From positions 2,790,001 through 2,854,000 of the forward strand of contig NZ_AP024525.1 in assembly GCF_020886775.1 (NCBI RefSeq): a stretch of DNA of 64,000 nt, written 5' to 3'. Origin of the DNA: Sinomonas cyclohexanicum. GTDB lineage: Bacteria > Actinomycetota > Actinomycetes > Actinomycetales > Micrococcaceae. Of the stretch, positions 1-64,000 are shown in pieces. How positions within the stretch are numbered: the first letter of the stretch is position 1; each line of letters starts with the position of its first letter. The notes below the pieces were generated by a model. That model saw nothing but the letters and a program-made list of their open reading frames with translations. It searched no databases and was not told where the DNA came from. The position numbers and the translations under genes were made by a program.

Positions 1-324
1 CATCACCTCGTGCGTGGGTTCGAGGTACCCGTCGCGGTAGCCAAGGAAGTGCACGTCTGCCACGCCGACGAGCGCGGCGGCGCCGCGTTGCTCCTCGTGC
101 CGCATGGCAACGATGCTGGCGCGGTGCTCCGGGTCGAAGCCACCCGCGTCGCCGTCCGTCATGATGCAGTAGTGCACCTCGACCCCGGCGGCCGTCCATG
201 CGGCGACGGTGCCGGAGACGCCGAAGTCGAGGTCGTCTGGGTGCGCGCCGAACGCGACGACCCGGCGCACGGCGTGGCGCGCCGGATCGAACGGGCTCGA
301 CTGCCCCGGGCCTCGCGCAGCCAC
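1..324 (-). CDS. PIG-L (LmbE-like) family deacetylase, N-terminal 108 codons, cut by window edge
   Basis: Family members are zinc-dependent N-deacetylases of N-acetyl sugar conjugates, mycothiol-type intermediates and similar substrates. The sequence shows the family signature AHPDD near residue 26 in the context VVAFGAHPDDLDFG, followed by the MTDGDAGG and RHEEQRGAA segments typical of the fold. The start is GTG at 324. It shares one base with the TAG stop of etfA (TAGTG), so translation is probably coupled to etfA and the gene is the third member of an etfB-etfA-deacetylase operon. The substrate cannot be told from this fragment. The remaining part lies to the left of base 1. Confidence 0.85.
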   Translation of the reverse strand, partial: MAARGPGQSSPFDPARHAVRRVVAFGAHPDDLDFGVSGTVAAWTAAGVEVHYCIMTDGDAGGFDPEHRASIVAMRHEEQRGAAALVGVADVHFLGYRDGYLEPTHEVM

Positions 325-1289
325 TAGCCCCGTCGCCGTTTGATCTCGGCGGACGCCTGCGGCAGGACCTGGAACAGGTCCCCGACCACGCCGAAGTCGG
401 CGATCTCGAAGATCGGCGACTCGGGATCAGCGTTGACGGCGACGATGACCTTCGAGGTCTGCATGCCCGCCTTCTGCTGGATTGCGCCGGAGATGCCGGC
501 GGAGACGTACAGCTGCGGGGAGACGGTCTTGCCGGTCTGCCCGACCTGCAGGTCGTGGCTGACCCAGCCGGCGTCCGCCGCGGCCCTCGAGGCCCCGACC
601 GCGCCGCCGAGGGCGTCGGCGAGCTCCTCGATGGGGCCGAAGTCGCCGTCCGTGCCGCGGCCGCCGGCCACGACCACGCGCGCCTCGGTCAGCTCGGGAC
701 GGCCCGAGGCGACCTTCGGGGTGCGGCCCGTGATGCGGGCGGCGCGGGCCAGCGAGTCGGCGGGGACTGCCACGGAGACGAGCTCCGCGGCGGCGGCCAC
801 CGGGGCCGGCGCGGCAACCTCGGCGTTGGGCTTGAGCGTCAGGATCGCCACGCCGCTCGTGGCCCGTGCGCGGACCTCGTAGGAGCCGGCGAGCACGGAC
901 TTGTGGGCGGTGCCGTCCGATTCGAGCGCCACCACATCGGTCACGACCCCTGCGCCCAGCCGGACGCCGAGGCGCGCGGCGGCCTCCTTGCCGTCCGCGG
1001 AGTTCTCGAGCAGGAGCGCGCGCAGCTGGCCCCCAGCGGCGGCGACGACGTCGGCGAGCCACGCCGCCGTCGGGCCCACGAGGTACCCGGCAAGGTCGGC
1101 GCCCTCGGGGACGTAGACCGTGGTGACGCCGCTCTCGCCGAGCTGGGCCCGGACGGAGCCGGAGACGGGGGCCGTGGAGGCGACCGCCACGTCGCCGAGG
1201 GCGCGGCCCGCGGCGACGAGCTCGAGCTGGGCCTTCTTGAGGGAGTCCCCGGCACGGCCGAGGACCACGAGGACGTTCGATTCAGTCAT
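324..1289 (-). CDS. etfA: Electron transfer flavoprotein alpha subunit
   Basis: EtfA (321 aa) binds FAD and, with EtfB, carries electrons from acyl-CoA and other flavin dehydrogenases to the respiratory chain via an ETF:quinone oxidoreductase. The C-terminal FAD domain is clear: GRGTDGDFG, then [17 protein letters not shown], then [19 protein letters not shown]. The start ATG at 1289 gives the canonical N-terminus [12 protein letters not shown] and has a GGGAGAGAAG ribosome site. The open frame extends further upstream into etfB but without family similarity. It lies 13 nt downstream of etfB and overlaps the following deacetylase by 1 nt. Confidence 0.95.
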
Positions 1290-1302
1290 GGTCTTCTCTC
1301 CC

Positions 1303-2103
1303 TCAGATGAGCTTCTGTGCGGCCAGGAAGTCGACGAGCTTGACGCCGGCGTCGCCCTCGTCGGTGATGATCGTGCCGGCGGCGCGCGCGGGACGCGGCT
1401 GGGCCGACTCGACCGCGGTGAGCGACCCCGCGGAGCCGACCTGGCCGGCGTCGAGCGCCAGATCGCCGAGGGACAGCGCGGCGATCTTCTTCTTCTTCGC
1501 CGCGAGGATGCCCTTGAAGTTGGGGTAGCGGGGCTCGTTCGCCTGGTCCGTGACGGACACGAGCACGGGCAGCTCGGCCTCCACAGTCTCCGACACGCCG
1601 TCCCCGTCACGCTGGATCCGGGCCGTCGCGCCGTCGACCTCGAGCGAGGAGGCGAACGTGAGCTGCGGAAGGCCGAGCCGCTCGGCGAGCTGCGCCGGCA
1701 CGAGGGAGGTCTCGCCGTCGGTGGAGGCCATGCCGGTCAGGACGATGTCCACATCGCCGAGCGAGCGGATGGCGGCGGCGAGCGCGAGGGACGTCGCGGC
1801 CGCGTCGGAGCCCGCGAGGGCGTCATCGCTGAGGTGCACCCCGGAGCTCGCACCGATCTGCAGCGCCTTCTTCAGCGCGTTGGCGGCGTCGGGCCCGCCC
1901 ATCGTCAGGGCGATCACCTCGTTGCCGCCCTTGTCGCCGCCGCGGGCATCCGTGAGCTGCAGCGCGGCCTCGAGGGCGTACTCGTCGAGCTCGGAGAGGA
2001 TGCTCTCGGAGCGGTCGAGGGTGCGCTCAGCGCCGATGTGACGGTCGAATTGCGCATCTGGGACGTGCTTGACCAGCACGACGATCTTGAGGGTGTCTCC
2101 CAC
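1303..2103 (-). CDS. etfB: Electron transfer flavoprotein beta subunit
   Basis: EtfB (266 aa) is the partner of EtfA and binds AMP as a structural cofactor. The N-terminus (KIVVLVKHVPDAQFDR) is diagnostic, and GMASTDGETSLVPAQLAERL is the conserved nucleotide-binding segment. The start is GTG at 2103, giving VGDTLKIVVLVKHVPD, with purine-rich AAGG sequences just upstream. It is the first gene of the etfBA operon. Its promoter should lie in the gap 2104-2344. Confidence 0.95.
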   Translation of the reverse strand: MGDTLKIVVLVKHVPDAQFDRHIGAERTLDRSESILSELDEYALEAALQLTDARGGDKGGNEVIALTMGGPDAANALKKALQIGASSGVHLSDDALAGSDAAATSLALAAAIRSLGDVDIVLTGMASTDGETSLVPAQLAERLGLPQLTFASSLEVDGATARIQRDGDGVSETVEAELPVLVSVTDQANEPRYPNFKGILAAKKKKIAALSLGDLALDAGQVGSAGSLTAVESAQPRPARAAGTIITDEGDAGVKLVDFLAAQKLI

Positions 2104-2344
2104 AGTCCTTGGCCTTCCCTACTCGCGAACGTGCCGTGGGCGTGGACCGTCCGCGGCAGGTGCCGCCCGGGGGTCCGCGGGCGCTGCGTCGCGGCCCGCG
2201 GCATGCATGCCGGGCACGCCCTAGCTAACCACACGCACCGCCGGGGGCGCCTCCCTTTCTGACGCCGCGTTGCGCTGACGCTGCGCCCTTTGCCCCCGCA
2301 GGGCGGGCGCGGCGTCGCTGGCGCCCCGTCCCGGCAGACGCACG
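2104..2344. promoter_or_regulatory. Intergenic region upstream of etfB
   Basis: No gene is visible here. The region must carry the etfBA promoter. A perfect 14-bp palindrome (CGGCATGCATGCCG, 2199-2212) lies about 95 bp before the etfB start, where an operator could sit, but I recognise no regulator for it. No convincing -10 box was found. Confidence 0.35.
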
Positions 2345-2350
2345 ACGGCG
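2338..2350. repeat. One copy of a dispersed 13-bp word, ACGCACGACGGCG
   Basis: The core GCACGACGGCG was counted by eye 14 times on both strands. On + it starts at 2340, 26043, 32406, 34833, 42695, 57576 and 58874. On - it occupies 17242-17252, 21234-21244, 24482-24492, 32444-32454, 42712-42722, 50659-50669 and 59969-59979. Twelve copies carry the 12-mer CGCACGACGGCG and eight the full 13-mer. Some copies are in terminators, others in genes. See findings. Confidence 0.7.
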
Positions 2351-2379
2351 CGTCCCGGCTGGGTGCCGGAACGCGCCGT
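2345..2379 (-). terminator. Hairpin after htrA
   Basis: The arms 2345-2359 and 2365-2379 pair over 15 bp with one mismatch around a 5-nt loop, about 65 nt past the htrA stop. The left side overlaps a copy of the dispersed 13-bp word. No U-tract follows, as is common in high-GC actinobacteria. Confidence 0.65.
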
Positions 2380-2444
2380 CGCGCGGTGTTCGGGGAGGGA
2401 TCAGTGGGGGGCGGCTGGTGCTTCGAGGCTCCCGCGCGGCCCGG

Positions 2445-4115
2445 TTACTGGGCGGAGCCCACTGTCACGTCCACATCCTGCGACTGCCCGTTGCGCTGGA
2501 TCGTGGCCTTGACGGTGGTGCCGGGCGCCTGCTGGCGGACGGCCGCGGTGAGCTCGGAGGCGTCCGAGATGGAGAGGCCCGCGAACTGCGTGATGACGTC
2601 GCCCTGCTTGATGCCGGCCTTGTCCGCAGCCGAGCCCGACGTCACGGAGGCGACCTGGGCACCGCTCGAGAAGGACGAGTTCGTCCCGTTCGGGCTGTAG
2701 TCCTGAACGGACACGCCGAGCTGGCCGTGCGAGGCCTTGCCATTGGCGATGATCTCGTTCGCGATCCGGTGGGCGTAGTTCGCCGGGATGCTGAAGCCGA
2801 CGCCGATGTTCCCGGACTGCGAGCTTGAGGAGCTCGAGCCGGTCGAGGCGATGGCTACGTTGATCCCGATCAGCTGGCCCTGGCTGTTCACGAGGGCCCC
2901 GCCGGAGTTGCCCGGGTTGATCGGGGCATCGGTCTGGATGACGTTCAGGCTCACCGTGCTCTGCGCGGCCTGCTGCCGCTGGGACTGTCCCTGCCCCGGA
3001 GGCGCGAACTGGAAGCCCTGCCCGCCGCCGTTGCCCTGCGAGCTGTCGCCGCCCTGCGGGGCGGCCGAGGACGCGACCGAGATGGTGCGGTTGAGCGTCG
3101 AGACAATGCCGTCCGTGACCGTGTTGTCGAGGCCCAGCGGGGCGCCGATGGCGATCGCGGTATCACCGACATTGATCTTGCCCGAGTCGCCGAACGTGAT
3201 CGGGGTGAGGTTCGCGCCGTCGACCTTCACGACCGCGAGGTCGCTCAGCGGGTCCGTGCCGACCACGGTCGCCTTGTAGACGGCACCGTTGCTGGCCCGG
3301 ACCTCGATGGTCGGGTTGGCCACCTGCCCGTCGAGGGTCACGACGTGGGTGTTGGTGAGGATGTGGCCTTGGTCGTCGAGCACGACGCCGGAGCCCGTGC
3401 CAGAGGAGTTGCCGGACGTCACGCCGATGGTCACGACACTCGGGGAGGCCTTCGCAGCCGCCGCGGTCACGGCGTTGACGCTGTCCTGATTGTTCACGAT
3501 GACCGGGCTGGGATTCTGGGACTGCGTGGACGTGCTCGAGGCGCGCGGCGCCCAGAGGCCCGACGTCCCGGCGGCCACGCCGCCGCCGACGAGGCCTGCA
3601 ACGAGCATTCCGCCCACGAGCACGCCCGTGCCCCAGCGCCCCTTCTGGCGCTGGGTGGGCCGCTGCTGCGGCTGGGGCGGGAAGAACGCTGAGCCCTGAT
3701 GGGGCTGCTGCCCGTACTGGGGGTGTTGGCCGTACGGAGCGGGCCCCTGGGGGTGCTGCTGGCCGTACTGGGGGGCCTGCCCCTGGGGCTGCTGGCCGTA
3801 GGGGCCCTGGGGGGCGTGGTTCTGGGGGGTCTGGCCGTAGGCGCCCTGGGGGGCCTGTCCCTGGGGCTGCTGGCCGTGGGGGCCCTCTCCCTGCTGGGGG
3901 GCACGCTGCCCGTACCTCGGCTCGGACCCGCCGGGGGTCGACTGCCCGTAGGGCGGGAGCGTCTGCGTGTGCTGGGGCACTGGCTGGGTGGAGGCGTCCG
4001 AGTGCCGGGGCGCCTCGGCAGGCGGAACGCTGGGCTGCTGGACGGCCGAGCTGCCCTGCTCGTGGGGGTCGGGGGCTCCCGCGCCGGGCACCGGGCGGGG
4101 ATCGCTCTCATTCAT
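2445..4115 (-). CDS. htrA: HtrA/DegP-type membrane-anchored serine protease with PDZ domain
   Basis: This 556-aa protein degrades or chaperones misfolded proteins outside the cell membrane. In order it has a Pro/Gln/Gly-rich cytoplasmic tail (about 1-155) with YGQ repeats, one membrane segment (about 163-188), a trypsin-like domain and a C-terminal PDZ domain (about 462-553). The catalytic triad is visible: His257 (NTHVV), Asp292 (SDLAVVK) and Ser404 (PGNSGGA). A Gly/Gln/Ser-rich insert (about 350-388) sits just before the serine motif, and a Ser run follows it (about 427-433). ATG 4115 was chosen for the AAAGGA site 7-8 nt upstream; an in-frame GTG directly before it is possible. The gene is divergent from the TPM/pspA pair, which suggests a common envelope-stress role. 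Confidence 0.92.
   Translation of the reverse strand: MNESDPRPVPGAGAPDPHEQGSSAVQQPSVPPAEAPRHSDASTQPVPQHTQTLPPYGQSTPGGSEPRYGQRAPQQGEGPHGQQPQGQAPQGAYGQTPQNHAPQGPYGQQPQGQAPQYGQQHPQGPAPYGQHPQYGQQPHQGSAFFPPQPQQRPTQRQKGRWGTGVLVGGMLVAGLVGGGVAAGTSGLWAPRASSTSTQSQNPSPVIVNNQDSVNAVTAAAAKASPSVVTIGVTSGNSSGTGSGVVLDDQGHILTNTHVVTLDGQVANPTIEVRASNGAVYKATVVGTDPLSDLAVVKVDGANLTPITFGDSGKINVGDTAIAIGAPLGLDNTVTDGIVSTLNRTISVASSAAPQGGDSSQGNGGGQGFQFAPPGQGQSQRQQAAQSTVSLNVIQTDAPINPGNSGGALVNSQGQLIGINVAIASTGSSSSSSQSGNIGVGFSIPANYAHRIANEIIANGKASHGQLGVSVQDYSPNGTNSSFSSGAQVASVTSGSAADKAGIKQGDVITQFAGLSISDASELTAAVRQQAPGTTVKATIQRNGQSQDVDVTVGSAQ
3700..3900. repeat. Low-complexity coding repeat in htrA (YGQ/QGQ-rich)
   Basis: Degenerate tandem copies of a GC-rich unit that reads as CCCCAGGG/GGCCAGCAG on the coding strand encode the GQQPQGQAPQ-like tail of HtrA. 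The length of this stretch may vary between strains. It is coding sequence, not an independent element. Confidence 0.6.
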
Positions 4116-4379
4116 CACTGGGTCCTTTCCCTGAACTCCTCCCACTATGGTCCCCCAAGCTGTGCCGGACGCTTCTGTTCTCTGGAAGCTTGCTGGGAGT
4201 CCGCCGAAAGCGTAATGCTCCCCCATCGGTTTCTCTGCGGGCGCACATCACGTGAGTGCACCGCCAGATCCGCGCCCCTAGAATCAAGGTACGTGCCGCC
4301 TCTGCAAGCAAGCGCATCGTGCGCGGGGGGATGCACGGACCCGGGGCCAGGGACTCCGGGCTGACTCGAGGAATGGCGC
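4116..4379. promoter_or_regulatory. Divergent promoter region of htrA and the TPM gene
   Basis: This 264-bp gap separates the divergent htrA and TPM-domain genes, so both promoters should be here. It is visibly less GC-rich than its surroundings near 4140-4250. I could not assign -35/-10 boxes with confidence. Confidence 0.4.
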
Positions 4380-6425
4380 ATGCGTTCGACGGCGAAGACC
4401 CTCCTGGCTGCTCTCGCGGCGGCCTTCATGATGCTCTTCCCCGCGCTGACGCCGGCCTGGGCCACGGATCCCGTCACGGTCCCCTCCGGGGTCAACATCG
4501 TCGACCCGCAGGGTGCCCTCGGCTCACGCAAGGCGGACGTCCAGAAGGCGATCAGCGACCTCCTGTCCTCGCACCGCACCAACCTGTACGTCGTGATCGT
4601 CGACTCGTTCACCAACCCGACCGACCGCACAGCGTGGGCGCAGGCTGTCGCGAAGAACACCGGAATGGGCGGCTCCGACGTGCTGCTGGCCATCGCCACA
4701 TCGGGCCAGTACCAGATCCTGGCGAGCACCTCGAACACCAAGGTCTATCCGAAGATCTCCTCGATTGCGCAGAACGCCGTCACCCCGAATCTGGCGGGCG
4801 GGAAGAAGGACTACGCCCAGGCCGCGATCGACACAGCCAAGGCCGTCGGTGACGCCGCGGGCGGCGGCAGCGGCACTGTCTCCTCCGGCGGCGCGGACGC
4901 GACGCCCTGGCTCGTGGGCGGCGGAGTGGTGGTCGCCGGCGCGGGCGCCGCGTACCTCATCTCGCGCCGACGCAGGACGACGGGAGTCCGGGCTCAGGGC
5001 CAGATCGGCCCCGGCGAGGGCCAGCTCGACCCGCTCGCGGGCCTGAGCGTCGACGAGCTGCGCAAGCGCGCGAGCGGTCTCCTCGTACGCGCGGACGATG
5101 CGATCCGCTCGAGCGAGCAGGAGCTCGGCTTCGCCGAAGCCTCCTACGGCACCGAGGCGGTGGGCAACTTCACGAAGGCGCTCTCCGACGCCAAGGCCCA
5201 CATGAGCGAGTCGTTCAAGCTCCAGCAGCAGCTCGACGACCACATCCCCGACACCGAGGAGCAGCAGCGCCAGTGGCTCGGTGACATCATCCGCCGCTCC
5301 GAGGCAGCGATCGCGTCGCTCGCGGAGCAGAAGGCGGATTTCGACGCCCTCAGGGAGCTCGAGCGGAACGCCCCCGCGGCACTCAGCGACGTCGGGAAGG
5401 GCGCGGCGGAGGCCCAGTCGCGCCTCACCGCAGCGCAGACCGAGCTGACCCGGCTCCAATCGAGGTACGCCGACGCCGCCGTCAAACATGTCGCGGACAA
5501 CATCGCCCAGGCACAGGAGCGCCTCGCGTTCGTCTCCAACGCCGCGGGGACGGCCCAGCAGAAGCTCGCCGAGGGACAGACCAGCCCGGCGGCCATCGCC
5601 GTCCGTGCCGGCGAGGAGGCCCTGCACCAGGCGCGAGTCCTGCTCGACGCGATCGACAAGGCCGCAGCGGCCCTCGATGACGCGAACGCGAAGATCGACG
5701 GCGCCCTCGCGGACACGCAGGGCGACCTTGCCCAGGCCAAGGCCTTGGCGGCCCAGGGCCAACACCCCGAGCTCACCGGGCCCGTGGCCGCGGTCGAGGC
5801 GGCCCTCGGCACCGTGCAGCGCGAGATGGCTGGTCCGAAGGCGGATCCCATCGCACTCCTGTCGCGCATCGAATCGGCGCACACCCAGCTCGACGAGGCC
5901 CTGACCGGAGTGCGCGACAAGCAGCAGCAGGCCCAGCGGGCGCAGGCCTCGCTCCAGCAGGCCATCCAGAGCGCACAGGCCCAGATCAGCGCGGTGAGCG
6001 ACTACATCACCGCCCGGCGCGGGGGCGTGGGAACCCAGGCCCGCACGCGGCTCGCGGAGGCCCAGCGCAACCTCGACTACGCCCTCTCGATCTCCACGTC
6101 CGACCCGGTGACGGCCCTCGCCTACGCGCAGCAGGCCAATGCCCTTGCAGGCCAGGCCGCCCAGATCGCGCAGCAGGACGTGGACCAGTTCGCTGGCTGG
6201 GGCGGGGGCCCCGGGTCGGGCGGCATGTTCGGTGGCCGCCGAGACGGCAGCGGAATCGCCGGCGCGATCCTCGGGGGCATCATCATCAACTCGATCCTGA
6301 GCGGCGGCCACCATCACGATGGCGGCGGGTGGGGCGGTGGCGGCGGATTCGGCGGCGGCTGGGGCGGCGACGGCGGAGGTTTCGGCGGCGGAGGAGACTT
6401 CGGCGGCGACGGCGGCAGCTTCTAG
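4380..6425 (+). CDS. Secreted/membrane TPM-domain protein with long coiled coil and glycine-rich tail
   Basis: This 681-aa protein begins with a signal peptide (about 1-29, ending AWA). A TPM domain follows (about 35-150; VPSGVNIVDPQGAL and NLYVVIVDSFTNPTD), then one membrane segment (about 178-196, followed by RRRR). Next come a long Ala/Gln-rich coiled coil (about 230-595) and a Gly/Trp/Phe-rich C-terminus (about 630-681). TPM domains are found in a photosystem II repair phosphatase and in many bacterial membrane proteins of unclear function. The coiled coil would lie in the cytoplasm if the N-terminus is exported. ATG 4380 has GAGGA 7 nt upstream. It lies 62 nt before pspA, and the pair recurs in actinobacteria, suggesting joint membrane-stress work. 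The biochemical role is unknown. Confidence 0.85.
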   Translation: MRSTAKTLLAALAAAFMMLFPALTPAWATDPVTVPSGVNIVDPQGALGSRKADVQKAISDLLSSHRTNLYVVIVDSFTNPTDRTAWAQAVAKNTGMGGSDVLLAIATSGQYQILASTSNTKVYPKISSIAQNAVTPNLAGGKKDYAQAAIDTAKAVGDAAGGGSGTVSSGGADATPWLVGGGVVVAGAGAAYLISRRRRTTGVRAQGQIGPGEGQLDPLAGLSVDELRKRASGLLVRADDAIRSSEQELGFAEASYGTEAVGNFTKALSDAKAHMSESFKLQQQLDDHIPDTEEQQRQWLGDIIRRSEAAIASLAEQKADFDALRELERNAPAALSDVGKGAAEAQSRLTAAQTELTRLQSRYADAAVKHVADNIAQAQERLAFVSNAAGTAQQKLAEGQTSPAAIAVRAGEEALHQARVLLDAIDKAAAALDDANAKIDGALADTQGDLAQAKALAAQGQHPELTGPVAAVEAALGTVQREMAGPKADPIALLSRIESAHTQLDEALTGVRDKQQQAQRAQASLQQAIQSAQAQISAVSDYITARRGGVGTQARTRLAEAQRNLDYALSISTSDPVTALAYAQQANALAGQAAQIAQQDVDQFAGWGGGPGSGGMFGGRRDGSGIAGAILGGIIINSILSGGHHHDGGGWGGGGGFGGGWGGDGGGFGGGGDFGGDGGSF

Positions 6426-6487
6426 GCCGCACGGGGGAACGCGAACGCTTTCCACCGCGACTTTCCACACGAATGAAAGGGAGCACC

Positions 6488-7288
6488 ATGGCAAAGCAGT
6501 CCATCTTCGGGCGCATCGCACAGCTGGCCAAGGCGAACATCAACGCCCTGCTGGACCAGGCGGAGGACCCGCAGAAGATGCTGGACCAGATGGTCCGGGA
6601 CTACACCAACAACATCGCCGAGGCCGAGTCCGCGATCGCACAGACCATCGGCAACCTCCGCATGCTCCAGGACGACCACGCCGAGGACGTCAAGGCCGCC
6701 CAGGACTGGGGCAACAAGGCCCTTGCCGCCTCCAAGAAGGCAGACGAGTTCCGAGCGAACGGGGACACCGCCGACGCCGAGAAGTTCGACAACCTCGCCA
6801 AGGTCGCGATCCAGCGCCAGATGTCCTCCGAGAACGAGGCGAAGGCAGCGGAGCCGACCATCGCGACCCAGAGCGATGTTGTGGACCGACTCAAGACGGG
6901 CCTTGACCAGATGAAGGGCAAGCTCAACGAGCTCACCGCGAAGCGCAACGAGCTCGTGGCCCGCTCCAAGACGGCGGCCGCGCAGACCCAGGTCAACGAT
7001 GCGCTCAAGAGCATCGACATCATGGACCCGACGAGCGAGGTCTCCCGCTTCGAGGAGAAGGTCCGACGGGAGGAGGCGAAGGTCCGCGGCCAGCAGGAGC
7101 TCGCTGCGTCGAGCCTCGACGCTCAGTTCAACCAGCTCGAGGACCTCGGCGAGCAGACCGAGATCGAGGCCCGGCTGGCCGCCCTCAAGCAGGGCCGCTC
7201 CCCGGCTGCGCTCGACTCGGGTGCCGGCACGGCGTCGTCTGCCGGTTCCGCGGCGACCGTCGACGAGGGAGACTTCGACAAGCTCTGA
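6488..7288 (+). CDS. pspA: PspA/IM30 family membrane-stress protein
   Basis: PspA proteins form helical ESCRT-III-like assemblies on the inner face of the cytoplasmic membrane and protect it under stress. This 266-aa protein has the typical N-terminus (SIFGRIAQLAKANINALLDQ, then AEDPQKMLDQMVRDY), a nearly all-helical coiled-coil body with EAESAIAQTIGNLR, and a Ser/Ala-rich end. ATG 6488 was chosen because it follows GAAAGGGAG and gives the family N-terminus; the frame is open further upstream. It is probably co-transcribed with the TPM gene and is followed by a very strong hairpin. Confidence 0.92.
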   Translation: MAKQSIFGRIAQLAKANINALLDQAEDPQKMLDQMVRDYTNNIAEAESAIAQTIGNLRMLQDDHAEDVKAAQDWGNKALAASKKADEFRANGDTADAEKFDNLAKVAIQRQMSSENEAKAAEPTIATQSDVVDRLKTGLDQMKGKLNELTAKRNELVARSKTAAAQTQVNDALKSIDIMDPTSEVSRFEEKVRREEAKVRGQQELAASSLDAQFNQLEDLGEQTEIEARLAALKQGRSPAALDSGAGTASSAGSAATVDEGDFDKL

Positions 7289-7307
7289 TCGCAGGGCGTC
7301 CCAGCCG

Positions 7308-7359
7308 CAGGCACGAGAAGAGGCCCGGACCATGTGGTCCGGGCCTCTTCTCGTGCCTG
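7308..7359. terminator. 24-bp perfect hairpin terminator between pspA and tRNA-fMet
   Basis: Arms 7308-7331 and 7336-7359 are perfectly complementary over 24 bp with a 4-nt ATGT loop. It lies 19 nt past the pspA stop and just beyond the 3' end of the oppositely oriented tRNA, so it can serve both. Confidence 0.85.
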
Positions 7360-7367
7360 TTAGGCCG

Positions 7368-7444
7368 TGGTTGCGGGGGCAGGATTTGAACCTACGACCT
7401 CTGGGTTATGAGCCCAGCGAGCTACCGAACTGCTCCACCCCGCG
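7368..7444 (-). tRNA. Initiator tRNA-fMet (CAT)
   Basis: The gene is 77 nt including an encoded 3' CCA. Folding by eye gives a 7-bp acceptor stem whose first position is the C1-A72 mismatch, and three consecutive G-C pairs in the anticodon stem (GGG-CTCATAA-CCC). Both are hallmarks of bacterial initiator tRNA. The T arm is GTAGG-TTCAAAT-CCTGC, with one G-T wobble. Confidence 0.97.
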
Positions 7445-7525
7445 GCGTAGCTCCCACGATAGCAAGGCGTGAACGCTCGGCCAAATCGAGGTGAATGTGG
7501 TGGGGCCCCACGGCTCACTCCGGCG

Positions 7526-10500
7526 CTACTGGCTGGGCGTGGGCGACGCGCTGGCCGTCGGCGACGGGCTGGCCGTCGAGGACCCAGCCGCACCGGACCC
7601 CGATGCGCCCGCACCGGACGCAATCTTCGCCTCAGCGTCCATGGCCCGCTGGACGGCCGCGCTGAGCCGCTGCTGCGCCTCACCGTACGCTGCGAAGTTC
7701 CCGGCCGCGAGGGCCGCCTGGCCGTCCTTGATCGCCTGGCTCGCGTCCTTCAAGGCGGATTGCAGGTCTGCCTGCGCAGTAGGTGCGGCGCCCCCCGTAG
7801 GCGAAGGAGTTGGCGTCGTCGTCGGGGTCTGGCCATTGTTGCCCGAATCACCGGCCTTCGCCCCGGAATTGCCCCCGAAGAGGTCGTCGAGCGCCTGGTC
7901 CAAGGTCGGGGCGAATCCGATCTTGTCGCCGAACGCCACAAGGACGCGCTGGAGGGTGGGGTACGACGTCGCACCGGTCGACTTCACGTAGACGGGCTGC
8001 ACGTACAGCAGGCCTCCGCCCACCGGCAGGGTGAGCAGGTTTTCCGTTGAGCACCTCGGACGCGCCCTGTCTCAGGAGGTTCAACGACTGCGAGACGTTC
8101 GTGTCGGAGTTGAAGGTGTTCTGGACCTGTCCTGGCCCCGGGACGAGTGTGTCGGTGGGTAGCCTGAGGAGCCTGAGCTTGCCGTACTCGGTGCCCTTGA
8201 CGCCCGCCTTGGTCCCGGCGTCGGAGTCCGCTGCGAGGAATCCGTACATGACGTCCCGCGAGGAACCGCCCTCGACCGTCTGCGGGATGAAGCTCGTGGT
8301 CAGCTGGAAGGCCGGCGCCTTCTGGTCCGGCATCTGGAGCGTCAAGTAGTACGGAGGCTGCTTGACTGCGCCCGACTTCACGGTCGGATCATTCGGCACG
8401 CTCCACACGTCATTGTTCTTGTAGAAGTCGCCCGGGTCAGTCACGTGGTACCTGGTCAGGAGCTCGCGCTGGACCTTGAACAGGTCCTCGGGGTAGCGGA
8501 CGTGGCTGATGAGTCCGGCGGACATGTCAGAGATGGGCTTGACGGTGGCGGGGAAGACCTTCTCCCAGGCCCTGAGCAGCGGGTCCTGATCGTCCCACGC
8601 GTACAGCGTGACGGAGCCGTCGTACGCGTCCACGGTGGCCTTGACCGAGTTGCGGATGTAATTGACCGTTGCCTGCGGCAGCTGGGTCGCCCGGCCTGCG
8701 GCCGTCTGCGAGTCCGCGGTGATCTGCTGCAGCTGCTGCTGCTGCGAGTACGGGTAGTACTGGCTCGTCGTGTAGCCGTCCACGATCCACTTGACCCGGC
8801 CGTCGATGACCGCGGGATAGGCGTTCCCGTCGATCGTCAGATAGGGCGCGACCTTCTGCACGCGGTCCCGCGGGTTGCGGTCGTACAGGATCTGCGACTG
8901 CGCGTTCACGCCGTCGGAGAACAGCAGGTCGGTGCTCTGGAACTTCATGGCGTACATGAGCTTGTTGAAGAAGCTGCCCACGTTGGGACCGCCATTGCCG
9001 TCGAACGTGTACTGGGTGTCGCCCGCGCCGCCCTGCGGCTTGTCCTGTTCGCGCGGCTGGCTGCCCGAGGGCGCGCCCACGATCGAGTAGTCCGGGGAGT
9101 ACTCGCCGAAGTAGATCCGGGGCTGGAACGTCGAATCGGTTCCGAGGACTCCGGTGGACGGGATGCCGGACTCCATGAAGACCGGCTTGCCGTCGGTGGT
9201 GGCCGTGTTGCCGTACGCCGCAACGACACCGTAGCCGTGGGTGTAGACGATGTGGTTGTTGTACCAGGACTGCTGGCTTGGGGACAGACCCTGGGAGTTG
9301 AGCTCGCGGACGGCAATGACGGTGTCCTGCGACTTGCCGTCGATCGTGTACCGGTCAACGTTGAGGGACGGCGCGAACTGGTAGTACGGCCGGTACTGCT
9401 CGAGCTGCTGGAACGTCGGCGAGACGAGCGTCGGATCCAGGAGCCGGATGCTCGCGGTGGTCTGCGCGTCCTGTCGCAGCGCGCCCGGCGTTGCCGTCGT
9501 CGTCGCCTTGTAGTCCTGCACCTCGACCTTGTCGAGCCCGTAGGCGGCGCGGGTCGATTGGATGTTCCGCTCGATGTACGGCGTTTCGGCGTTCTGCTCG
9601 GAGGGCCTCACCTGCACCTGCTGGATCACCCACGGGTAGACACCGCCGGCCAGGATCCCCGTGATGACGAGCATCGCGGTGCCGATGAGTGGCAGTCGCC
9701 ACCGGCCGATGACGGCCGCCACGATGAACAGCACCGCGACGATGCCTGCGGCGATGGCCAAGATGGCCTTGGTCGGAATGACCGCGTTGACGTCCGTGAA
9801 CAGAGCGCCCGAGACACGGCCGGACGAGTTGTAGACGGCGCTGTACCGGTCGAGCCAGAAGTTCACGGCGATGAGCAGCAGGAGCACGGCGCCAGAGATC
9901 GCGAGGTGCAGCTGGGCGGCGCGGGCCATGTAGATGCCGCTCTCGCTGATGCGGATCGAGCCATAGAGGTAGTGGGTCAGCAGGCCCGCGATCCCGGCGA
10001 TGACCACGACGCCGAGGAGGAACCCGACGACGGTGCCGAGGAACGGCAGGGTCATCGTGTAGAAGCTGATGTCGAGGTGGAAGAGGGGGTCTTCGATCCC
10101 GAAGGATTCCTGGTTGAAGAAGAGCGCCACCTTCTGCCACTGGCTCGCGGCCGCCGCACCGGCGAACAGGCCGAAGACGATCGGCACGCCTGCCATGACG
10201 ATGCGCCTCATCGGCTCGAGCTGCTCCTGGTACCGGCTCATCGTGTCGTGGCTCGAAGGGTCTGGCGCATACACGGGCCGCACGCGGTAGGCGATGCGCA
10301 TCACCCCGTAGATCGCCCCGCCCATCACGGCGGCGGCGGCGAGGAACACGAGTGTCCGCACGAGGTTCTGCCGCAGGAACACCTCGACAAAGCCAAGCTG
10401 CTGGTACCACAGGATGTCCGTGTACAGCTGGGAGAAGAGCACGAACCCGACCGCGAGCACCGCGACGATGACGAGCGTCGGGATCAGCGCGCCACGGCGG

Positions 10501-10541
10501 CGGCGGAGTGCGGTCGGTCTGCCTTCGGGGCGGGATGTCAC
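7526..10541 (-). pseudogene. UPF0182 family membrane protein, interrupted by a one-base frameshift
   Basis: UPF0182 proteins are about 1000-aa actinobacterial and cyanobacterial membrane proteins of unknown function. The N-terminal third has about seven membrane segments (first: [18 protein letters not shown]). The large outer domain contains conserved segments such as [15 protein letters not shown] and [20 protein letters not shown]. Near codon 833 the frame reads SEVLNGK and then loses similarity. Removing one T from the TTTT run at 8040-8043 (+ strand) restores [20 protein letters not shown] and a normal C-terminus with a Ser/Pro/Thr tail to 7526, giving 1004 aa. The start is GTG 10541 after CGAGG. 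Whether the extra base is real or a sequencing error cannot be decided here. Confidence 0.85.
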
Positions 10542-10726
10542 GGCGTACCTCGTTGCTCTGGCTGGACGGCTCGGCGGCGCACGGAGATGGTCCCGCGCGA
10601 GCGCTGGTCTAAGTCAAGCACGCCCGGGGTGCCGCGACAGTTCCCGCGCCCGGATGGCTTTGAGGTAACAATTCGGAGACGGCCCCGCGAGGCCGGCTCA
10701 ACCCACCGGCGCCCCGCAGGCACGGC

Positions 10727-11809
10727 TCACTTCGAGCACTGCGGCATCGTCGCCGGGTCCTTGCCCTGCGCGTAGCCCTCGACGGCGGAGCGCGCCTCCG
10801 CCAGCGTCGCCACCTTGACCACCGCGAGGCCGTCCGGGACGTGCCCCAGGACCTCGTCGCAGTTGGACGCGGGGGCGAGGAAGAGGGTCGCACCGGCGGC
10901 GCGGGCGCCGTACAGCTTCTGGTCGATCCCGCCAATGGGCCCGACCGCGCCATCGGGGCTGATGGTGCCGGTCCCCGCGACGTGCTTGCCTCCGGTGAGG
11001 TCCCCTGGCGTGAGCTTGTCCACGATTCCGAGGGCGAACATCATGCCCGCGCTGGGGCCGCCCACCCTGTCCAGCTCGACGTGCACCGAGAAGGGAAAGG
11101 TGAACGTGTAGTCGATTCCGATCCCGAGGACCCACCGGCCTTGGCTCTGCGTCGGCGTCACCGTCTCGGTGGTCTGGGAGCCGCCGCGGAGGACCACGAC
11201 GTCCACGGGGGCGCCCTTGCCCGCCGCGAGGGTCTGCTGGACGACCGGGAGCGAGGTGACCTTGGCGCCGGCGACGCTCACAAGCCGGTCGCCGACGCGG
11301 AGCTTGCCGGCGGACGGGGATCCGTCCGCGATCGAGGCGACATTCAGCTGCTGCTCGTACGTGATCCCGAGGTTGCCGAGAGCGGCCGCGACAGACGTCT
11401 GCTCGGAGTCCTGCATGAGGGCCGCGTTCTCATCGGTGACCTGCTGGCGGGTCGTGCCGGGCGGGTACACCGCCCGCAACGGGAGGATCCCCCGCGAGCT
11501 GTCGAACCACGAGCGAGCCAGATCGAGGAGTCCGACATCGCTGTTGGGGCCGCCGTCGACGTAGACGGTGGTCAGGTCGAGCGCCCCCGAGGCCGGGTAC
11601 GAGTCGTGCCCACTGATGCTGATGACGTCCTTGCCGGCGGTCTGGCCCAGAGTGTTGTAGGCGGGCCCGGGCGACTCGACGACGTAGGGCACCGGCACCG
11701 CGACCACGGTCGCGCCGAGCACGAGGGCCGCGAGCCCGGAGATCACCGCGGCGAACCCGCGTCCCGTCTTCCGTGCCTTGTGCACAGGCGCCTCAGCGTC
11801 CACGCTCAC
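10727..11809 (-). CDS. YlbL-type PDZ-domain, Lon-like (S16) serine protease
   Basis: This 360-aa protein has one N-terminal membrane segment (about 18-42), a PDZ-like domain (about 130-215) and a C-terminal Lon/S16 protease domain. The S16 Ser/Lys dyad is visible as Ser253 in DRVGGPSAGM and Lys298 in GPIGGIDQKLYGA. Such proteins (Bacillus YlbL, mycobacterial relatives) are membrane-tethered proteases whose catalytic domain faces outward; the substrates here are unknown. The start GTG 11809 has GGGAG 6 nt upstream. The frame is open further upstream but with no likely coding content. A TAGGCT box at 11868-11873 (minus strand) may be its -10 element. Confidence 0.88.
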   Translation of the reverse strand: MSVDAEAPVHKARKTGRGFAAVISGLAALVLGATVVAVPVPYVVESPGPAYNTLGQTAGKDVISISGHDSYPASGALDLTTVYVDGGPNSDVGLLDLARSWFDSSRGILPLRAVYPPGTTRQQVTDENAALMQDSEQTSVAAALGNLGITYEQQLNVASIADGSPSAGKLRVGDRLVSVAGAKVTSLPVVQQTLAAGKGAPVDVVVLRGGSQTTETVTPTQSQGRWVLGIGIDYTFTFPFSVHVELDRVGGPSAGMMFALGIVDKLTPGDLTGGKHVAGTGTISPDGAVGPIGGIDQKLYGARAAGATLFLAPASNCDEVLGHVPDGLAVVKVATLAEARSAVEGYAQGKDPATMPQCSK

Positions 11810-11988
11810 GCACCACTCCCGTCTGATGTCCTGCCGGATCGCCGTCTCCTGCGAAAGGGCTCTGCCCAGCCTACGGCGCACGGCTGGACGCGTGCTCCAT
11901 GACGGCTGTGCCGACAGCGAAAGCGGCGTTCGACCAGCAGACACGCCCACCGCGCCGCGGTACCGTGAGGATGTCCTTGGAAGCAGCA

Positions 11989-13506
11989 GTGATCGGCGGC
12001 ATGATGACCACACCAGATAAGCCCTCGGGCCACGACGACGAGCCCCAGGACCCGCTGTCCGAGCTCTTCGGACGGCTCATGGGCGGCGCTGGCGCGGAGG
12101 GCTTCGACCCGACCGAGATCGCAAAGGCCGCGGGTCTGCCGAGCGACCCGAATCTCCTGCGTCAGATGTTCGAGCAGGTTCAGGCCATGATGACGTCCAC
12201 GGGCGGAGACGGCCCCGTGAACTGGCAGCTCGCGCACGAGCACGCACGCCGCACGGCCGCCGCCTCGAAGGATCCCTCTGTCTCGGCCACGCAGAATCGC
12301 GAGGTGGACGAGGCCCTGAGGCTGGCGGAGCTGTGGCTGGACAAGGCCACGGAGCTGCCGAGCACGGGGATCATTGGCCGCGGCTGGTCCCGCGCCGAAT
12401 GGATCGAGGCAACGATGGGCACGTGGCGGCGCCTCACGGAGCCCGTTGCGAACAGCATCGCTACGGCGCTCTCCGCCGCGATGAACGAGCAGATGCCTGA
12501 GGAGATGAAGGGCATGCTCGGCGGTGCCTCCTCGATGCTGACCAACATGGGCGGGGCGATCTTCGGGATGCAGCTCGGCGCCGCGATCGGCGCGCTCTCT
12601 GGAGAGGTGGTGAGCTCGTCGGACATCGGTGTGCCCCTCGTCGACCTCGAGATGGCGCTGCTGCCCGCCAACGTCGCCTCGTTCGGCGAAGGGCTCGGAC
12701 TGCCCGAAGGGGACGTCCGCCTGTACCTCGCGGTACGGGAGGCAGCCCATGCGCGCCTGTTCATGCACGTGCCGTGGCTGCGGGCCCACCTCCTCGGCGC
12801 GATCGAGGACTACGCCCGCGGCATCCACATCGACGTGTCCAAGATCGAGGAGCTGGCCCACGGGATCGACCCGAGCAATCCCGAGTCGATCCAGGAGGCC
12901 CTCCAGGGCGGGGTGTTCATGCCGCAGCGCACACCGCAGCAGGACGCCGCGCTGGTCAAGCTCGAGACTGCCCTCGCGCTCGTCGAGGGCTGGGTGGACG
13001 AGCTCACCGCCGCCGCGACGGACGGCGTGCTGCCCTCCGCGGCCGCCCTGCGCGAGGCTGTCCGACGGCGCCGGGCGACTGGCGGCCCCGCCGAGCACGC
13101 GTTCGCCTCGCTCGTGGGGCTCGAGCTCCGCCCCCGCCGGCTGCGGGATGCCGCGACCCTGTGGGCGTCGCTCGCCCAGGAGCGCGGGATCGCCGGCCGC
13201 GACGCGATCTGGAAGCACCCGGATCTGCTCCCGACCGCTGATGACCTCGATGACCCGAAGGGGTTCTCCGCCCGGCGGTCCATGGCCGAGGCGCAGGATT
13301 CCGAGGTGGACCAGGCGCTCGAGAAGCTCCTTGCGGGCGGGTTCGACACCCCTGCTCAGCAGGAGGACACACAGCGGGAGGACACGCAGGGGCACAGCTC
13401 AGCGCGGGACGCGGAGTCCGATGATGCGGGGTCGGATGCGCAGGACACCGACCAGGATGGCGGCACGGACGACGGCGGCACGCCCCCGGGCACGCCGCGC
13501 GCCTGA
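11989..13506 (+). CDS. DUF2342 zinc-dependent metalloprotease-like protein
   Basis: The family is actinobacterial, annotated as zincin-like or F420-biosynthesis-associated hydrolase, without a proven substrate. The 505-aa protein has the family's PLSELFGRLMGG start region, the glycine-rich segment MGGAIFGMQLGAAIGALSGE and the presumed metal-site motif REAAHARLF near residue 250. A charged, disordered tail follows (about 465-505). GTG 11989 was chosen because GGAAG lies 5 nt upstream. ATG at 12001 or 12004 is in frame but has a poorer site. A TACCGT box at 11961 is a candidate -10. It is divergent from the YlbL-type gene and ends at a hairpin. Confidence 0.8.
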   Translation: MIGGMMTTPDKPSGHDDEPQDPLSELFGRLMGGAGAEGFDPTEIAKAAGLPSDPNLLRQMFEQVQAMMTSTGGDGPVNWQLAHEHARRTAAASKDPSVSATQNREVDEALRLAELWLDKATELPSTGIIGRGWSRAEWIEATMGTWRRLTEPVANSIATALSAAMNEQMPEEMKGMLGGASSMLTNMGGAIFGMQLGAAIGALSGEVVSSSDIGVPLVDLEMALLPANVASFGEGLGLPEGDVRLYLAVREAAHARLFMHVPWLRAHLLGAIEDYARGIHIDVSKIEELAHGIDPSNPESIQEALQGGVFMPQRTPQQDAALVKLETALALVEGWVDELTAAATDGVLPSAAALREAVRRRRATGGPAEHAFASLVGLELRPRRLRDAATLWASLAQERGIAGRDAIWKHPDLLPTADDLDDPKGFSARRSMAEAQDSEVDQALEKLLAGGFDTPAQQEDTQREDTQGHSSARDAESDDAGSDAQDTDQDGGTDDGGTPPGTPRA

Positions 13507-13508
13507 GG

Positions 13509-13539
13509 ACTCGGCCGGCCCCACCCGAGCCGGCCGACT
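13509..13539. terminator. Hairpin between two converging genes
   Basis: Arms 13509-13519 and 13529-13539 pair with one mismatch. It sits in the 45-bp gap between the DUF2342 gene and the oppositely oriented 65-aa gene, and can serve both. Confidence 0.55.
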
Positions 13540-13551
13540 CAGACGCTAAGG

Positions 13552-13749
13552 TCAGTCCACGTCCTCGACGATCTCCCCGTAGGGGATCTGGGCGTCGAGG
13601 TGGGCCTGGAGCACGTGCGGATCGATGACGACCCGGACCCCATGCGTCTGCTCGGCGGCAGACTGCAGCAGGATAGGTCGGATCGTGTCCACGAAGAGCT
13701 CGTCGCGGCCCTGGAGGTACTTGACGTAGCTGGCGGGAAGCTCGGTCAT
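13552..13749 (-). CDS. Small conserved-looking protein of unknown function (65 aa)
   Basis: I do not recognise a family. The 65-aa product is acidic (many Asp/Glu in the second half, ending EIVEDVD) and starts MTELPASYVKYLQGRD. It lies 9 nt after the ygjP stop in the same direction. A TAGAAT box (13756-13761) overlaps the ygjP stop and lies exactly 6 nt before the ATG, so it may also have its own leaderless transcript. Codon use matches the neighbours, which argues that it is real. Confidence 0.65.
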   Translation of the reverse strand: MTELPASYVKYLQGRDELFVDTIRPILLQSAAEQTHGVRVVIDPHVLQAHLDAQIPYGEIVEDVD

Positions 13750-13755
13750 GGCGAG

Positions 13756-13761
13756 ATTCTA
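13756..13761 (-). promoter_or_regulatory. -10 box TAGAAT, 6 nt before the 65-aa gene
   Basis: The TANNNT box lies 6 nt before ATG 13749 and uses the TAG stop of ygjP as its first three bases. It suggests a leaderless internal promoter. No clear -35 is seen. Confidence 0.5.
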
Positions 13762-14382
13762 GGCGTCTTCCTCGTCCTCGATAAGCCCCCAGTCAGAACC
13801 GGGCGATCCGGGCTCTACCGGGGTGCGCCGCGATCCGGCGAACGCGACTCCAGCCAGGAAGGCCTTGGCCTCCTCCAAGCGCGGGTAGGCCTCGGCGATC
13901 CGCCAGAACGCGGGCCCATGCCCGGACACGAGCAAGTGGGCCAGCTCATGCACGATCACGTAGTCGACCACCCAATCCGGCATGCCGTGGAGCTCGTGGG
14001 ACAGCCGGATGGTCCGCTCGCTCGGCGTGCACGAGCCCCAGCGCCGCCGCTGGTTCGTCACCCAGCGGATTGAGGACGGGACGGCCTTGCCGCCCAGATA
14101 CCGGCGGGAGAGGTCGAGCGCCCTCGACATGAGGGCCTCGTCGGTGGCAGGCCCTGCGCGACGGGCCGTGTCCTGCTCGAGGCGGGCCACCATGCGCTCG
14201 ACCCAGTGCACCTCCTGGGCGCGGGTGAAGCCCGCAGGGATCGCGACCACCGCCGTATCGCCCTCCCAGAAGGCCGAGACGGTCTTCCGTCGCCGCGCGG
14301 ATCGGCGCACCTCCACCTGGGGCCGCCCTCCGGGCAGTGGCATGGCCCCCTGCCGCGGCGCGGCCTCGTCCTCACGCGTCAC
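13759..14382 (-). CDS. YgjP-like (M48-related) metallopeptidase
   Basis: This 207-aa protein has the YgjP/DUF45 layout: RRWGSCTPSERTIRLSHEL around 113-131, then the zincin helix HELAH at 145-149 with a third ligand His155 in SGHGPAFW. The family is predicted to cut proteins; its role is poorly known. GTG 14382 was chosen for the GGAG site 7 nt upstream; it lies inside the uvrD2 end (11-nt overlap). An ATG at 14343 is an alternative. It is probably translated from the nudC-uvrD2 transcript. Confidence 0.82.
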   Translation of the reverse strand: MTREDEAAPRQGAMPLPGGRPQVEVRRSARRRKTVSAFWEGDTAVVAIPAGFTRAQEVHWVERMVARLEQDTARRAGPATDEALMSRALDLSRRYLGGKAVPSSIRWVTNQRRRWGSCTPSERTIRLSHELHGMPDWVVDYVIVHELAHLLVSGHGPAFWRIAEAYPRLEEAKAFLAGVAFAGSRRTPVEPGSPGSDWGLIEDEEDA

Positions 14383-16498
14383 GGAGCAGCTCCAGGACGG
14401 CCTGGCCGTAGCGTTCGAGCTTGGCGCTCCCGACGCCCGCAACCTGCGCCAGCTCGGCCAGGCTCGAGGGCTTCGCCTCGGCGATCGCGGTCAGGGTCGC
14501 GTCGGTGAAGACGACGAACGCGGGCACATCCGATTCCTTTGCCCGTTCGAGCCGCCACGCCCGGAGGGCCTCGAACGTGGCCTCCTCGTAGCTCGGCGGG
14601 CAGTTCGCGCAGCGGCCGACCTTCCGCTCGGCCCCCGTCGAGAGGATGGCCCCGCACACGCGGCACGTGGTGGGGCCCTTGAGCTCGCGGCGCTTCCGGG
14701 GCGTACCCCCGGAGTGCACCGCGGACGACCCTGCGGGTCGGAGCCCGTCCAGGAACCGCGACGGACGGCGGTGCGCGCGCCCGCCCGGGGTCCGGGAGAG
14801 CGACCACGAGAGGTGCAGGAACTCGCGTGCACGCGTGATGCCCACGTACAGGAGGCGCCGCTCCTCGTCGATCGTCACCGGGGTGTCGGCAAAGGAGATC
14901 GGGACGAGGCCCTCGCTCAGCCCCACGAGGAACACCGCGTCCCACTCAAGCCCCTTGGCTGCGTGCAGGGAGGCCAGGGTGACGCCCTGCACGGCGGGGG
15001 CGTGCTGGGCCGTCGCCCGCTCCTGGAGCTCCGCGACGAACTCGGTGAGGCCGAAGCCCTCACCGCGGGCCGCGGCCAGCTCATCGGCGAGCGCCACGAG
15101 CGCCGCGAGCGACTCCCACCGTTCCCTGGTCGCTCCGCCGCCGGTTGGGGCCGTCTCGGAGTAGCCCAGCGAGGACAGGACGTCGCGCACCCGCTGCGCC
15201 AGGGGCACGCCGTCGTCCGCCACCGCACGCGCGGCGCCGCGCAGCTGCAGCATGCCGTCGCGCACCTCGCGCCGGTTGAAGAACCGCTCGCCGCCCCGCA
15301 GCTGGTATCCGATCCCGGCGGCCGCGAGGGCCTGCTCGAACGCCTGGGACTGGCCGTTCGTACGGAAGAGGACGGCGATGTCCTTCGGCTGGGTGCCGGC
15401 GGCGACAAGGGCTGAGATCCGGCGCGCGACGGCGGCCGCCTCCGCCTCGTCGTCCGAGCATTCGGCGAACTCCGGCTCCGGGCCGTCGGGCCGCTGCGCC
15501 ATGAGGGTCAGCGGCTGGGCCCACCGGGCGTCGGCGGCGGGGCCGGCCGGCCGGCGGGAGGCGAGCAGCTGGTTCGCGAGGCGGACCACCTGCGGGCTCG
15601 AACGGTAGTCGCGGACGAGGCGGATCATCGCGGCGTCCGGATGGTGCTTGCCGAACTCGAGCAGGTGGGCGCTCGTGGCACCGGTGAAGGAGTAGATGGT
15701 CTGGCTCGCGTCGCCGACCACGCAGAGCTCCTCCCTGCCTCCGAGCCAGAGTTCGAGGAGCCTCTGCTGGAGCGGCGACACGTCCTGGTACTCGTCCACC
15801 ACGAAATAGCGGTACTGGTCGCGCACGGTGGCCGCGACCTTCGGGTCCTCCTGGAGGATCCCCACGGTGATGAGCAGCACGTCCTCGAAGTCGATGAGGT
15901 TGCGGTCCACCTTGATATCCTCGTAGGCCTCGAAAAGGCGCGCCACCGTGGTCGGCTGCAGGCCGCCGGGCTCTCCCCTGCCGGTGGCGCCCTCGAGGTA
16001 CGTGGATGGGGTGAGCATCGAGACCTTGGCCCACTCGATCTCCGAGGCGAGGTCGCGGATGGCCGCGCGGTCCACCGTGAGGCGCAGGCGCCTGGCGCCC
16101 TCGGCGATGGCCTGGGCCTTGTGCTCGAGGAGCCCGGGAAGCGCGCCGCCCACGGCCTGGGGCCAGAAGTACTGCAGCTGCCTCAGGGCCGCGGCGTGGA
16201 AGGTGCGGGCCTGCACGCCGCCGACGCCGAGGTCCCTCAGGCGACTGCGCATCTCGGCGGCCGCGCGCGCGGTGAACGTCACGGCCAGCAGCCGCTGCGG
16301 GGAGTAGACACCGGAGTGCACACCATAGGCGATGCGGTGCGTGATGGCGCGCGTCTTGCCCGTCCCGGCACCTGCCAGGACGCACACGGGCCCGTGGAGG
16401 GTGGTCGCGACCTCGCGCTGCTCGTCGTCGAGACCGCCGAGCAGCCGCTCCTCGAGTGTCCCGCCGTCATGGGTGTCCAGGGTGGTCGGCTCGCTCAT
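14372..16498 (-). CDS. uvrD2: UvrD2-type DNA helicase with tetracysteine and HRDC domains
   Basis: This is a 708-aa superfamily I, 3'-5' DNA helicase. It has Walker A AGAGTGKT (about 43-49), DEYQD in motif II, QTIYSFTGA (motif III) and the C-terminal helicase motifs LASLHAAKGLEWDAV and VGITRA. The tetracysteine unit (Cys 612, 615, 630, 633) followed by an HRDC-like domain (about 645-708) is the signature of mycobacterial UvrD2. ATG 16498 overlaps the nudC stop by 4 nt (ATGA). The order nudC-uvrD2 beside adnAB matches mycobacterial gene order as I recall it. Confidence 0.93.
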   Translation of the reverse strand: MSEPTTLDTHDGGTLEERLLGGLDDEQREVATTLHGPVCVLAGAGTGKTRAITHRIAYGVHSGVYSPQRLLAVTFTARAAAEMRSRLRDLGVGGVQARTFHAAALRQLQYFWPQAVGGALPGLLEHKAQAIAEGARRLRLTVDRAAIRDLASEIEWAKVSMLTPSTYLEGATGRGEPGGLQPTTVARLFEAYEDIKVDRNLIDFEDVLLITVGILQEDPKVAATVRDQYRYFVVDEYQDVSPLQQRLLELWLGGREELCVVGDASQTIYSFTGATSAHLLEFGKHHPDAAMIRLVRDYRSSPQVVRLANQLLASRRPAGPAADARWAQPLTLMAQRPDGPEPEFAECSDDEAEAAAVARRISALVAAGTQPKDIAVLFRTNGQSQAFEQALAAAGIGYQLRGGERFFNRREVRDGMLQLRGAARAVADDGVPLAQRVRDVLSSLGYSETAPTGGGATRERWESLAALVALADELAAARGEGFGLTEFVAELQERATAQHAPAVQGVTLASLHAAKGLEWDAVFLVGLSEGLVPISFADTPVTIDEERRLLYVGITRAREFLHLSWSLSRTPGGRAHRRPSRFLDGLRPAGSSAVHSGGTPRKRRELKGPTTCRVCGAILSTGAERKVGRCANCPPSYEEATFEALRAWRLERAKESDVPAFVVFTDATLTAIAEAKPSSLAELAQVAGVGSAKLERYGQAVLELLRDA

Positions 16499-17571
16499 CT
16501 GGCGGCCACCGCGGAGGAGTCGGCGATGCGGCCGCCGTACCAGTGCTCGATGAGGGCACGGGAGATCGAGAGGCTGCTCGGGAGCGCGATCTCCCCCGAT
16601 GCGGCGGCCTCGGCGAGCTCGTCCCGGGTGAACCAGCGCGCGCGCAGCACCTCGGCGCCGTCCGGCTGGGCGACCGTGTCCTCGGTGCGGGCCGTGAAGC
16701 CGAGCATGAGCGACGCCGGGAACGGCCACGGCTGCGATCCGAGGTACTGGCATTCGGCGACCCGGACGCCCACCTCCTCGAGGATCTCGCGGGACACGGC
16801 CTGTTCGAGCGACTCCCCCGGCTCCACGAAGCCGGCGAGCGTCGAGAACATCGTCGAACGCATGCGCGCGCCGGTGGCCAGGAGCAGCCTGTCGTCCGGG
16901 CCGACGACAGTCACGATGATCGCGGGATCCGTGCGGGGGAAGTGCTCCGAGCCGTCCTCGGGGCACACCCGGACCCAGCCGCTCTGGACGACCTCGGTGG
17001 CGGCACCGCACCTCGGGCAGCGCGGATGGGCGGCATGCCAGTTGGCGATCGCCGTCGCCTCGAGCAGGATGCCCGCCTCGACCCCGTCCAGTCCGGGACC
17101 CGACTCGCGGAAACCGGCCCAGTTCGTGTCCTCCGGCAGGAGCCCCGCGCCCTCAGCCGCCGGCTCGGACATGACGGCCGAGACCGGCTCGACCGGCTCG
17201 GGCAGCACCACGAGGACGACGTCGGCACCCGGGTTCGCGTGCGCCGTCGTGCGTTCCTGCGGCAGCCTGCCGAGGTACACGAGGAGGCCCTCGAGCCACG
17301 CAGCGGGAAGGAGGTGGGCCGGGAGGAACGCGAGGTGCCCACCCGTGTGGAGGGCACGGTGCTGCGAGTAGAGGACCGCCAGTGTTCCGGGCTGGCCCAC
17401 CACGGCGCGGAGGAAGTCAGCGTCGGCGCGGTCCGCGGACCTGCGGTCCAGGACCTCGGCGCTGACCGGGAGGATTCGGTCGGCCAGCCGTCCCGCCGCG
17501 GGGCCCGCGCCGTCGAACGCGGCGAACGAGGAGACGGGAGGGTGGACGCGCGGAAGCGGGCCGGAAGTCAT
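16495..17571 (-). CDS. nudC: NAD(H) pyrophosphatase NudC
   Basis: NudC hydrolyses NADH/NAD and can remove NAD caps from RNA. The 358-aa protein shows a zinc-ribbon region (HPRCPRCG ... VRVCPEDGSEHFPR), a complete Nudix box at 247-269 (GFVEPGESLEQ, then REILEEVG) and the NudC-specific SQPWPFPASLM motif just after it. Only three cysteines are visible in the zinc region; Asp or His may supply the fourth ligand. The start ATG 17571 is preceded by a TACGGT box at 6 nt, so the mRNA may be leaderless. It heads the nudC-uvrD2-ygjP unit with 4-nt overlap to uvrD2. Confidence 0.93.
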   Translation of the reverse strand: MTSGPLPRVHPPVSSFAAFDGAGPAAGRLADRILPVSAEVLDRRSADRADADFLRAVVGQPGTLAVLYSQHRALHTGGHLAFLPAHLLPAAWLEGLLVYLGRLPQERTTAHANPGADVVLVVLPEPVEPVSAVMSEPAAEGAGLLPEDTNWAGFRESGPGLDGVEAGILLEATAIANWHAAHPRCPRCGAATEVVQSGWVRVCPEDGSEHFPRTDPAIIVTVVGPDDRLLLATGARMRSTMFSTLAGFVEPGESLEQAVSREILEEVGVRVAECQYLGSQPWPFPASLMLGFTARTEDTVAQPDGAEVLRARWFTRDELAEAAASGEIALPSSLSISRALIEHWYGGRIADSSAVAAR

Positions 17572-17577
17572 ACCTCT

Positions 17578-17583
17578 ACCGTA
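17578..17583 (-). promoter_or_regulatory. -10 box TACGGT, 6 nt before nudC
   Basis: TANNNT with a 6-nt gap to the ATG indicates a leaderless start for nudC. A weak TTGTGC lies about 19 nt upstream. Confidence 0.5.
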
Positions 17584-17717
17584 CTGAGGCCCTCCGACAG
17601 TCGCACAACCGGAGGCACCCCGTATGTGGACAGCAAGCCCCCGAACACGAGGGCGCGTGGCGCGGGCCACTGCGGAGTCCTCGGCGTGGGAGGCGTAGAC
17701 CGCGGTGGGCCTGGCGC

Positions 17718-17723
17718 TAGCGT
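17718..17723 (+). promoter_or_regulatory. -10 box TAGCGT, 7 nt before the phosphotransferase gene
   Basis: The box lies 7 nt before GTG 17731. It supports that start over GTG 17722, which overlaps the box. Confidence 0.45.
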
Positions 17724-17730
17724 GGAGAGG

Positions 17731-18870
17731 GTGAGACACACCCCGTTCGAGCTGGCCGCCATCGCCACCGCCGCCGTCCCCGGACTGAAGCCGACCGCCG
17801 TCGCCCCCTCCGCGGACGACGCCACCGACTTCGACGCCGCGCTGCTCGAGACGGCGGACGGACGCCGCTGGCGCATCAGGTGCCCGCGGGGCACCGAGGC
17901 GAGCGCCCGGCTCGAGACCGAGATGACGGTGCTTCGCTCCTTCGAGCCGTCCGTGAGGGCCGAGCTGCCCTTCCAGATGCCGGCGGTGGCCGGGACCGTG
18001 CGAATGGGCGACCTGACCACGTGCGTCTACACGAACCTGACCGGCTCGGTCCGCGGCCTCGAGGAGCTCACCCACGGCAGCGACCGCCTTGCCGCGGACA
18101 TCGGACGCACCCTCGCCGCGATCCACGGACTGCCGCAGGCGCTCGTGGACGGCGCCGACCTGCCCTCCTACACGGCCAACGGGTTCCGCCAGCGCCGCCT
18201 CAACGAGCTCGACCAGGCGGCCACCACCGGCAAGATCCCGCCGGTGCTGCTGCGGCGGTGGGAGCAGGCCATGGAGGATGTGACGCTCTGGAGGTTCAAC
18301 CCGACGGTGGTCCACGGAGACCTCCACGAGGACAACCTCCTCGTCGACGAGGACCGCGTCGCGGCGGTCACGGGCTGGACCGATCTGCGCATCGGCGACC
18401 CGGCCGATGACATCGCGTGGCTCGTCGCCTCCAATGAGCCGCGGTTCATCGAAGCCGTCCTCGCCTCGTACCACGAGGCCCGCAAGGAACCGGTCGACCC
18501 GCAGCTGGCCCGCCGGGCCTCGCTCGCGGCGGAGTTTGCCCTTGCCCAGTACCTCGTGAAGGCGACGACACTCGGCGATGGTGCGGCCGCGCATGACGCC
18601 GCGCAGATGCTCGCCGAGCTCGCGGCGGACATCGAGGCGAGTGAGGCCGCCGAGGCCCGCGAGGCCGCCGCAGCCGCGCTGAGCGCCGAGGCAGCCTCGT
18701 CCGAGCCCGCCTCCGCCGAACGGCCCGCGGCCGAGAGGCTCCCGTCAAGCGTTGCCGGGGTCGGAGCCTCACCGACCCGCGGGGAGCCGGAGCGCAACGC
18801 CGAGGAACGGGAGCCGGAGCCCGAAACAGATGCCGTTCCGGTGATCACCGACGGCCAGCGACAGGCGTAA
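17731..18870 (+). CDS. Aminoglycoside/macrolide-type small-molecule phosphotransferase (APH fold)
   Basis: This is a 379-aa kinase-fold protein. The catalytic loop HGDLHEDN is at 195-202 and the metal motif IGDPADD follows, in the form VTGWTDLRIGDPADD that resembles macrolide 2'-phosphotransferase relatives. The substrate is unknown; resistance should not be assumed. The last 75 or so residues are a charged, Ala/Glu-rich tail likely to be disordered. GTG 17731 is placed by the TAGCGT box 7 nt upstream. The gene is divergent from nudC and convergent with adnB, with which it leaves a 36-bp gap. Confidence 0.85.
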   Translation: MRHTPFELAAIATAAVPGLKPTAVAPSADDATDFDAALLETADGRRWRIRCPRGTEASARLETEMTVLRSFEPSVRAELPFQMPAVAGTVRMGDLTTCVYTNLTGSVRGLEELTHGSDRLAADIGRTLAAIHGLPQALVDGADLPSYTANGFRQRRLNELDQAATTGKIPPVLLRRWEQAMEDVTLWRFNPTVVHGDLHEDNLLVDEDRVAAVTGWTDLRIGDPADDIAWLVASNEPRFIEAVLASYHEARKEPVDPQLARRASLAAEFALAQYLVKATTLGDGAAAHDAAQMLAELAADIEASEAAEAREAAAAALSAEAASSEPASAERPAAERLPSSVAGVGASPTRGEPERNAEEREPEPETDAVPVITDGQRQA

Positions 18871-18906
18871 GCCGGCGCGGCGGCCGCCACGGCGGACGCG
18901 TGCTCG

Positions 18907-21900
18907 TCACACATCGCCGGGGCTCAGCGCGTCCGCGACGAGCGCCTCGAGCTCGTCCTCTCCCGCGAGGCCGTCGGGGCGCACCACTGTCCCGTCCGCG
19001 AGGTAGCAGAAGGCAGCGCGGATCGACTCGAGCGGCGCGCCCGTGAGTCGCGACCAGGCCAGCCGGTACACGGCGAGCTGCACCGATCTCGCCCGGGCAC
19101 CGGAGCCCCTCGGTGCCCGGCCCGTCTTCCAGTCCACGAGCTCCCAGCCGCCGTCCGCGTCGCGGAAGACGGCGTCGATGCGCCCGCGCACGACGACGGG
19201 CCCGACCCGGGTCTCGATGGGCACCTCGACGTGGGCCGGCCGGCGGTCGGCCCATTCGGTGCGTTTGAAGGCCTTCACGAGGTCGCCGAGCTCGTACGCC
19301 TCGTCGACGTACTCGTCGGAGCTGTCGAAGCCCTCGAGGTCCAGCATCGCGCTCGAGCCGTAGTGTTCCTCGACCCAGGCGTGGAAGGCGGTGCCGCGCC
19401 GGGCGGCCATACCGGGACGGCGCGGGACTGGCCGGCGGAGCTGGCGGACCACCGCGTTGCGGTCCTCACCCAGGGCGACGAGGGTCGAGGCGGAGACGTG
19501 TTCGGGTAGCCTCACGCCCGCAGTGGAGCGGGTCCGCGCCTGTTCCGCGAGGAGGAGCTCGGCCTCGCGTGACCACGCGGCCGTACGTCCCACGGCCGGC
19601 ACGGGCGCGGCGCCGAGCCCGTGGAGCTCGGCGAGGACTCGCACCGCCGCCGCCTCGACGGCAGCACGCCGTCCAGGTGTGAGGCTGCGACGCCGGCCCG
19701 TCGAGGCGTCCAGCGGCCCCTCGAGCGGATCGTACGGCCAGATCGAGCGCTCGGCCTCCGCCCTCAGGGGGTTCTCCTCGGGGACGTCGGCGCCTTCGGT
19801 CCACGCGATGACCTCGAAGCCCTCCTCGCCCGCGGCGGCGTGGAGCTCGTCGAGGAACGGAGAGGACTCCATCGGCCGTGACCGGGTGCTCGTCCACGCG
19901 AACCCTGTTGCCACCAGCAGCGACCGTGCGCGGGTGAAGGCCACGTACGCCAGCCGGCGGTCCTCGCGCTCCGCATGCTCGGTGGCATCCTCGGCGAACA
20001 GCTTCTCCGCATCCATCCAGCCCTTCTGGTCGGGCTGGTCTGCATCCCACGCGGGGAGGTCGGCGCGGTCGCCCCGCAGCGGCCACGGGAGAGCCGAGGG
20101 GCCGCTCGTCCACCGGTCGTTGCCGCCCGAGGGGAACATCCCCCGGTTGAGTCCGGCCACGGCGACCGCGTCCCACTCGAGCCCCTTGGAGGCGTGGACC
20201 GTGAGCAGCTGGATCGCGCCGGGCGTGGGCTCCCTCGGCGCCATGTCGAGCCCCGATTCCTCGTTCGCGGCGGCGTCGAGCCACGCGAGGAACGCGAGCA
20301 GCCCCGGCTCGTTCGACTGGGCGAGGAACGACGCCGCCGCCTCGGCGAACGCATCGATGTTGCGGCGCGCCTCGTGGACCGACGTGGCAGGCCGCGCAGC
20401 CAGCTCGATGTCCAGCAGGAGGGTGTGCTCGACGTGGGAGATGACCGTGCCGAGGTCGTCGCCGGCCACGGTGCGCAGGAGGCGCAGCTCGTCACGGAGC
20501 CGGACCAGCCGCGAGCGGCCCTCTGGGGTGAGCGTCCGCCCGGCCCCGGACGTCCACCCCTCCTTCGGGAGCCTGTCCAGTGCCTCGACGAGGCTCGCTG
20601 CCTCGGCGAGGTCGCCCTCGACGAGGACGTCGTCTTGGGCGCGCGGGGCGTCGAGGTCCTGCTCGTCCGGACGGGCGGCCGAGGCCCTGAAGGCGGCGAG
20701 GTGGCGTGACCAGTCCGCGAGCGCCATGAGGTCCGCGGTGCCGATCCGCCATCGTGCTCCGGCCAGGAGGCGCATGAGCGCGTCGGAGCGGCCCGGGTCG
20801 GCGATGACCCGCAGCGTGGCCACGACGTCGACGATCTCGGGCGTGTCGAGGAGGCCTCCGAGGCCGACGACCTCGTACGGCAGGCCCCGGCGATCGAACT
20901 CCGCGCGGATCGGCGCGAACTGGGACCGCTTGCGGCACAGGACGGCCAGTGTAGGACCGGACTCGGCGGCGGGCGGCCACCCGCGCACGAAGCCCTCCAG
21001 CTCGTCGGCGAGGGCTGCGGCCTCCTGGCGCTCGTCGACGAACCGCCCGACGCGCACCCGCCCGGCTCCCGCGCCGGGGCGGGGCTCGAGCCGGCGGACG
21101 TCCGCGCCCCCGGCTGCCGCGAGGTACGTGGGCGGGTGCGCGAGCGGGGAGGCGACGATGTTCGCGGTCGCGAGCACCGTCATCGTGTTCCGCCAGGCCG
21201 TCGTGAGGTGGGACGTCGACGCGGGGAGGAGCGCGCCGTCGTGCGTCCGGCGGGGGAACCTGCCCGGAAAGCTCTGCAGCTGTCCCGCTGACGCGCCCCG
21301 GAAACCGTAGATGGACTGGTTCGGATCGCCGACTGCCGTGACGGGATGCCCGCCGCCGAACAGCGCGGAGAACAGCACGAGCTGGGCATGGGACGTGTCC
21401 TGGAACTCGTCGAGGATGACCGCCCGGTACTGGCTGCGCAGCAGCGCTCCCGCCTCCGGGACCGTGGTGGCAACCCGGGCGGCCAGCGAGACGAGGTCTC
21501 CGTAGTCAAGGACGCCGCGCTCGCGCTTGGCCTCGGCGTACCGGGCCGCGAGGCGGCCCACGAGTGCACGGTTCTGCAGGGTCCGCAGCATGTCTCCCGC
21601 AGCCTTGGTGGGCGCCTTGGAGCGTCCGCCCGGCGGGAGGGCCGCGAGCCGGGCTGCCTCCGCCTCGAGCCACTCGGCGACCGCCGCAGGTTCACGCAAG
21701 TGCTCGGCGCACTCGCCGGCCATCTGGGTAACGGCGGCGATGAGGGTGCTCTTGGCGGGGAAGCGGTCCCACGTCCCGCCGTCGTACGCCTCGACTACCC
21801 GCGCGGCGAGCTGGAAGGACTGCGCGGGGCCGAGGAGCACGGCATCGCGCTCGACTCCGAGCCGCAGCCCGTGGTCCTGGACCACCGTGTTCGCGAACGA

Positions 21901-22362
21901 GTGGTACGTCGACACGGCCGGGTCCAGCGCCTCCGGGTCGGCCGCGGACGGGGCGATGCCGTCGACGCCGCGCCGCGCGAACCGGGCCAGGCGCGCGAGC
22001 TGGGTCCGGATGCGCGCGGAGAGCTCCCCGGCCGCCTTCCGGGTGAAGGTCACGCCGAGGATCTCGTCCGGCCGCACCCAGCCATTGGCCACGAGCCACA
22101 CGACGCGGTCGGCCATGGTGGCCGTCTTCCCGGACCCCGCGCCGGCCACCACGAGCCGGGGTTCTAGCGGGGACGAGATGATCTCGGACTGCTGGGGCGT
22201 GGGGCGGTGCTGGCCGAGAAGGTCTGCGAGTTCCTCGGGGCTGAACCTCGGCTCGGGCAGGTCGCGCAGCGAGGCACCGACGGTGTCCGCGTGCCCGCGC
22301 TCGACGCCGCCGTCCGTGCCCTGCTCCAGGTCTCCTTCTGGGCCGGAAACACCCGTGCTCAT
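18907..22362 (-). CDS. adnB: AdnB-type helicase-nuclease subunit (UvrD-like motor plus PD-(D/E)XK nuclease)
   Basis: AdnAB is the actinobacterial RecBCD/AddAB-like machine that resects DNA double-strand breaks. This 1151-aa subunit has Walker A AGAGSGKT (about 74-81), DEFQD in motif II, GDPNQSIYGFRGAS (motif III) and LLTVHASKGLEWDAVAVAGL late in the motor. The C-terminal nuclease shows Asp1077-x-Lys1079 in ELVDWKTG and Gln1095 in QLAVY. ATG 22362 overlaps the adnA stop by 4 nt, and AGGTG precedes it. The stoichiometric pair and the order adnA-adnB fit the mycobacterial system. Confidence 0.92.
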   Translation of the reverse strand: MSTGVSGPEGDLEQGTDGGVERGHADTVGASLRDLPEPRFSPEELADLLGQHRPTPQQSEIISSPLEPRLVVAGAGSGKTATMADRVVWLVANGWVRPDEILGVTFTRKAAGELSARIRTQLARLARFARRGVDGIAPSAADPEALDPAVSTYHSFANTVVQDHGLRLGVERDAVLLGPAQSFQLAARVVEAYDGGTWDRFPAKSTLIAAVTQMAGECAEHLREPAAVAEWLEAEAARLAALPPGGRSKAPTKAAGDMLRTLQNRALVGRLAARYAEAKRERGVLDYGDLVSLAARVATTVPEAGALLRSQYRAVILDEFQDTSHAQLVLFSALFGGGHPVTAVGDPNQSIYGFRGASAGQLQSFPGRFPRRTHDGALLPASTSHLTTAWRNTMTVLATANIVASPLAHPPTYLAAAGGADVRRLEPRPGAGAGRVRVGRFVDERQEAAALADELEGFVRGWPPAAESGPTLAVLCRKRSQFAPIRAEFDRRGLPYEVVGLGGLLDTPEIVDVVATLRVIADPGRSDALMRLLAGARWRIGTADLMALADWSRHLAAFRASAARPDEQDLDAPRAQDDVLVEGDLAEAASLVEALDRLPKEGWTSGAGRTLTPEGRSRLVRLRDELRLLRTVAGDDLGTVISHVEHTLLLDIELAARPATSVHEARRNIDAFAEAAASFLAQSNEPGLLAFLAWLDAAANEESGLDMAPREPTPGAIQLLTVHASKGLEWDAVAVAGLNRGMFPSGGNDRWTSGPSALPWPLRGDRADLPAWDADQPDQKGWMDAEKLFAEDATEHAEREDRRLAYVAFTRARSLLVATGFAWTSTRSRPMESSPFLDELHAAAGEEGFEVIAWTEGADVPEENPLRAEAERSIWPYDPLEGPLDASTGRRRSLTPGRRAAVEAAAVRVLAELHGLGAAPVPAVGRTAAWSREAELLLAEQARTRSTAGVRLPEHVSASTLVALGEDRNAVVRQLRRPVPRRPGMAARRGTAFHAWVEEHYGSSAMLDLEGFDSSDEYVDEAYELGDLVKAFKRTEWADRRPAHVEVPIETRVGPVVVRGRIDAVFRDADGGWELVDWKTGRAPRGSGARARSVQLAVYRLAWSRLTGAPLESIRAAFCYLADGTVVRPDGLAGEDELEALVADALSPGDV

Positions 22363-25300
22363 TCGGTCACCTGCCTTCCTCGCGCGCACAGTGGACAGAC
22401 ATCGGGAAGCCGGCACCCGCCCGTGAAGCCGGCCCCCGGCTCATGCCGAGCCTCGAAGGTTGCCCCTGCCATGATCTCGGCGGCCCTCTCGACGAGCTGG
22501 ATCGCCCACGCCGCGTCGGTCAGGGCCGCCTGCCGCTGGACGACGAGCTTCGTCGACCCGCTGCCCAGCTGGACGAGTTCAGCTCCCCCTGACTCGGGAG
22601 CGTGCGCAGGGGCGCCCGGTTCCTCGCTGAACGCGCCGGCAGCGACGGCCACCTGGTAGGCGGCAAGCTGTGCGTGCTGCTCGAGTTCCGCGGCGGTGGG
22701 CCTGCGGCTTCCGGTCTTGAGGTCCACGACGACGAGCCTGCCCGCCTCGTCGCGCTCGAGCCGATCGACCTGGCCGCGAAGAACCGTGCGCGCGGCGATC
22801 TCGGCCGTGCTGACGCCGTCGAGAGGCGCCTCGAAGTCCACCTCGACACCTGCAAGCTGCCGTTCATTCGTGCGGACGTACTCGGCGAGCTTGCGGACCA
22901 TGTCCGTTGCCTTCGCGAGGTCGATCTCGCCCTCCCACGAGTCGCCGAGGCCCAAAGCCGGCCAGCGGCGCTGGAGCTCCGCGGTGTAGTCGGCGAATGT
23001 CCCGTCTGGGAGGTCCTGCGCGATGGAGTGGACGAGCGTCCCCAGCGTGCGGGCGAAGTCGGTCGCGGCCTCTCCCCCGGCGGCGGAGACGAACCAGTCG
23101 AGCGGGTTCTTCGAGGCGGTCTCCACCTTCGACGGGGAGACGTGCACGGTGCCGTCCGGTGGGACGACCGGCGCAGTGCTGCTCAGAGGGGCGAGACCGT
23201 ACCACTCCCCTGGGTGCGCTCCGGGTACGCCCGCGGCGGCGAGTTCGGCCAGGAGGCCGGCGGCGAAGGGAGCGTCGGCATCGTCGGCCTCGACCGACTG
23301 CCGCAACTCGGCCACGAGCGGCCGCAGGCCGAGCGTGCGGGGCACCTCGGTGAAGGGTCTGACGGCCACGCCCTCGGGCAGGGGCGAGATGTAGTCCAGG
23401 AACGGCGAAGGCACCTCATCCTCCGTCGATGCACCGGTGCAGACGAGACGCTCGGACGCGCGCGAGATGGCCGCGGAGAACGAGCGCAGCTCGTCGTAGC
23501 GGATGTCCTTCAGCCTCGAGCGGGGGGTCACCAGGAGGGCGGACACGACGCCGAGGTCGAGGCAGTCGGTGAAGAGCGTGCTGCCGAGGAGCTCGCCGCG
23601 CAGCCTCGTGTTGGGCCACGTGCCGTCCTGGAGTCCAGCGACGAACACGAGCCGCCATTCGCGCCCGGCCGCACTCGCCGGGGTGAGGAGCTCGACCGCG
23701 TCGGCGCTCTGTGCCCGGGGCGCGAGCGTGTCCATGGGCAGCTCCTGCTCGGTGAGGTAGTCGAGGAACTGCGCGGGCGAGGCGCCGGGGAGCCTGTCGA
23801 CGTAGCGCTCCGCCGTGTGGAAGAGCGCCATGAGCGCGTCGAGGTCGCGGTCCGCGCGCAGCCCGAGCACGCCCCCGGCCAGCGCGAGGTCGTACCAGCG
23901 TTTGGAGAGCCCGGCTGCATCCCACAGGGCCCACAGCACGGTCTCCGCGGTGGCCCCAGGTTCGGCTGACGCAGACCGGCCTCCGGCGATCATGCGTGCG
24001 ATCCTGCGGGCCGCGCTCGCCCCAATGCCGAGCGAGTCGAGCGTGCCCGGCACCCCGACGGCCTCGACGAGGAGCGCGTCGCTTCCCCGTCCGCCGCCGG
24101 CGGACAGCTCGAGCTGGCGGAGGGACTGGCGGAGGCGGCGGAGCTCGAGGGCGGACGCGCCGCCGATGCGGGAGGTGAGCAGCTCGACAACGGTCTCGGC
24201 CGTCAGCTGGCCGGGATCCAGCGCCACGCGGAAGGCCGTCAGGAGGGGCCGGACCGCCTCCTCGTCCCGCACTGCCGTCTCCGCGACCGGGACGGAGACC
24301 GGGATGCCCTGCCCGGCGAGGAAGCGCTGGATCTGCGCGAGCTTGGCGCCGGACCGTACGATGACGGCCATCTCCCCGTACTCGACACCGCCGAGCAGGC
24401 GGGCCTCCTGGATCCTGTGTGAGAGGTAGCGCAGCTCGTGCAGCGGCGAGTGGAGGACATGCGCCTCGGCAGCGGGAGCGCCGCCGTCGTGCGCGGGCCC
24501 GGCACCGCCCGCCCCTGCTCGCGTGCCAGCACGGCGCGGCGCGGCGAGCCTGCGCGCGGCCTGCCCGCCCGGAACCGCGGAGATACGCTGTGCGACGCCC
24601 TCCCACGCCTCCGCGAGCTCCGCGGGGAGTCGGTGGGACGTGGTCAGGGACAGCTCGGTGAGCGGGCCCAGGAGCGCCCGGAGGCTCGGCACAAGCTCGG
24701 GCCGCGCGCCGCGGAAGCCCTGCACCACGACGTCCGGCGCGGCCGTGGCGATGACGTCCCTGCCCTCGCCCAGGACTGCGAGCAGCTCGAGGATCGAGGG
24801 ACTCGACTCCTGGACGTCGTCCACGCACACGAGCCCGAGCCGCGCCCGCTCCTGGGCGAGGAGCTCCGGATCCTCGGCCAGGATCATGCGGGCAGCCGTA
24901 ATGATGCCCGCAGGGTCGAATGCCTCTGGCATGCGCAGCTCGAGGACGTCCCGGTACTCCGTGTACAGCTGGGCCGCGGCGATCCACTCGGGCCGGCCAG
25001 CTCTGGCCCCGAGCTCGGCGAGTTCGTCCGCGGTGGTGCCGTACTCGGTGATCCGGTCGAACAGCTCGCGGACCTCGTGCCGGAATCCGCGCGTGGCAAG
25101 GGCGGCCTCGAACCCCTTCGGCCACGAGGGCCCACGCTGCGAGGCGAGGTGGCCCTCGAGGAGCTGCTTGACGATGAGGTCCTGTTCGGCACCGGAGAGC
25201 AGCCGCGGTGGCCGCGGCAGCCAGTCGAGGCGGCCCTCGGTCCGGGCCCGGCGGATGAGGTCGAACGCGTAGGACTGCCACGTCCGCGCGGGAGGTGCGC

Positions 25301-25601
25301 TGAGGCTCCGGTCCAGCCGCGCAGTGAAGGCGTCGCGCAGCCGGGCGGACGCCGCGCGGGCGGGTGCCAGGAGCAGGACCCCGGCGGGATCGACGCCGTC
25401 GCGGAGCACCCGCGCGGCTGCGGACTCGACGAGGACGCTGCTCTTGCCGGTGCCGGGGCCGCCCCACACGAGCACCGGCCCGCTGCCGGACCGGAGTGCG
25501 AGCACCTCCTGCTGGTCCGGCGACGGCGTCCAGTCCCGGGCGGCCGGTGGTGCCGGTGGGAGGAGCGTCAGCTGGGAAGCGTGGGTGCCTTGCAGGGTCA
25601 T
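22359..25601 (-). CDS. adnA: AdnA-type helicase-nuclease subunit
   Basis: This is the 1080-aa partner of AdnB. It has Walker A GGPGTGKS (47-54), a more diverged motor than AdnB (motif II reads CVDDVQE) and a C-terminal PD-(D/E)XK nuclease with Asp960-x-Lys962 in VVVDLKTG and Gln978. Cysteines at 1063, 1069 and 1072 in the last 20 residues resemble the iron-sulfur or zinc staple of AddB-type nucleases; I did not locate a certain fourth ligand. ATG 25601 overlaps the stop of the upstream alkyltransferase-like gene by 4 nt, so three repair genes are translationally coupled. Confidence 0.9.
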   Translation of the reverse strand: MTLQGTHASQLTLLPPAPPAARDWTPSPDQQEVLALRSGSGPVLVWGGPGTGKSSVLVESAAARVLRDGVDPAGVLLLAPARAASARLRDAFTARLDRSLSAPPARTWQSYAFDLIRRARTEGRLDWLPRPPRLLSGAEQDLIVKQLLEGHLASQRGPSWPKGFEAALATRGFRHEVRELFDRITEYGTTADELAELGARAGRPEWIAAAQLYTEYRDVLELRMPEAFDPAGIITAARMILAEDPELLAQERARLGLVCVDDVQESSPSILELLAVLGEGRDVIATAAPDVVVQGFRGARPELVPSLRALLGPLTELSLTTSHRLPAELAEAWEGVAQRISAVPGGQAARRLAAPRRAGTRAGAGGAGPAHDGGAPAAEAHVLHSPLHELRYLSHRIQEARLLGGVEYGEMAVIVRSGAKLAQIQRFLAGQGIPVSVPVAETAVRDEEAVRPLLTAFRVALDPGQLTAETVVELLTSRIGGASALELRRLRQSLRQLELSAGGGRGSDALLVEAVGVPGTLDSLGIGASAARRIARMIAGGRSASAEPGATAETVLWALWDAAGLSKRWYDLALAGGVLGLRADRDLDALMALFHTAERYVDRLPGASPAQFLDYLTEQELPMDTLAPRAQSADAVELLTPASAAGREWRLVFVAGLQDGTWPNTRLRGELLGSTLFTDCLDLGVVSALLVTPRSRLKDIRYDELRSFSAAISRASERLVCTGASTEDEVPSPFLDYISPLPEGVAVRPFTEVPRTLGLRPLVAELRQSVEADDADAPFAAGLLAELAAAGVPGAHPGEWYGLAPLSSTAPVVPPDGTVHVSPSKVETASKNPLDWFVSAAGGEAATDFARTLGTLVHSIAQDLPDGTFADYTAELQRRWPALGLGDSWEGEIDLAKATDMVRKLAEYVRTNERQLAGVEVDFEAPLDGVSTAEIAARTVLRGQVDRLERDEAGRLVVVDLKTGSRRPTAAELEQHAQLAAYQVAVAAGAFSEEPGAPAHAPESGGAELVQLGSGSTKLVVQRQAALTDAAWAIQLVERAAEIMAGATFEARHEPGAGFTGGCRLPDVCPLCARGRQVTE

Positions 25602-26017
25602 GGGTCCATTCCACCGTCGGGGTCCGACAGTTTTCGAAGACGGGACTTGGGGCCATGGAGCCGCTCGTGGAGGGCCTCGGCGATCTCCTCGACGAGGTCG
25701 AGCTCCTCGTCCGACGGTGCCCAGCGGGCCTGGCCGATGTCCACCCGCCACGATGCGCGGCCAGGATCGCCCCGCAGGGGCGTTCCCTCCGCGAGGTAGT
25801 GGCGCAGCGCCCGTTCCTCGTGGGACTCGGGGGCGGCACCGCTCGACTTGAGGACCCGCCACCAGGCCACCTGACCGCCGTACCGGGACATGACGGTACC
25901 GACCTGGCGGGGGCCCCCGGCGCCGAGGAGCTCGGCCACGTCTCCGTAGGCGACGACGCTGCCCTCTGGAACGAGTTCGACCACGGCCAGCACCGCCTCG
26001 ACGAACTCCTCCCGCAT
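25598..26017 (-). CDS. Alkyltransferase-like protein (ATL), MGMT fold without the reactive cysteine
   Basis: This 139-aa protein matches the DNA-binding domain of O6-alkylguanine transferases (VPEGSVVAYGDVAELLG, PRQVGTVMSRY). The active-site PCHRV is replaced by AWWRV, so it cannot transfer alkyl groups. ATL proteins bind alkylated bases and hand them to other repair pathways such as nucleotide excision repair. A TAGGGT box 6 nt before ATG 26017 suggests a leaderless mRNA. Its 4-nt overlap with adnA links lesion recognition and break processing in one operon. Confidence 0.88.
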   Translation of the reverse strand: MREEFVEAVLAVVELVPEGSVVAYGDVAELLGAGGPRQVGTVMSRYGGQVAWWRVLKSSGAAPESHEERALRHYLAEGTPLRGDPGRASWRVDIGQARWAPSDEELDLVEEIAEALHERLHGPKSRLRKLSDPDGGMDP

Positions 26018-26023
26018 CCCTCC

Positions 26024-26029
26024 ACCCTA
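26024..26029 (-). promoter_or_regulatory. -10 box TAGGGT, 6 nt before the ATL-adnA-adnB operon
   Basis: TANNNT with a 6-nt gap to the ATG. A copy of the dispersed 13-bp word (26041-26053) lies just upstream, between the two divergent promoters. No -35 is evident. Confidence 0.5.
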
Positions 26030-26125
26030 GTGGGAGCGGGACGCACGACGGCGCTCCCCCGCCGCACGCCCGGCGGATCCGGTGCCGCCGGGCGCGCCCA
26101 CGCGAGAAACGTCGGAGGGCCCGCT

Positions 26126-26131
26126 TAGCGT
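26126..26131 (+). promoter_or_regulatory. -10 box TAGCGT, 6 nt before the exonuclease gene
   Basis: TANNNT at the leaderless distance before ATG 26138, divergent from the ATL promoter about 100 bp away. Confidence 0.5.
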
Positions 26132-26137
26132 TGCAGC

Positions 26138-26905
26138 ATGACATCGAGCGAGAGCCCCCTCACCACGAGCCGACCCCACGTGAACCAGCGGACCACGAGC
26201 CCCTGGACCATCGAGCGCAGGGCCGCCTTCGACCTTGAGACGACCGGGCGCAACTCTCGGTCCGCCCGCATCGTCACCGCGAGCATCGTCGTGCTGGAGG
26301 CGGACGGCTCGGTCGAGTCCGAGCATGAATGGCTCGCCGATCCCGGGGTCGAGATCCCGGCGGAGGCCGCAGAGGTGCACGGGATCAGCACCGAGAAGGC
26401 GCGGGCCGAGGGGCGCCCGGCCCGCGAGGTCGTGGCGGAGGTGGCCGAGACGCTCCAGTCGCTGTTCGACCGCGGCGTCCCCGTCGTGGCCTACAACGCC
26501 GCGTACGACTTCACGGTCATGGCGGCCGAGTGCGCACGTCACGGCCTCCCACAGCTCACCCGCTTCCCCGTCCTTGACCCGTATGTCATCAACAAGCAGG
26601 TCGAGAGGTACCGCAAGGGCAAGCGCACTCTCGGCGCCCTGTGCGAGCAGTACGGCGTGATCCTCACGGACGCGCACAGCTCCGCCGCGGACGCGCTCGC
26701 GGCTGCGCAGCTCCTCGACGCGATGGCCACCCGCTTCCCCGAGCTCCACAAGCCGGCCGCTCACCTGCACCGGAGCCAGATCGACTGGTCCGCTGCCCAG
26801 GCCGCCGACTTCCAGGCCTACCTGCGCCGCACGAAGCCCGCGGCCGTGGTCGAGGGAGACTGGCCTGTCCTTGCGCCGCACGACGCGGGCCAGGCCGGGT
26901 TCTGA
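26138..26905 (+). CDS. DEDDh 3'-5' exonuclease (DNA polymerase III epsilon-like)
   Basis: This 255-aa protein has all four acidic residues and the catalytic histidine of DEDDh exonucleases: Asp32 and Glu34 in FDLETTG, Asp124 in NAAYDF, and His180 with Asp185 in DAHSSAADA. Stand-alone proteins of this type act in proofreading, repair or oligonucleotide degradation; the exact role is unknown. The N-terminal 25 residues are extra. It is divergent from the ATL-adnAB operon and may share its regulatory DNA. Confidence 0.88.
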   Translation: MTSSESPLTTSRPHVNQRTTSPWTIERRAAFDLETTGRNSRSARIVTASIVVLEADGSVESEHEWLADPGVEIPAEAAEVHGISTEKARAEGRPAREVVAEVAETLQSLFDRGVPVVAYNAAYDFTVMAAECARHGLPQLTRFPVLDPYVINKQVERYRKGKRTLGALCEQYGVILTDAHSSAADALAAAQLLDAMATRFPELHKPAAHLHRSQIDWSAAQAADFQAYLRRTKPAAVVEGDWPVLAPHDAGQAGF

Positions 26906-27239
26906 GGCGGCGGGCCGCAGGCCCTGGAAGGGCGGCGGCCGCGGCGTCGTGCGCAACGTGATGAGACGGAACTCACAGCGCGATCCCGGAAACCCGCGCG
27001 GACAACAGCGTGCGTACGGATTCAGCCGCACTCCGCGCGGGCACCGCGCGCAGAGACACCCTATCCTCTACGCCGAAGATCCTTCGGAGAATGACGCAAT
27101 GTTGCGGAATGCGTTCTGCGACGGGACCAAAAGCGCCGGTGGCTCATAATGGAATGCAGCCCAGACGCCCTCGACGTGCCGACCGCACGTCGACCACGCG
27201 CGTCCTGCTGCGTTGTTCTCACCAGAAAGCGAAGGCTCC
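26906..27239. promoter_or_regulatory. Intergenic region upstream of the amino-acid ABC transporter
   Basis: This is a 334-bp gap without a credible gene. It is less GC-rich than its surroundings from about 27040. CATAAT near 27145 is a fair -10 candidate for the transporter operon, and CCGAAG-ATC-CTTCGG (27073-27087) is a small inverted repeat. Nothing else is visible. Confidence 0.4.
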
Positions 27240-28190
27240 ATGAAGCTCAAGTCCCCCAAGTGGCTTGCCGTGCCCGCCGCGGCCATCCTCGCGCTGACCC
27301 TCGCGGCCTGCGGCGGTGGGTCGGCCACCCCGTCGGGCTCTCCGACCGATGCGCTCAAGGGCAGCGACCAGCAGGCCCTCGACAAGTACACGACCGCAAC
27401 GGTGACGCCCGTGGACAAGATCGACACGTCCAAGCTGGGCCTCATCACGCCGGGCACCATCAAGGTCGGCACGCTCTCGGACGCCCCGCCGAACATCTTC
27501 ATCGACAAGGACGGCAACTTCACGGGCTACGACAACGAGCTCCTGAAGGCCATGGCCGCCAAGCTCGGGCTCAAGGTCGAGTTCGTCTCGACCAAGTTCC
27601 AGAGCCTCCTCGCCCAGGTCAGCACCAAGCAGTTCGACATGGGCTCGTCCTCCATCTCCACGACGGATGCCCGCCGCGAGACCGTGGCCTTCACCAATGG
27701 CTACGACTTCGGCTACATGGCGATCGTGGTCAAGGACGGCGCGAAGGTGAAGACGTTCGACGACCTCAAGGCCGGCGTCCGCATCGGCGTGGTCCAGGGC
27801 ACCGTCCAGGATGACTTCGTGACGAACACGCTCAAGCTGGACCCGGTCCGCTTCCCGGACTACAACACGGTCTACGCGAGCGTGAAGAGCGGCCAGGTCG
27901 ACGCGTGGGTCGCCCCGTCGCAGCAGGCCGAAGGCCAGGTCAAGGCCGGCGACGGAACCACCATCGCCCAGAAGAAGGTCAACACGCAGAACTTCACGGC
28001 CTACGCCGTGGCGAAGGACAACCAGCCGCTCGTCGACGCGCTCAACTCCGCGCTCGACGCCGTGGTGGCGGACGGCACGTGGTCGAAGCTCACGGCCCAG
28101 TGGTACCCGGACCGTCCCACGCTGAAGGAACAGACCCCCGAGGGCTGGAAGCCGGGCAGCAAGGCCGTCCAGGTCGGCACTGCCAAGTAG
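27240..28190 (+). CDS. Polar amino-acid ABC transporter, substrate-binding lipoprotein
   Basis: This is a 316-aa family 3 solute-binding protein. The lipobox LTLAAC places the lipid-anchored Cys at residue 24. The mature domain begins near GTIKVGTLSDAPPNIF and contains FTGYDNELLKAMAAKLGL and the family motif DMGSSSISTTDARRETVAF. ATG 27240 follows AGCGAAGG; an upstream in-frame ATG at 27213 would put extra residues before the signal peptide. It is first of a three-gene operon. The ligand (glutamate, cystine, arginine or other) cannot be read from sequence. Confidence 0.92.
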   Translation: MKLKSPKWLAVPAAAILALTLAACGGGSATPSGSPTDALKGSDQQALDKYTTATVTPVDKIDTSKLGLITPGTIKVGTLSDAPPNIFIDKDGNFTGYDNELLKAMAAKLGLKVEFVSTKFQSLLAQVSTKQFDMGSSSISTTDARRETVAFTNGYDFGYMAIVVKDGAKVKTFDDLKAGVRIGVVQGTVQDDFVTNTLKLDPVRFPDYNTVYASVKSGQVDAWVAPSQQAEGQVKAGDGTTIAQKKVNTQNFTAYAVAKDNQPLVDALNSALDAVVADGTWSKLTAQWYPDRPTLKEQTPEGWKPGSKAVQVGTAK

Positions 28191-28219
28191 CACTGACCTA
28201 GTCGACAGACAGGGGCCAC

Positions 28220-28993
28220 ATGGATTACCTGACGAAACTCGGTGAGACCTTCTTCAACTGGAAGGTGATCGGCGAGGTCCTGCCGCAGCTGTTCACGGTC
28301 GGCCTGCCGAACACGCTCGTGCTCGCGCTCGCCTCCGGCGTCATCGGCACGGTGCTCGGCATGCTGCTCGCGCTCATGGGCATCGCTCGCAATCCGGTGG
28401 CGCGGTGGATCGCCCGGGTGTACACGGACGTGTTCCGCGGACTCCCGGCGATCCTCACCATCCTGGCCATCGGGCTGGGGTTCGGGCCGATCGTGCGTGA
28501 GCTCACCGGTGTCACCAGCCCGTACCCGCTGGGGATCGCGGCGCTCTCGCTCATCTCGGCCGCGTACATCGGCGAGATCTTCCGCTCGGGCATCCAGAGC
28601 GTCGAGAAGGGCCAGCTCGAGGCGGCGCGCGCGCTGGGCTTCGGCTATGGGCCGTCGATGCGCCTGATCGTGGTGCCGCAGGGGGTGCGCCGAGTGTTGC
28701 CGGCCCTCGTGAACCAGTTCATCGCGCTCATCAAGGACTCCTCGCTCGTCTTCACGCTCGGGCTGCTCTCGAGCGAGCGCGAGCTGTTCCAGATCGGACA
28801 GGACGAGGCCGCCCGCACGGGCAACCTTTCGGGCTACGTCGCGGCAGCGATCTTCTACCTGGCCATGACGATCCCGCTCACGCACCTCGTGAACTGGATC
28901 GACGCGCGGCTGCGCACCGGCCGTGCCCAGAGCCGCGCCGAGAAGGCGGAACCGGACGAGGCGGCGGCAGTCGTCGGAAAGGGAGCGGAATGA
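28220..28993 (+). CDS. Polar amino-acid ABC transporter, permease
   Basis: This 257-aa inner-membrane protein of the HisM/GlnP family has about five membrane helices and the permease coupling motif [21 protein letters not shown] (split: EAARALGFG at about 134-142). It starts 29 nt after the binding-protein gene and its TGA overlaps the ATPase ATG by 4 nt. It most likely works as a homodimer because no second permease gene is present. Confidence 0.92.
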
Positions 28994-29730
28994 CGAGCCA
29001 GTTCTCCTCCGGTTCTCTCGAGGCCAGGGGCATCCACCTCGCGTTCGGGAGCAACCGGGTGCTGCGGGGCATCGACCTCAAGGTCCCCTCGGGGACCACG
29101 GCGTCTGTCATCGGGCCTTCGGGATCCGGCAAATCCACGCTCCTGCGGGTGATGAACCGGCTGATCGAGCCCCAAGCCGGGGACATCCTCCTCGACGGCA
29201 AGTCCGTCCTCAAGGACAATCCCGACGAGCTGCGTCGCCGCATTGGCATGGTCTTCCAGCAGTTCAACCTGTTCCCGCACAAGACGGTCGGCGACAACGT
29301 GGCCTTCGCGCTGCGCAAGCTCCGCAGGATGTCCAGGGATCAGGCGCGCGATGAGGCCCTCAAGCAGCTGGACCTCGTCGGGCTCAAGCACAAGGCCGAC
29401 GTCCGGCCTGCCACGCTCTCGGGCGGCCAGCAGCAGCGCGTCGCGATCGCACGTGCCCTCGCCATGGAGCCCGAGGTGATGTTCTTCGACGAGGCCACGT
29501 CCGCCCTCGACCCCGAGCTCGTCAAGGGCATCCTCGCCCTCATGGCGGACCTCGCGACGGGCGGGATGACCATGGTCGTCGTGACCCACGAGATGGGCTT
29601 CTCCCGCAACGTCTCGGACTCGGTGTCCTTCATGGACGGCGGCGTCGTGGTCGAGTCGGGTGCCCCGGCGCAGCTGTTCGACGACCCGCAGACGGACCGG
29701 CTCAAGCGCTTCCTCAGCGACGTCCTCTGA
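28990..29730 (+). CDS. Polar amino-acid ABC transporter, ATP-binding protein
   Basis: This 246-aa GlnQ-type ATPase has Walker [10 protein letters not shown] (43-50), the Q-loop [13 protein letters not shown], the signature [15 protein letters not shown], Walker [15 protein letters not shown] and the H-loop VTHEMGF. It closes the transporter operon and is followed by a strong hairpin. Confidence 0.95.
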
Positions 29731-29748
29731 CGCTCGCCGAGCGCAGCG

Positions 29749-29791
29749 ACGGGCGACGCCGGCACTCACCGCGAGTGCCGACGTCGCCCGT
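29749..29791. terminator. Hairpin between the ABC operon and lrp
   Basis: Arms 29749-29767 and 29773-29791 pair over 19 bp with one mismatch and a 5-nt loop; TTT follows on the + strand. It can serve both converging units. Confidence 0.8.
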
Positions 29792-29800
29792 TTCGCATCC

Positions 29801-30262
29801 CTAGAGCGGCAGGCCGCCAGCGCCCTTGAGGTCCCGCATCACGATCGTCGAGGTGAGCTTCGCGACGCCCGGGAGCGCCGCGAGGTGCTGGTCATAGAGG
29901 CGCTGGTAGCCAGGGAGGTCCTCTGCGACACAGCGCAGGAGGAAGTCCGGGTCTCCGAACAGCCGGTAGCCCTCGATGATCTGCGGCTCCGCGACCACGG
30001 CGTCCTCGAAGGCACGGATCGCGTCGGTCGAGGTCTCGCGAAGGGTCACGAACACCATGGCTCCGAACCCCAGGCCGACCTTCGCCGGATCGACCTCGGC
30101 ACGGTAGCCCCGGATCACCCCGCTTGATTCGAGCTCCTTGAGCCGGCGGTGGCACGGCGCCACGGTGAGGCCCACCTCTGAGGCGAGTGCGGTGGCCGTC
30201 ATGCGCCCGTCGCGCTGGAGCTCACGCAAAATACTTCTATCGATTGCGTCGATCACCGTCAT
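29801..30262 (-). CDS. Lrp/AsnC family transcriptional regulator
   Basis: This 153-aa protein has an N-terminal winged helix (IDRSILRELQRDGRMTATAL, then HRRLKELESSGVI) and a C-terminal RAM ligand-binding domain (PQIIEGYRLFGDPDFLLR). Such regulators sense amino acids. It is divergent from a LysE-type exporter across 74 bp, the classical arrangement in which the Lrp protein activates the exporter. The DNA just before its start is unusually AT-rich (ATAATATAT), as is typical of Lrp sites. Confidence 0.92.
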   Translation of the reverse strand: MTVIDAIDRSILRELQRDGRMTATALASEVGLTVAPCHRRLKELESSGVIRGYRAEVDPAKVGLGFGAMVFVTLRETSTDAIRAFEDAVVAEPQIIEGYRLFGDPDFLLRCVAEDLPGYQRLYDQHLAALPGVAKLTSTIVMRDLKGAGGLPL

Positions 30263-30336
30263 AATATATCTCTGCCAACCGTTCCGAGCGAGGAATAGGT
30301 GAGCACTTCGCGCGGGAATCTCCGTACTCTTGCGGC
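30263..30336. promoter_or_regulatory. Divergent lrp/lysE control region
   Basis: The 74-bp gap contains an AT-rich stretch next to the lrp start and a TACTCT box (30325-30330) exactly 6 nt before the exporter ATG, suggesting a leaderless exporter mRNA controlled by the adjacent Lrp protein. Confidence 0.55.
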
Positions 30337-31017
30337 ATGGACCTGACCCCGCTGTTCGGCTTCGCCGCCATCTCCCTGACTCTGGCGCTCACCCCCGGCG
30401 CCGACTGGGCGTACACGATCGCCGCGGGCCTCCGCCCGGGCTCGCCGGCGCCCTCGGTCGCGGGGCTGTGCGCGGGCTACGTGGTGCACACGGCCCTCGT
30501 CGCGGCAGGGCTCGGGATGCTGCTCGCCGCTCGGCCGGACCTCGTCGCATGGCTCTCCGTGGCGGGCGCGCTGTACCTGCTGTGGCTCGGGTTCACGACG
30601 GCGCGCGGCTGGCGGGCCGCCGGCTTCACCGCCGCGCCAGCAGCCTCCCTGCCGTCCGGCGAGCCGCTCGACGCCGCCGTGCGCCCTCGGGGCGCGGTGC
30701 GCGACTTCCTCCTCGGCCTCGGCACGAGCGGGATCAACCCGAAGGCCCTCCTGCTCTTCGCGGCCGTCATGCCGCAGTTCATCCGTCCCGAGTCCCCGCT
30801 GCCTGTGGTCGCGCAGACGACGGCCATGGGGCTCACCCATCTGGGGTTCACCGTGGTGGTCTACAGCCTCGTCGCCGTGGGCGCGCGCCGGCTCCTTGCC
30901 GCCAGGCCGCGGCGTGCCCAAACCGTGACGCTCGTGAGCGGCGTCCTGATGCTCGTCATCGGCGGGGCGCTGCTCGCGGAGCAGGCCGTGGCCCTCGCGG
31001 GCGGCTGGATCGCCTAG
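30337..31017 (+). CDS. LysE/RhtB family amino-acid exporter
   Basis: This 226-aa membrane protein has about six helices. The LysE N-terminal signature is present (SLTLALTPGADWAYTIAAGL), and GINPKALLLFAAVMPQFI is the conserved mid-protein segment. The family exports basic or neutral amino acids; the cargo is unknown. Its neighbour suggests Lrp control. It ends 13 bp from the converging hemL. A perfect 20-bp GC palindrome inside hemL (31044-31063) could help stop its transcription. Confidence 0.9.
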   Translation: MDLTPLFGFAAISLTLALTPGADWAYTIAAGLRPGSPAPSVAGLCAGYVVHTALVAAGLGMLLAARPDLVAWLSVAGALYLLWLGFTTARGWRAAGFTAAPAASLPSGEPLDAAVRPRGAVRDFLLGLGTSGINPKALLLFAAVMPQFIRPESPLPVVAQTTAMGLTHLGFTVVVYSLVAVGARRLLAARPRRAQTVTLVSGVLMLVIGGALLAEQAVALAGGWIA

Positions 31018-31030
31018 CGCCCAAGAACCT

Positions 31031-32344
31031 TTACGCCCCCGGGAGGGCCGCCGCGGCGGCCCTGGCGGCCGCCGGAAGGGCGTCGACCACGCGGTTCATG
31101 GCGGCGTCGTCGTGGGCCGCGGAGAGGAACCAGGCCTCGAAGACGCTCGGCGGCAGGTACACGCCGGAGTCCAGCATCGAGTGGAAGAACGGACCGTAGC
31201 GGAACGCCTCCTGCGCCTGGGCATCGGCGTAGTCCCGCACCCCATGCTTGGACGTGCCGAACGCGACGGAGAACAGGTTCCCGGCCCGCTGGATCGAGTG
31301 GTCCACGCCCTCGGCCGCGAGCGCCGCCGACAGCGCCGCGGACAGCTCGGCCGACCGGGCGTCGATGTGCGCGTACACCGCGTCGGTCGCGAGCGAGAGC
31401 GTCGCGACGCCCGCCGCCATCGCCACCGGGTTCCCGGAGAGCGTGCCGGCCTGGTAGACGGGCCCGAGCGGGGCGAGGTAGTCCATGATCTCGGCGCGGC
31501 CGCCGAGGGCGGCGACGGGCATGCCGCCGCCGATCACCTTGCCGAACGTGAACAGGTCCGGGGCCCAGCCCTCGCGCTGACCCGTGAGCCCCCAGTAGCC
31601 ACCGGGGCCAACGCGGAAGCCGGTGAGGACCTCGTCCATGATCAGCAGCGCGCCGTGCTCGGCGGTAACGCGGCGCAGGCCCTCGTTGAAGCCCTCCCCC
31701 GGGGTCACCACGCCCATGTTGGCCGGCGCGGCCTCCGTGATGACGGCCGCGATCCGGTGGCCGTGCTCGGCGAACGCGGCCTCCACGGCGTCAAGGTCGT
31801 TGTACGGCAGGACGAGCGTCTCCGCGGCCGTCGCGGCCGTGACGCCCGCGGACCCGGGAAGGGCGAGCGTCGCGACGCCCGAGCCGGCCGCCGCGAGCAG
31901 CCCGTCCACGTGCCCGTGGTAGCAGCCGGCGAACTTGACCACGAGGTCGCGCCGCGTGAACCCGCGCGCGAGCCGGATCGCCGTCATCGTCGCCTCTGTG
32001 CCGGTGGAGACCATGCGGATGCGCTCGGCCGCGGGCACGCGCCCGATCACCAGCTCCGCGAGCGCGGCCTCGTCAGGAGTCGAGGCGCCGAAGGACAGGC
32101 CCCGGTCCACCGCTGCATGCACTGCCGCCAGGACCTCGGGGACGGCGTGGCCCAGCAGCGCCGGGCCCCACGAGCACACGAGGTCCACGTACTCGCGCCC
32201 GTCGGCGTCGGTGACGTGCGGTCCCTTGGCGGAGACGAGGAAGCGGGGCGTCCCGCCCACGGAGCCGAACGCGCGCACGGGCGAGTTCACCCCTCCGGGC
32301 ATGAGCGAGCGGGCACGGGCGAAGAGGTCCTCGGAGGTGGTCAT
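31031..32344 (-). CDS. hemL: Glutamate-1-semialdehyde 2,1-aminomutase
   Basis: HemL converts glutamate-1-semialdehyde to 5-aminolaevulinate with PLP, the step after HemA in the C5 pathway. The 437-aa protein has the N-terminal [20 protein letters not shown], the PLP-binding segments [15 protein letters not shown] and [11 protein letters not shown], and the Schiff-base Lys269 in [15 protein letters not shown] 32344 follows GGAGG directly; an ATG 9 nt upstream is also in frame. It is separated from the main hem operon by the LLM oxidoreductase and a terminator, so it has its own promoter. Confidence 0.95.
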
Positions 32345-32405
32345 GCCCTCCATTCTCCCCTACGGGCCGGCCTGGAAACGTCGGCGTGCCGACCCTTGCG
32401 GCGAC

Positions 32406-32454
32406 GCACGACGGCGGCCGCGCACCCCGCGCGGGCCGGGGCGCGCCGTCGTGC
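32406..32454 (-). terminator. Hairpin built from an inverted pair of the dispersed word
   Basis: GCACGACGGCG (32406-32416) and its exact complement (32444-32454) form an 11-bp stem with a GC-rich inner hairpin. It lies 37 nt past the LLM gene stop and ends the long hem operon. Confidence 0.7.
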
Positions 32455-32490
32455 TCATCAGGCGCACGAGGTGAGGGCGTGTGCGGCCGC

Positions 32491-33549
32491 CTACGCGAGC
32501 ATGTCTGCCACGAGGGGGGCGACCTTGGTCCCGTAGAGCTCGATGCTCTTCATCATGGCCGCGTGCGGGAGGGTGCCGTTCGAGTACTTGAGGTCGAAGC
32601 GCTCGGTGCCGAGGGCCCGGTGGGTGTCCGCGATCTTCCGGGCCACGGTCTCGGGCGAGCCGACGTAGATGGCACCGCCGCGGGAGGCGAGGGCATTGAA
32701 CTCGGTCCGGCTGCCCGGGCCCCAGCCGCGCTCGGCGCCGATCTTGTTCCTCGACGCGAGCCAATGCGGAAACAGTTCCTCCTTGGCCTGTTCGTCGGTC
32801 TCGGCGACATGGCCGGGCGAGTGGGTGCCGAGCTCCGTGTAAGGGCGGTTGAACTTCTCAAGCGAGCGCTTGTAGAGCTCGACGTAGGGGGCGAAGCGCG
32901 CGGGCTCGCCGCCGATGATCGCGAACATGACCGGATAGCCGTACTGTGCCGCGCGGACCACCGACTGGGGCGTTCCGCCCACGCCGATCCATGTGGGCAG
33001 CAGGCCGCCCTCGAGGTGGGGGTAGGCGGTGAGCCCGCTGATCGGGCCCCGGTGGCGGCCCTCCCAGTGGACCGGCCTCTGCGAGCGGACGCGGTCAAAG
33101 AGCTCGAGCTTCTCCTCGAAGAGCGTCTCGTAGTCCTCGAGGTCGAAGCCGAAGAGCGGGAACGACTCGATGAAGGAACCGCGACCGAGGATCACCTCGG
33201 CGCGGCCGTTCGAGAGGGCGTCGAGGGTCGCGAAGCGCTGGAAGACGCGGACGGGGTCGTCGGAGGAGAGCACCGTGACGGCCGAGCCGAGTCGGAGGTT
33301 CTCGGTCCGGGAGGCGATCGCCGCAAGCACGACCTCGGGGGCGGAGACCGCGAAGTCCTTGCGGTGGTGCTCGCCGACGTCGAACGAGTGGAGCCCCACC
33401 TGGTCGGCGAGGACTGCCTCGTCGACGAGCTCGCGGATCACCTGCGCGTGCGGCTTCGGCTCGCCGTCGTCGCCGAGGCCGACGTCGCCGAAGGTGTTCA
33501 GGCCGAGGAGGACGGGGGGCGCCGGGTCAGTCGTTCCATGCATATGCAT
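32491..33549 (-). CDS. LLM-class flavin-dependent oxidoreductase (luciferase-like)
   Basis: This is a 352-aa TIM-barrel monooxygenase of the bacterial luciferase superfamily. Typical segments are SFDVGEHHRKDFAVSAPEVV, the RLGSAVTVLSSDDPVRVFQ strand and FGFDLEDYETLFEEKLEL. The substrate is unknown. It lies 34 nt downstream of hemB and may be the last gene of the hem operon, although a link to haem is not implied. ATG 33549 lies in a perfect 12-bp palindrome (ATGCATATGCAT, 33538-33549); a second ATG 6 nt later is possible. Confidence 0.88.
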   Translation of the reverse strand: MHMHGTTDPAPPVLLGLNTFGDVGLGDDGEPKPHAQVIRELVDEAVLADQVGLHSFDVGEHHRKDFAVSAPEVVLAAIASRTENLRLGSAVTVLSSDDPVRVFQRFATLDALSNGRAEVILGRGSFIESFPLFGFDLEDYETLFEEKLELFDRVRSQRPVHWEGRHRGPISGLTAYPHLEGGLLPTWIGVGGTPQSVVRAAQYGYPVMFAIIGGEPARFAPYVELYKRSLEKFNRPYTELGTHSPGHVAETDEQAKEELFPHWLASRNKIGAERGWGPGSRTEFNALASRGGAIYVGSPETVARKIADTHRALGTERFDLKYSNGTLPHAAMMKSIELYGTKVAPLVADMLA

Positions 33550-33583
33550 TCAAACCGCCGTCTCCCCCGGATCATTCCCGCGC

Positions 33584-34564
33584 TCAGTCCTCGCGGAGCC
33601 AGCGCGCAATCTCCGCAGCCCAGTACGTGAGCACCATGCTCGCCCCGGCCCGGCGGATGCCGAGCACCGACTCGAGGATGGACGACTTCCGGTCGATCCA
33701 GCCATTCGCCGCGGCGGCCTCGATCATCGAGTACTCCCCCGAGATCTGGTAGGCGGCCACCGGGACGGGGCTCATCGCGGCGACGTCGGCGAGGATGTCG
33801 AGGTAGCTCATGGCCGGCTTGACCATGACCATGTCCGCGCCCTCCTCGAGGTCCAGCTCGACCTCGAGCAGCGCCTCGCGCCGGTTCGCGGCGTCCATCT
33901 GGTACGTGCGGCGGTCGCCCTGCAGCTGGGAGTCGACGGCCTCACGGAACGGGCCGTAGAAGGCGGAGGCGTACTTCGCAGCGTAGGCGAGGACCGCGAC
34001 GTCCTGACGGCCCGCGGCGTCGAGCGCCTGGCGGATCACGGCGACCTGACCGTCCATCATGCCGCTCGGCCCGAGCACGTGCGCACCGGCCTCGGCCTGC
34101 GCTACGGCCATCTGGCCGTAGATCTCGAGGGTCGCGTCGTTGTCCACGCGGCCGTCCGCGTCCAGGACACCGCAGTGGCCGTGGTCGGTGAACTCGTCGA
34201 GGCACACGTCGCTCATCACCACGAGCGAGTCCCCGACTTCCTCCCGAACGGCGCGGATGCCGGCGTTGAGGATTCCGTCCGGGTCCAGGCCCGCGGTCCC
34301 CTCGGCGTCCCGCTCCTCGGGCACGCCGAACAGCATGATGCCGCCGAGGCCCAGCTCGGCCGCCTCGGACGCCGCGCGCCGGAGCGTGTCCAGCGTGTGC
34401 TGCACGACGCCGGGCATCGCCTGGATAGGCTGCGGCTCGGTGAGCCCCTCCCGGACGAACGCGGGCAGGATGAGCTCGGCGGGGTGCAGTCGCGTCTCGG
34501 CGACCATGCGGCGAATCGCCGGGGTCTGCCGCAGGCGGCGGGGACGGTGGGTGGGGAAGCTCAT
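33584..34564 (-). CDS. hemB: Delta-aminolaevulinic acid dehydratase (porphobilinogen synthase)
   Basis: HemB joins two 5-aminolaevulinates into porphobilinogen. The 326-aa protein has both active-site lysines, Lys197 ([12 protein letters not shown]) and Lys249 ([10 protein letters not shown]). The metal region reads [14 protein letters not shown]. The canonical zinc enzymes have a second Cys where Asp123 stands, so a Mg-type or mixed metal site is likely. ATG 34564 overlaps the hemD stop by 4 nt. Confidence 0.96.
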
Positions 34565-35502
34565 GGCGTCTCCTTCTGTGCGGCAGGTGAGTGGGCGACG
34601 GCGCGGGCCACGGCATCTACGATGCCTTCCGGGGTGGGCCTCGCCGCGGTGGCCGCGGCGGGGATGCCGAGCCGCTCCAGCTCGGCGGCGGTCGGCTCGC
34701 CGATCGCAATGAGCCGGGTCGCCTCGAGGGGGCGCAGGACGGCGTGGATGCGGCGCGCCGCACTCGGGGAGGCGGCCACGACGGCGTCGAGCCTCCCTGC
34801 GGCGAGCTCGCGGCTCGCCTCGTCCGGGGTGAGCACGACGGCGGGCGCCTCCTGCCCGGCCGGCTCGCCGACCGCGAGGCCCTCCACGAGGCGCAGGGAC
34901 GGGTCCGCGGGGTAGTCGACCGTGCGGTAGGCGGTGACCGTGTCCACGGCCCAGCCGCGGGCGTCGAGGCCCTCGGCGAGCGTCGGGGCAGCGAGGTCGC
35001 TCTGCGGGATGAGCACGCGGGTGATGCCGGCGCCGTCGCCGCCGGCGGCGCCCCCGTCGTCCGCCATCGCCCACAGCTCGACGAGCCCCTCGGCGGACTG
35101 CTTGCCCTCCGGTGCGAGGTCCACGCGCAGGCCCTCGGCCTCGATGACCCTGCGGGAACTCGGGCCGATGGTCGCGATCCGGACGCCCGGCGGCACGAGG
35201 CCCGGGAGCCCGACGCCGCGGGCCGCCGCGACCTCCTTGAGCGCACGGACCGTCGTGATGCTCGAGATGACGAGCCACCCGTACTCCCCGGCGGCGAGCC
35301 GGCCGAGGGCCGCGGCGAGCGCCTCCTGGTCGTGGGCGCGCTCGAAGTCGATGAGCGGCAGCAGCAGCGGCTCGCCGCCTGCTTCCGCGAGCGCCCGCGC
35401 CATCGCCCCCGCCCGGTCGGGTGTGCGGGTCAGCAGGACCCGCACACCCGCAAGGGGTGACCCGTCAACACCGGGATGTGACCCCTCACCGCTCGCGCTC
35501 AT
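34561..35502 (-). CDS. hemD: Uroporphyrinogen-III synthase
   Basis: HemD inverts ring D and cyclises hydroxymethylbilane. The 313-aa protein is poorly conserved, as usual, but has two alternating domains: [32 protein letters not shown] at the start (first ten [10 protein letters not shown]), [13 protein letters not shown], and [13 protein letters not shown] late. ATG 35502 overlaps the hemC stop by 4 nt and its own stop overlaps hemB, giving a tightly coupled hemC-hemD-hemB unit. Confidence 0.9.
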
Positions 35503-36500
35503 GAGGCGCCGAGATCAGCAAGGTCACCGGCACCCTGGGCGAGCAGTTCCTCAGCCAGCTCGATTCCGAGGAGGGTCGCGCCGACCTCGGTGAGCCCGTC
35601 GGTGGCCTTGTTCAGGCGGAGGGACTTCGTCCCGTCCACCGCGCAGACGATCGCGTCGAGGTGCAGCATGCTGCCCTTGCGCCGGGCGAACGCGCCGACG
35701 GGCGCCGCGCAGCCTGCCTCGAGGCGGGCGAGGAGGGCCCGCTCGGCGGTCACGGCGAGGCGGGTGTCGGCGTCGTCTATCGCCGCGAGGGCGTGGGCGA
35801 GCACGCCTCCGTCCGCGGCTGGCCCGCCGGCCGCGCCCCCGTGGGCCGGCCGCTCCGGCGCGTCCTCGAGCCGGCACTCGACCGCGAGGGCGCCCTGGCC
35901 GGGAGCGGGCAGCATGACGTCCGGCTCGAAGTACTCGCTCACCACGTCGGTCCGGCCGAGGCGGGTCAGGCCGGCGGCGGCGAGCACCACCGCGTCCAGG
36001 TCTCCCGGAGCCTCCGGCGCGTTGCCGGGCAGGCCCGGCACGCGGCCGAGGCGGGTGTCGACGTTGCCGCGGATGTCGAGGACTTCGAGGTCGGGCCGCA
36101 ACGCACGCAGCTGCGCGGCCCGGCGCGGCGAACCCGTGCCGACCTTCGAGCCCGCGGGCAGCTGGGCGAGCGTGAGCCCGTCCCGCGCGCACAGCACGTC
36201 CCGGAAGTCGGCGCGGACCGGGATCGCCGCGATGGACAGCCCAGGTTCACCTGCGGTCGGCAGGTCCTTGAGGGAGTGGATGGCCACGTCGCACCGGTCC
36301 GCGAGGAGCGCCTCGCGCAGGGCGGCGACGAACACGCCGGTGCCGCCGAGGGAGGCGAGCGAGCCGGTCTTGACGTCCCCCTCGGTCTTGATCCGGACGA
36401 GCTCAGTCGTGAAGCCGCCGACGCCGGCGAGCAGCTCGGCGGTCTGCTGGGACTGGGTCAGGGCGAGCGCGCTCCCGCGCGTTCCGATACGAACGGACAT
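35499..36500 (-). CDS. hemC: Hydroxymethylbilane synthase (porphobilinogen deaminase)
   Basis: HemC polymerises four porphobilinogens on a dipyrromethane cofactor. The 333-aa protein has the canonical start MSVRIGTRGSALALTQS, the segment VHSLKDLPT as IHSLKDLPT, GTGSPRRAAQL, and the cofactor-bearing Cys264 in ARLEAGCAAPVGAFA. ATG 36500 lies 2 nt after the hemH stop (TGAGCATG). A Gly/Ala/Pro-rich insert near 228-243 is atypical. Confidence 0.95.
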   Translation of the reverse strand: MSVRIGTRGSALALTQSQQTAELLAGVGGFTTELVRIKTEGDVKTGSLASLGGTGVFVAALREALLADRCDVAIHSLKDLPTAGEPGLSIAAIPVRADFRDVLCARDGLTLAQLPAGSKVGTGSPRRAAQLRALRPDLEVLDIRGNVDTRLGRVPGLPGNAPEAPGDLDAVVLAAAGLTRLGRTDVVSEYFEPDVMLPAPGQGALAVECRLEDAPERPAHGGAAGGPAADGGVLAHALAAIDDADTRLAVTAERALLARLEAGCAAPVGAFARRKGSMLHLDAIVCAVDGTKSLRLNKATDGLTEVGATLLGIELAEELLAQGAGDLADLGAS

Positions 36501-36502
36501 GC

Positions 36503-37831
36503 TCAGGCCTCGCCGGCCCCGGCAGGGTAGGCGTCGTGGGCCGTGCCGAGCTCGACGCCCGCTTCCGCAATGACCGGCTTGGCCCCGCGGAAGTTCGCGC
36601 AGCAGCCCGGGCGGCACACGTCGTACCACGGTCCGAGGTCGGTCACGTGCGGGCGGCCGGCGACGGCGCCCTGGGCGGTGCGTTCGCGGATGAGGTCCAC
36701 GAGGCCGGCCACGAAGTCGCGGTGGACGCCCGGGGTCGGCACGCGCACCGCCGCGACTCCGAGCTCCTTGCACTTGTCGAGGGCCTCGGTGTCGAGGTCC
36801 CAGACCACCTCCATGTGGTCCGACACGAAGCCCAGCGGGACGATGACAACGCCGTTGACGCCGTCCCCGCCCTCGCCGGCGATCGCCTCGAGGTGATCGT
36901 TGATGTCCGGCTCGAGCCACGGGACATGCGGGGCGCCGGAGCGAGACTGGTACACGAGGTCCCACTTCACTGCGCCGTCGGCAGAGCCGGTCACGGCCGC
37001 CATGACGGCCCGCGCGTTCGCGAGGTGCTGCGCCACGTATGCCGAGCCGCCCTCGAACTCGCGTACCTCGCCCTCCGAGCGGCCGGCCGCCTCGGCGTCG
37101 CGCGTGGGGATCGAGTGGGTCGCGAAGAGGACCCGGATCTCGGAGTCGCGGGACCCGTCCACGGCGCCGAGCGCCTCGCGGACCTCGGCGAGGCCCGCGG
37201 CCGTGCCCTCGACGAACGGCGCCACGAAGCCCGGGTGATCGAAGTACTGGCGGACCTTGTCCACACGCAGGCGCCCGGCGAGGCCGGTCTCGGTGAGGGC
37301 GAGGCCGATGTCCTCGCGGTACTGCCGGCAGCTCGAGTAGCACGAGTACACGCTCGTGGTGAGCATGAGCACCTTGCGGTGCCCCGCGTCGTACATCTCC
37401 TGCAGGGTCTGCGGGATGAACGGGTCCCAGTTGCGGTTGCCCCAGTAGAGGGGCAGGTCGATGCCGCGTGCGGCCAGCTCGGCCTCGAGCGCCGCCTTGA
37501 GCGCACGGTTCTGCGCGTTGATGGGGCTCACGCCGCCGAACGCGCGGTAGTGGTGGCTCACGGCCTCGAGGCGCTCGTCCGGGATGCCGCGGCCGCGCGT
37601 CACGTTGCGCAGGAACGGGATGACGTCGTCCTGGCCCTCCGGACCGCCGAAGGACGCGAGCAGGATCGCGTCGTACTCGGCCGGCTCGGCGCGCCCTGCG
37701 TCCGTGACCGGGTTCGGGGCGAGGCTGACCGCCAGGGGCGCCACAGCGCCGTCGACCGTCACCTGGGCCGCAGCCCCCTCCGTCGCGGTCCCCTCCAACG
37801 CCTCCGGCGACGGCGCGTTCGCGGCACTCAC
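36503..37831 (-). CDS. hemH: Ferrochelatase (coproporphyrin ferrochelatase type)
   Basis: In organisms with HemQ this enzyme inserts iron into coproporphyrin III. The 442-aa protein has about 50 extra, Ala/Pro-rich residues at the N-terminus, then YDAILLASFGGPEGQDDV. The catalytic His239 lies in FATHSIP and an acidic site in FVSDHMEVVWDLD. Cys168 with Cys406, Cys410 and Cys411 (DVCRPGCC) match the [2Fe-2S] ligands of actinobacterial ferrochelatases. The start is GTG 37831, overlapping the hemQ stop by 4 nt. Confidence 0.95.
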   Translation of the reverse strand: MSAANAPSPEALEGTATEGAAAQVTVDGAVAPLAVSLAPNPVTDAGRAEPAEYDAILLASFGGPEGQDDVIPFLRNVTRGRGIPDERLEAVSHHYRAFGGVSPINAQNRALKAALEAELAARGIDLPLYWGNRNWDPFIPQTLQEMYDAGHRKVLMLTTSVYSCYSSCRQYREDIGLALTETGLAGRLRVDKVRQYFDHPGFVAPFVEGTAAGLAEVREALGAVDGSRDSEIRVLFATHSIPTRDAEAAGRSEGEVREFEGGSAYVAQHLANARAVMAAVTGSADGAVKWDLVYQSRSGAPHVPWLEPDINDHLEAIAGEGGDGVNGVVIVPLGFVSDHMEVVWDLDTEALDKCKELGVAAVRVPTPGVHRDFVAGLVDLIRERTAQGAVAGRPHVTDLGPWYDVCRPGCCANFRGAKPVIAEAGVELGTAHDAYPAGAGEA

Positions 37832-38544
37832 GCGAGCACCTCGGCGATCTCGGCGGCCGAGATGCGGCGTCCGGTGTAGAAGGGCACCTCTTCGCGCACG
37901 TGGTTGCGGGCGTCGGTGTAGCGGAGGTGGCGCATCATGTCGACGAGGTCCGTCAGCTGGGGGGCCTCCAGGGCGAGGATCCACTCCCAGTCCCCGAGCG
38001 CGAACGCCGAGACGGTGTTGGAGAGGACCTGCGGGAAGTCGCGGCCGAGCATGCCGTGGTCGCGGAGCATGCGGGAGCGCTCCTCGGCGGGCAGGAGGTA
38101 CCACTCGTAGGAGCGGACGAACGGGTAGACGGTGAGCCACGTGCTGGGCTCGACGCCGCGGGAGAACGCCGGGGTGTGGTTCTTGGCGAACTCGGCCTCG
38201 CGGTGCACGCCCATCGCGGACCATGCGATCTCGGTCTCGGCGAACAGCCCGGAGCGGCGGATGTCGCGCACGGCCTGCTGGAGGGCCTCGGGCTGTGGGC
38301 CGTGCAGCCAGACCATGATGTCTGCGTCGGCGCGCATTGCAGACACGTCATAGGCGCCACGCAGCGTGACTCCAGCCTCTGCGAGCCGGGCGACGAGGGC
38401 CTCGAACTCGGACACCGTGCTGTCCGCGGGGGCAGGGGCGCCGGGGACGCGGCAGAACACGGTCCAGAGGGTGAAGTACTGCGTCTCGGCGGCCTCGCCG
38501 CCGTCGGCGGTTTTGGTGACAGATTCGACGGAAGTGTGGCTCAT
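37828..38544 (-). CDS. hemQ: Coproheme decarboxylase (HemQ/ChdC)
   Basis: HemQ removes two propionate carboxyls of coproheme to give haem b, the last step of the Gram-positive pathway. The 238-aa protein has the chlorite-dismutase fold motifs of the actinobacterial branch: YPFVRSYEWYLL (with the catalytic tyrosine), LGDWEWILALEAP and MMRHLRYTDARNHVREE, then PFYTG. ATG 38544 follows AAAGGAG at a rather long 13-nt spacing. It lies 73 nt after hemY. Confidence 0.94.
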   Translation of the reverse strand: MSHTSVESVTKTADGGEAAETQYFTLWTVFCRVPGAPAPADSTVSEFEALVARLAEAGVTLRGAYDVSAMRADADIMVWLHGPQPEALQQAVRDIRRSGLFAETEIAWSAMGVHREAEFAKNHTPAFSRGVEPSTWLTVYPFVRSYEWYLLPAEERSRMLRDHGMLGRDFPQVLSNTVSAFALGDWEWILALEAPQLTDLVDMMRHLRYTDARNHVREEVPFYTGRRISAAEIAEVLA

Positions 38545-38617
38545 GATGACCAGTGTGCTCCTTTAAGCGGCGGCAAATCTAATTCGGATGTTCTACAGGG
38601 TGTCGAAGTGACTAATA

Positions 38618-40126
38618 TCACGAGGGCAGTCCCCGCTCGAGGGACCCCGCGAGCGCGATTGCCTGGCTTCTGGCGTCCGGGATGACCGCCGCGAGCCCGT
38701 TCCCCGCGGCCCAGCCGCCCACGACGGCGAGTCCCGGCTGAGCGCCGACGAGCGCCCTGATCGCGGCGACCCTCTCCCGGTGCCCGACCGTGGCGAACGG
38801 CAGCGCCCCCTGCCACCTGACCACGTCCCAGCCTGTGACATCCTCCGGCGTCAGCGCCACGCCCAGGAGGGTCGAGGCGTCCCTGACCGCGGCGGCGAAC
38901 AGCTCGTTGTCCGTCTCGGGCCCCCGCCCGACACCGGCCACGCCGGGGACCCTGTCTCCGGCCCGGCCGTACGAGAGCCGCACCACGTGGGTCCCCGCAC
39001 CCGCCTCGTCGGCAAGCCAGGCCCACTTCGCGGTCGCGTGCGTGAGCGCTTTGGCCTCCACCCCCGGTACCTGGGGAGCCACGAGGACGCCCGTGCCCCG
39101 GGGCCGCGCGTCGAGCGCGGGGCAGTCGAGCACCAGGGTGACGAGCTTGACCTCCGGACCGGGGACGGGCTCGTGCCCCGCGAGGGCCGGGACGGCGTCG
39201 GAGAGGAGCTCGACGGCGGCCGGACCGCCCAGGGCGACCACCACCACGTCGGCCTCGTACGTGTCCTCGGGCCCCAGGAGCGCCTCCTCCTCCGAGCCCT
39301 CGGAAGGCACCACGGCGCCCACCCGCCACAGCGTCGAGCCGTCGGCGCCGGTGGCACGCTCGAGCCGCTCGACGCGTTCGCCCAGGACGAGCCGCACGCC
39401 GTCGGCCTCAAGCCGCTCGACGAGCGCTGCGACGATGCGGTTGAGGCCGCCCCGGATGCCGGCGACCGCCGAGCCCGCCTTCCGCCCGCGTGCGGCCCCG
39501 CGCTGCGCTGCCACCGCGGCCGCGAGCGAGCCCTTCTCGGCCATGAGCCGGCGCAGCCCCGGGGCCACCATGTCGGCGTCGAGCAGCGCGGGATCCGCGG
39601 AGTGCACGCCGCCGACCACGGGGGCGACGAGCCGGTCGAGGACGCGGCGGCCCATCCGCGCCCGCACGAGATCGGCCACACTCTCCGTTCCGCGCGGCTC
39701 GCGCGCGGGAAGCCATCGGTCCGCCGAAGCGCGCAGCGAGCCCCACAGGCCCAGCGCCGCGCGGACCTCGGCATCCCAGGGGTTGGCCGGGATGCCGAGG
39801 ACGCCGGTCTTGGGCAGCTCGGCCGGGCCGTCCGGGAGGATCACCCATGCGCCGGAGGGGTGGGGGGCCACAACGTCCTCCGCGAGGCCTATCTCTTCCA
39901 CGAGGGTCCGCACCGCGTCGGTGCGCGTCGCGAAGGACTCAGCGCCGCTGTCGAGCCGCAGGCCTGCCACCTCGTGCTCGCCGATGCAGCCGCCCCAGCG
40001 GCGATCGGCCTCGAGCACGGTCACGTCCAGCCCGGCGCGGCGCAGCTCGAGCGCGGCGACGAGACCGGAGATTCCGCCGCCCACCACGAGCGCCCGGGGG
40101 CGCCGCGACGCGTCGTCCATTCCCAT
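38618..40126 (-). CDS. hemY: Coproporphyrinogen III oxidase / protoporphyrinogen oxidase (HemY/CgoX type)
   Basis: This is a 502-aa FAD enzyme that oxidises the porphyrinogen ring; beside hemQ it should act on coproporphyrinogen III. The dinucleotide fold VVGGGISGLVAALEL is at about 14-28 and the family motif PVVGGVHSADPALLDADM lies mid-protein. The C-terminus has VVGGWAAGNGLAAVI. ATG 40126 shares one base with the hemE stop (TGATG); a second ATG two codons later is possible. Confidence 0.94.
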   Translation of the reverse strand: MGMDDASRRPRALVVGGGISGLVAALELRRAGLDVTVLEADRRWGGCIGEHEVAGLRLDSGAESFATRTDAVRTLVEEIGLAEDVVAPHPSGAWVILPDGPAELPKTGVLGIPANPWDAEVRAALGLWGSLRASADRWLPAREPRGTESVADLVRARMGRRVLDRLVAPVVGGVHSADPALLDADMVAPGLRRLMAEKGSLAAAVAAQRGAARGRKAGSAVAGIRGGLNRIVAALVERLEADGVRLVLGERVERLERATGADGSTLWRVGAVVPSEGSEEEALLGPEDTYEADVVVVALGGPAAVELLSDAVPALAGHEPVPGPEVKLVTLVLDCPALDARPRGTGVLVAPQVPGVEAKALTHATAKWAWLADEAGAGTHVVRLSYGRAGDRVPGVAGVGRGPETDNELFAAAVRDASTLLGVALTPEDVTGWDVVRWQGALPFATVGHRERVAAIRALVGAQPGLAVVGGWAAGNGLAAVIPDARSQAIALAGSLERGLPS

Positions 40127-41187
40127 CAGTACGTGATCGAGTGGACGAGCTCGACGACTCGAGTGAGGACCTCGGGGTCCGTCTCGGGCGGGACGCCGTG
40201 GCCGAGGTTGATCACGTGGCCGGGTGCCGCGGCGCCGCCGCGCACCACCTCGCGCACGTGGGCCTCGAGCACGTTCCACGGCGCCGCCAGGAGCGCCGGG
40301 TCGATGTTGCCCTGAAGGACCACGCGGCCGCCGAGCCGGCGGTTCGCCTCGTGCAGCGGGAGACGGTAGTCGACGCCGACGGCATCGACCCCCACCTCGT
40401 ACATCGCGCCGAGCAGCTCGGAGGTGCCGGTGCCGAAGTGGATGAGGGGTGCGCCGAGGTCGCGGACGTGGTCGAGCGCCTGGGACGAGTACGGGGCCAC
40501 GTGGCGCCGGTAGTCCTCGAGGCCCAGCGAGCCGGCCCACGAGTCGAACAGCTGCCCCGCAGAGGCGCCGGCCTCGATCTGCGCGCGCAGGAACGCGCCG
40601 GAGGCCTCCGCGGTCCAGGCCATGAGCGCGGCCCACGTGCCGGGGTCACCGTGCATCATGGTCCGCGGGCCCAGGTGGTCGCGGGACGGCCGGCCCTCCA
40701 CCATGTACGCGGCGACCGTGAACGGCGCGCCCGCGAAGCCGATGAGCGGCGTCGTGCCCAGCTCCGCGACGGTGAGCCGCACGGCCTCGCGGATCGGCTC
40801 GAGCGCCGCGTCGGTGAGGCGCGGGAGGGCAGCGACGTCCGCTTCGGTGCGCACGGGGGTGCCCAGAACGGGCCCGACGCCGGGGACGATGTCCACGTCA
40901 ACGCCGGCGAGCTTGAGGGGGATGACGATGTCGGAGAAGAAGATGCCCGCGTCCACGTCATGCCGACGCACGGGCTGAAGCGTGATCTCCGCGGCGAGGT
41001 CGGGACGCAGGCAGGATTCGAGCATGCCGATGCCCTCGCGGGCCTTGCGGTACTCGGGCAGCGAGCGCCCGGCCTGACGCATGAACCACACGGGCTTCCG
41101 GCTCGGCCGGCCCCCGCGGTATGCCGTGATGAGCGGCGACTGCGCCGTCCGTCCGTCCTTGAGCGGGTGGTCTGCGCTGAGTGTCAT
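40126..41187 (-). CDS. hemE: Uroporphyrinogen decarboxylase
   Basis: HemE removes four acetate carboxyls to form coproporphyrinogen III. The 353-aa protein has both signature patterns: [16 protein letters not shown] at about 33-48 and [16 protein letters not shown] mid-protein, with the active-site [18 protein letters not shown]. It is first of the hem operon and divergent from hemA across 109 bp. A GAGAAT box 6 nt before the ATG (41194-41199) is a weak leaderless -10 candidate. Confidence 0.96.
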
Positions 41188-41281
41188 GGCCCGATTCTCT
41201 CAAACGGCCCCGGGCGCCTTGGCGACAGCCTGTCATACCGTGGCCCCGGCGATCCGCGTTTTCTACGGGGGAGCGAAAAGC

Positions 41282-41287
41282 TATGAT
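41282..41287 (+). promoter_or_regulatory. -10 box TATGAT upstream of hemA
   Basis: TATGAT is close to the consensus and lies 9 nt before the GTG start, giving a nearly leaderless mRNA. A TTTTCT at 41259-41264 is a poor -35 candidate at 17 nt spacing. Confidence 0.55.
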
Positions 41288-41296
41288 GGCAGGGCT

Positions 41297-42664
41297 GTGG
41301 TTGTTTTCTCCCTCACGGCGACTCACGCCGACATTGACCTTGAGACCGTTGCCCAATTGAGCACCGGTGCCTCCACCGTGGCCGCGAGCGCCATCGCTTC
41401 CCCCGCCCTCGAGGGCGCAGTGGTGCTGGCCACGTGCAACCGCTACGAGATCTATGGCGAGGCCCCGAGCGCCGACGAGGTCGACGCGGCCCGCTCAGCG
41501 CTCGTCTCGGAGATCAGCGCCCGCAGTGGCCTGGCGGAGGAAACGGTGTCAGGCGCCTTCGCCGTGGCCCACGGCCGGGATGTCACGCGCCACCTCTTCG
41601 CCGTCAGCTCCGGGCTCGACTCCGCCGTGGTCGGCGAGCGCGAGATCGCGGGCCAGGTACGCCGCGCCCTCATCTCCGCCCAGGAGCACGGGACCGCGAG
41701 CCCCTCGCTGGTCCGGCTGTTCCAGACGGCCTCGAAGACGGCCAAGGAGGTCGGCGCCCAGACCGCGCTCGGCAGCCGCGGGCTCTCGATCGTCTCCGTT
41801 GCACTCGATCTCGCCGAGGACCTCGCCGAGGAGCGGGAGTGGGCCGGCAAGCGCGCCGTCCTGTTCGGCACGGGCGCCTATGCGGGCGCCACGATCGCGC
41901 TCCTCAGGGAGCGCGGCGTCACCGACGTCGGGGTGTACTCCGCCTCTGGCCGCGCCCAGGAGTTCGCCGCCGCGCGCGGCGCCCACCCGATCACGGCCCG
42001 GCAGCTCCCCGGTGCCATCGCGGAAGCAGATGTCCTCATCGGCTGCAGCGGCTCCGACAACGCGATGGAGGCAGTCGAGCTGGCCGCGATCCGCGAGGAC
42101 TCCCCGCAGCAGCTCATCGTCATCGACATGGCCCTCACGCACGACTTCGATCCCGCGGTCGGCACCCTCGACCACGTGGAGCTCATCACTCTCGAGTCGG
42201 TGCGGCTCGCCGCACCCGAGGAGCAGGCGGAGTCGCTGGCCCAGGCCAGCGCGATCGTGTCCGCGGCCGCCGCCGACTTCGAGGCCGAGCGCCAGGCCCG
42301 TCAGGCGGACGCCGCGATCGTGGCCCTGCGCCGGCACACCATGTCCGTGCTCGACTCGGAGATCGAGAAGGTCCGTGCCCGCCACGGCTGCACCGCCGCC
42401 GCCGAGGAAGTCGAGTTCGCAATGCGGCGCATGGTCAAGCAGCTCCTGCACACGCCCACGGTCCGGGCGAAGCAGCTCGCCGCCGAGGGGCGCGAGGCCG
42501 AGTACCTCGCCGCGCTCGAGGCCCTGTACGGGATCAGCGTGGCCATCCCCGGCATGGTCGGCGGGAGCGACGCCCCCGACGCTGCGTCTACGGCGGCTGC
42601 TGTGTCGCCTGCCTCCCCCGGCGAGGCCGAGGACTGCCCCGCGGACCACACCCGGGCCGGCTGA
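41297..42664 (+). CDS. hemA: Glutamyl-tRNA reductase
   Basis: HemA reduces glutamyl-tRNA to glutamate-1-semialdehyde and commits carbon to haem. The 455-aa protein has the catalytic Cys47 in [10 protein letters not shown], the NADPH-domain [13 protein letters not shown] and the [19 protein letters not shown] segment. GTG 41297 starts the conserved [18 protein letters not shown]; the frame is open upstream but noncoding. It is divergent from the hem operon, so the first and later steps may share control in the 109-bp gap. Confidence 0.95.
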
Positions 42665-42693
42665 CCGCCCTTCCCCGCATTCAGGAGTCACCT

Positions 42694-42723
42694 CGCACGA
42701 CGGCGACCACTCGCCGTCGTGCG
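42694..42723. terminator. Hairpin formed by an inverted pair of the dispersed word
   Basis: CGCACGACGGCGA (42694-42706) pairs exactly with 42711-42723 around a CCAC loop. It sits between converging hemA and moeZ. Confidence 0.8.
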
Positions 42724-42775
42724 CTGAGCCCACCCCCCAGAAGCTGACTTCTAGAGAGGCCGGCCACCGCGAGTG

Positions 42776-43960
42776 TCAGTAGACCGGCTTGTCCGGCTCC
42801 ACCTCGCGGACCCACGCGAGGACGCCGCCGTCGAGGTGCTTGACGTTCGCGAAGCCCGCCTCGAGCGCGGCCGCGAGGACGTTCGCCGAGCGGACCCCGC
42901 CCTTGCAGTGGAAGACGACCTCCCGGTCCCTGGGCACCTCGTCCCAGGCCTCGCCAGAGAGCAGGCGCCCTTGGGGGATGAGCCGGGCCCCCGGGATCGA
43001 GACGATCGAGGCCTCGCCGGCCTCGCGCACGTCGATGAGCTCGAAGTCGCTGAGCCCGGCGTCACGCGCGGCGAGCATCGTGGCCAGCTGCGGCGCGGTG
43101 ACGGCCCGGTCCGTGCCGGGCGACGCCGCGGGGGCGACCCCGCAGAACGCCTCGTAGTCCGCAAGCTCCGTGACAGGCGCCGCGTCGGGGTCCTTGGCCA
43201 CGCGGATCTCCCGCCAGGTGGCCGTGAGGGCGTCGTAGAGCTGGACGCGGCCCAGCAGTGTGGTGCCGACCCCCGTGATGAGCTTGACGGCCTCGGTGAC
43301 CATCGAGGCGCCGATGGCCGCGCAGAGCATCCCGAACACGCCGCCCTCCCCGCAGGAGGGCACCGATCCGGCGGGCGGCGGCTCCGGGAACACGTCGCGG
43401 TACGTGGGGCCGTGCTTCTCCCAGAAGACACTGACTTGGCCGTCGAACCGGAAGATCGAGCCCCACACGTAGGGCTTGCCGAGGATCGCGGCCGCGTCGT
43501 TGACGAGGTACCGGGTGGCGAAGTTGTCCGTGCCATCCAGGATCAGGTCGTAACCGGAGAAGATCTCGAGGGCGTTGGAGGAGTCGAGGTGCACCGGGTG
43601 CAGCCGGACGTCGACATGCGGGTTGATCCCCAGCACCGCGTCGCGGGCGGACTCCGCCTTGGGGCGGCCCACGTCGGAGACGGAGTGGATGACCTGCCGC
43701 TGGAGGTTGGACAGTTCCACGGAGTCGTCGTCGACAATGCCGAGCGTGCCGACCCCAGCGGCGGCGAGGTACAGGAGGGCGGGCGAGCCGAGCCCGCCGG
43801 CCCCCATCACGAGGACCTTGGCGTTCTTGAGCCGCCGCTGCCCCACCTCGCCGATTTCGGGGATGATGACGTGGCGCGAGTAGCGCTGCACTTCCTCTGG
43901 CGTGAGCTCCGGCGCCGGCTCCACGAGGGGCGGGAGCGTGGGGGTCTGCGATGCGGCCAT
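42776..43960 (-). CDS. moeZ: Adenylyltransferase/sulfurtransferase MoeZ
   Basis: MoeZ activates ubiquitin-like sulfur carriers (MoaD, CysO, ThiS-type) by adenylation and thiocarboxylation. The 394-aa protein has an N-terminal E1-like domain (SRHVIIPEIGEVGQRRL, MGAGGLGSPALLYLAAAGVG, DGTDNFATRYLVND) and a C-terminal rhodanese domain with the persulfide Cys352 in FHCKGGVRS. It could thiolate the ThiS encoded at 50196. A TAGATT box lies 6 nt before ATG 43960, with GGAGGT in between, so either a leaderless or an unusually close ribosome-site start is possible. It is divergent from the TetR gene. Confidence 0.94.
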   Translation of the reverse strand: MAASQTPTLPPLVEPAPELTPEEVQRYSRHVIIPEIGEVGQRRLKNAKVLVMGAGGLGSPALLYLAAAGVGTLGIVDDDSVELSNLQRQVIHSVSDVGRPKAESARDAVLGINPHVDVRLHPVHLDSSNALEIFSGYDLILDGTDNFATRYLVNDAAAILGKPYVWGSIFRFDGQVSVFWEKHGPTYRDVFPEPPPAGSVPSCGEGGVFGMLCAAIGASMVTEAVKLITGVGTTLLGRVQLYDALTATWREIRVAKDPDAAPVTELADYEAFCGVAPAASPGTDRAVTAPQLATMLAARDAGLSDFELIDVREAGEASIVSIPGARLIPQGRLLSGEAWDEVPRDREVVFHCKGGVRSANVLAAALEAGFANVKHLDGGVLAWVREVEPDKPVY

Positions 43961-43966
43961 ACCTCC

Positions 43967-43972
43967 AATCTA
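43967..43972 (-). promoter_or_regulatory. -10 box TAGATT, 6 nt before moeZ
   Basis: TANNNT at the leaderless distance from ATG 43960; it is divergent from the TetR gene promoter. Confidence 0.5.
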
Positions 43973-44001
43973 GCGGCGCGGAAGCGACACGCGGACCGGG
44001 G

Positions 44002-44023
44002 ACCCGTGACTCACGGGTAGAGT
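44002..44023 (+). promoter_or_regulatory. Palindromic operator overlapping the TetR gene promoter
   Basis: ACCCGTGA-C-TCACGGGT (44002-44018) is a perfect 8-bp inverted repeat with a 1-nt centre. A TAGAGT -10 box (44018-44023) starts on its last base. Position and symmetry fit autorepression by the TetR protein encoded 57 bp downstream. The operator might also affect divergent moeZ. Confidence 0.6.
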
Positions 44024-44079
44024 GGGACTACCGTTTGGGCCACGCTCCACAGGCCCGGACCCCCTGAAAGGCATCGTCA

Positions 44080-44703
44080 GTGAGCACCGAACCGCGGGCA
44101 TCCACGGCCCGCTCCCCCAGACTCCCACGCGACGAGCGGCGGGCACAGCTCCTCGCGGCCGCCCTCGAGGTCTTCGCCGCGAACGGTTACCACGGTGCCG
44201 CGATGGACGAGATCGCCGAGGCCGCCCAGGTCAGCAAGCCCGTCCTGTACCAGCACTTCCCGTCGAAGCGGGAGCTGTACATCGCTTTGCTGGACAGCCA
44301 TCTCGGGTCGCTCACTGACCTCATGAAGGCCGCCCTCGCCTCGACCGAGGACAACCGCGAGCGCGTCAATGCGGTGATCCGCGCGTACTTCGACTTCATC
44401 GCCGCCGACGACCAGGCGCACCGCCTGGTCTTCCAGTCCGACCTCGTCAACGATCCCGACGTCGCCTCTCGGCTCGAGACCTTCAACCGCGGCTTCTCGG
44501 AGGCCATCGCCGAAGTCATCGCCTCGGACACCAAGCTCCCCCTGGTCGAGGCGCAGCTGCTCGGGCGCGGTCTGGCCGGCATGGCCCAGGTCAGCGCCAG
44601 GTACTGGCTCGAGAAGTCGTCCTCGCTCGAGATCGAGGTCGCGGCGGACCTCGTCTCACGTCTCGCGTGGAAGGGAATCTCGCGGTTCCCCAAAGAGGCC
44701 TAA
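44080..44703 (+). CDS. TetR family transcriptional regulator
   Basis: This 207-aa protein has an N-terminal helix-turn-helix (ALEVFAANGYHGAAMDEIAE, then SKPVLYQHFPSKRELY) and a helical ligand domain. The start is GTG 44080 with GAAAGG 9 nt upstream. It is followed by the DUF3107 gene 40 nt downstream. The pair TetR-DUF3107 near moeZ/moeB is also found in mycobacteria as I recall, implying an old conserved unit. The ligand is unknown. Confidence 0.92.
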   Translation: MSTEPRASTARSPRLPRDERRAQLLAAALEVFAANGYHGAAMDEIAEAAQVSKPVLYQHFPSKRELYIALLDSHLGSLTDLMKAALASTEDNRERVNAVIRAYFDFIAADDQAHRLVFQSDLVNDPDVASRLETFNRGFSEAIAEVIASDTKLPLVEAQLLGRGLAGMAQVSARYWLEKSSSLEIEVAADLVSRLAWKGISRFPKEA

Positions 44704-44743
44704 GGTACTACTAGACGCCATCGACCCAAGGAGTGCGCTACAC

Positions 44744-44968
44744 GTGGAAATCAAGATCGGCATCCAGAACATCGGCCGCGAGATCGTCCTCGAATCCGCC
44801 CAGGATGCGGAAGAGGTCGCCAAGCTTGTCGCCGAGGCGATCGGCGGCGGCAAGGAGCTGCGGCTCGAGGATGAGAAGGGCCGTCAGGTGATCGTGCCCG
44901 CCGGTGTGATCGGCTATGTGGAGCTCGGCGTGCAGGAGCAGCGCCGCGTGGGCTTCGGCGCACTCTGA
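44744..44968 (+). CDS. DUF3107 small protein (TB9.4-like)
   Basis: This 74-aa protein begins VEIKIGIQNIGREIVLE, with VPAGVIGYVELG and a C-terminal RRVGFG, matching the short actinobacterial DUF3107 family (mycobacterial TB9.4). The function is unknown. The start is GTG 44744 with AAGGAG about 10 nt upstream. It is probably co-transcribed with the TetR gene. Confidence 0.88.
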   Translation: MEIKIGIQNIGREIVLESAQDAEEVAKLVAEAIGGGKELRLEDEKGRQVIVPAGVIGYVELGVQEQRRVGFGAL

Positions 44969-44971
44969 GGC

Positions 44972-45286
44972 GTGGAGACCGTCTGGTCGCTCGTCATCGT
45001 CATCCTCGTGGTGGCGGCGGCGGGCTTCATCGCGTGGGCGCTGGACCACCACCATGACGCCTACGGGATCATGCTCCCCGTCGGCGCCGCGGTGGCCCTC
45101 GCGTGCCTCGTGTGGGTCGTCGCCGTCTTCGCGGGCACCGGCTACATCGCCGGCCTGACGTGGATGCCCTGGGTGCTGCCCATGGCCGCGGGAATCGCGG
45201 CGGCGGTGGCGGTGCCCACCGTCGTGGGCCGCCGGAGGGGAAAGCACGACGTCGCTGCCCTCACCGAGGTCTTGCGGCACCGGTAG
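44972..45286 (+). CDS. Small membrane protein of unknown function (104 aa)
   Basis: Three hydrophobic segments are visible (about 4-22, 32-52 and 60-80), followed by a basic end (GRRRGKHD). The start is GTG 44972, 3 nt after the DUF3107 stop, so translation is probably coupled. No family is recognised. Confidence 0.75.
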   Translation: METVWSLVIVILVVAAAGFIAWALDHHHDAYGIMLPVGAAVALACLVWVVAVFAGTGYIAGLTWMPWVLPMAAGIAAAVAVPTVVGRRRGKHDVAALTEVLRHR

Positions 45287-45328
45287 CACGAGACACGGCG
45301 TGGTAAAGATCCGTGACACACCCTCGAC

Positions 45329-45334
45329 TTATAT
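45329..45334 (+). promoter_or_regulatory. Candidate -10 box TTATAT before the first propeller gene
   Basis: An AT-rich TTATAT about 55 nt before ATG 45389 stands out from the GC-rich surroundings. No properly spaced -35 is evident. Confidence 0.35.
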
Positions 45335-45388
45335 GGTCACAGTGTGGGTCTAATGGGCCCACGACCCTGTGCCGATGAGGATGGTGCC

Positions 45389-46522
45389 ATGACTGCCCTG
45401 CCCCGCCAGTTCCGCCGAGCGGCCACCGTCGCCGCCATCGCCTTGGGCGCGGCATCGCTGCCCTTCACTGCGGCCCATGCCGACTACCCGAACGCGCCAG
45501 TGATCCGCGGCGAGGCCACCGTCGGAGCGACGCTGTCAGTCACCGTCGACCCCACGACGTTCAAGGGCTGCGGCTCCGGGGCGGGCCCAGACTACCGGAT
45601 CAATTGGACGCGCGACGGCGCCCCGGTGCCCACCGGGGCAGATCCGACGAAGTACACTCTCACCACGGCCGACCGGGGCACGAGCCTGACGGTGGTCGTC
45701 TCGTCCAACCCGCCCTGCGCGGCCATGACGATCAGCAGCGCGCCGACCTCCCCGGTGGCTGACGCGAACCGGAACGTGGGCTTCACCTCCCGCGGGACGG
45801 CGGAGCTGCTGGCCCGTACGGCCTCCGGGGACCTCATGCTGTATCCGCGCAGCGCCGCCGGCTGGGAGACGCCGCGCACCATTGGCGCCGGCTGGAACAC
45901 CTTCGACCTCGTGTTCTCGCCCGGGGACTTCACCGGCGACGGCGCCATCGACGTCATGGGGCGCACTCCGGACGGCACGCTGTGGCTCTATCCGGGCGAC
46001 GGCCACGGCGGGCTCGGCGCGGGCAAGGCGATCGGCTGGGGCTGGAACGCCTTCGACCAGATCGTCGCCGCCGGGGACTTCACCGGCGACGGCACCAATG
46101 ACCTCCTCGCCCGGGACCGCAACGGTGGCCTGTTCCTCTACCCCGGGAACGGCCACGGCGGCTGGGGCACGCCCTCCCAGGTGGGGTGGGGGTGGGGAGG
46201 CTTCGACGCCATCACCGTGACCGGTGACTTCGACGGCCGGCCGGCCCGGGACGTACTCGCCCGCGACCGGAACGGTGGCCTGTTCCTGTACGCCGGGGAC
46301 GGGCATGGCGGCTGGCGCGGCACGGGAACGCAGGTCGGCGAAGGCTGGGACGTGATGTCGCGCATCGGCGGCGCAGGAGACTTCACTGCGGACAGCGTGC
46401 CGGATCTGTGGGCCATCGACAACGCCGGAACGCTCTGGGCCTATGAACCCGACGGCTCCGGCGGGTGGGCCGGCTCCCAGGAGATCGGCTGGGGCTGGGG
46501 CGGGTTCACGATCGTGTCCTGA
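45389..46522 (+). CDS. Secreted FG-GAP/VCBS-type beta-propeller protein (paralogue 1)
   Basis: This 377-aa protein has a signal peptide (about 1-30, ending AHA). An Ig-like domain (about 34-128) follows, with two cysteines, in FKGCGSG and NPPCAAM. Then come repeats of about 50 residues built on GWGWNxFDxIxxxGDFTGDGxxDLLAR and LFLYPGNGHGGWG. Four full repeats are flanked by half-repeats at both ends, as expected for a five-bladed propeller closed by its termini. Such repeats occur as targeting domains in actinobacterial cell-wall hydrolases; here no catalytic domain is present. The Asp/Gly loops may bind calcium. ATG 45389 has GAGG 8 nt upstream. A terminator and a close paralogue follow. Confidence 0.85.
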   Translation: MTALPRQFRRAATVAAIALGAASLPFTAAHADYPNAPVIRGEATVGATLSVTVDPTTFKGCGSGAGPDYRINWTRDGAPVPTGADPTKYTLTTADRGTSLTVVVSSNPPCAAMTISSAPTSPVADANRNVGFTSRGTAELLARTASGDLMLYPRSAAGWETPRTIGAGWNTFDLVFSPGDFTGDGAIDVMGRTPDGTLWLYPGDGHGGLGAGKAIGWGWNAFDQIVAAGDFTGDGTNDLLARDRNGGLFLYPGNGHGGWGTPSQVGWGWGGFDAITVTGDFDGRPARDVLARDRNGGLFLYAGDGHGGWRGTGTQVGEGWDVMSRIGGAGDFTADSVPDLWAIDNAGTLWAYEPDGSGGWAGSQEIGWGWGGFTIVS

Positions 46523-46559
46523 CCGCGCCGCGGTCGCACCCGACGGCGATCGAGCGACT

Positions 46560-46600
46560 CAAGGCAGGGTTCCCGTGGGGTACACGGGGACCCTGCCTTG
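46560..46600 (+). terminator. Hairpin after the first propeller gene
   Basis: Arms 46560-46577 and 46583-46600 pair over 18 bp with one mismatch around a 5-nt loop, followed by TTGTGTG. It separates the two paralogues into independent units. Confidence 0.8.
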
Positions 46601-46633
46601 TTGTGTGCGTCTCCGCGGACTCCGTGTATCATG

Positions 46634-46662
46634 TTGACAAGAATCGACTAACTTTGTCATAT
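46634..46662 (+). promoter_or_regulatory. Promoter of the second propeller gene
   Basis: A perfect -35 TTGACA (46634-46639) stands in a locally AT-rich stretch. TCATAT at 46657-46662 is a modest -10 at 17 nt spacing. The transcript would have a short leader with AAGGA before ATG 46685. Confidence 0.5.
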
Positions 46663-46684
46663 CACACGACCAAGGATCTGATTC

Positions 46685-47836
46685 ATGTCATTGCATACTC
46701 CACCATCGCACAGGCCCCTCCGACGGGCCGCCGCCGTTGCCGGCGTCGTCTCGGCAATCATTGCCGCGTTGCAGGGAGCGCCCGCCGCGACTGCAGCAGA
46801 CCCCCCGAACCCGCCGGTGATCAAGGGCGACTCCAACGTCGGTTCCTCGCTCGTCGGGTCCGTTGACCCCGCCTCGTTCCGCGGCTGCGGCCAGGGGGCC
46901 GGGCCCGACTTCAGGACGCAATGGAAGAGGAACGGCGAGGTCGTCTACCCGCCCGACCAGTCGGGACGCTTTCCCCTCACTCTCGATGATCTGGGGGCCC
47001 AGTTCACCCTGAGCGTGGAGGGCAATTTCTCCTGCTGGGGCCAGGAGCTCACCAGTGCGCCGACTGCCCCCGTGGGCGCGTCGATTCGGAACAGCGGGTT
47101 CACGGGACGCGGGACCGCCGAGCTCATGGCCCGGACGGCAGACGGGACCCTGCTCCTCTATCCCCGGGACACCGGGTGGGAGCCACCGCAGACGGTCGGT
47201 CCGGGCTGGAACACCATGGATATCATCCTCTCTCCCGGCGACTTCAACGGAGACGGTACCAACGATCTCCTCGCCCGCGCCGGCGATGGGACGCTCTATC
47301 TCTACCCGGGCCTCGGCAGCAATAGGTTCGACGCACCTAGCGCCGTCGGCTGGGGATGGAACCGCTTCGACGCGATCCTCGGTGTGGGAGACTTCTCAGG
47401 CGATGGGGTCAACGACGTCTTGGCGCGCGAGCCCGGCGGAGACCTCTACCTCTACCGCGGCAATGGGGCAGGCGGCTGGACGGGCCAGCCCGAGCGCGTC
47501 GGCACCGGGTGGAACTCACTCTCCGCACTCACCACGCCCGGCAATCTGGACGGCACTCCCGGTCGGGACGTGGTCGGACGGGACGCCGCCGGGAACCTGT
47601 GGCTCTACAGTGGCAACGGCTCCGGCGGGTGGAGCGGCAGCCGTGTGATCGGCCAGGGCTGGGGCGCCATGAAGGCGATCGGCGGCGCCGGAGACTTCAA
47701 TCGCGACGGCTACGCCGACATCTATGCGGTGGACGGGAGCGGCATCCTCTGGGCGTACTACGGCGACGGATCGGGGGGCCTTGGCAGCGCCGAGCGCATC
47801 GGCGAGGGCTGGGGCGGATTCACCGCCATCTTCTGA
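46685..47836 (+). CDS. Secreted FG-GAP/VCBS-type beta-propeller protein (paralogue 2)
   Basis: This 383-aa paralogue of the gene before it has the same layout: signal peptide (about 1-38), Ig-like domain with two cysteines (FRGCGQG, NFSCWGQ), and the same number of GWGWN/GDFNGDG blades. The pair looks like an old tandem duplication: order and motifs agree, but many positions differ. ATG 46685 has AAGGA about 8 nt upstream. With its own -35/-10 and an upstream terminator it can be expressed separately. The ligand is unknown; polysaccharide or peptidoglycan binding is a guess. Confidence 0.85.
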   Translation: MSLHTPPSHRPLRRAAAVAGVVSAIIAALQGAPAATAADPPNPPVIKGDSNVGSSLVGSVDPASFRGCGQGAGPDFRTQWKRNGEVVYPPDQSGRFPLTLDDLGAQFTLSVEGNFSCWGQELTSAPTAPVGASIRNSGFTGRGTAELMARTADGTLLLYPRDTGWEPPQTVGPGWNTMDIILSPGDFNGDGTNDLLARAGDGTLYLYPGLGSNRFDAPSAVGWGWNRFDAILGVGDFSGDGVNDVLAREPGGDLYLYRGNGAGGWTGQPERVGTGWNSLSALTTPGNLDGTPGRDVVGRDAAGNLWLYSGNGSGGWSGSRVIGQGWGAMKAIGGAGDFNRDGYADIYAVDGSGILWAYYGDGSGGLGSAERIGEGWGGFTAIF

Positions 47837-47879
47837 CCCGTATTGCGCGAAGCCCCATTGCGCCAAAGAAGACGGGAGG

Positions 47880-48212
47880 CTAGGCGTTCCGCAGCCTCTC
47901 AGGCTGCGCCACGGCATCCAACGCGGCGGCCCGCAGCGAACAGCGGTGGGCCGCCTCGACGTCCAGCAGTGTGATGGCGGTGTCCGACTCGTGGGTGCTG
48001 AACCGCACGATGACCCGGTTGTAGCGCCAGTCGAGGTCGGGATGGTGGTTGAGGTCCTCGGCCACCTCGCCGACCGCGGCGATCAACTCCAGCGCCTTGG
48101 CCGCGCTGGGCAGCCTGTAGACGGTGGCGAGCGCCCCTCCCACGTCCGTCCACCCCTCCAGACCCTCGAGCTCCCGCTGAACCTGCTCCTCGGTGAGTGG
48201 CTCGTGTGCCAT
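47880..48212 (-). CDS. Pterin-4a-carbinolamine dehydratase-like protein
   Basis: This 110-aa protein has the PCD/DCoH signature: EDLNHHPDLDWRYNRVIVRF (the two active-site histidines) followed by THESDTAITLLD. PCD recycles tetrahydropterin cofactors; in bacteria without aromatic hydroxylases it may serve molybdopterin metabolism. No hydroxylase gene is nearby. It is convergent with the second propeller gene. Confidence 0.88.
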   Translation of the reverse strand: MAHEPLTEEQVQRELEGLEGWTDVGGALATVYRLPSAAKALELIAAVGEVAEDLNHHPDLDWRYNRVIVRFSTHESDTAITLLDVEAAHRCSLRAAALDAVAQPERLRNA

Positions 48213-48256
48213 AGACCTCAGCGTAGGCCCGTCCGCTCAGCGGAACCAGATACGGC

Positions 48257-49284
48257 TCAGTTCCCGGTGTCCCACCGGCTGAGGGCCTTCGGGTTGATCA
48301 CCTCGCCCCGGAGCACCTCCCGCAGAGTATCGAGGTCGGTCCCGGTTCCCGTCTTGCGCTTGATGTCCCGGCGGAGCACATCCAGTACCCCGTCGGACAG
48401 CAGGGACTCGAGGACGACGCCGGGCGACGTCGCCGCACTGTGCTTCCAGACATTCTCGATCTGGCGCCGCTTCAGTGAGTCATGGTGGAGGTAGTACAGC
48501 AGGCCCGCCTTCTCCTCGGCCGGCTCCGGGCCAAGCAGGTCGACCACGAACACGAGATCGATGACGACCGGCAGGCCGCCGGTCAGGTGGTAGACCTCCC
48601 AATGCCGGCCATTGGTGAGGATCATCCACTCGATGCCCTCGTTGACCGCGTACATCTGGATCTGCCTCAGGTGCCGCTCATTGAGCTTCTGGCTGATCCG
48701 CTTCACCTCGATGAAGGCCACGAGCTGCTTGTCGATCCGCACACCGTAGTCGGCAAAATCCTGCCTGACCATGTACTCGGTCGTCAGGTCGGCGAACTTG
48801 TCGTAGCCGAGCCCTTCGCAGAGCATGTCGGTGACGAGGAGGCGGGTGTCGCCCTCATTGGCGTCCCGCTCGAGGAGCTCCTTGAGCGGCGTTTCGAATC
48901 GGCGGACCGCGTCAAGAGCCTGCTGCCGAGCGGCGTCCTCCCAGCGCGGCGTCCTCGCGCCCGTGCCGCCCGCGCTTCCGGCTCGACGAGAGCTGGCACC
49001 GACTCCCGATCCGGTTCCGCTGCATCGACGGTGGACGGTCTCCGCAGTTCGTCCGGCAGCTGGCCGTACGGGTCGGCCACTCCCATCGACGCCTGGGCGA
49101 TGATCCACGCGATCGTCTCGGCCCACGGTTCCACTGTTGCGGCATCGACGTCGGGATGGGCGGCCGTCTTGGCAACCGCGATGAGTTCGAGGTCGTTGGC
49201 ACCGGGCACATCGTGCCCAAGCTCCCCCGCGGCCTCGGCCCACCGCATGAGTGCAGACAACCGGGCGCTCGACTTTGCGTCCAT
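48257..49284 (-). pseudogene. PD-(D/E)XK nuclease gene (HsdR N-terminal-like), frameshifted
   Basis: A reading frame from ATG 49284 (GGGGGAG upstream) gives a helical N-terminal domain starting MDAKSSARLSALMRWAEAAG and runs to about EARAARARG. A different frame then begins near ARTPRWEDAARQQALD and continues to 48257 with a clear nuclease domain: TTEYMVRQDFADYGVRID and FIEVKR provide the D...ExK residues, as in HsdR N-terminal domains. The total of 1028 nt is one short of a multiple of three, so one base is missing around 48945-48985. The segment GAGGACGCCGC occurs twice there. Real mutation or sequencing error is undecided. With the base restored the product would be 342 aa. No methylase or specificity gene is adjacent. 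Confidence 0.75.
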
Positions 49285-49367
49285 GAGGACTCCCCCTTGC
49301 CGCGGCCCCCCACGGACCGCACCAAGGCAGGCTATCCCACGGCACCGACCCTCTTGGCGAGACCAGC

Positions 49368-50195
<828 letters not shown>

Positions 50196-50444
50196 TCAGC
50201 CTCCCTGCATTGCTGTGACGAGTTCGACGGCGTCTCCCGCCGCGAGTGCGGTCGATGCCCAACTCCCGCGGGGCACCACCTCGGCGTTGAGCGCGACGGC
50301 GACGCCGAGCCGCCCGCCGTCCGCGGGCTTCCCGTCGTCACCGAGCGCGCGGCCGGTCGTGGCCGCCACGAGGGCGAGCACCGTGGCAGGCTGCGGGAGC
50401 GCCCGCGCCTCGCCGTTGACGGTCAGCTGGTCGGTGGCCTGCAT
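50196..50444 (-). CDS. thiS: Sulfur carrier protein ThiS
   Basis: This 82-aa ubiquitin-like protein ends in Gly-Gly (VTAMQGG), which is thiocarboxylated to donate sulfur. VNGEARALP and VVPRGSWASTALAAGD are the typical beta-grasp segments. A GGGEDGKPADGG-like loop makes it slightly longer than usual (about 66 aa). ATG 50444 has AGGAGG 6 nt upstream and shares one base with the thiO stop. Confidence 0.93.
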   Translation of the reverse strand: MQATDQLTVNGEARALPQPATVLALVAATTGRALGDDGKPADGGRLGVAVALNAEVVPRGSWASTALAAGDAVELVTAMQGG

Positions 50445-51751
50445 CAGTTCCCTCCTGTCGCGGCCGCCTGCGCGGCCGGGGTCCCCGCGAGGCGGGGGGC
50501 GAATCGGTCTGGCAGGAACGCGTCCCATCTGGGGTCGGCGCGACCCGCGAGGAGCCCCGCGCACACCTCGGCGGCAACGGGGGTGAGCAGCACTCCATGC
50601 CGGAAGAATCCCGTGGCGATGATGAGCCCGGGTACGGTGCCCGCAGCGCCGGGCCCCTCGCCGTCGTGCGTCCGCACGCGCCCGAGGAGCGGGGCGTTGT
50701 CCGGGGTGCCGGGGCGCGCGCGGGCCGTGGTCTCGTACAGCTCGAGCTCGGCCACGGCCGGCACGAGCGCCTGGGCGTCGCGCAGCAGCTCGTAGACGCC
50801 GCCGGCGGACACGGCGTCGGAGCCGTCCTCGCGCTGGGTTGCGCCGATCACTACGGTCCCATCCTCGCGCGGGACGATGTACACGGGCCTGCCGCGTACG
50901 AGCCCGCGCACGGTGGCGGTCACGAGCGGCCGGAGGCGCTCGGGCACCCGCAGCCGCAGGATGTCGCCGTAGACAGGCCGCAGCGGCAGGACGACGGGCA
51001 GCCCGCCCAGCTCGCGCGCGCCGAGCCCGTTGGCCACGATCGTCTCCTCGGCGCGCAGCTCGCGCCCGTCATCGAGCACGACGCCGGCCACTCGCCCAGC
51101 GCCGTCAGGCCCAGCGCCGTCAGGCACAGCGCCGTCAGGCACAGCGCCGCCGGCCACTCGCCCGCCACCGTCGGGTCCCTCCCACAGGAGACTCGCCGCG
51201 CGGGCCCGGACAACTGCACCCTCGCCGGAGCGCTCCACGAGCCGTGCGAGCAGGGCGGCGACGAGCCGACGCGGGTCCACCTGGTGGTCGGCCTCGATCC
51301 GGAACGCACCGGCGATCCCGGGCGCCAGCAGGGGCTCATCGGCGCGGGACTCGCGGACTGTCAGGGGCCGGACCGCGAGGCCGTGCGCCTCCTGGGCGGC
51401 CCGGAGGTCGGCGAACGCGGTGCGGTCGGCGGCGTCGGCAGCGAGGCACAGCGTGGGGGTGCCCAGGTACCCCCAGTCCGGGCCAGCGGCCTCCGCGAAG
51501 GAGGGCCAGAGCTCGGCCGAGCGCAGCATGAGGCCGAGGAGGTCCTCCTCCTGGTAGTGGTACTCGCTCACGGCGGCGAGCATGCCCGCCGCGGCGTAGC
51601 TGGCGCCCGAACCCGGGGCGGGATCCACCACCGTGACGCGTCGCCCGGTCCGCGCGGCCTCCCACGCGATGCCCAGCCCGATGACCCCGGCGCCGACCAC
51701 GATGACGTCAGATGGGACGACGTCCGAGTGGACACAGCCCGTGCTCTCCAT
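50444..51751 (-). CDS. thiO: Glycine oxidase ThiO
   Basis: This FAD enzyme makes dehydroglycine for ThiG. The 435-aa protein has the nucleotide fold VIVVGAGVIGLGIAWEAA near 16-33, GASYAAAGMLA next, and the C-terminal GLIIATGFFRHGVLLTPV. A low-complexity insert of AVPDG/AGPDG repeats (about 200-218) comes from a 15-bp tandem repeat. ATG 51751 lies directly behind a TPP riboswitch whose last stem is next to the AAGGA site. Confidence 0.93.
   Translation of the reverse strand: MESTGCVHSDVVPSDVIVVGAGVIGLGIAWEAARTGRRVTVVDPAPGSGASYAAAGMLAAVSEYHYQEEDLLGLMLRSAELWPSFAEAAGPDWGYLGTPTLCLAADAADRTAFADLRAAQEAHGLAVRPLTVRESRADEPLLAPGIAGAFRIEADHQVDPRRLVAALLARLVERSGEGAVVRARAASLLWEGPDGGGRVAGGAVPDGAVPDGAGPDGAGRVAGVVLDDGRELRAEETIVANGLGARELGGLPVVLPLRPVYGDILRLRVPERLRPLVTATVRGLVRGRPVYIVPREDGTVVIGATQREDGSDAVSAGGVYELLRDAQALVPAVAELELYETTARARPGTPDNAPLLGRVRTHDGEGPGAAGTVPGLIIATGFFRHGVLLTPVAAEVCAGLLAGRADPRWDAFLPDRFAPRLAGTPAAQAAATGGN
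51096..51155. repeat. 15-bp tandem repeat inside thiO
   Basis: Units CCAGCGCCGTCAGGC at 51096 and 51111 are identical. The next (51126) differs by one base and the last (51141) is partial. The block is flanked by two copies of CGCCGGCCACTCGCCC. The frame is kept (5 residues per unit). Confidence 0.85.
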
Positions 51752-51761
51752 AGTTCCTTCC

Positions 51762-51870
51762 CTCCGCCGGCATGACCCGGATCAGGTGAAGCGGTCGGCT
51801 CTGGCCCTCTCAGCCCGGGCTCGTGCTGGCACCAATGGCGATGTCACACGCGCGGGCTCCCGCAGTACTG
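51762..51870 (-). promoter_or_regulatory. TPP riboswitch (thi element) controlling thiO-thiS-thiG
   Basis: Read on the minus strand, the region contains GGGAGCCC near its start, CTGAGAGGG (pyrimidine-sensor side) and ACCTGATCCGGGTCATGCC, then GGCGGAGGGA, the conserved thi-box core. The last stem ends about 10 nt before the thiO ATG, next to AAGGA, so control of translation initiation is likely. The extra stem between GGGAGC and CTGAGA is long, as in many actinobacteria. Confidence 0.93.
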
Positions 51871-51875
51871 CGGTC

Positions 51876-51882
51876 TAGTCTA
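51876..51882. promoter_or_regulatory. Overlapping divergent -10 boxes of thiO and thiE
   Basis: On the + strand TAGTCT (51876-51881) lies 6 nt before the thiE ATG. On the minus strand TAGACT (51882-51877) lies about 7 nt before the riboswitch 5' end. The two boxes share five base pairs, so the promoters should exclude each other. Confidence 0.6.
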
Positions 51883-51887
51883 GTTCC

Positions 51888-52598
51888 ATGCTCCCCACCG
51901 ACGCCCAGCTTTACGTGTGCACCGACGCCCGCCGCGACCGCGGCGACTTCGAGGACTTCCTCGACGCGGCGTTCTCCGGCGGCGTGGACATCATCCAGCT
52001 GCGGGACAAGCAGATCGAGGCGGCCGAGGAGCTCGAGCTCCTGCAGGTGCTCCGAGCAGTGGCCGAGCGGCACGGCAAGCTGTGGGCCGTCAACGACCGA
52101 GCGGACGTCGCCCTGCTCTCCGGAGCCCCCGTGTTCCATGTGGGCCAGAAGGACCTTCCGCTGCCGGCCATCCGCAGCGTCGTGGACGATTCCGTGCTCG
52201 TGGGCCTCTCCACCCACTCGCCGGAGCAGGTCGACGCGGCCATCGCCGGTGCGGGCAGGGACGGAGCCCGTCTGGACTACTTCTGCACGGGCCCTCTGTG
52301 GGCCACGCCGACCAAGCCGGGACGCTCCGCCGTCGGGCTCGGCCTCGTGGAGCACGCGGCGCGCCGCGAGCGCGAGGCGCGCGGCGCAGCGTACGACTCC
52401 GGCGCCGCGCTCCAACGTGCCCCCCTGCCCTGGTTCGCCATCGGCGGCATCGACCACTCGAACGTGGCCCAGGCCGTCGAGGCGGGGGCGAGCCGGATCG
52501 TCGTCGTGCGCGCCGTCACCGACGCCGACGATCCCGCCGACGCCGCAGCCCGCCTCCGCGCGGAGCTCCCGGCGCTCGCACGCGAACCCCGCGCATGA
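51888..52598 (+). CDS. thiE: Thiamine-phosphate synthase
   Basis: ThiE couples the thiazole and pyrimidine halves of thiamine. The 236-aa barrel has [47 protein letters not shown] and PWFAIGGID, all family segments. The TAGTCT box 6 nt upstream implies a leaderless mRNA without the riboswitch that controls the divergent thiO operon. Its stop overlaps pheA by 4 nt. Confidence 0.94.
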
Positions 52599-53440
52599 CG
52601 ACGGTCGCCTACCAGGGCGAGCCCGGCGCCAACTCCCACATGGCGGCACTCGAGGCCTTCCCGGAGGTGGAGACGCTCGCCTGCGCGACGTTCGAGGACG
52701 CATTCAACGCCGTGACCTCGGGCTCTGCGGATCTCGCGATGATCCCGATCGACAACACGGTGGCCGGCCGCGTCGCGGACATCCACGTGCTCCTGCCGGA
52801 CACCAGCCTGCAGATCATCGGCGAGCACTTCCTGCGCATCCGGTTCTCCCTCATGGGCGTTCCGGGCGCCACGATCGAGGGGGCGCGCGAGGTGCACAGC
52901 CACGTGCACGCTCTCGCCCAGTGCCGCGGCTTCATCCGGGCCCACGGTCTCACCCCCGTGGTCGCGGGTGACACGGCCGGATCGGCGCGCGAGGTCTCCG
53001 AGTGGGGCGACCCCACCAGGCTCTCGATTGCGCCCCCGCTCGCGGCAGAGCGCTACGGACTCACGGTCCTCGCCAGTGACATCGAGGACGAGAAGCACAA
53101 CACCACCCGGTTCGTGGTGCTGGCTCCCCCACGCGCCTACCCGCAGGCCGGCACAGACCAGTACGTGACGAGCTTCGTCTTCCGTGTGCGCAACATCCCC
53201 GCCGCGCTGTACAAGGCGCTCGGCGGATTCGCGACCAACGGGGTCAACATGACCCGGCTCGAGAGCTACATGGTGGAGGGCAGGTTCGCGGCCACGATGT
53301 TCATGGTCGACGTCGAGGGCCACCCCGACGAGCCCGCCCTGGCCCGGGCACTCGAGGAGCTCGCCTTCTTCTCGACCGAGGTGAGGGTCCTCGGGGTCTT
53401 CCCCGCGCACCCGCGGCGTTTCGGGGCCCACACGGGCTAG
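52595..53440 (+). CDS. pheA: Prephenate dehydratase with ACT domain
   Basis: PheA makes phenylpyruvate for phenylalanine. The 281-aa protein has the PDT start [38 protein letters not shown], and the ACT domain with [15 protein letters not shown]. The usual Phe-binding ESRP motif reads ESYM here. Segments such as [10 protein letters not shown] and ESYM with a VEGHPDEP end resemble the alphaproteobacterial form more than the usual actinobacterial PheA. ATG 52595 overlaps the thiE stop by 4 nt. Confidence 0.93.
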
Positions 53441-53457
53441 CTCGCGGCCCGGAGGGC

Positions 53458-53463
53458 TAGGCT
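53458..53463 (+). promoter_or_regulatory. -10 box TAGGCT, 7 nt before the RNB gene
   Basis: TANNNT at the leaderless distance from ATG 53471. Confidence 0.45.
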
Positions 53464-53470
53464 GGCGAGC

Positions 53471-55036
53471 ATGGCGCATCCCCTGTTCACCCCGAAGCCC
53501 GCCGGCCCGCAGGCGGGGCCGCTCGCCGAGGCCAGTGGAACAGCGCTGACGGAGGCGTTCGCCGCGCTCCGCGAAGAATTCGAGCTCGCGTCGGGATACC
53601 CGGGGCCGGCGCTCGCCGACGCGGAGGCCGCCATCGCCGCGCACAGGCTGCCGGACGCGGATGCGACCGACGTCGAGTTCGTCACGATCGACCCGCCGAC
53701 GTCCACGGACCTCGACCAGGCCCTCCACATCGCGCGCGACGGCGAGGGGTACCGCGTGCGCTACGCGATCGCTGACGTGCCGGCGTTCGTCCGCCCGGAG
53801 GGCGAGCTCGACGCCGAGACGCGGCGCCGCGGCCAGACCATCTACGCGGCGGATTCGAAGGTGCCCCTCCACCCGCGGGACATCACGGACGACGCCGGCA
53901 GCCTCCTCGCGGACGAGGTGCGCGGCGCATTCGTGTGGGACTTCGCCCTCGACCCGGACGGCGAGGTGGTCGACGTCGGGCTCTCCCGCTCGAAGGTGCG
54001 CAGCCGGGCGAAGCTGGACTACGCGCAGGTTCAGGAACAGATCGATGCGGGCACGGCCGCGGAGCCGCTCATGCTGCTCCAGGAGGTCGGCCTCAAGCGG
54101 GTCGAGCTCGAGCGGAAACGCGGCGGCGCGAGCCTGAACCTGCCCGAGCAGGAGATCGTGCCGACGGACGACGGCGGCTACCGGATCGAGATCGCCGCGC
54201 AGCGGCCGGTCGAGGACTGGAACGCGCAGATCTCGCTCATGACCGGGATGGCGGCGGCCAAGCTCATGGTGGACGCCCAGATCGGCATCCTGCGCACGAT
54301 GCCTGCGCCGGACGAGAAGTCGCTGCGGCACTTCCGGCGCCAGACGCAGGCCCTCGGGAACCCGTGGGACGGATCGGTACCATACGGCGAATACCTCCGC
54401 TCACTCGACGCGACCCAGCCGAGGCAGCTCGCGATCATGCACGCTGCCGCGGCGCTGTTCCGCGGCGCGACGTACACGCCGTTCGACGGCGAGGTGCCCG
54501 CGGATCCCGTCCAGGCCGCCATTGCAGCGCCCTACGCCCACACGACGGCCCCGCTGCGCCGACTCGTGGACCGGTTCGTCCTCGTCCTGTGCGAGAGCAT
54601 CGCGAGCGACTCGGACGTCCCCGACTGGGTGCGGGCCGCACTCCCCGAACTCCCCGGCCTCATGACTGCCTCGGACCAGCTCGCAGCACGGGTCGAGCGG
54701 GCCTGCCTCGAGCTCGTCGAGGCGGCGATGCTCGTGCACAGCGTGGGGCAGGAGTTCGACGCGGTGGTCATCTCGGGGTCCAAGCCCGCGGCCGGGAGCA
54801 CCGAGGGCAGCGAACAGCGCCCCGGCCACGCGCGGCTCGCCCAGCCGCTGGACCGAATCTCGAGCTCCCAGAACGGGCAGCCCACCCAGCAGCCCCAGCC
54901 GTTCGGCACCGTCCAGCTGTCCGAGCCGCCAGTCACCGGACGCTGCGAGGGTGAAATGGAGTCCGGGGCGAGGGTGAGGGTGCGCCTCGTCCGGGCGGAT
55001 GTGAAGGCCCGGAAGGTCCTGTTCGAGCTGGCGTGA
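53471..55036 (+). CDS. RNB-domain ribonuclease (RNase II/R-like, short form)
   Basis: This 521-aa protein is a single RNB catalytic domain without cold-shock domains at the start. The active-site acidic cluster is in VTIDPPTSTDLDQALHI (about 70-86), with YAIADVPAFV after it; LMTGMAAAKLMVDAQIGILR and APYAHTTAPLRRLVDR are family segments. It should degrade single-stranded RNA 3'-5'. The C-terminus ends in an S1-like strand region (VRVRLVRADVKARKVLFEL). It is separated from pheA by 30 nt. Confidence 0.9.
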   Translation: MAHPLFTPKPAGPQAGPLAEASGTALTEAFAALREEFELASGYPGPALADAEAAIAAHRLPDADATDVEFVTIDPPTSTDLDQALHIARDGEGYRVRYAIADVPAFVRPEGELDAETRRRGQTIYAADSKVPLHPRDITDDAGSLLADEVRGAFVWDFALDPDGEVVDVGLSRSKVRSRAKLDYAQVQEQIDAGTAAEPLMLLQEVGLKRVELERKRGGASLNLPEQEIVPTDDGGYRIEIAAQRPVEDWNAQISLMTGMAAAKLMVDAQIGILRTMPAPDEKSLRHFRRQTQALGNPWDGSVPYGEYLRSLDATQPRQLAIMHAAAALFRGATYTPFDGEVPADPVQAAIAAPYAHTTAPLRRLVDRFVLVLCESIASDSDVPDWVRAALPELPGLMTASDQLAARVERACLELVEAAMLVHSVGQEFDAVVISGSKPAAGSTEGSEQRPGHARLAQPLDRISSSQNGQPTQQPQPFGTVQLSEPPVTGRCEGEMESGARVRVRLVRADVKARKVLFELA

Positions 55037-55330
55037 GCGGACGATGTCCCATGGGCCCGTGTCGAAGCCGACGCTTGCCGGGCTACGATGCTCCCGCCGG
55101 GCGGTAGCACACCCGCCGGTTGACCGCCCGCCCGCCGGTTGGATCCCCCGATCCTGCAGCGATCCGGCGGGACGGACGTATGTTCCCGGCCCGCCAGGTG
55201 CCCCAGTGCCAGCGATCCCGCAGCCTGCAAGGACCCGCCATTCGTCCTCCACAGCCTTCGCTGCGGGCGTGTCGCCCACATGCGGGAACCTGATGTTGCC
55301 CATCCCCATGCACCCCGACAGGGTGGCACC
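55037..55330. other. Intergenic region, no gene seen
   Basis: These 294 bp lie between the RNB gene and the AbiEi-like fragment. A direct repeat CCCGCCGGTTG occurs twice near 55106-55140. The open frame is not coding-like; I see no promoter or RNA. Confidence 0.4.
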
Positions 55331-55729
55331 ATGACTTCCCAACCACCGCTGACACAGCCCGACCTGAAGCAGCTCGGCCCACGTCCCCCATTCGCATCAG
55401 GACTGTGCACGCCACACGAGCTCCGCCTGTTGGGCATTGACGATCGACGCGCAGCTCGCCTGATTGCGGCGGGCGAGCTCGTTCGGCTGCGCCGCGGGTG
55501 CTTCGCCACGCGCGAGGGGGCGATGCTTCCGGACGCGTTCCATTCCCGCGATGTCGCGGTGCGACGCCTCGCCCTGAGGGCCCACGCATGGCGCCACTAT
55601 TCCGTGAACCGCTCGTGGAACTTCGGATACACCGCCGTCAGCGGTGCGGTCCTCCACGGTCTAGCACTGTGGACTCCTGAACGACGCATTCACGTCGTTC
55701 CATCCGCCGGTTACCACCCCCTGCGATGA
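55331..55729 (+). pseudogene. AbiEi-like antitoxin-domain protein, truncated
   Basis: The 132-aa product has the N-terminal winged-helix layout of AbiEi-type antitoxin proteins (LCTPHELRLLGIDDRRAARL, GELVRLRRGCFAT), then SVNRSWNFGYTAVSGAVLHG and LALWTPERRIHVV. Relatives are commonly 250-320 aa, so this one stops early after GYHPLR. No toxin partner (AbiEii) is nearby. Local codon bias weakens after 55730. I read it as a decaying remnant; a short functional protein cannot be excluded. Confidence 0.6.
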
Positions 55730-56058
55730 GGCCAACCCCCGGAAGAGCGGGGTTCCGCGGCAGACCAGCGCGAGCGCGCCGTCCCACGGACACCCAGCCA
55801 CTGCGAGACGGCGTGGCGGAGCTCACAATTCCATGGAATGGAACGCGACGCGGTATCCTTGGACGGTTATTGGATGCCCGATCGTCCTGATGCGATCCCC
55901 TTTCACCCGTCGGCAGGCGCCGGCACTTTGATAGCCCGCGATCGGCTTCCGCTGGATGGCCGGCGCGCGCTCGGCGCTCCAGACGCCGTGGCCCGAGGTC
56001 ATGGCAGTCTGTCGAGCGAGACCCGCTCAGGCCCCTATGGAGAGGGACCTTCCCCCCT
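55730..56058 (+). promoter_or_regulatory. Long leader region of the RhlE-type helicase gene
   Basis: This is a 329-bp gap. TATCCT (55854-55859) is a -10 candidate and a perfect 12-bp palindrome ATTCCATGGAAT (55828-55839) lies just upstream, where a regulator could bind. If used, the mRNA would carry a leader of about 190 nt, as DEAD-box helicase genes often do. A 74-codon open frame here (55838-56062) is not convincing. Confidence 0.4.
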
Positions 56059-57951
56059 GTGAACGAAGTCCACACCCACGAACTGCTGACCGATGACTCC
56101 GGAACCGAGACGCTCGAGACCCAGGAGACCATCACCAACGACGCCCCCGTGCGCCAGGAGACCCTCAAGACGTTCTCCGACTACGGCGTCGCTCCCGAGA
56201 TCGCCCAGTCCCTCGCGGACGCGGGCATCCTCAACCCGTTCCCGATCCAGTCGATGACGCTCGGCGTCGCCCTCGGCGGCCATGACATCATCGGCCAGGC
56301 AAAGACCGGCACGGGCAAGACCCTTGGCTTCGGCATCCCCGCGCTGCAGCGCACCATCCCGGCCGAGCACCTGGACTACGCGAAGCTCCCCGTCCCGGGC
56401 GCCCCGCAGGCCCTCGTCGTCGTACCCACGCGCGAGCTCGCCATCCAGGTGGGCAAGGACCTGCAGACCGCGAGCAAGCGCACCACGCTGCGCGTCGAGG
56501 TCATCTACGGCGGCCGCGCGTACGAGCCGCAGATTGAGGCGCTGCAGCGCGGCGTCGAGGTCGTCGTCGGCACGCCGGGCCGCCTCATCGACCTGCACCG
56601 CCAGCGGCACCTGAACCTCAAGAACGTTCGCATGATCGTTCTGGACGAGGCGGACGAGATGCTGGACCTCGGCTTCCTGCCCGATGTCGAGACGCTCATG
56701 GCCGCGGTGCCCGCAGTCCGCCAGACGCTCCTGTTCTCGGCCACGATGCCCGGTCCCGTCGTCGCCATGGCGCGCCGCTACATGACCCAGCCCACCCACA
56801 TCCGGGCGAGCGACCCCAACGACGACTCGATCACCAAGAAGGACATCCGCCAGGTGATCTACCGGGCTCACCAGCTCGACAAGGGTGAGGTCGTTGCGCG
56901 CATCCTCCAGGCTGAGGGCCGGGGCCGCACCATCATCTTCACGAAGACCAAGCGCACCGCGGCGAGGCTCTCCGAGGAACTGGTCGACCGCGGTTTCGCC
57001 GCGGGCGCACTCCACGGCGACCTGGGCCAGGGTGCCCGCGAGCAGGCGCTCCGGGCATTCCGCCACGGCAAGGTGGACGTGCTCGTCGCGACCGACGTGG
57101 CCGCACGCGGCATCGACGTCGAGGACGTCACCCACGTGATCAACTTCCAGTGCCCCGAGGACGAGAAGGCCTACCTGCACCGCGTGGGCCGCACCGGCCG
57201 CGCCGGGCACAAGGGAACCGCCGTGACGTTCGTCGACTGGGAAGACGTCCCCCGCTGGACCCTCATCAATAAGGCGCTCGGCCTCAACGTCCCCGAGCCC
57301 ATCGAGACGTACTCCTCGTCTCCGCACCTGTACACCGACTTGGACATCCCGGCCGGCACAAAGGGCCGCCTCCCGCGCAACAAACGCGTGCTCGAGGGCC
57401 TCGAGGGCGAGGTGCTCGAGGACCTCGGCGAGCCCGGCAAGAAGGCACACCAGGGCGGCAAGTCCCGTCGGGGCGAGAAGGGCCCGCGCCATGAGGACGG
57501 CGCTCGGCGGGAGGGCCGCGAAGAGGGCAGGTCCCGCCGAGGGGGCAAGGGCCGCCGAAACGCCGAGGCTGAGACGCACGACGGCGCCGCCCCCGCACAC
57601 GCGGCCGACACCGCTGCGGGCACCGCAGAAGGGGTCGAGGGCGCGGGCAAGTCCGGCCACGGCCACGGCCGTGCCGACCGTCCCGCCCACAGCGAGACGA
57701 GCGGCGAGGGCCGCCGCCGGCGCCGCCGGACCGTGGTGGAGGAGGCCGGCGAGGCCGCTCCCCACGCCAGCGGCAAGGAGCGCGACGCCAAGGAGCGCGC
57801 CCCGAAGTCCGCCTCGACCGCGCTCGCCGTGCACCTCGTGGAGGCGGAGGACGGAGCGCCGGTGGACCGCGGAGTCGCGGCAGCCCGCCGTCGCCGGTCG
57901 CGCACTCGCCGCCGCAACGGCGAGGTCGTCTCCCGCACCGAAGCCGAGTAG
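56059..57951 (+). CDS. rhlE: DEAD-box RNA helicase (RhlE type)
   Basis: This 630-aa RNA helicase has the Q motif (FPIQSMTLGVALGGHD), AKTGTGKT, PTRELA, VLDEADEM, LLFSATMP, ATDVAARGID and HRVGRTGRAG in order within about 40-400. After that comes a long basic and acidic low-complexity tail (about 440-630; [19 protein letters not shown]) likely to bind RNA. The start is GTG 56059. The tail contains one copy of the dispersed 13-bp word (THDGA). Roles in ribosome assembly or cold adaptation are typical. Confidence 0.93.
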   Translation: MNEVHTHELLTDDSGTETLETQETITNDAPVRQETLKTFSDYGVAPEIAQSLADAGILNPFPIQSMTLGVALGGHDIIGQAKTGTGKTLGFGIPALQRTIPAEHLDYAKLPVPGAPQALVVVPTRELAIQVGKDLQTASKRTTLRVEVIYGGRAYEPQIEALQRGVEVVVGTPGRLIDLHRQRHLNLKNVRMIVLDEADEMLDLGFLPDVETLMAAVPAVRQTLLFSATMPGPVVAMARRYMTQPTHIRASDPNDDSITKKDIRQVIYRAHQLDKGEVVARILQAEGRGRTIIFTKTKRTAARLSEELVDRGFAAGALHGDLGQGAREQALRAFRHGKVDVLVATDVAARGIDVEDVTHVINFQCPEDEKAYLHRVGRTGRAGHKGTAVTFVDWEDVPRWTLINKALGLNVPEPIETYSSSPHLYTDLDIPAGTKGRLPRNKRVLEGLEGEVLEDLGEPGKKAHQGGKSRRGEKGPRHEDGARREGREEGRSRRGGKGRRNAEAETHDGAAPAHAADTAAGTAEGVEGAGKSGHGHGRADRPAHSETSGEGRRRRRRTVVEEAGEAAPHASGKERDAKERAPKSASTALAVHLVEAEDGAPVDRGVAAARRRRSRTRRRNGEVVSRTEAE

Positions 57952-57968
57952 GAAGCAGAACAGGCAGC

Positions 57969-58826
57969 ATGGGTGGGTCCGGGCTGTGGTCCCCCGACGG
58001 CCCGGATCTCGTGGTCCACGGGGACAACGCCGCGGTGCTGCCGGCCCTGCCGGACGGCGCGTTCACGATGGTGTACATCGACCCGCCGTTCAACACGGGC
58101 CGGCGGCAGCGGCGCCAGGAGCTGAGCATGGTGCGCAGCGCCGAGGGCGACCGCATCGGGTTCTCGGGCCAGCGCTACGAGACGATCAAGGGCGCCCTGC
58201 ACAGCTACGACGACACGTTCGGGGACTACTGGGCCTTCCTCGAGCCGCGCCTGCTCGAGGCGTGGCGGCTCCTGGCGCGGGACGGCACGCTGTACCTGCA
58301 TCTGGACTACCGGGAGGTGCACTACGCCAAGGTCATGCTGGATGCGATCTTCGGGCGGGAATGCTTCCTCAACGAGATCATCTGGGCCTACGACTTCGGC
58401 GCGCGGACCAGGCGCCGCTGGCCCACCAAGCATGACAACGTGCTCGTCTATGTCAAGGACCCCTCCGCCTACCACTTCGACACCGACGAGGTGGACCGCG
58501 AGCCGTACATGGCGCCGGGCCTCGTCACCCCGGAGAAGCGCGAGCTGGGCAAGCTGCCCACGGACGTGTGGTGGCACACGATCGTCTCCCCCACCGGGCG
58601 CGAGAAGACCGGTTACCCGACGCAGAAGCCCGAGGGGCTCGTGCGGCGCATGGTCGCGGCCTCGAGCCGGCCGGGCGACTGGGTGCTCGACTTCTTCGCG
58701 GGCTCCGGGACGCTGGGCGCGGTGGCCCACCGCCTCGGCCGTCGGTTCGTGTGCGTCGACGAGAACCCGCAGGCGGTCGAGGTGATGGCCGCGCGGCTCC
58801 CCTCGGCGCGCGTGGTCAGCGCCTGA
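57969..58826 (+). CDS. Orphan site-specific DNA methyltransferase (N6-adenine/N4-cytosine, beta-class order)
   Basis: This 285-aa enzyme has catalytic motif IV DPPFNTG at 38-44 preceding the AdoMet motif FFAGSGT at 242-248, the beta-class order. YPTQKPEGLVRRMVAAS (motif X-like) lies just before the latter. The target recognition part is between (about 100-190). DPPF fits N6-adenine methylation, but N4-cytosine cannot be excluded. It begins 17 nt after the helicase and no restriction gene is beside it; the nearest nuclease-like gene (48257) is frameshifted. A regulatory or repair-marking role is possible. Confidence 0.85.
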   Translation: MGGSGLWSPDGPDLVVHGDNAAVLPALPDGAFTMVYIDPPFNTGRRQRRQELSMVRSAEGDRIGFSGQRYETIKGALHSYDDTFGDYWAFLEPRLLEAWRLLARDGTLYLHLDYREVHYAKVMLDAIFGRECFLNEIIWAYDFGARTRRRWPTKHDNVLVYVKDPSAYHFDTDEVDREPYMAPGLVTPEKRELGKLPTDVWWHTIVSPTGREKTGYPTQKPEGLVRRMVAASSRPGDWVLDFFAGSGTLGAVAHRLGRRFVCVDENPQAVEVMAARLPSARVVSA

Positions 58827-58859
58827 GCCTCGGCGCGGGTCCCGCTGCTGGACCTGCGG

Positions 58860-59714
58860 TCAGGCCTGCGGACGCACGACGGCGGCGCCCCGCCCCTGGC
58901 GTTCGATCTCGCCGAGGACGTCCTCCTCGGTCAGGTTCTCACCGAGGCGGTTGGGCTTGCCCGCGCCGTGGTAGTCGGAGGACCCGGTGACGAACAGACC
59001 GTGCTCGGCAGCCAGGCCGAGCAGGAACGCCCGCCGGTCCTCGGGGTTGTCCCGGTGGAAGACCTCGAGCCCGGCCAGTCCTGCGTCGATCATCTCCCGG
59101 TAGACGGGCTCCCCGACCGTGCGGCCCCGGGCGGAGGCCACCGGGTGGGCGAAGACCGGGACGCCGCCCGCGGACCGGATGAGCGAGACGGCGAGCGCGG
59201 GCTCCGGCGCGTAGTGCTGGACGAAATACCGCGACCGCGAGGACAGGATCGTGGCGAACGCCTCGGTGCGGTCACCCACGAGGCCGGCCGCGACGAGCGC
59301 GTCCGCAATGTGCGGCCGGCCCACGGTCGCCCCCGGGGCCACGTGCCGGGTGACATCGTCCCACGAGAGCGGGTAGTCCTCGGCCAGGAGCGAGACCATG
59401 TGCTCCGCCCGGGAGAGCCGGGCGTCCTTGGCCTTGGTGATCTCCTCGAGGAGCCCCGCGTGGGTCGGGTCATGGAGATAGCTGAGCACGTGCACGCTGA
59501 TGCCCTCGGGGGTGCGGCACGAGACCTCCATCCCCGGGACGAGGGTCAGCCCGAGCCCCCGCGCGGCGTCGCCGGCTTCCTGCCAGCCGCCGGTCGAGTC
59601 GTGGTCGGTGATGGCGAGGACATCCAGACCCGCCTCGACGGCCGCGGCCACGAGCTCGGCCGGGCTCTCGGTGCCGTCCGAGACGGTCGAGTGGGCATGC
59701 AGATCGATCCTCAC
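58860..59714 (-). CDS. PHP-domain phosphoesterase
   Basis: This 284-aa protein has all PHP metal motifs: HAHSTVSDGT at about 5-14, ITDHDSTGG, GMEVSC, and the later HPVAS and SDYHG. Related enzymes hydrolyse 3',5'-nucleoside bisphosphates or are 5'-3' exonucleases for RNA/DNA; the substrate here is unproven. GTG 59714 starts the canonical VRIDLHAHST and is preceded by TATCGT at 6 nt (leaderless). The last codons contain one copy of the dispersed word. Confidence 0.9.
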   Translation of the reverse strand: MRIDLHAHSTVSDGTESPAELVAAAVEAGLDVLAITDHDSTGGWQEAGDAARGLGLTLVPGMEVSCRTPEGISVHVLSYLHDPTHAGLLEEITKAKDARLSRAEHMVSLLAEDYPLSWDDVTRHVAPGATVGRPHIADALVAAGLVGDRTEAFATILSSRSRYFVQHYAPEPALAVSLIRSAGGVPVFAHPVASARGRTVGEPVYREMIDAGLAGLEVFHRDNPEDRRAFLLGLAAEHGLFVTGSSDYHGAGKPNRLGENLTEEDVLGEIERQGRGAAVVRPQA

Positions 59715-59720
59715 GACCCC

Positions 59721-59726
59721 ACGATA
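59721..59726 (-). promoter_or_regulatory. -10 box TATCGT, 6 nt before the PHP gene
   Basis: TANNNT at the leaderless distance from GTG 59714. Confidence 0.5.
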
Positions 59727-59776
59727 GCGCGCTGGACATCCATGCCCCCGCGGGAGATCGGTGGAAGAATGGCACA

Positions 59777-61354
59777 GTGAGTGTTTCAGAACCCCTCGCC
59801 GGCGATCCCGGCCAGTCCGCAGACGCGCAGCAGCCCATCGAGGACCGGGTGAACAACCGGTCGCAGCGCCCCACATCGGACGCGTTCAAGGCCTTCATGG
59901 CGTCCCAGTGGGCGCCCTCCGACCCGTCCGTCCCCGCCAGGGACGAGGTCGCCGACTTCGCGGCCCGGCGCCGTCGTGCGGTGTCCGACCGGTTCCCCGG
60001 CGAGCGCCTCATCATCCCGGCCGGCCCGCTCAAGGTGCGCTCAAACGACACCGACTACCGCTTCCGCCCGCACTCGGCATTCGCGCACCTGACCGGTCTC
60101 GGGCTGGACCACGAGCCCGACGCCGTGCTCGTCCTCGAGCCCGTCGACGACGGCGCGGGCGAGGGCGGCGGCCACCACAGCGCCACGCTCTACTTCCGTC
60201 CCCTCGCCGGCCGCGACACCGAGCAGTTCTACGCCGACGCCCGCTCGGGCGAGTTCTGGATCGGTGCCCGCCCCACCCTCGCCGAGCTCGAGTCGAGGCT
60301 CGGAATCCCGACCGCGCACCTCGACGGCCTCGAGGTCGCCGTCACGAAGGGGGTCGGAGCCCCACAGATCGGCGGCATCTCGGTGCGCCTTGTCCGCAAG
60401 GTCGATGAGAACCTCGACGCCCTCGTGGACACGGCCCGGTACAACACCGCCCAGGACCCCGAGAACCTCGACCTGAGCGAGTTCGACGCGCTCGACGACC
60501 AGCTCGCGGAGGCCCTCTCCGAGCTGCGCCTGACCAAGGACGAGTGGGAGGTCCGGCAGATGCGGGAGGCCGTGGCGGCCACCGCGGCCGGCTTCGAGGA
60601 GATCGTCAAGGCCCTGCCCCGGGCCGTCGCGCACGCACGCGGCGAGCGGGTCGTGGAGGGCGTGTTCTTCGCCAAGGCACGCGAAGAGGGCAACGACCTC
60701 GGCTACGAGACCATCGCCGCCGCTGGCAACAACGCCACGGTGCTCCACTGGATCCGCAACAACGGCGCCGTGCGCGAGGGCGACCTCATCCTCGTGGACG
60801 CGGGCGTCGAGGCCGAGTCCCTCTACACGGCGGACGTGACCCGCACCCTCCCGGTGAGCGGCACCTACTCCGAGGTCCAGCGCCGCGTCTACCAGGCGGT
60901 GCTCGACGCCGCCGACGCGGCCTTCGCCTCGGCGAAGCCCGGGGTCAGGTTCCGCCAGGTCCACGCCGCCGCCATGGAAGTCCTCGCCGCCCGCCTCGAG
61001 GAGTGGGGCATCCTGCCCGTCACCGCGGCCGAGGCGCTCTCCGACGCGGGCCAGCAGCACCGCCGCTGGATGCCGCACGGTACGAGCCACCACCTCGGCC
61101 TCGACGTGCACGACTGCGCCCAGGCCCGCCGCGAGCTGTACCTCGACGGCGAGCTGCGTCCGGGCATGGTCTTCACGATCGAGCCGGGGCTCTACTTCAA
61201 GGCGGAGGACCTCGCGATCCCCGAGGAGTACCGCGGGATCGGCGTGCGGATCGAGGACGACATCCTCATGACCGCCGCGGGCCCCGTCAACCTCAGCTCG
61301 GCGCTCCCCCGGACCCTGGAGGACGTCGAGACGTGGATGGCCTCCCTCCGCTAG
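59777..61354 (+). CDS. pepP: Xaa-Pro aminopeptidase (aminopeptidase P, M24B)
   Basis: This enzyme cleaves N-terminal residues before proline. The 525-aa protein has an N-terminal aminopeptidase-P domain (DYRFRPHSAFAHLTGL) and a pita-bread catalytic domain with the five metal ligands in LVDAGVEAES, TADVTRTLP, HGTSHHLGLDVHD, TIEPGLYF and GVRIEDDIL. The start is GTG 59777, with AAGAAT 6 nt upstream as a possible weak -10 box; the gene is divergent from the PHP gene. The first 35 residues are extra. Confidence 0.94.
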   Translation: MSVSEPLAGDPGQSADAQQPIEDRVNNRSQRPTSDAFKAFMASQWAPSDPSVPARDEVADFAARRRRAVSDRFPGERLIIPAGPLKVRSNDTDYRFRPHSAFAHLTGLGLDHEPDAVLVLEPVDDGAGEGGGHHSATLYFRPLAGRDTEQFYADARSGEFWIGARPTLAELESRLGIPTAHLDGLEVAVTKGVGAPQIGGISVRLVRKVDENLDALVDTARYNTAQDPENLDLSEFDALDDQLAEALSELRLTKDEWEVRQMREAVAATAAGFEEIVKALPRAVAHARGERVVEGVFFAKAREEGNDLGYETIAAAGNNATVLHWIRNNGAVREGDLILVDAGVEAESLYTADVTRTLPVSGTYSEVQRRVYQAVLDAADAAFASAKPGVRFRQVHAAAMEVLAARLEEWGILPVTAAEALSDAGQQHRRWMPHGTSHHLGLDVHDCAQARRELYLDGELRPGMVFTIEPGLYFKAEDLAIPEEYRGIGVRIEDDILMTAAGPVNLSSALPRTLEDVETWMASLR

Positions 61355-61392
61355 GGCCTACAGGCATTCACAGCCCACACGGGCGTGACAGA

Positions 61393-61430
61393 CGGACGCC
61401 GCATCAGGATGGATCCTGATGCGGCGTCCG
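61393..61430. terminator. 18-bp perfect inverted repeat between pepP and the next converging gene
   Basis: Arms 61393-61410 and 61413-61430 are perfectly complementary. It lies 39 nt past pepP and 15 nt past the oppositely oriented gene, so it is bidirectional. Confidence 0.8.
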
Positions 61431-61445
61431 CACGTGTGGGGCCAG

Positions 61446-62354
61446 CTAGGCGCCCGGGTTGGCCCCGTCGTCGTGCTCCTTCTCCTCGCCCGGGGCGTCG
61501 CGGGAATCGGAGGGGTGCGGCTCGTCGGGCTCGACGCGGACGCCATACTGCGGGCGGCCGTCAGGGAGGTCGTGGTACCCGGGCCGCGGCTCGTGCGCCG
61601 GACGCTCCGGCTGCTGGGGAGGAGGCACCGGCTGCCCCTGCTGGGCGTCGTGGCCGCCGGTGACCCCGTACGGGTCGGTCCACCCGCTGGGCCGCTTGGG
61701 CTCGGCCTCCTGCGGAGGCTGCCACGGCTGGCCGTACCCGCCCTGCTGGTGCTCGCCCCAGTCCTGGCCCGGCTGGCCGTGGCCGCCGGGCTGGTTGTAC
61801 CCGCCGGGCTGGTTGTAGCCGCCCTGCTGGTGATGCGTCTGCCCCCAGCCCTGCCCGGCGCCCTGCCCCATCGGCAGCTGCGAGAGGAGCCGGCGGGCCT
61901 CATGGGCCACGTCATGGCCCACCACGACGTCGTAGTTGCTCGCGATCACCTGGCTCGTCGACGTGAAGTCCCGCTTGCCGCGCTGCATCGCATACGTCAC
62001 GATGCCGAACAGCATGAAGAACGCGGCGCCCATCAGCACGGACGTGATGATGGAGAAGTAGCTGCCGTTCGGCGTGAAGAACGAGAGCAGGACACCGACG
62101 AAGAGGCCGAACCACATACCGCTCAGGGCACCGTTGAGCGCCACCCGGGGATAGCTCAGCCTTCCGGTCACGCGCTCCACGAGCTTGAGGTCATTGCCGA
62201 CAATCGCGACGAGCTCCACGGGGAACTGCTGGTCGGCGAGGTAGTCCACGGCCTTCTGCGCATCGAGGTAGGACGTGTAGGAGCCGACGGTTTCGCCCTC
62301 CGGGAGCGCGCGGGTCGCGTCGGCGGGCTTGGCGGAACCGAACATGTTGGACAT
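61446..62354 (-). CDS. Membrane protein with GSP17M-like (general stress protein) domain
   Basis: This 302-aa protein has an N-terminal GSP17M-like domain (TVGSYTSYLDAQKAVDYLAD, then LVAIVGNDLKLVERVTGR), two membrane helices (about 75-95 and 100-124), and a long Gln/Gly/Pro-rich tail with GGYNQPGGYNQPGG repeats. The domain is found in stress-related membrane proteins without known biochemical role. ATG 62354 has AAGAAT 6 nt upstream. It is divergent from the MgtE-N gene. Confidence 0.8.
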   Translation of the reverse strand: MSNMFGSAKPADATRALPEGETVGSYTSYLDAQKAVDYLADQQFPVELVAIVGNDLKLVERVTGRLSYPRVALNGALSGMWFGLFVGVLLSFFTPNGSYFSIITSVLMGAAFFMLFGIVTYAMQRGKRDFTSTSQVIASNYDVVVGHDVAHEARRLLSQLPMGQGAGQGWGQTHHQQGGYNQPGGYNQPGGHGQPGQDWGEHQQGGYGQPWQPPQEAEPKRPSGWTDPYGVTGGHDAQQGQPVPPPQQPERPAHEPRPGYHDLPDGRPQYGVRVEPDEPHPSDSRDAPGEEKEHDDGANPGA

Positions 62355-62428
62355 GTCCCTATTCTTACCCGTATTGCGGCGCGGGGCGCGTGTTTCCGCT
62401 GAGAGTGAGCGTTGAGTTTGCGCTGGAG

Positions 62429-62434
62429 TAGCCT
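62429..62434 (+). promoter_or_regulatory. -10 box TAGCCT, 6 nt before the MgtE-N/CBS gene
   Basis: TANNNT at the leaderless distance from GTG 62441. Confidence 0.5.
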
Positions 62435-62440
62435 AGAGCA

Positions 62441-63715
62441 GTGAGTTCGACCCCCGCCCGCATCTTCATCGCCAGGCTCCTCGGCCTGGACGTGTTCGAC
62501 CCTGCCGGCGACCGGGTCGGGCGGCTGCGGGACGTCGTCGTGATCCCCCGCGGTACCCGGCCTCCGCAGGCCGTCGGCATCGTCGTCGAAGTGCCCGGGA
62601 AGCGCCGCGTCTTCGTCCCCATGACGCGCGTGACGAGCATGGACCAGTCGCAGATCATCACCACCGGGCTCATCAACCTGCGTCGCTTCGAACAGCGCGG
62701 TGCCGAGCAGCTCGTGCTGGGTGACGTCTTCGACCGCCATGTCACACTCGTCGAGGACGGCACGGAGGCCGCGATCGAGGACCTCGCAATGGATCAGCAG
62801 CGCAACGGCGACTGGATCGTGAGCAAGCTGTTCGTGCGCCGACTCCTGAGCGGCCGCGGGCTGCGCCTGAGGAGGGGCGAGACGCTGATCGTCGACTGGG
62901 ACGACACGCGCCAGACGGCCGGGCAGGCCCGAGGCGCGGCGCAGTTCCTCGCGACCCACGAGGACCTCAAGCCCGCAGACTTCGCCGACGCGATGCAGGA
63001 GATGAGCGACGAGCGCCGCTTCGAGGTCGTCGCCGAGCTCCAGGACGAGCGGCTGGCCGACGTGCTGCAGGAGCTCCCCGAGGATGACCAGGTGGAGATC
63101 CTGTCCGCGCTTGATCTCGAACGGGCCGCGGACGTGCTCGAGGAGATGGATCCGGACGACGCCGCCGACCTCCTCGCCGACCTGCCGGCGGACAAGGCGG
63201 AGGAGCTCCTGGCGCTCATGGAGCCGGAGGAGGCCGAGGACGTCCGCCGTCTCCTGCAGTACGACGAGGGCACCGCCGGCTCGGTCATGACGCCGGTCCC
63301 GGTGGTCCTGCCGCCGGAGGCGACCGTCGCGGAGGCGCTCGCCCATGTGCGCCGCGAGGAGCTCAGCCCCGCACTGGCCTCGGCGATCTTCATCTGCCGC
63401 CCGCCGCTGGAGACCCCCACGGGCCGCTATCTGGGCACGGTGCACATCCAGCAGCTGCTGCGCAGCGCGCCGCCGGAGCAGCTCGGCTCGATCGTGGACA
63501 AGAACCTCGAGCCGGTCCAGGATCTCGCATCCCTGGGCGATGTCGCTCACGTGATGGCGCAGTACAACCTCAATTCCCTGCCCGTGGTCAACGCGGACGG
63601 CCGCCTCGTGGGGGCCGTGACCGTGGATGACCTCCTCGACCACCTCCTGCCCGACGACTGGCGCGTGCACGAGGACGGCGAGCCCGTGAAGAAGTTCGGA
63701 GGACGCTTTGGCTGA
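62441..63715 (+). CDS. MgtE N-domain/CBS-domain cytosolic protein
   Basis: This 424-aa protein begins with a PRC-barrel-like region (about 8-75; LLGLDVFDPAGDRVGRLRDV). The acidic MgtE N superhelix follows (about 165-275; ELPEDDQVEILSAL, LEEMDPDDAADLLADLP), then two CBS domains (about 285-400; GSVMTP, SLPVVNADGRLVGAVTVDDL). In MgtE these parts sense Mg2+ and gate the channel, but no membrane helices are present here. It may sense Mg2+ or nucleotides for another partner. It overlaps the DUF1003 gene by 8 nt. Confidence 0.88.
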   Translation: MSSTPARIFIARLLGLDVFDPAGDRVGRLRDVVVIPRGTRPPQAVGIVVEVPGKRRVFVPMTRVTSMDQSQIITTGLINLRRFEQRGAEQLVLGDVFDRHVTLVEDGTEAAIEDLAMDQQRNGDWIVSKLFVRRLLSGRGLRLRRGETLIVDWDDTRQTAGQARGAAQFLATHEDLKPADFADAMQEMSDERRFEVVAELQDERLADVLQELPEDDQVEILSALDLERAADVLEEMDPDDAADLLADLPADKAEELLALMEPEEAEDVRRLLQYDEGTAGSVMTPVPVVLPPEATVAEALAHVRREELSPALASAIFICRPPLETPTGRYLGTVHIQQLLRSAPPEQLGSIVDKNLEPVQDLASLGDVAHVMAQYNLNSLPVVNADGRLVGAVTVDDLLDHLLPDDWRVHEDGEPVKKFGGRFG

Positions 63716-64000
63716 GTCCCGCAAGCTGCCCGGTCTGGATACCCCCCTAGAGCAGCGAACGAGACTCATCCCGCGACTGAGCCCCGACCCCGACGCGTTC
63801 GGCCGCTTCGCCGAGAGCTTCGCCCGGTACATGGGCACGCCTCGGTTCCTCCTCTACATGACGCTGTTCTGTGTGGCCTGGCTGGGCTGGAACACGTTCG
63901 GGCCCGAGGAATGGCAGTTCGACCCGAAGTCGCTCAACTACACGCTCCTGACCCTGCTGCTCTCGCTCCAGGCCTCGTACGCCGCCCCCCTCATCCTCCT
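63708..64000 (+). CDS. DUF1003 family membrane protein, N-terminal part, cut by window edge
   Basis: The visible 97 codons start at TTG 63708 with GGAGG 5 nt upstream. RLSPDPDAFGRFAESFARYMGTPRFL is followed by a hydrophobic segment (LLYMTLFCVAWLGWNTF), then FDPKSLNYTLLTLLLSLQASYAAPLILL, the DUF1003 pattern of two helices. The start lies inside the end of the MgtE-N gene, so the two are co-translated, and a joint ion or membrane function is plausible. Confidence 0.85.
   Translation, partial: MAESRKLPGLDTPLEQRTRLIPRLSPDPDAFGRFAESFARYMGTPRFLLYMTLFCVAWLGWNTFGPEEWQFDPKSLNYTLLTLLLSLQASYAAPLIL

Follow-up and report, generated by a model that had tools for sequence, protein, structure and literature searches.

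The stretch of DNA analysed here (the window) comprises 64,000 nucleotides of the Sinomonas cyclohexanicum chromosome, positions 2,790,001-2,854,000 of a genome assembled as one contig of 4,413,566 bases. Scattered over it is an 11-mer word, GCACGACGGCG, which the initial annotation had likened to a DNA uptake sequence (DUS or USS). The word occurs 14 times exactly, seven times on each strand, as compared with 0.38 ± 0.60 copies (largest count 2) in 100 dinucleotide shuffles of the window. When extended, 12 of the copies read CGCACGACGGCG and 8 read ACGCACGACGGCG, and all of the counts first reported for the word were thereby reproduced. Using a simple gene caller, we assigned eight copies to genes and six to intergenic DNA (Table 1), numbers that may err by a few (e.g., at 17242) since the gene calls are our own. 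Genes were named by their Pfam domains, which agree with the RhlE, AdnB, ThiO, NudC and PHP protein names given previously to genes carrying the word. The two exact inverted pairs that had been described as terminators are indeed present and intergenic, and we infer their terminator action from position and shape. Rfam, applied to the window at gathering cut-offs, returned only a tRNA and a TPP riboswitch, and no known RNA family at the hairpins.

Table 1. Copies of the word and associated features in the window (positions counted from the first base of the window).
Position	Strand	Feature	Remarks
2340..2350	+	Word copy, called intergenic	First arm of an imperfect hairpin
17242..17252	-	Word copy in NudC-like gene (NUDIX and zinc ribbon)	Reads ERTTAH; caller chose the opposite-strand frame
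21234..21244	-	Word copy in AdnB-like gene (UvrD and PD-(D/E)XK)	THDG; Pfam
24482..24492	-	Word copy in AdnA-like gene (second UvrD/PD-(D/E)XK protein)	AHDG; Pfam
26043..26053	+	Lone intergenic word copy	Between divergent genes
32406..32454		Exact inverted pair, intergenic, terminator-like hairpin	Between tandem genes; words 32406-32416 (+) and 32444-32454 (-)
34833..34843	+	Word copy in HemD gene	Antisense to gene; Pfam
42695..42722		Exact inverted pair, intergenic, 6-nt loop	Between convergent genes; words 42695-42705 (+) and 42712-42722 (-)
50659..50669	-	Word copy in ThiO-like gene (DAO family oxidoreductase)	THDG; Pfam
51742..51873	-	TPP riboswitch at start of ThiO-like gene	Score exactly at the gathering cut-off
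57576..57586	+	Word copy in DEAD-box helicase gene	THDG; Pfam
58874..58884	+	Word copy in PHP-domain gene	Antisense to gene, AAVVR; Pfam
59969..59979	-	Word copy in M24/aminopeptidase P gene	Antisense to gene; Pfam

The word is not restricted to the window. Across the whole 4.41 Mb genome we counted 974 copies (499 and 475 on the two strands; 19 for the reversed-pattern control), spread over the chromosome at a density of ~0.22 per kb. We then examined a 464-kb sample, consisting of twenty 20-kb stretches along the chromosome together with the window, in which 101 copies were found compared with the 7.4 expected under an order-4 Markov model, and in which the top-scoring word at every length from 8 to 13 was a part or an extension of GCACGACGGCG. 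Flank information ends sharply after the 11-mer and two upstream bases are weakly fixed. A better notation for the motif is GCACGACGGCG with a loose RM in front of it, the most tolerant positions being 1, 2, 3 and 9. Between genes, single-substitution variants fell at position 2 (n=12, nine of them C to G), 9 (n=7), 1 and 4 (n=3 each), 3 (n=2) and 11 (n=1), and none at positions 5, 6, 7, 8 and 10 of the sampled copies. Within genes, variants at positions 7, 8, 10 and 11 summed to 10 against 30.6 under the null, which is partly inflated at these positions because the word sites themselves were resampled.

Two aspects of this distribution lend the uptake reading no support. Spacing was random-like (CV 1.09 over the first 100 forward copies), and the lack of even spacing counts against it. 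Moreover, the three stretches with the fewest copies (0, 1 and 1) carry typical chromosomal genes, many with housekeeping roles as judged by eye from their translations, and not foreign islands; thus, a depletion of the word in foreign DNA cannot be claimed in its favor. A phage origin of the word was rejected, as only one stretch with an exact pair was found in a viral collection.

The 464-kb sample contains 425 genes and is 90% coding, with 45.5 kb of intergenic DNA, and its copies divide into 63 genic and 38 intergenic. Synonymous shuffling within genes yielded 13.0 ± 3.1 genic copies (maximum 22 in 200 shuffles), and a codon-pair null, in which proteins were kept and codons were resampled according to the codon-pair usage of those genes, yielded 13.9 ± 2.8 (maximum 20 in 40). 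For intergenic DNA the expectation was 0.94 copies at most. The excess therefore persists under codon-preserving shuffles, being ~4.5-fold within genes and at least 40-fold between them. Genic copies run both with the gene (35) and against it (28), and 47 of the 63 lie in phase 2, most using two frames of preferred codons. Of two related words, CCACGACGGCG, whose main-frame translation is likewise HDG, showed no excess in genes (13 vs 12.7 expected), and neither did CGACGACGGCG (22 vs 16.7).

With the replication origin placed near coordinate 0 from the switch in gene strand, the 101 sampled copies were not biased towards either replication strand (45 leading, 56 lagging). Inverted pairing, in turn, is frequent: 20 of the 38 intergenic copies are the arms of 10 exact inverted pairs, all arranged as word, loop and reverse complement, and situated between convergent genes (6), between tandem genes (3) or at a stretch edge (1), and never between divergent genes. 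Two of these 10 pairs belong to one duplicated piece, in which two identical stretches ~2 kb apart (L048:12255-14330) each carry an inverted word pair, i.e., a local duplication. Two pairs inside called genes have the opposite arrangement. Allowing one mismatch, a downstream partner arm accompanies 23 of the 38 intergenic copies, yet only 4 of the 63 genic ones. In the whole genome there are 72 exact inverted pairs, 3-33 nt apart, compared with 0 for the reversed control. Inner stems and loops differ among the exact pairs listed; of the 28-31 bp hairpin at 42,695, by contrast, near-identical copies are present at several places in this genome and in other genomes of the C-type described below. 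The sampled pairs thus occupy the positions of terminators, and termination would be their predicted activity.

To compare congeners, we counted two forms of the word, the C-type CGCACGACGGCG and the G-type CGGACGACGGCG, on both strands of 15 Sinomonas genomes (Table 2). The C-type was preferred in nine genomes and the G-type in six, with reversed controls of 2-12 for the word counts and 0 for the exact pairs. The preference extends to both compartments. In genes, C and G copies stood at 79:39 in S. cyclohexanicum and G121, and at 12:36 in G150, G135 and G175 (odds ratio 3.5, z 3.2, corrected by the codon-pair null); between genes, the corresponding counts were 48:13 and 0:10. Of all the observations, this joint shift of dialect in genic and intergenic copies argues most strongly for a single process acting across the genome. 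In a comparison of one 5.5-kb locus, identity to S. cyclohexanicum was 79-83% in the eight other C-type genomes and 74-77% in the six G-type genomes; the C-type relatives being the closer ones at this locus, the dialect follows descent.

Table 2. C-type and G-type words in 15 Sinomonas genomes (exact pairs counted with the C- and G-type 11-mers).
Genome	Preferred form	CGCACGACGGCG/CGGACGACGGCG copies	Exact pairs, C-/G-type
S. cyclohexanicum	C	663/195	72/11
G121	C	496/157	37/5
G197	C	498/172	29/11
G198	C	489/181	33/15
G006	C	370/320	26/12
G037	C	333/135	24/8
G162	C	282/191	22/10
G104	C	253/208	16/12
G084	C	246/204	19/16
G150	G	73/514	0/29 (two of 29 nested)
G199	G	92/380	0/16
G200	G	90/299	2/9
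G186	G	86/269	1/8
G175	G	43/245	1/12
G135	G	57/224	1/6

Six window sites were also compared with 18-kb regions of G121, G198, G150 and G199, a comparison that serves as an illustration because the sites are few. At 34,833 (HemD), the C-word is found in G198 and G150, the G-word in G121, and neither in G199. The copy at 21,234 (AdnB-like) is present in G198, absent from G121 and unaligned in G150 and G199, and at 24,482 (AdnA-like) none of the four relatives has the word at the aligned place. The copy at 26,043 and the pair at 32,406/32,444 were unalignable or absent in all four; near the place of this pair, G121 has two G-words in opposite orientation, 20 bases apart and in the reverse arrangement. 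At 25,027, G198, G150 and G199 carry the C-word, from which the S. cyclohexanicum gene departs by two substitutions. Between species, then, two aligned coding places differ by substitution.

Among 197 genomes of the family, copies of GCACGACGGCG range from 0 to 974 per genome. Inverted pairs of the core, ACGACGGCG, were found in 157 of the 197 (reversed controls 0-4), amounting to 138 in S. cyclohexanicum, 73-80 in four g19 genomes, 24-39 in five g20 genomes and 19 in G124, and to 0 or 1 in all g11, g21, g22 and g23 genomes; a hand estimate from core density puts chance pairs at about 8 in S. cyclohexanicum and 5 in G047. A possible third dialect is ACGACGACGGCG, the form enriched in G047 (60 kb) and G020, although within genes Asp-Asp codons act as a confounder. 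In the wider order, 93 of 396 genomes contain pairs of CACGACGGCG, the maximum outside Sinomonas being 10 (G024). In a scan of named species, 19 of 80 stretches among the matches listed were from Sinomonas, and the rest mainly from other Micrococcaceae, with scattered others.

The genic excess also reaches beyond Sinomonas. All 11 high-GC genomes sampled had more of the core ACGACGGCG than synonymous shuffles, by factors of 1.9 to 3.2. Measured against the codon-pair null, genic GCACGACGGCG copies numbered 10 vs 1.0 in G020 (9.8-fold; 0 of 10 sampled copies intergenic), 7 vs 1.2 in G017 (6.0-fold; 4 intergenic), 8 vs 1.9 in G064 (4.2-fold; 1 intergenic), 9 vs 2.6 in G031 and G124 together (3.5-fold; 1 intergenic copy each) and 10 vs 2.4 in G024 (8 intergenic). 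In some genera poor in word pairs, then, the genic excess equals or exceeds that of S. cyclohexanicum, albeit on small counts. It follows that either the system is family-wide or a sequence context missed by the nulls explains part of the excess. All sampled high-GC members of the family had an as yet unexplained ACGACGGCG-type genic excess beyond codon-pair nulls, including those with few intergenic copies. In the low-GC genomes G142, G126, G088 and G093 (120-160 kb each), no other word was prominent, with genes poorly called in the first three and gene calling unsuccessful in G093.

Other repeats were encountered along the way. In G150 (L265-L272), a family around ATCTGTACCCGAGACG, unrelated to the word, has 12-mers with 16-17 copies in 160 kb against <0.1 expected. 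In G121 (L097-L103), CGAGGTCACCC occurs 16 times in 140 kb vs 1.1 expected. G024 (L273-L278) has repeats around TCGCAGCAATGG (7 copies in 120 kb vs 0.02), and there the word is preceded by AA (AAGCACGACGGC, 7 copies vs 0.06), perhaps another flank preference.

PMC12616744 states in its introduction that DUS and USS are known from two families only, Neisseriaceae and Pasteurellaceae. The Sinomonas word shows the traits of this class, namely copy number, excess over bias, inverted pairs, dialects and uptake machinery. As the DUS of Neisseriaceae are described in PMC3630211, the two share a continuous short word lying on both strands, within and between genes, with inverted pairs after genes, and dialects congruent with phylogeny, which keep a core and vary at one or two bases around it. 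Inverted pairs and genome-wide enrichment are likewise given as traits of Pasteurellaceae USS (PMC12616744). Judged by its sequence, the word is neither of the two: the Neisserial core CTG (PMC3630211) and the Pasteurellaceae core GCGG (PMC12616744) are on neither of its strands, and unlike USS it lacks visible AT-rich outer parts in its flanks. Its density (974 in 4.4 Mb, 0.22 per kb, in a single strain) is below that of classical DUS/USS genomes, for which PMC3630211 speaks of 'thousands' of copies and up to 1% of the chromosome. The hosts differ as well, Neisseriaceae having type IVa pili and Sinomonas being a soil actinobacterium with Tad loci.

The competence genes that an uptake system would call for were found. 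In S. cyclohexanicum, ComEC and ComEA adjoin, DprA is also present, and three Tad/Flp loci carry the ATPase and Flp or TadE-like proteins. However, comEC is present in all 197 family genomes, word-poor ones included, and therefore does not track the word. Flp pili are required for natural transformation of Micrococcus luteus, according to the review PMC6370729; in three further texts of the M. luteus literature (PMC4322843, PMC8467076 and PMC12849477), the terms 'uptake sequence' and 'sequence-specific' are absent.

Several other processes could have produced such a word. It could be a favored terminator stem of the high-GC members of the family, kept because RNA polymerase or a termination factor prefers it, or spread in part as a repeat hairpin, with the genic copies arising from shared sequence context. 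This we consider unlikely, and nevertheless a serious rival because pair-poor genera have an equally large genic excess. It agrees with the partner arms of the intergenic copies, all of which are arranged as word, loop and reverse complement, with the placement of pairs after genes, with the core pairs across the family and the core excess in the sampled high-GC genomes, and with the recurrence of one 28-31 bp hairpin form. It does not predict a fixed word inside genes, where 59 of 63 copies stand without a partner arm, on both strands and above the codon-pair null; CCACGACGGCG, with its identical peptide, is not in excess, and the joint shift of C and G, in genes too, is left unexplained. REP-type palindromic repeats resemble the word in their intergenic hairpins. 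On spread by insertion of whole palindromes the observations point both ways: the genic copies are single words and two aligned coding places differ by substitutions, but one intergenic hairpin form recurs nearly whole.

The word might also be a binding site for a chromosomal protein, such as a nucleoid, segregation, methylation or recombination factor of the Chi kind, an account we regard as improbable. Chi in E. coli has a copy number range that includes about a thousand, and Chi and KOPS, like this word, are short words in many dispersed copies; the tight core with tolerant edges would suit such a site, and that both AdnAB-like genes carry a window copy is an anecdote at most. Yet Chi and KOPS are strongly strand-biased, in leading-strand orientation, and the absence of such a bias here led us to reject identity with either. 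Nor is the word palindromic, and a protein site would not be expected to form inverted pairs after genes so often. Finally, codon and oligonucleotide bias alone, to which the prevalence of phase 2 and the core excess in other genomes might point, is a highly implausible account and already largely refuted: the intergenic copies and the two coding nulls speak against it, and the exact pairs and the opposite C/G preference of congeners add to this, although the genic excess of other genera stays unexplained.

We therefore return to uptake, with a putative DUS function as the leading hypothesis: the Sinomonas word may be a form of an element working like a DNA uptake sequence, although we place this slightly short of an even chance. 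The original proposal is partly supported. In its favor stand the genome-wide genic and intergenic excess, inverted pairs, tight core with tolerant outer bases, dialects, substitutions at aligned coding places, lack of strand bias and competence genes; the equally large genic excess in pair-poor relatives within the family speaks against it, as does the nearly whole recurrence of one hairpin form, as in a repeat. Mechanistically, a surface DNA receptor, perhaps part of a Tad/Flp pilus feeding ComEA and ComEC, would prefer word-bearing fragments, which would then recombine into the chromosome. By such transformation drive, the uptake bias could gradually load both strands of the genome with the word at every site where protein sequences and hairpins can accommodate it; a hairpin following a gene would have room for two copies in inverted arrangement. 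A switch of receptor preference at the second base, to C or to G, would generate the two Sinomonas dialects. More guardedly, we propose as a possibility that an uptake-sequence system of independent origin exists in Micrococcaceae, with the 9-bp core ACGACGGCG, clade-specific 5' bases (GC, GG and perhaps CG) and a Tad-type pilus receptor, in which transformation would have spread the word through genes as well as terminators, and dialects would restrict transformation between species.

Should uptake prove not to be responsible, a word that occurs throughout the genome and varies jointly in genes and hairpins between sister species still needs explaining. If uptake is responsible, the natural dialects would serve to find the receptor, and the naturally transformable Micrococcus luteus would allow a direct test. 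The word would then represent a third, independent case of self-DNA discrimination, in a Gram-positive phylum, the two known families being proteobacterial according to PMC12616744, and genomes that mark themselves would be a general outcome of transformation.
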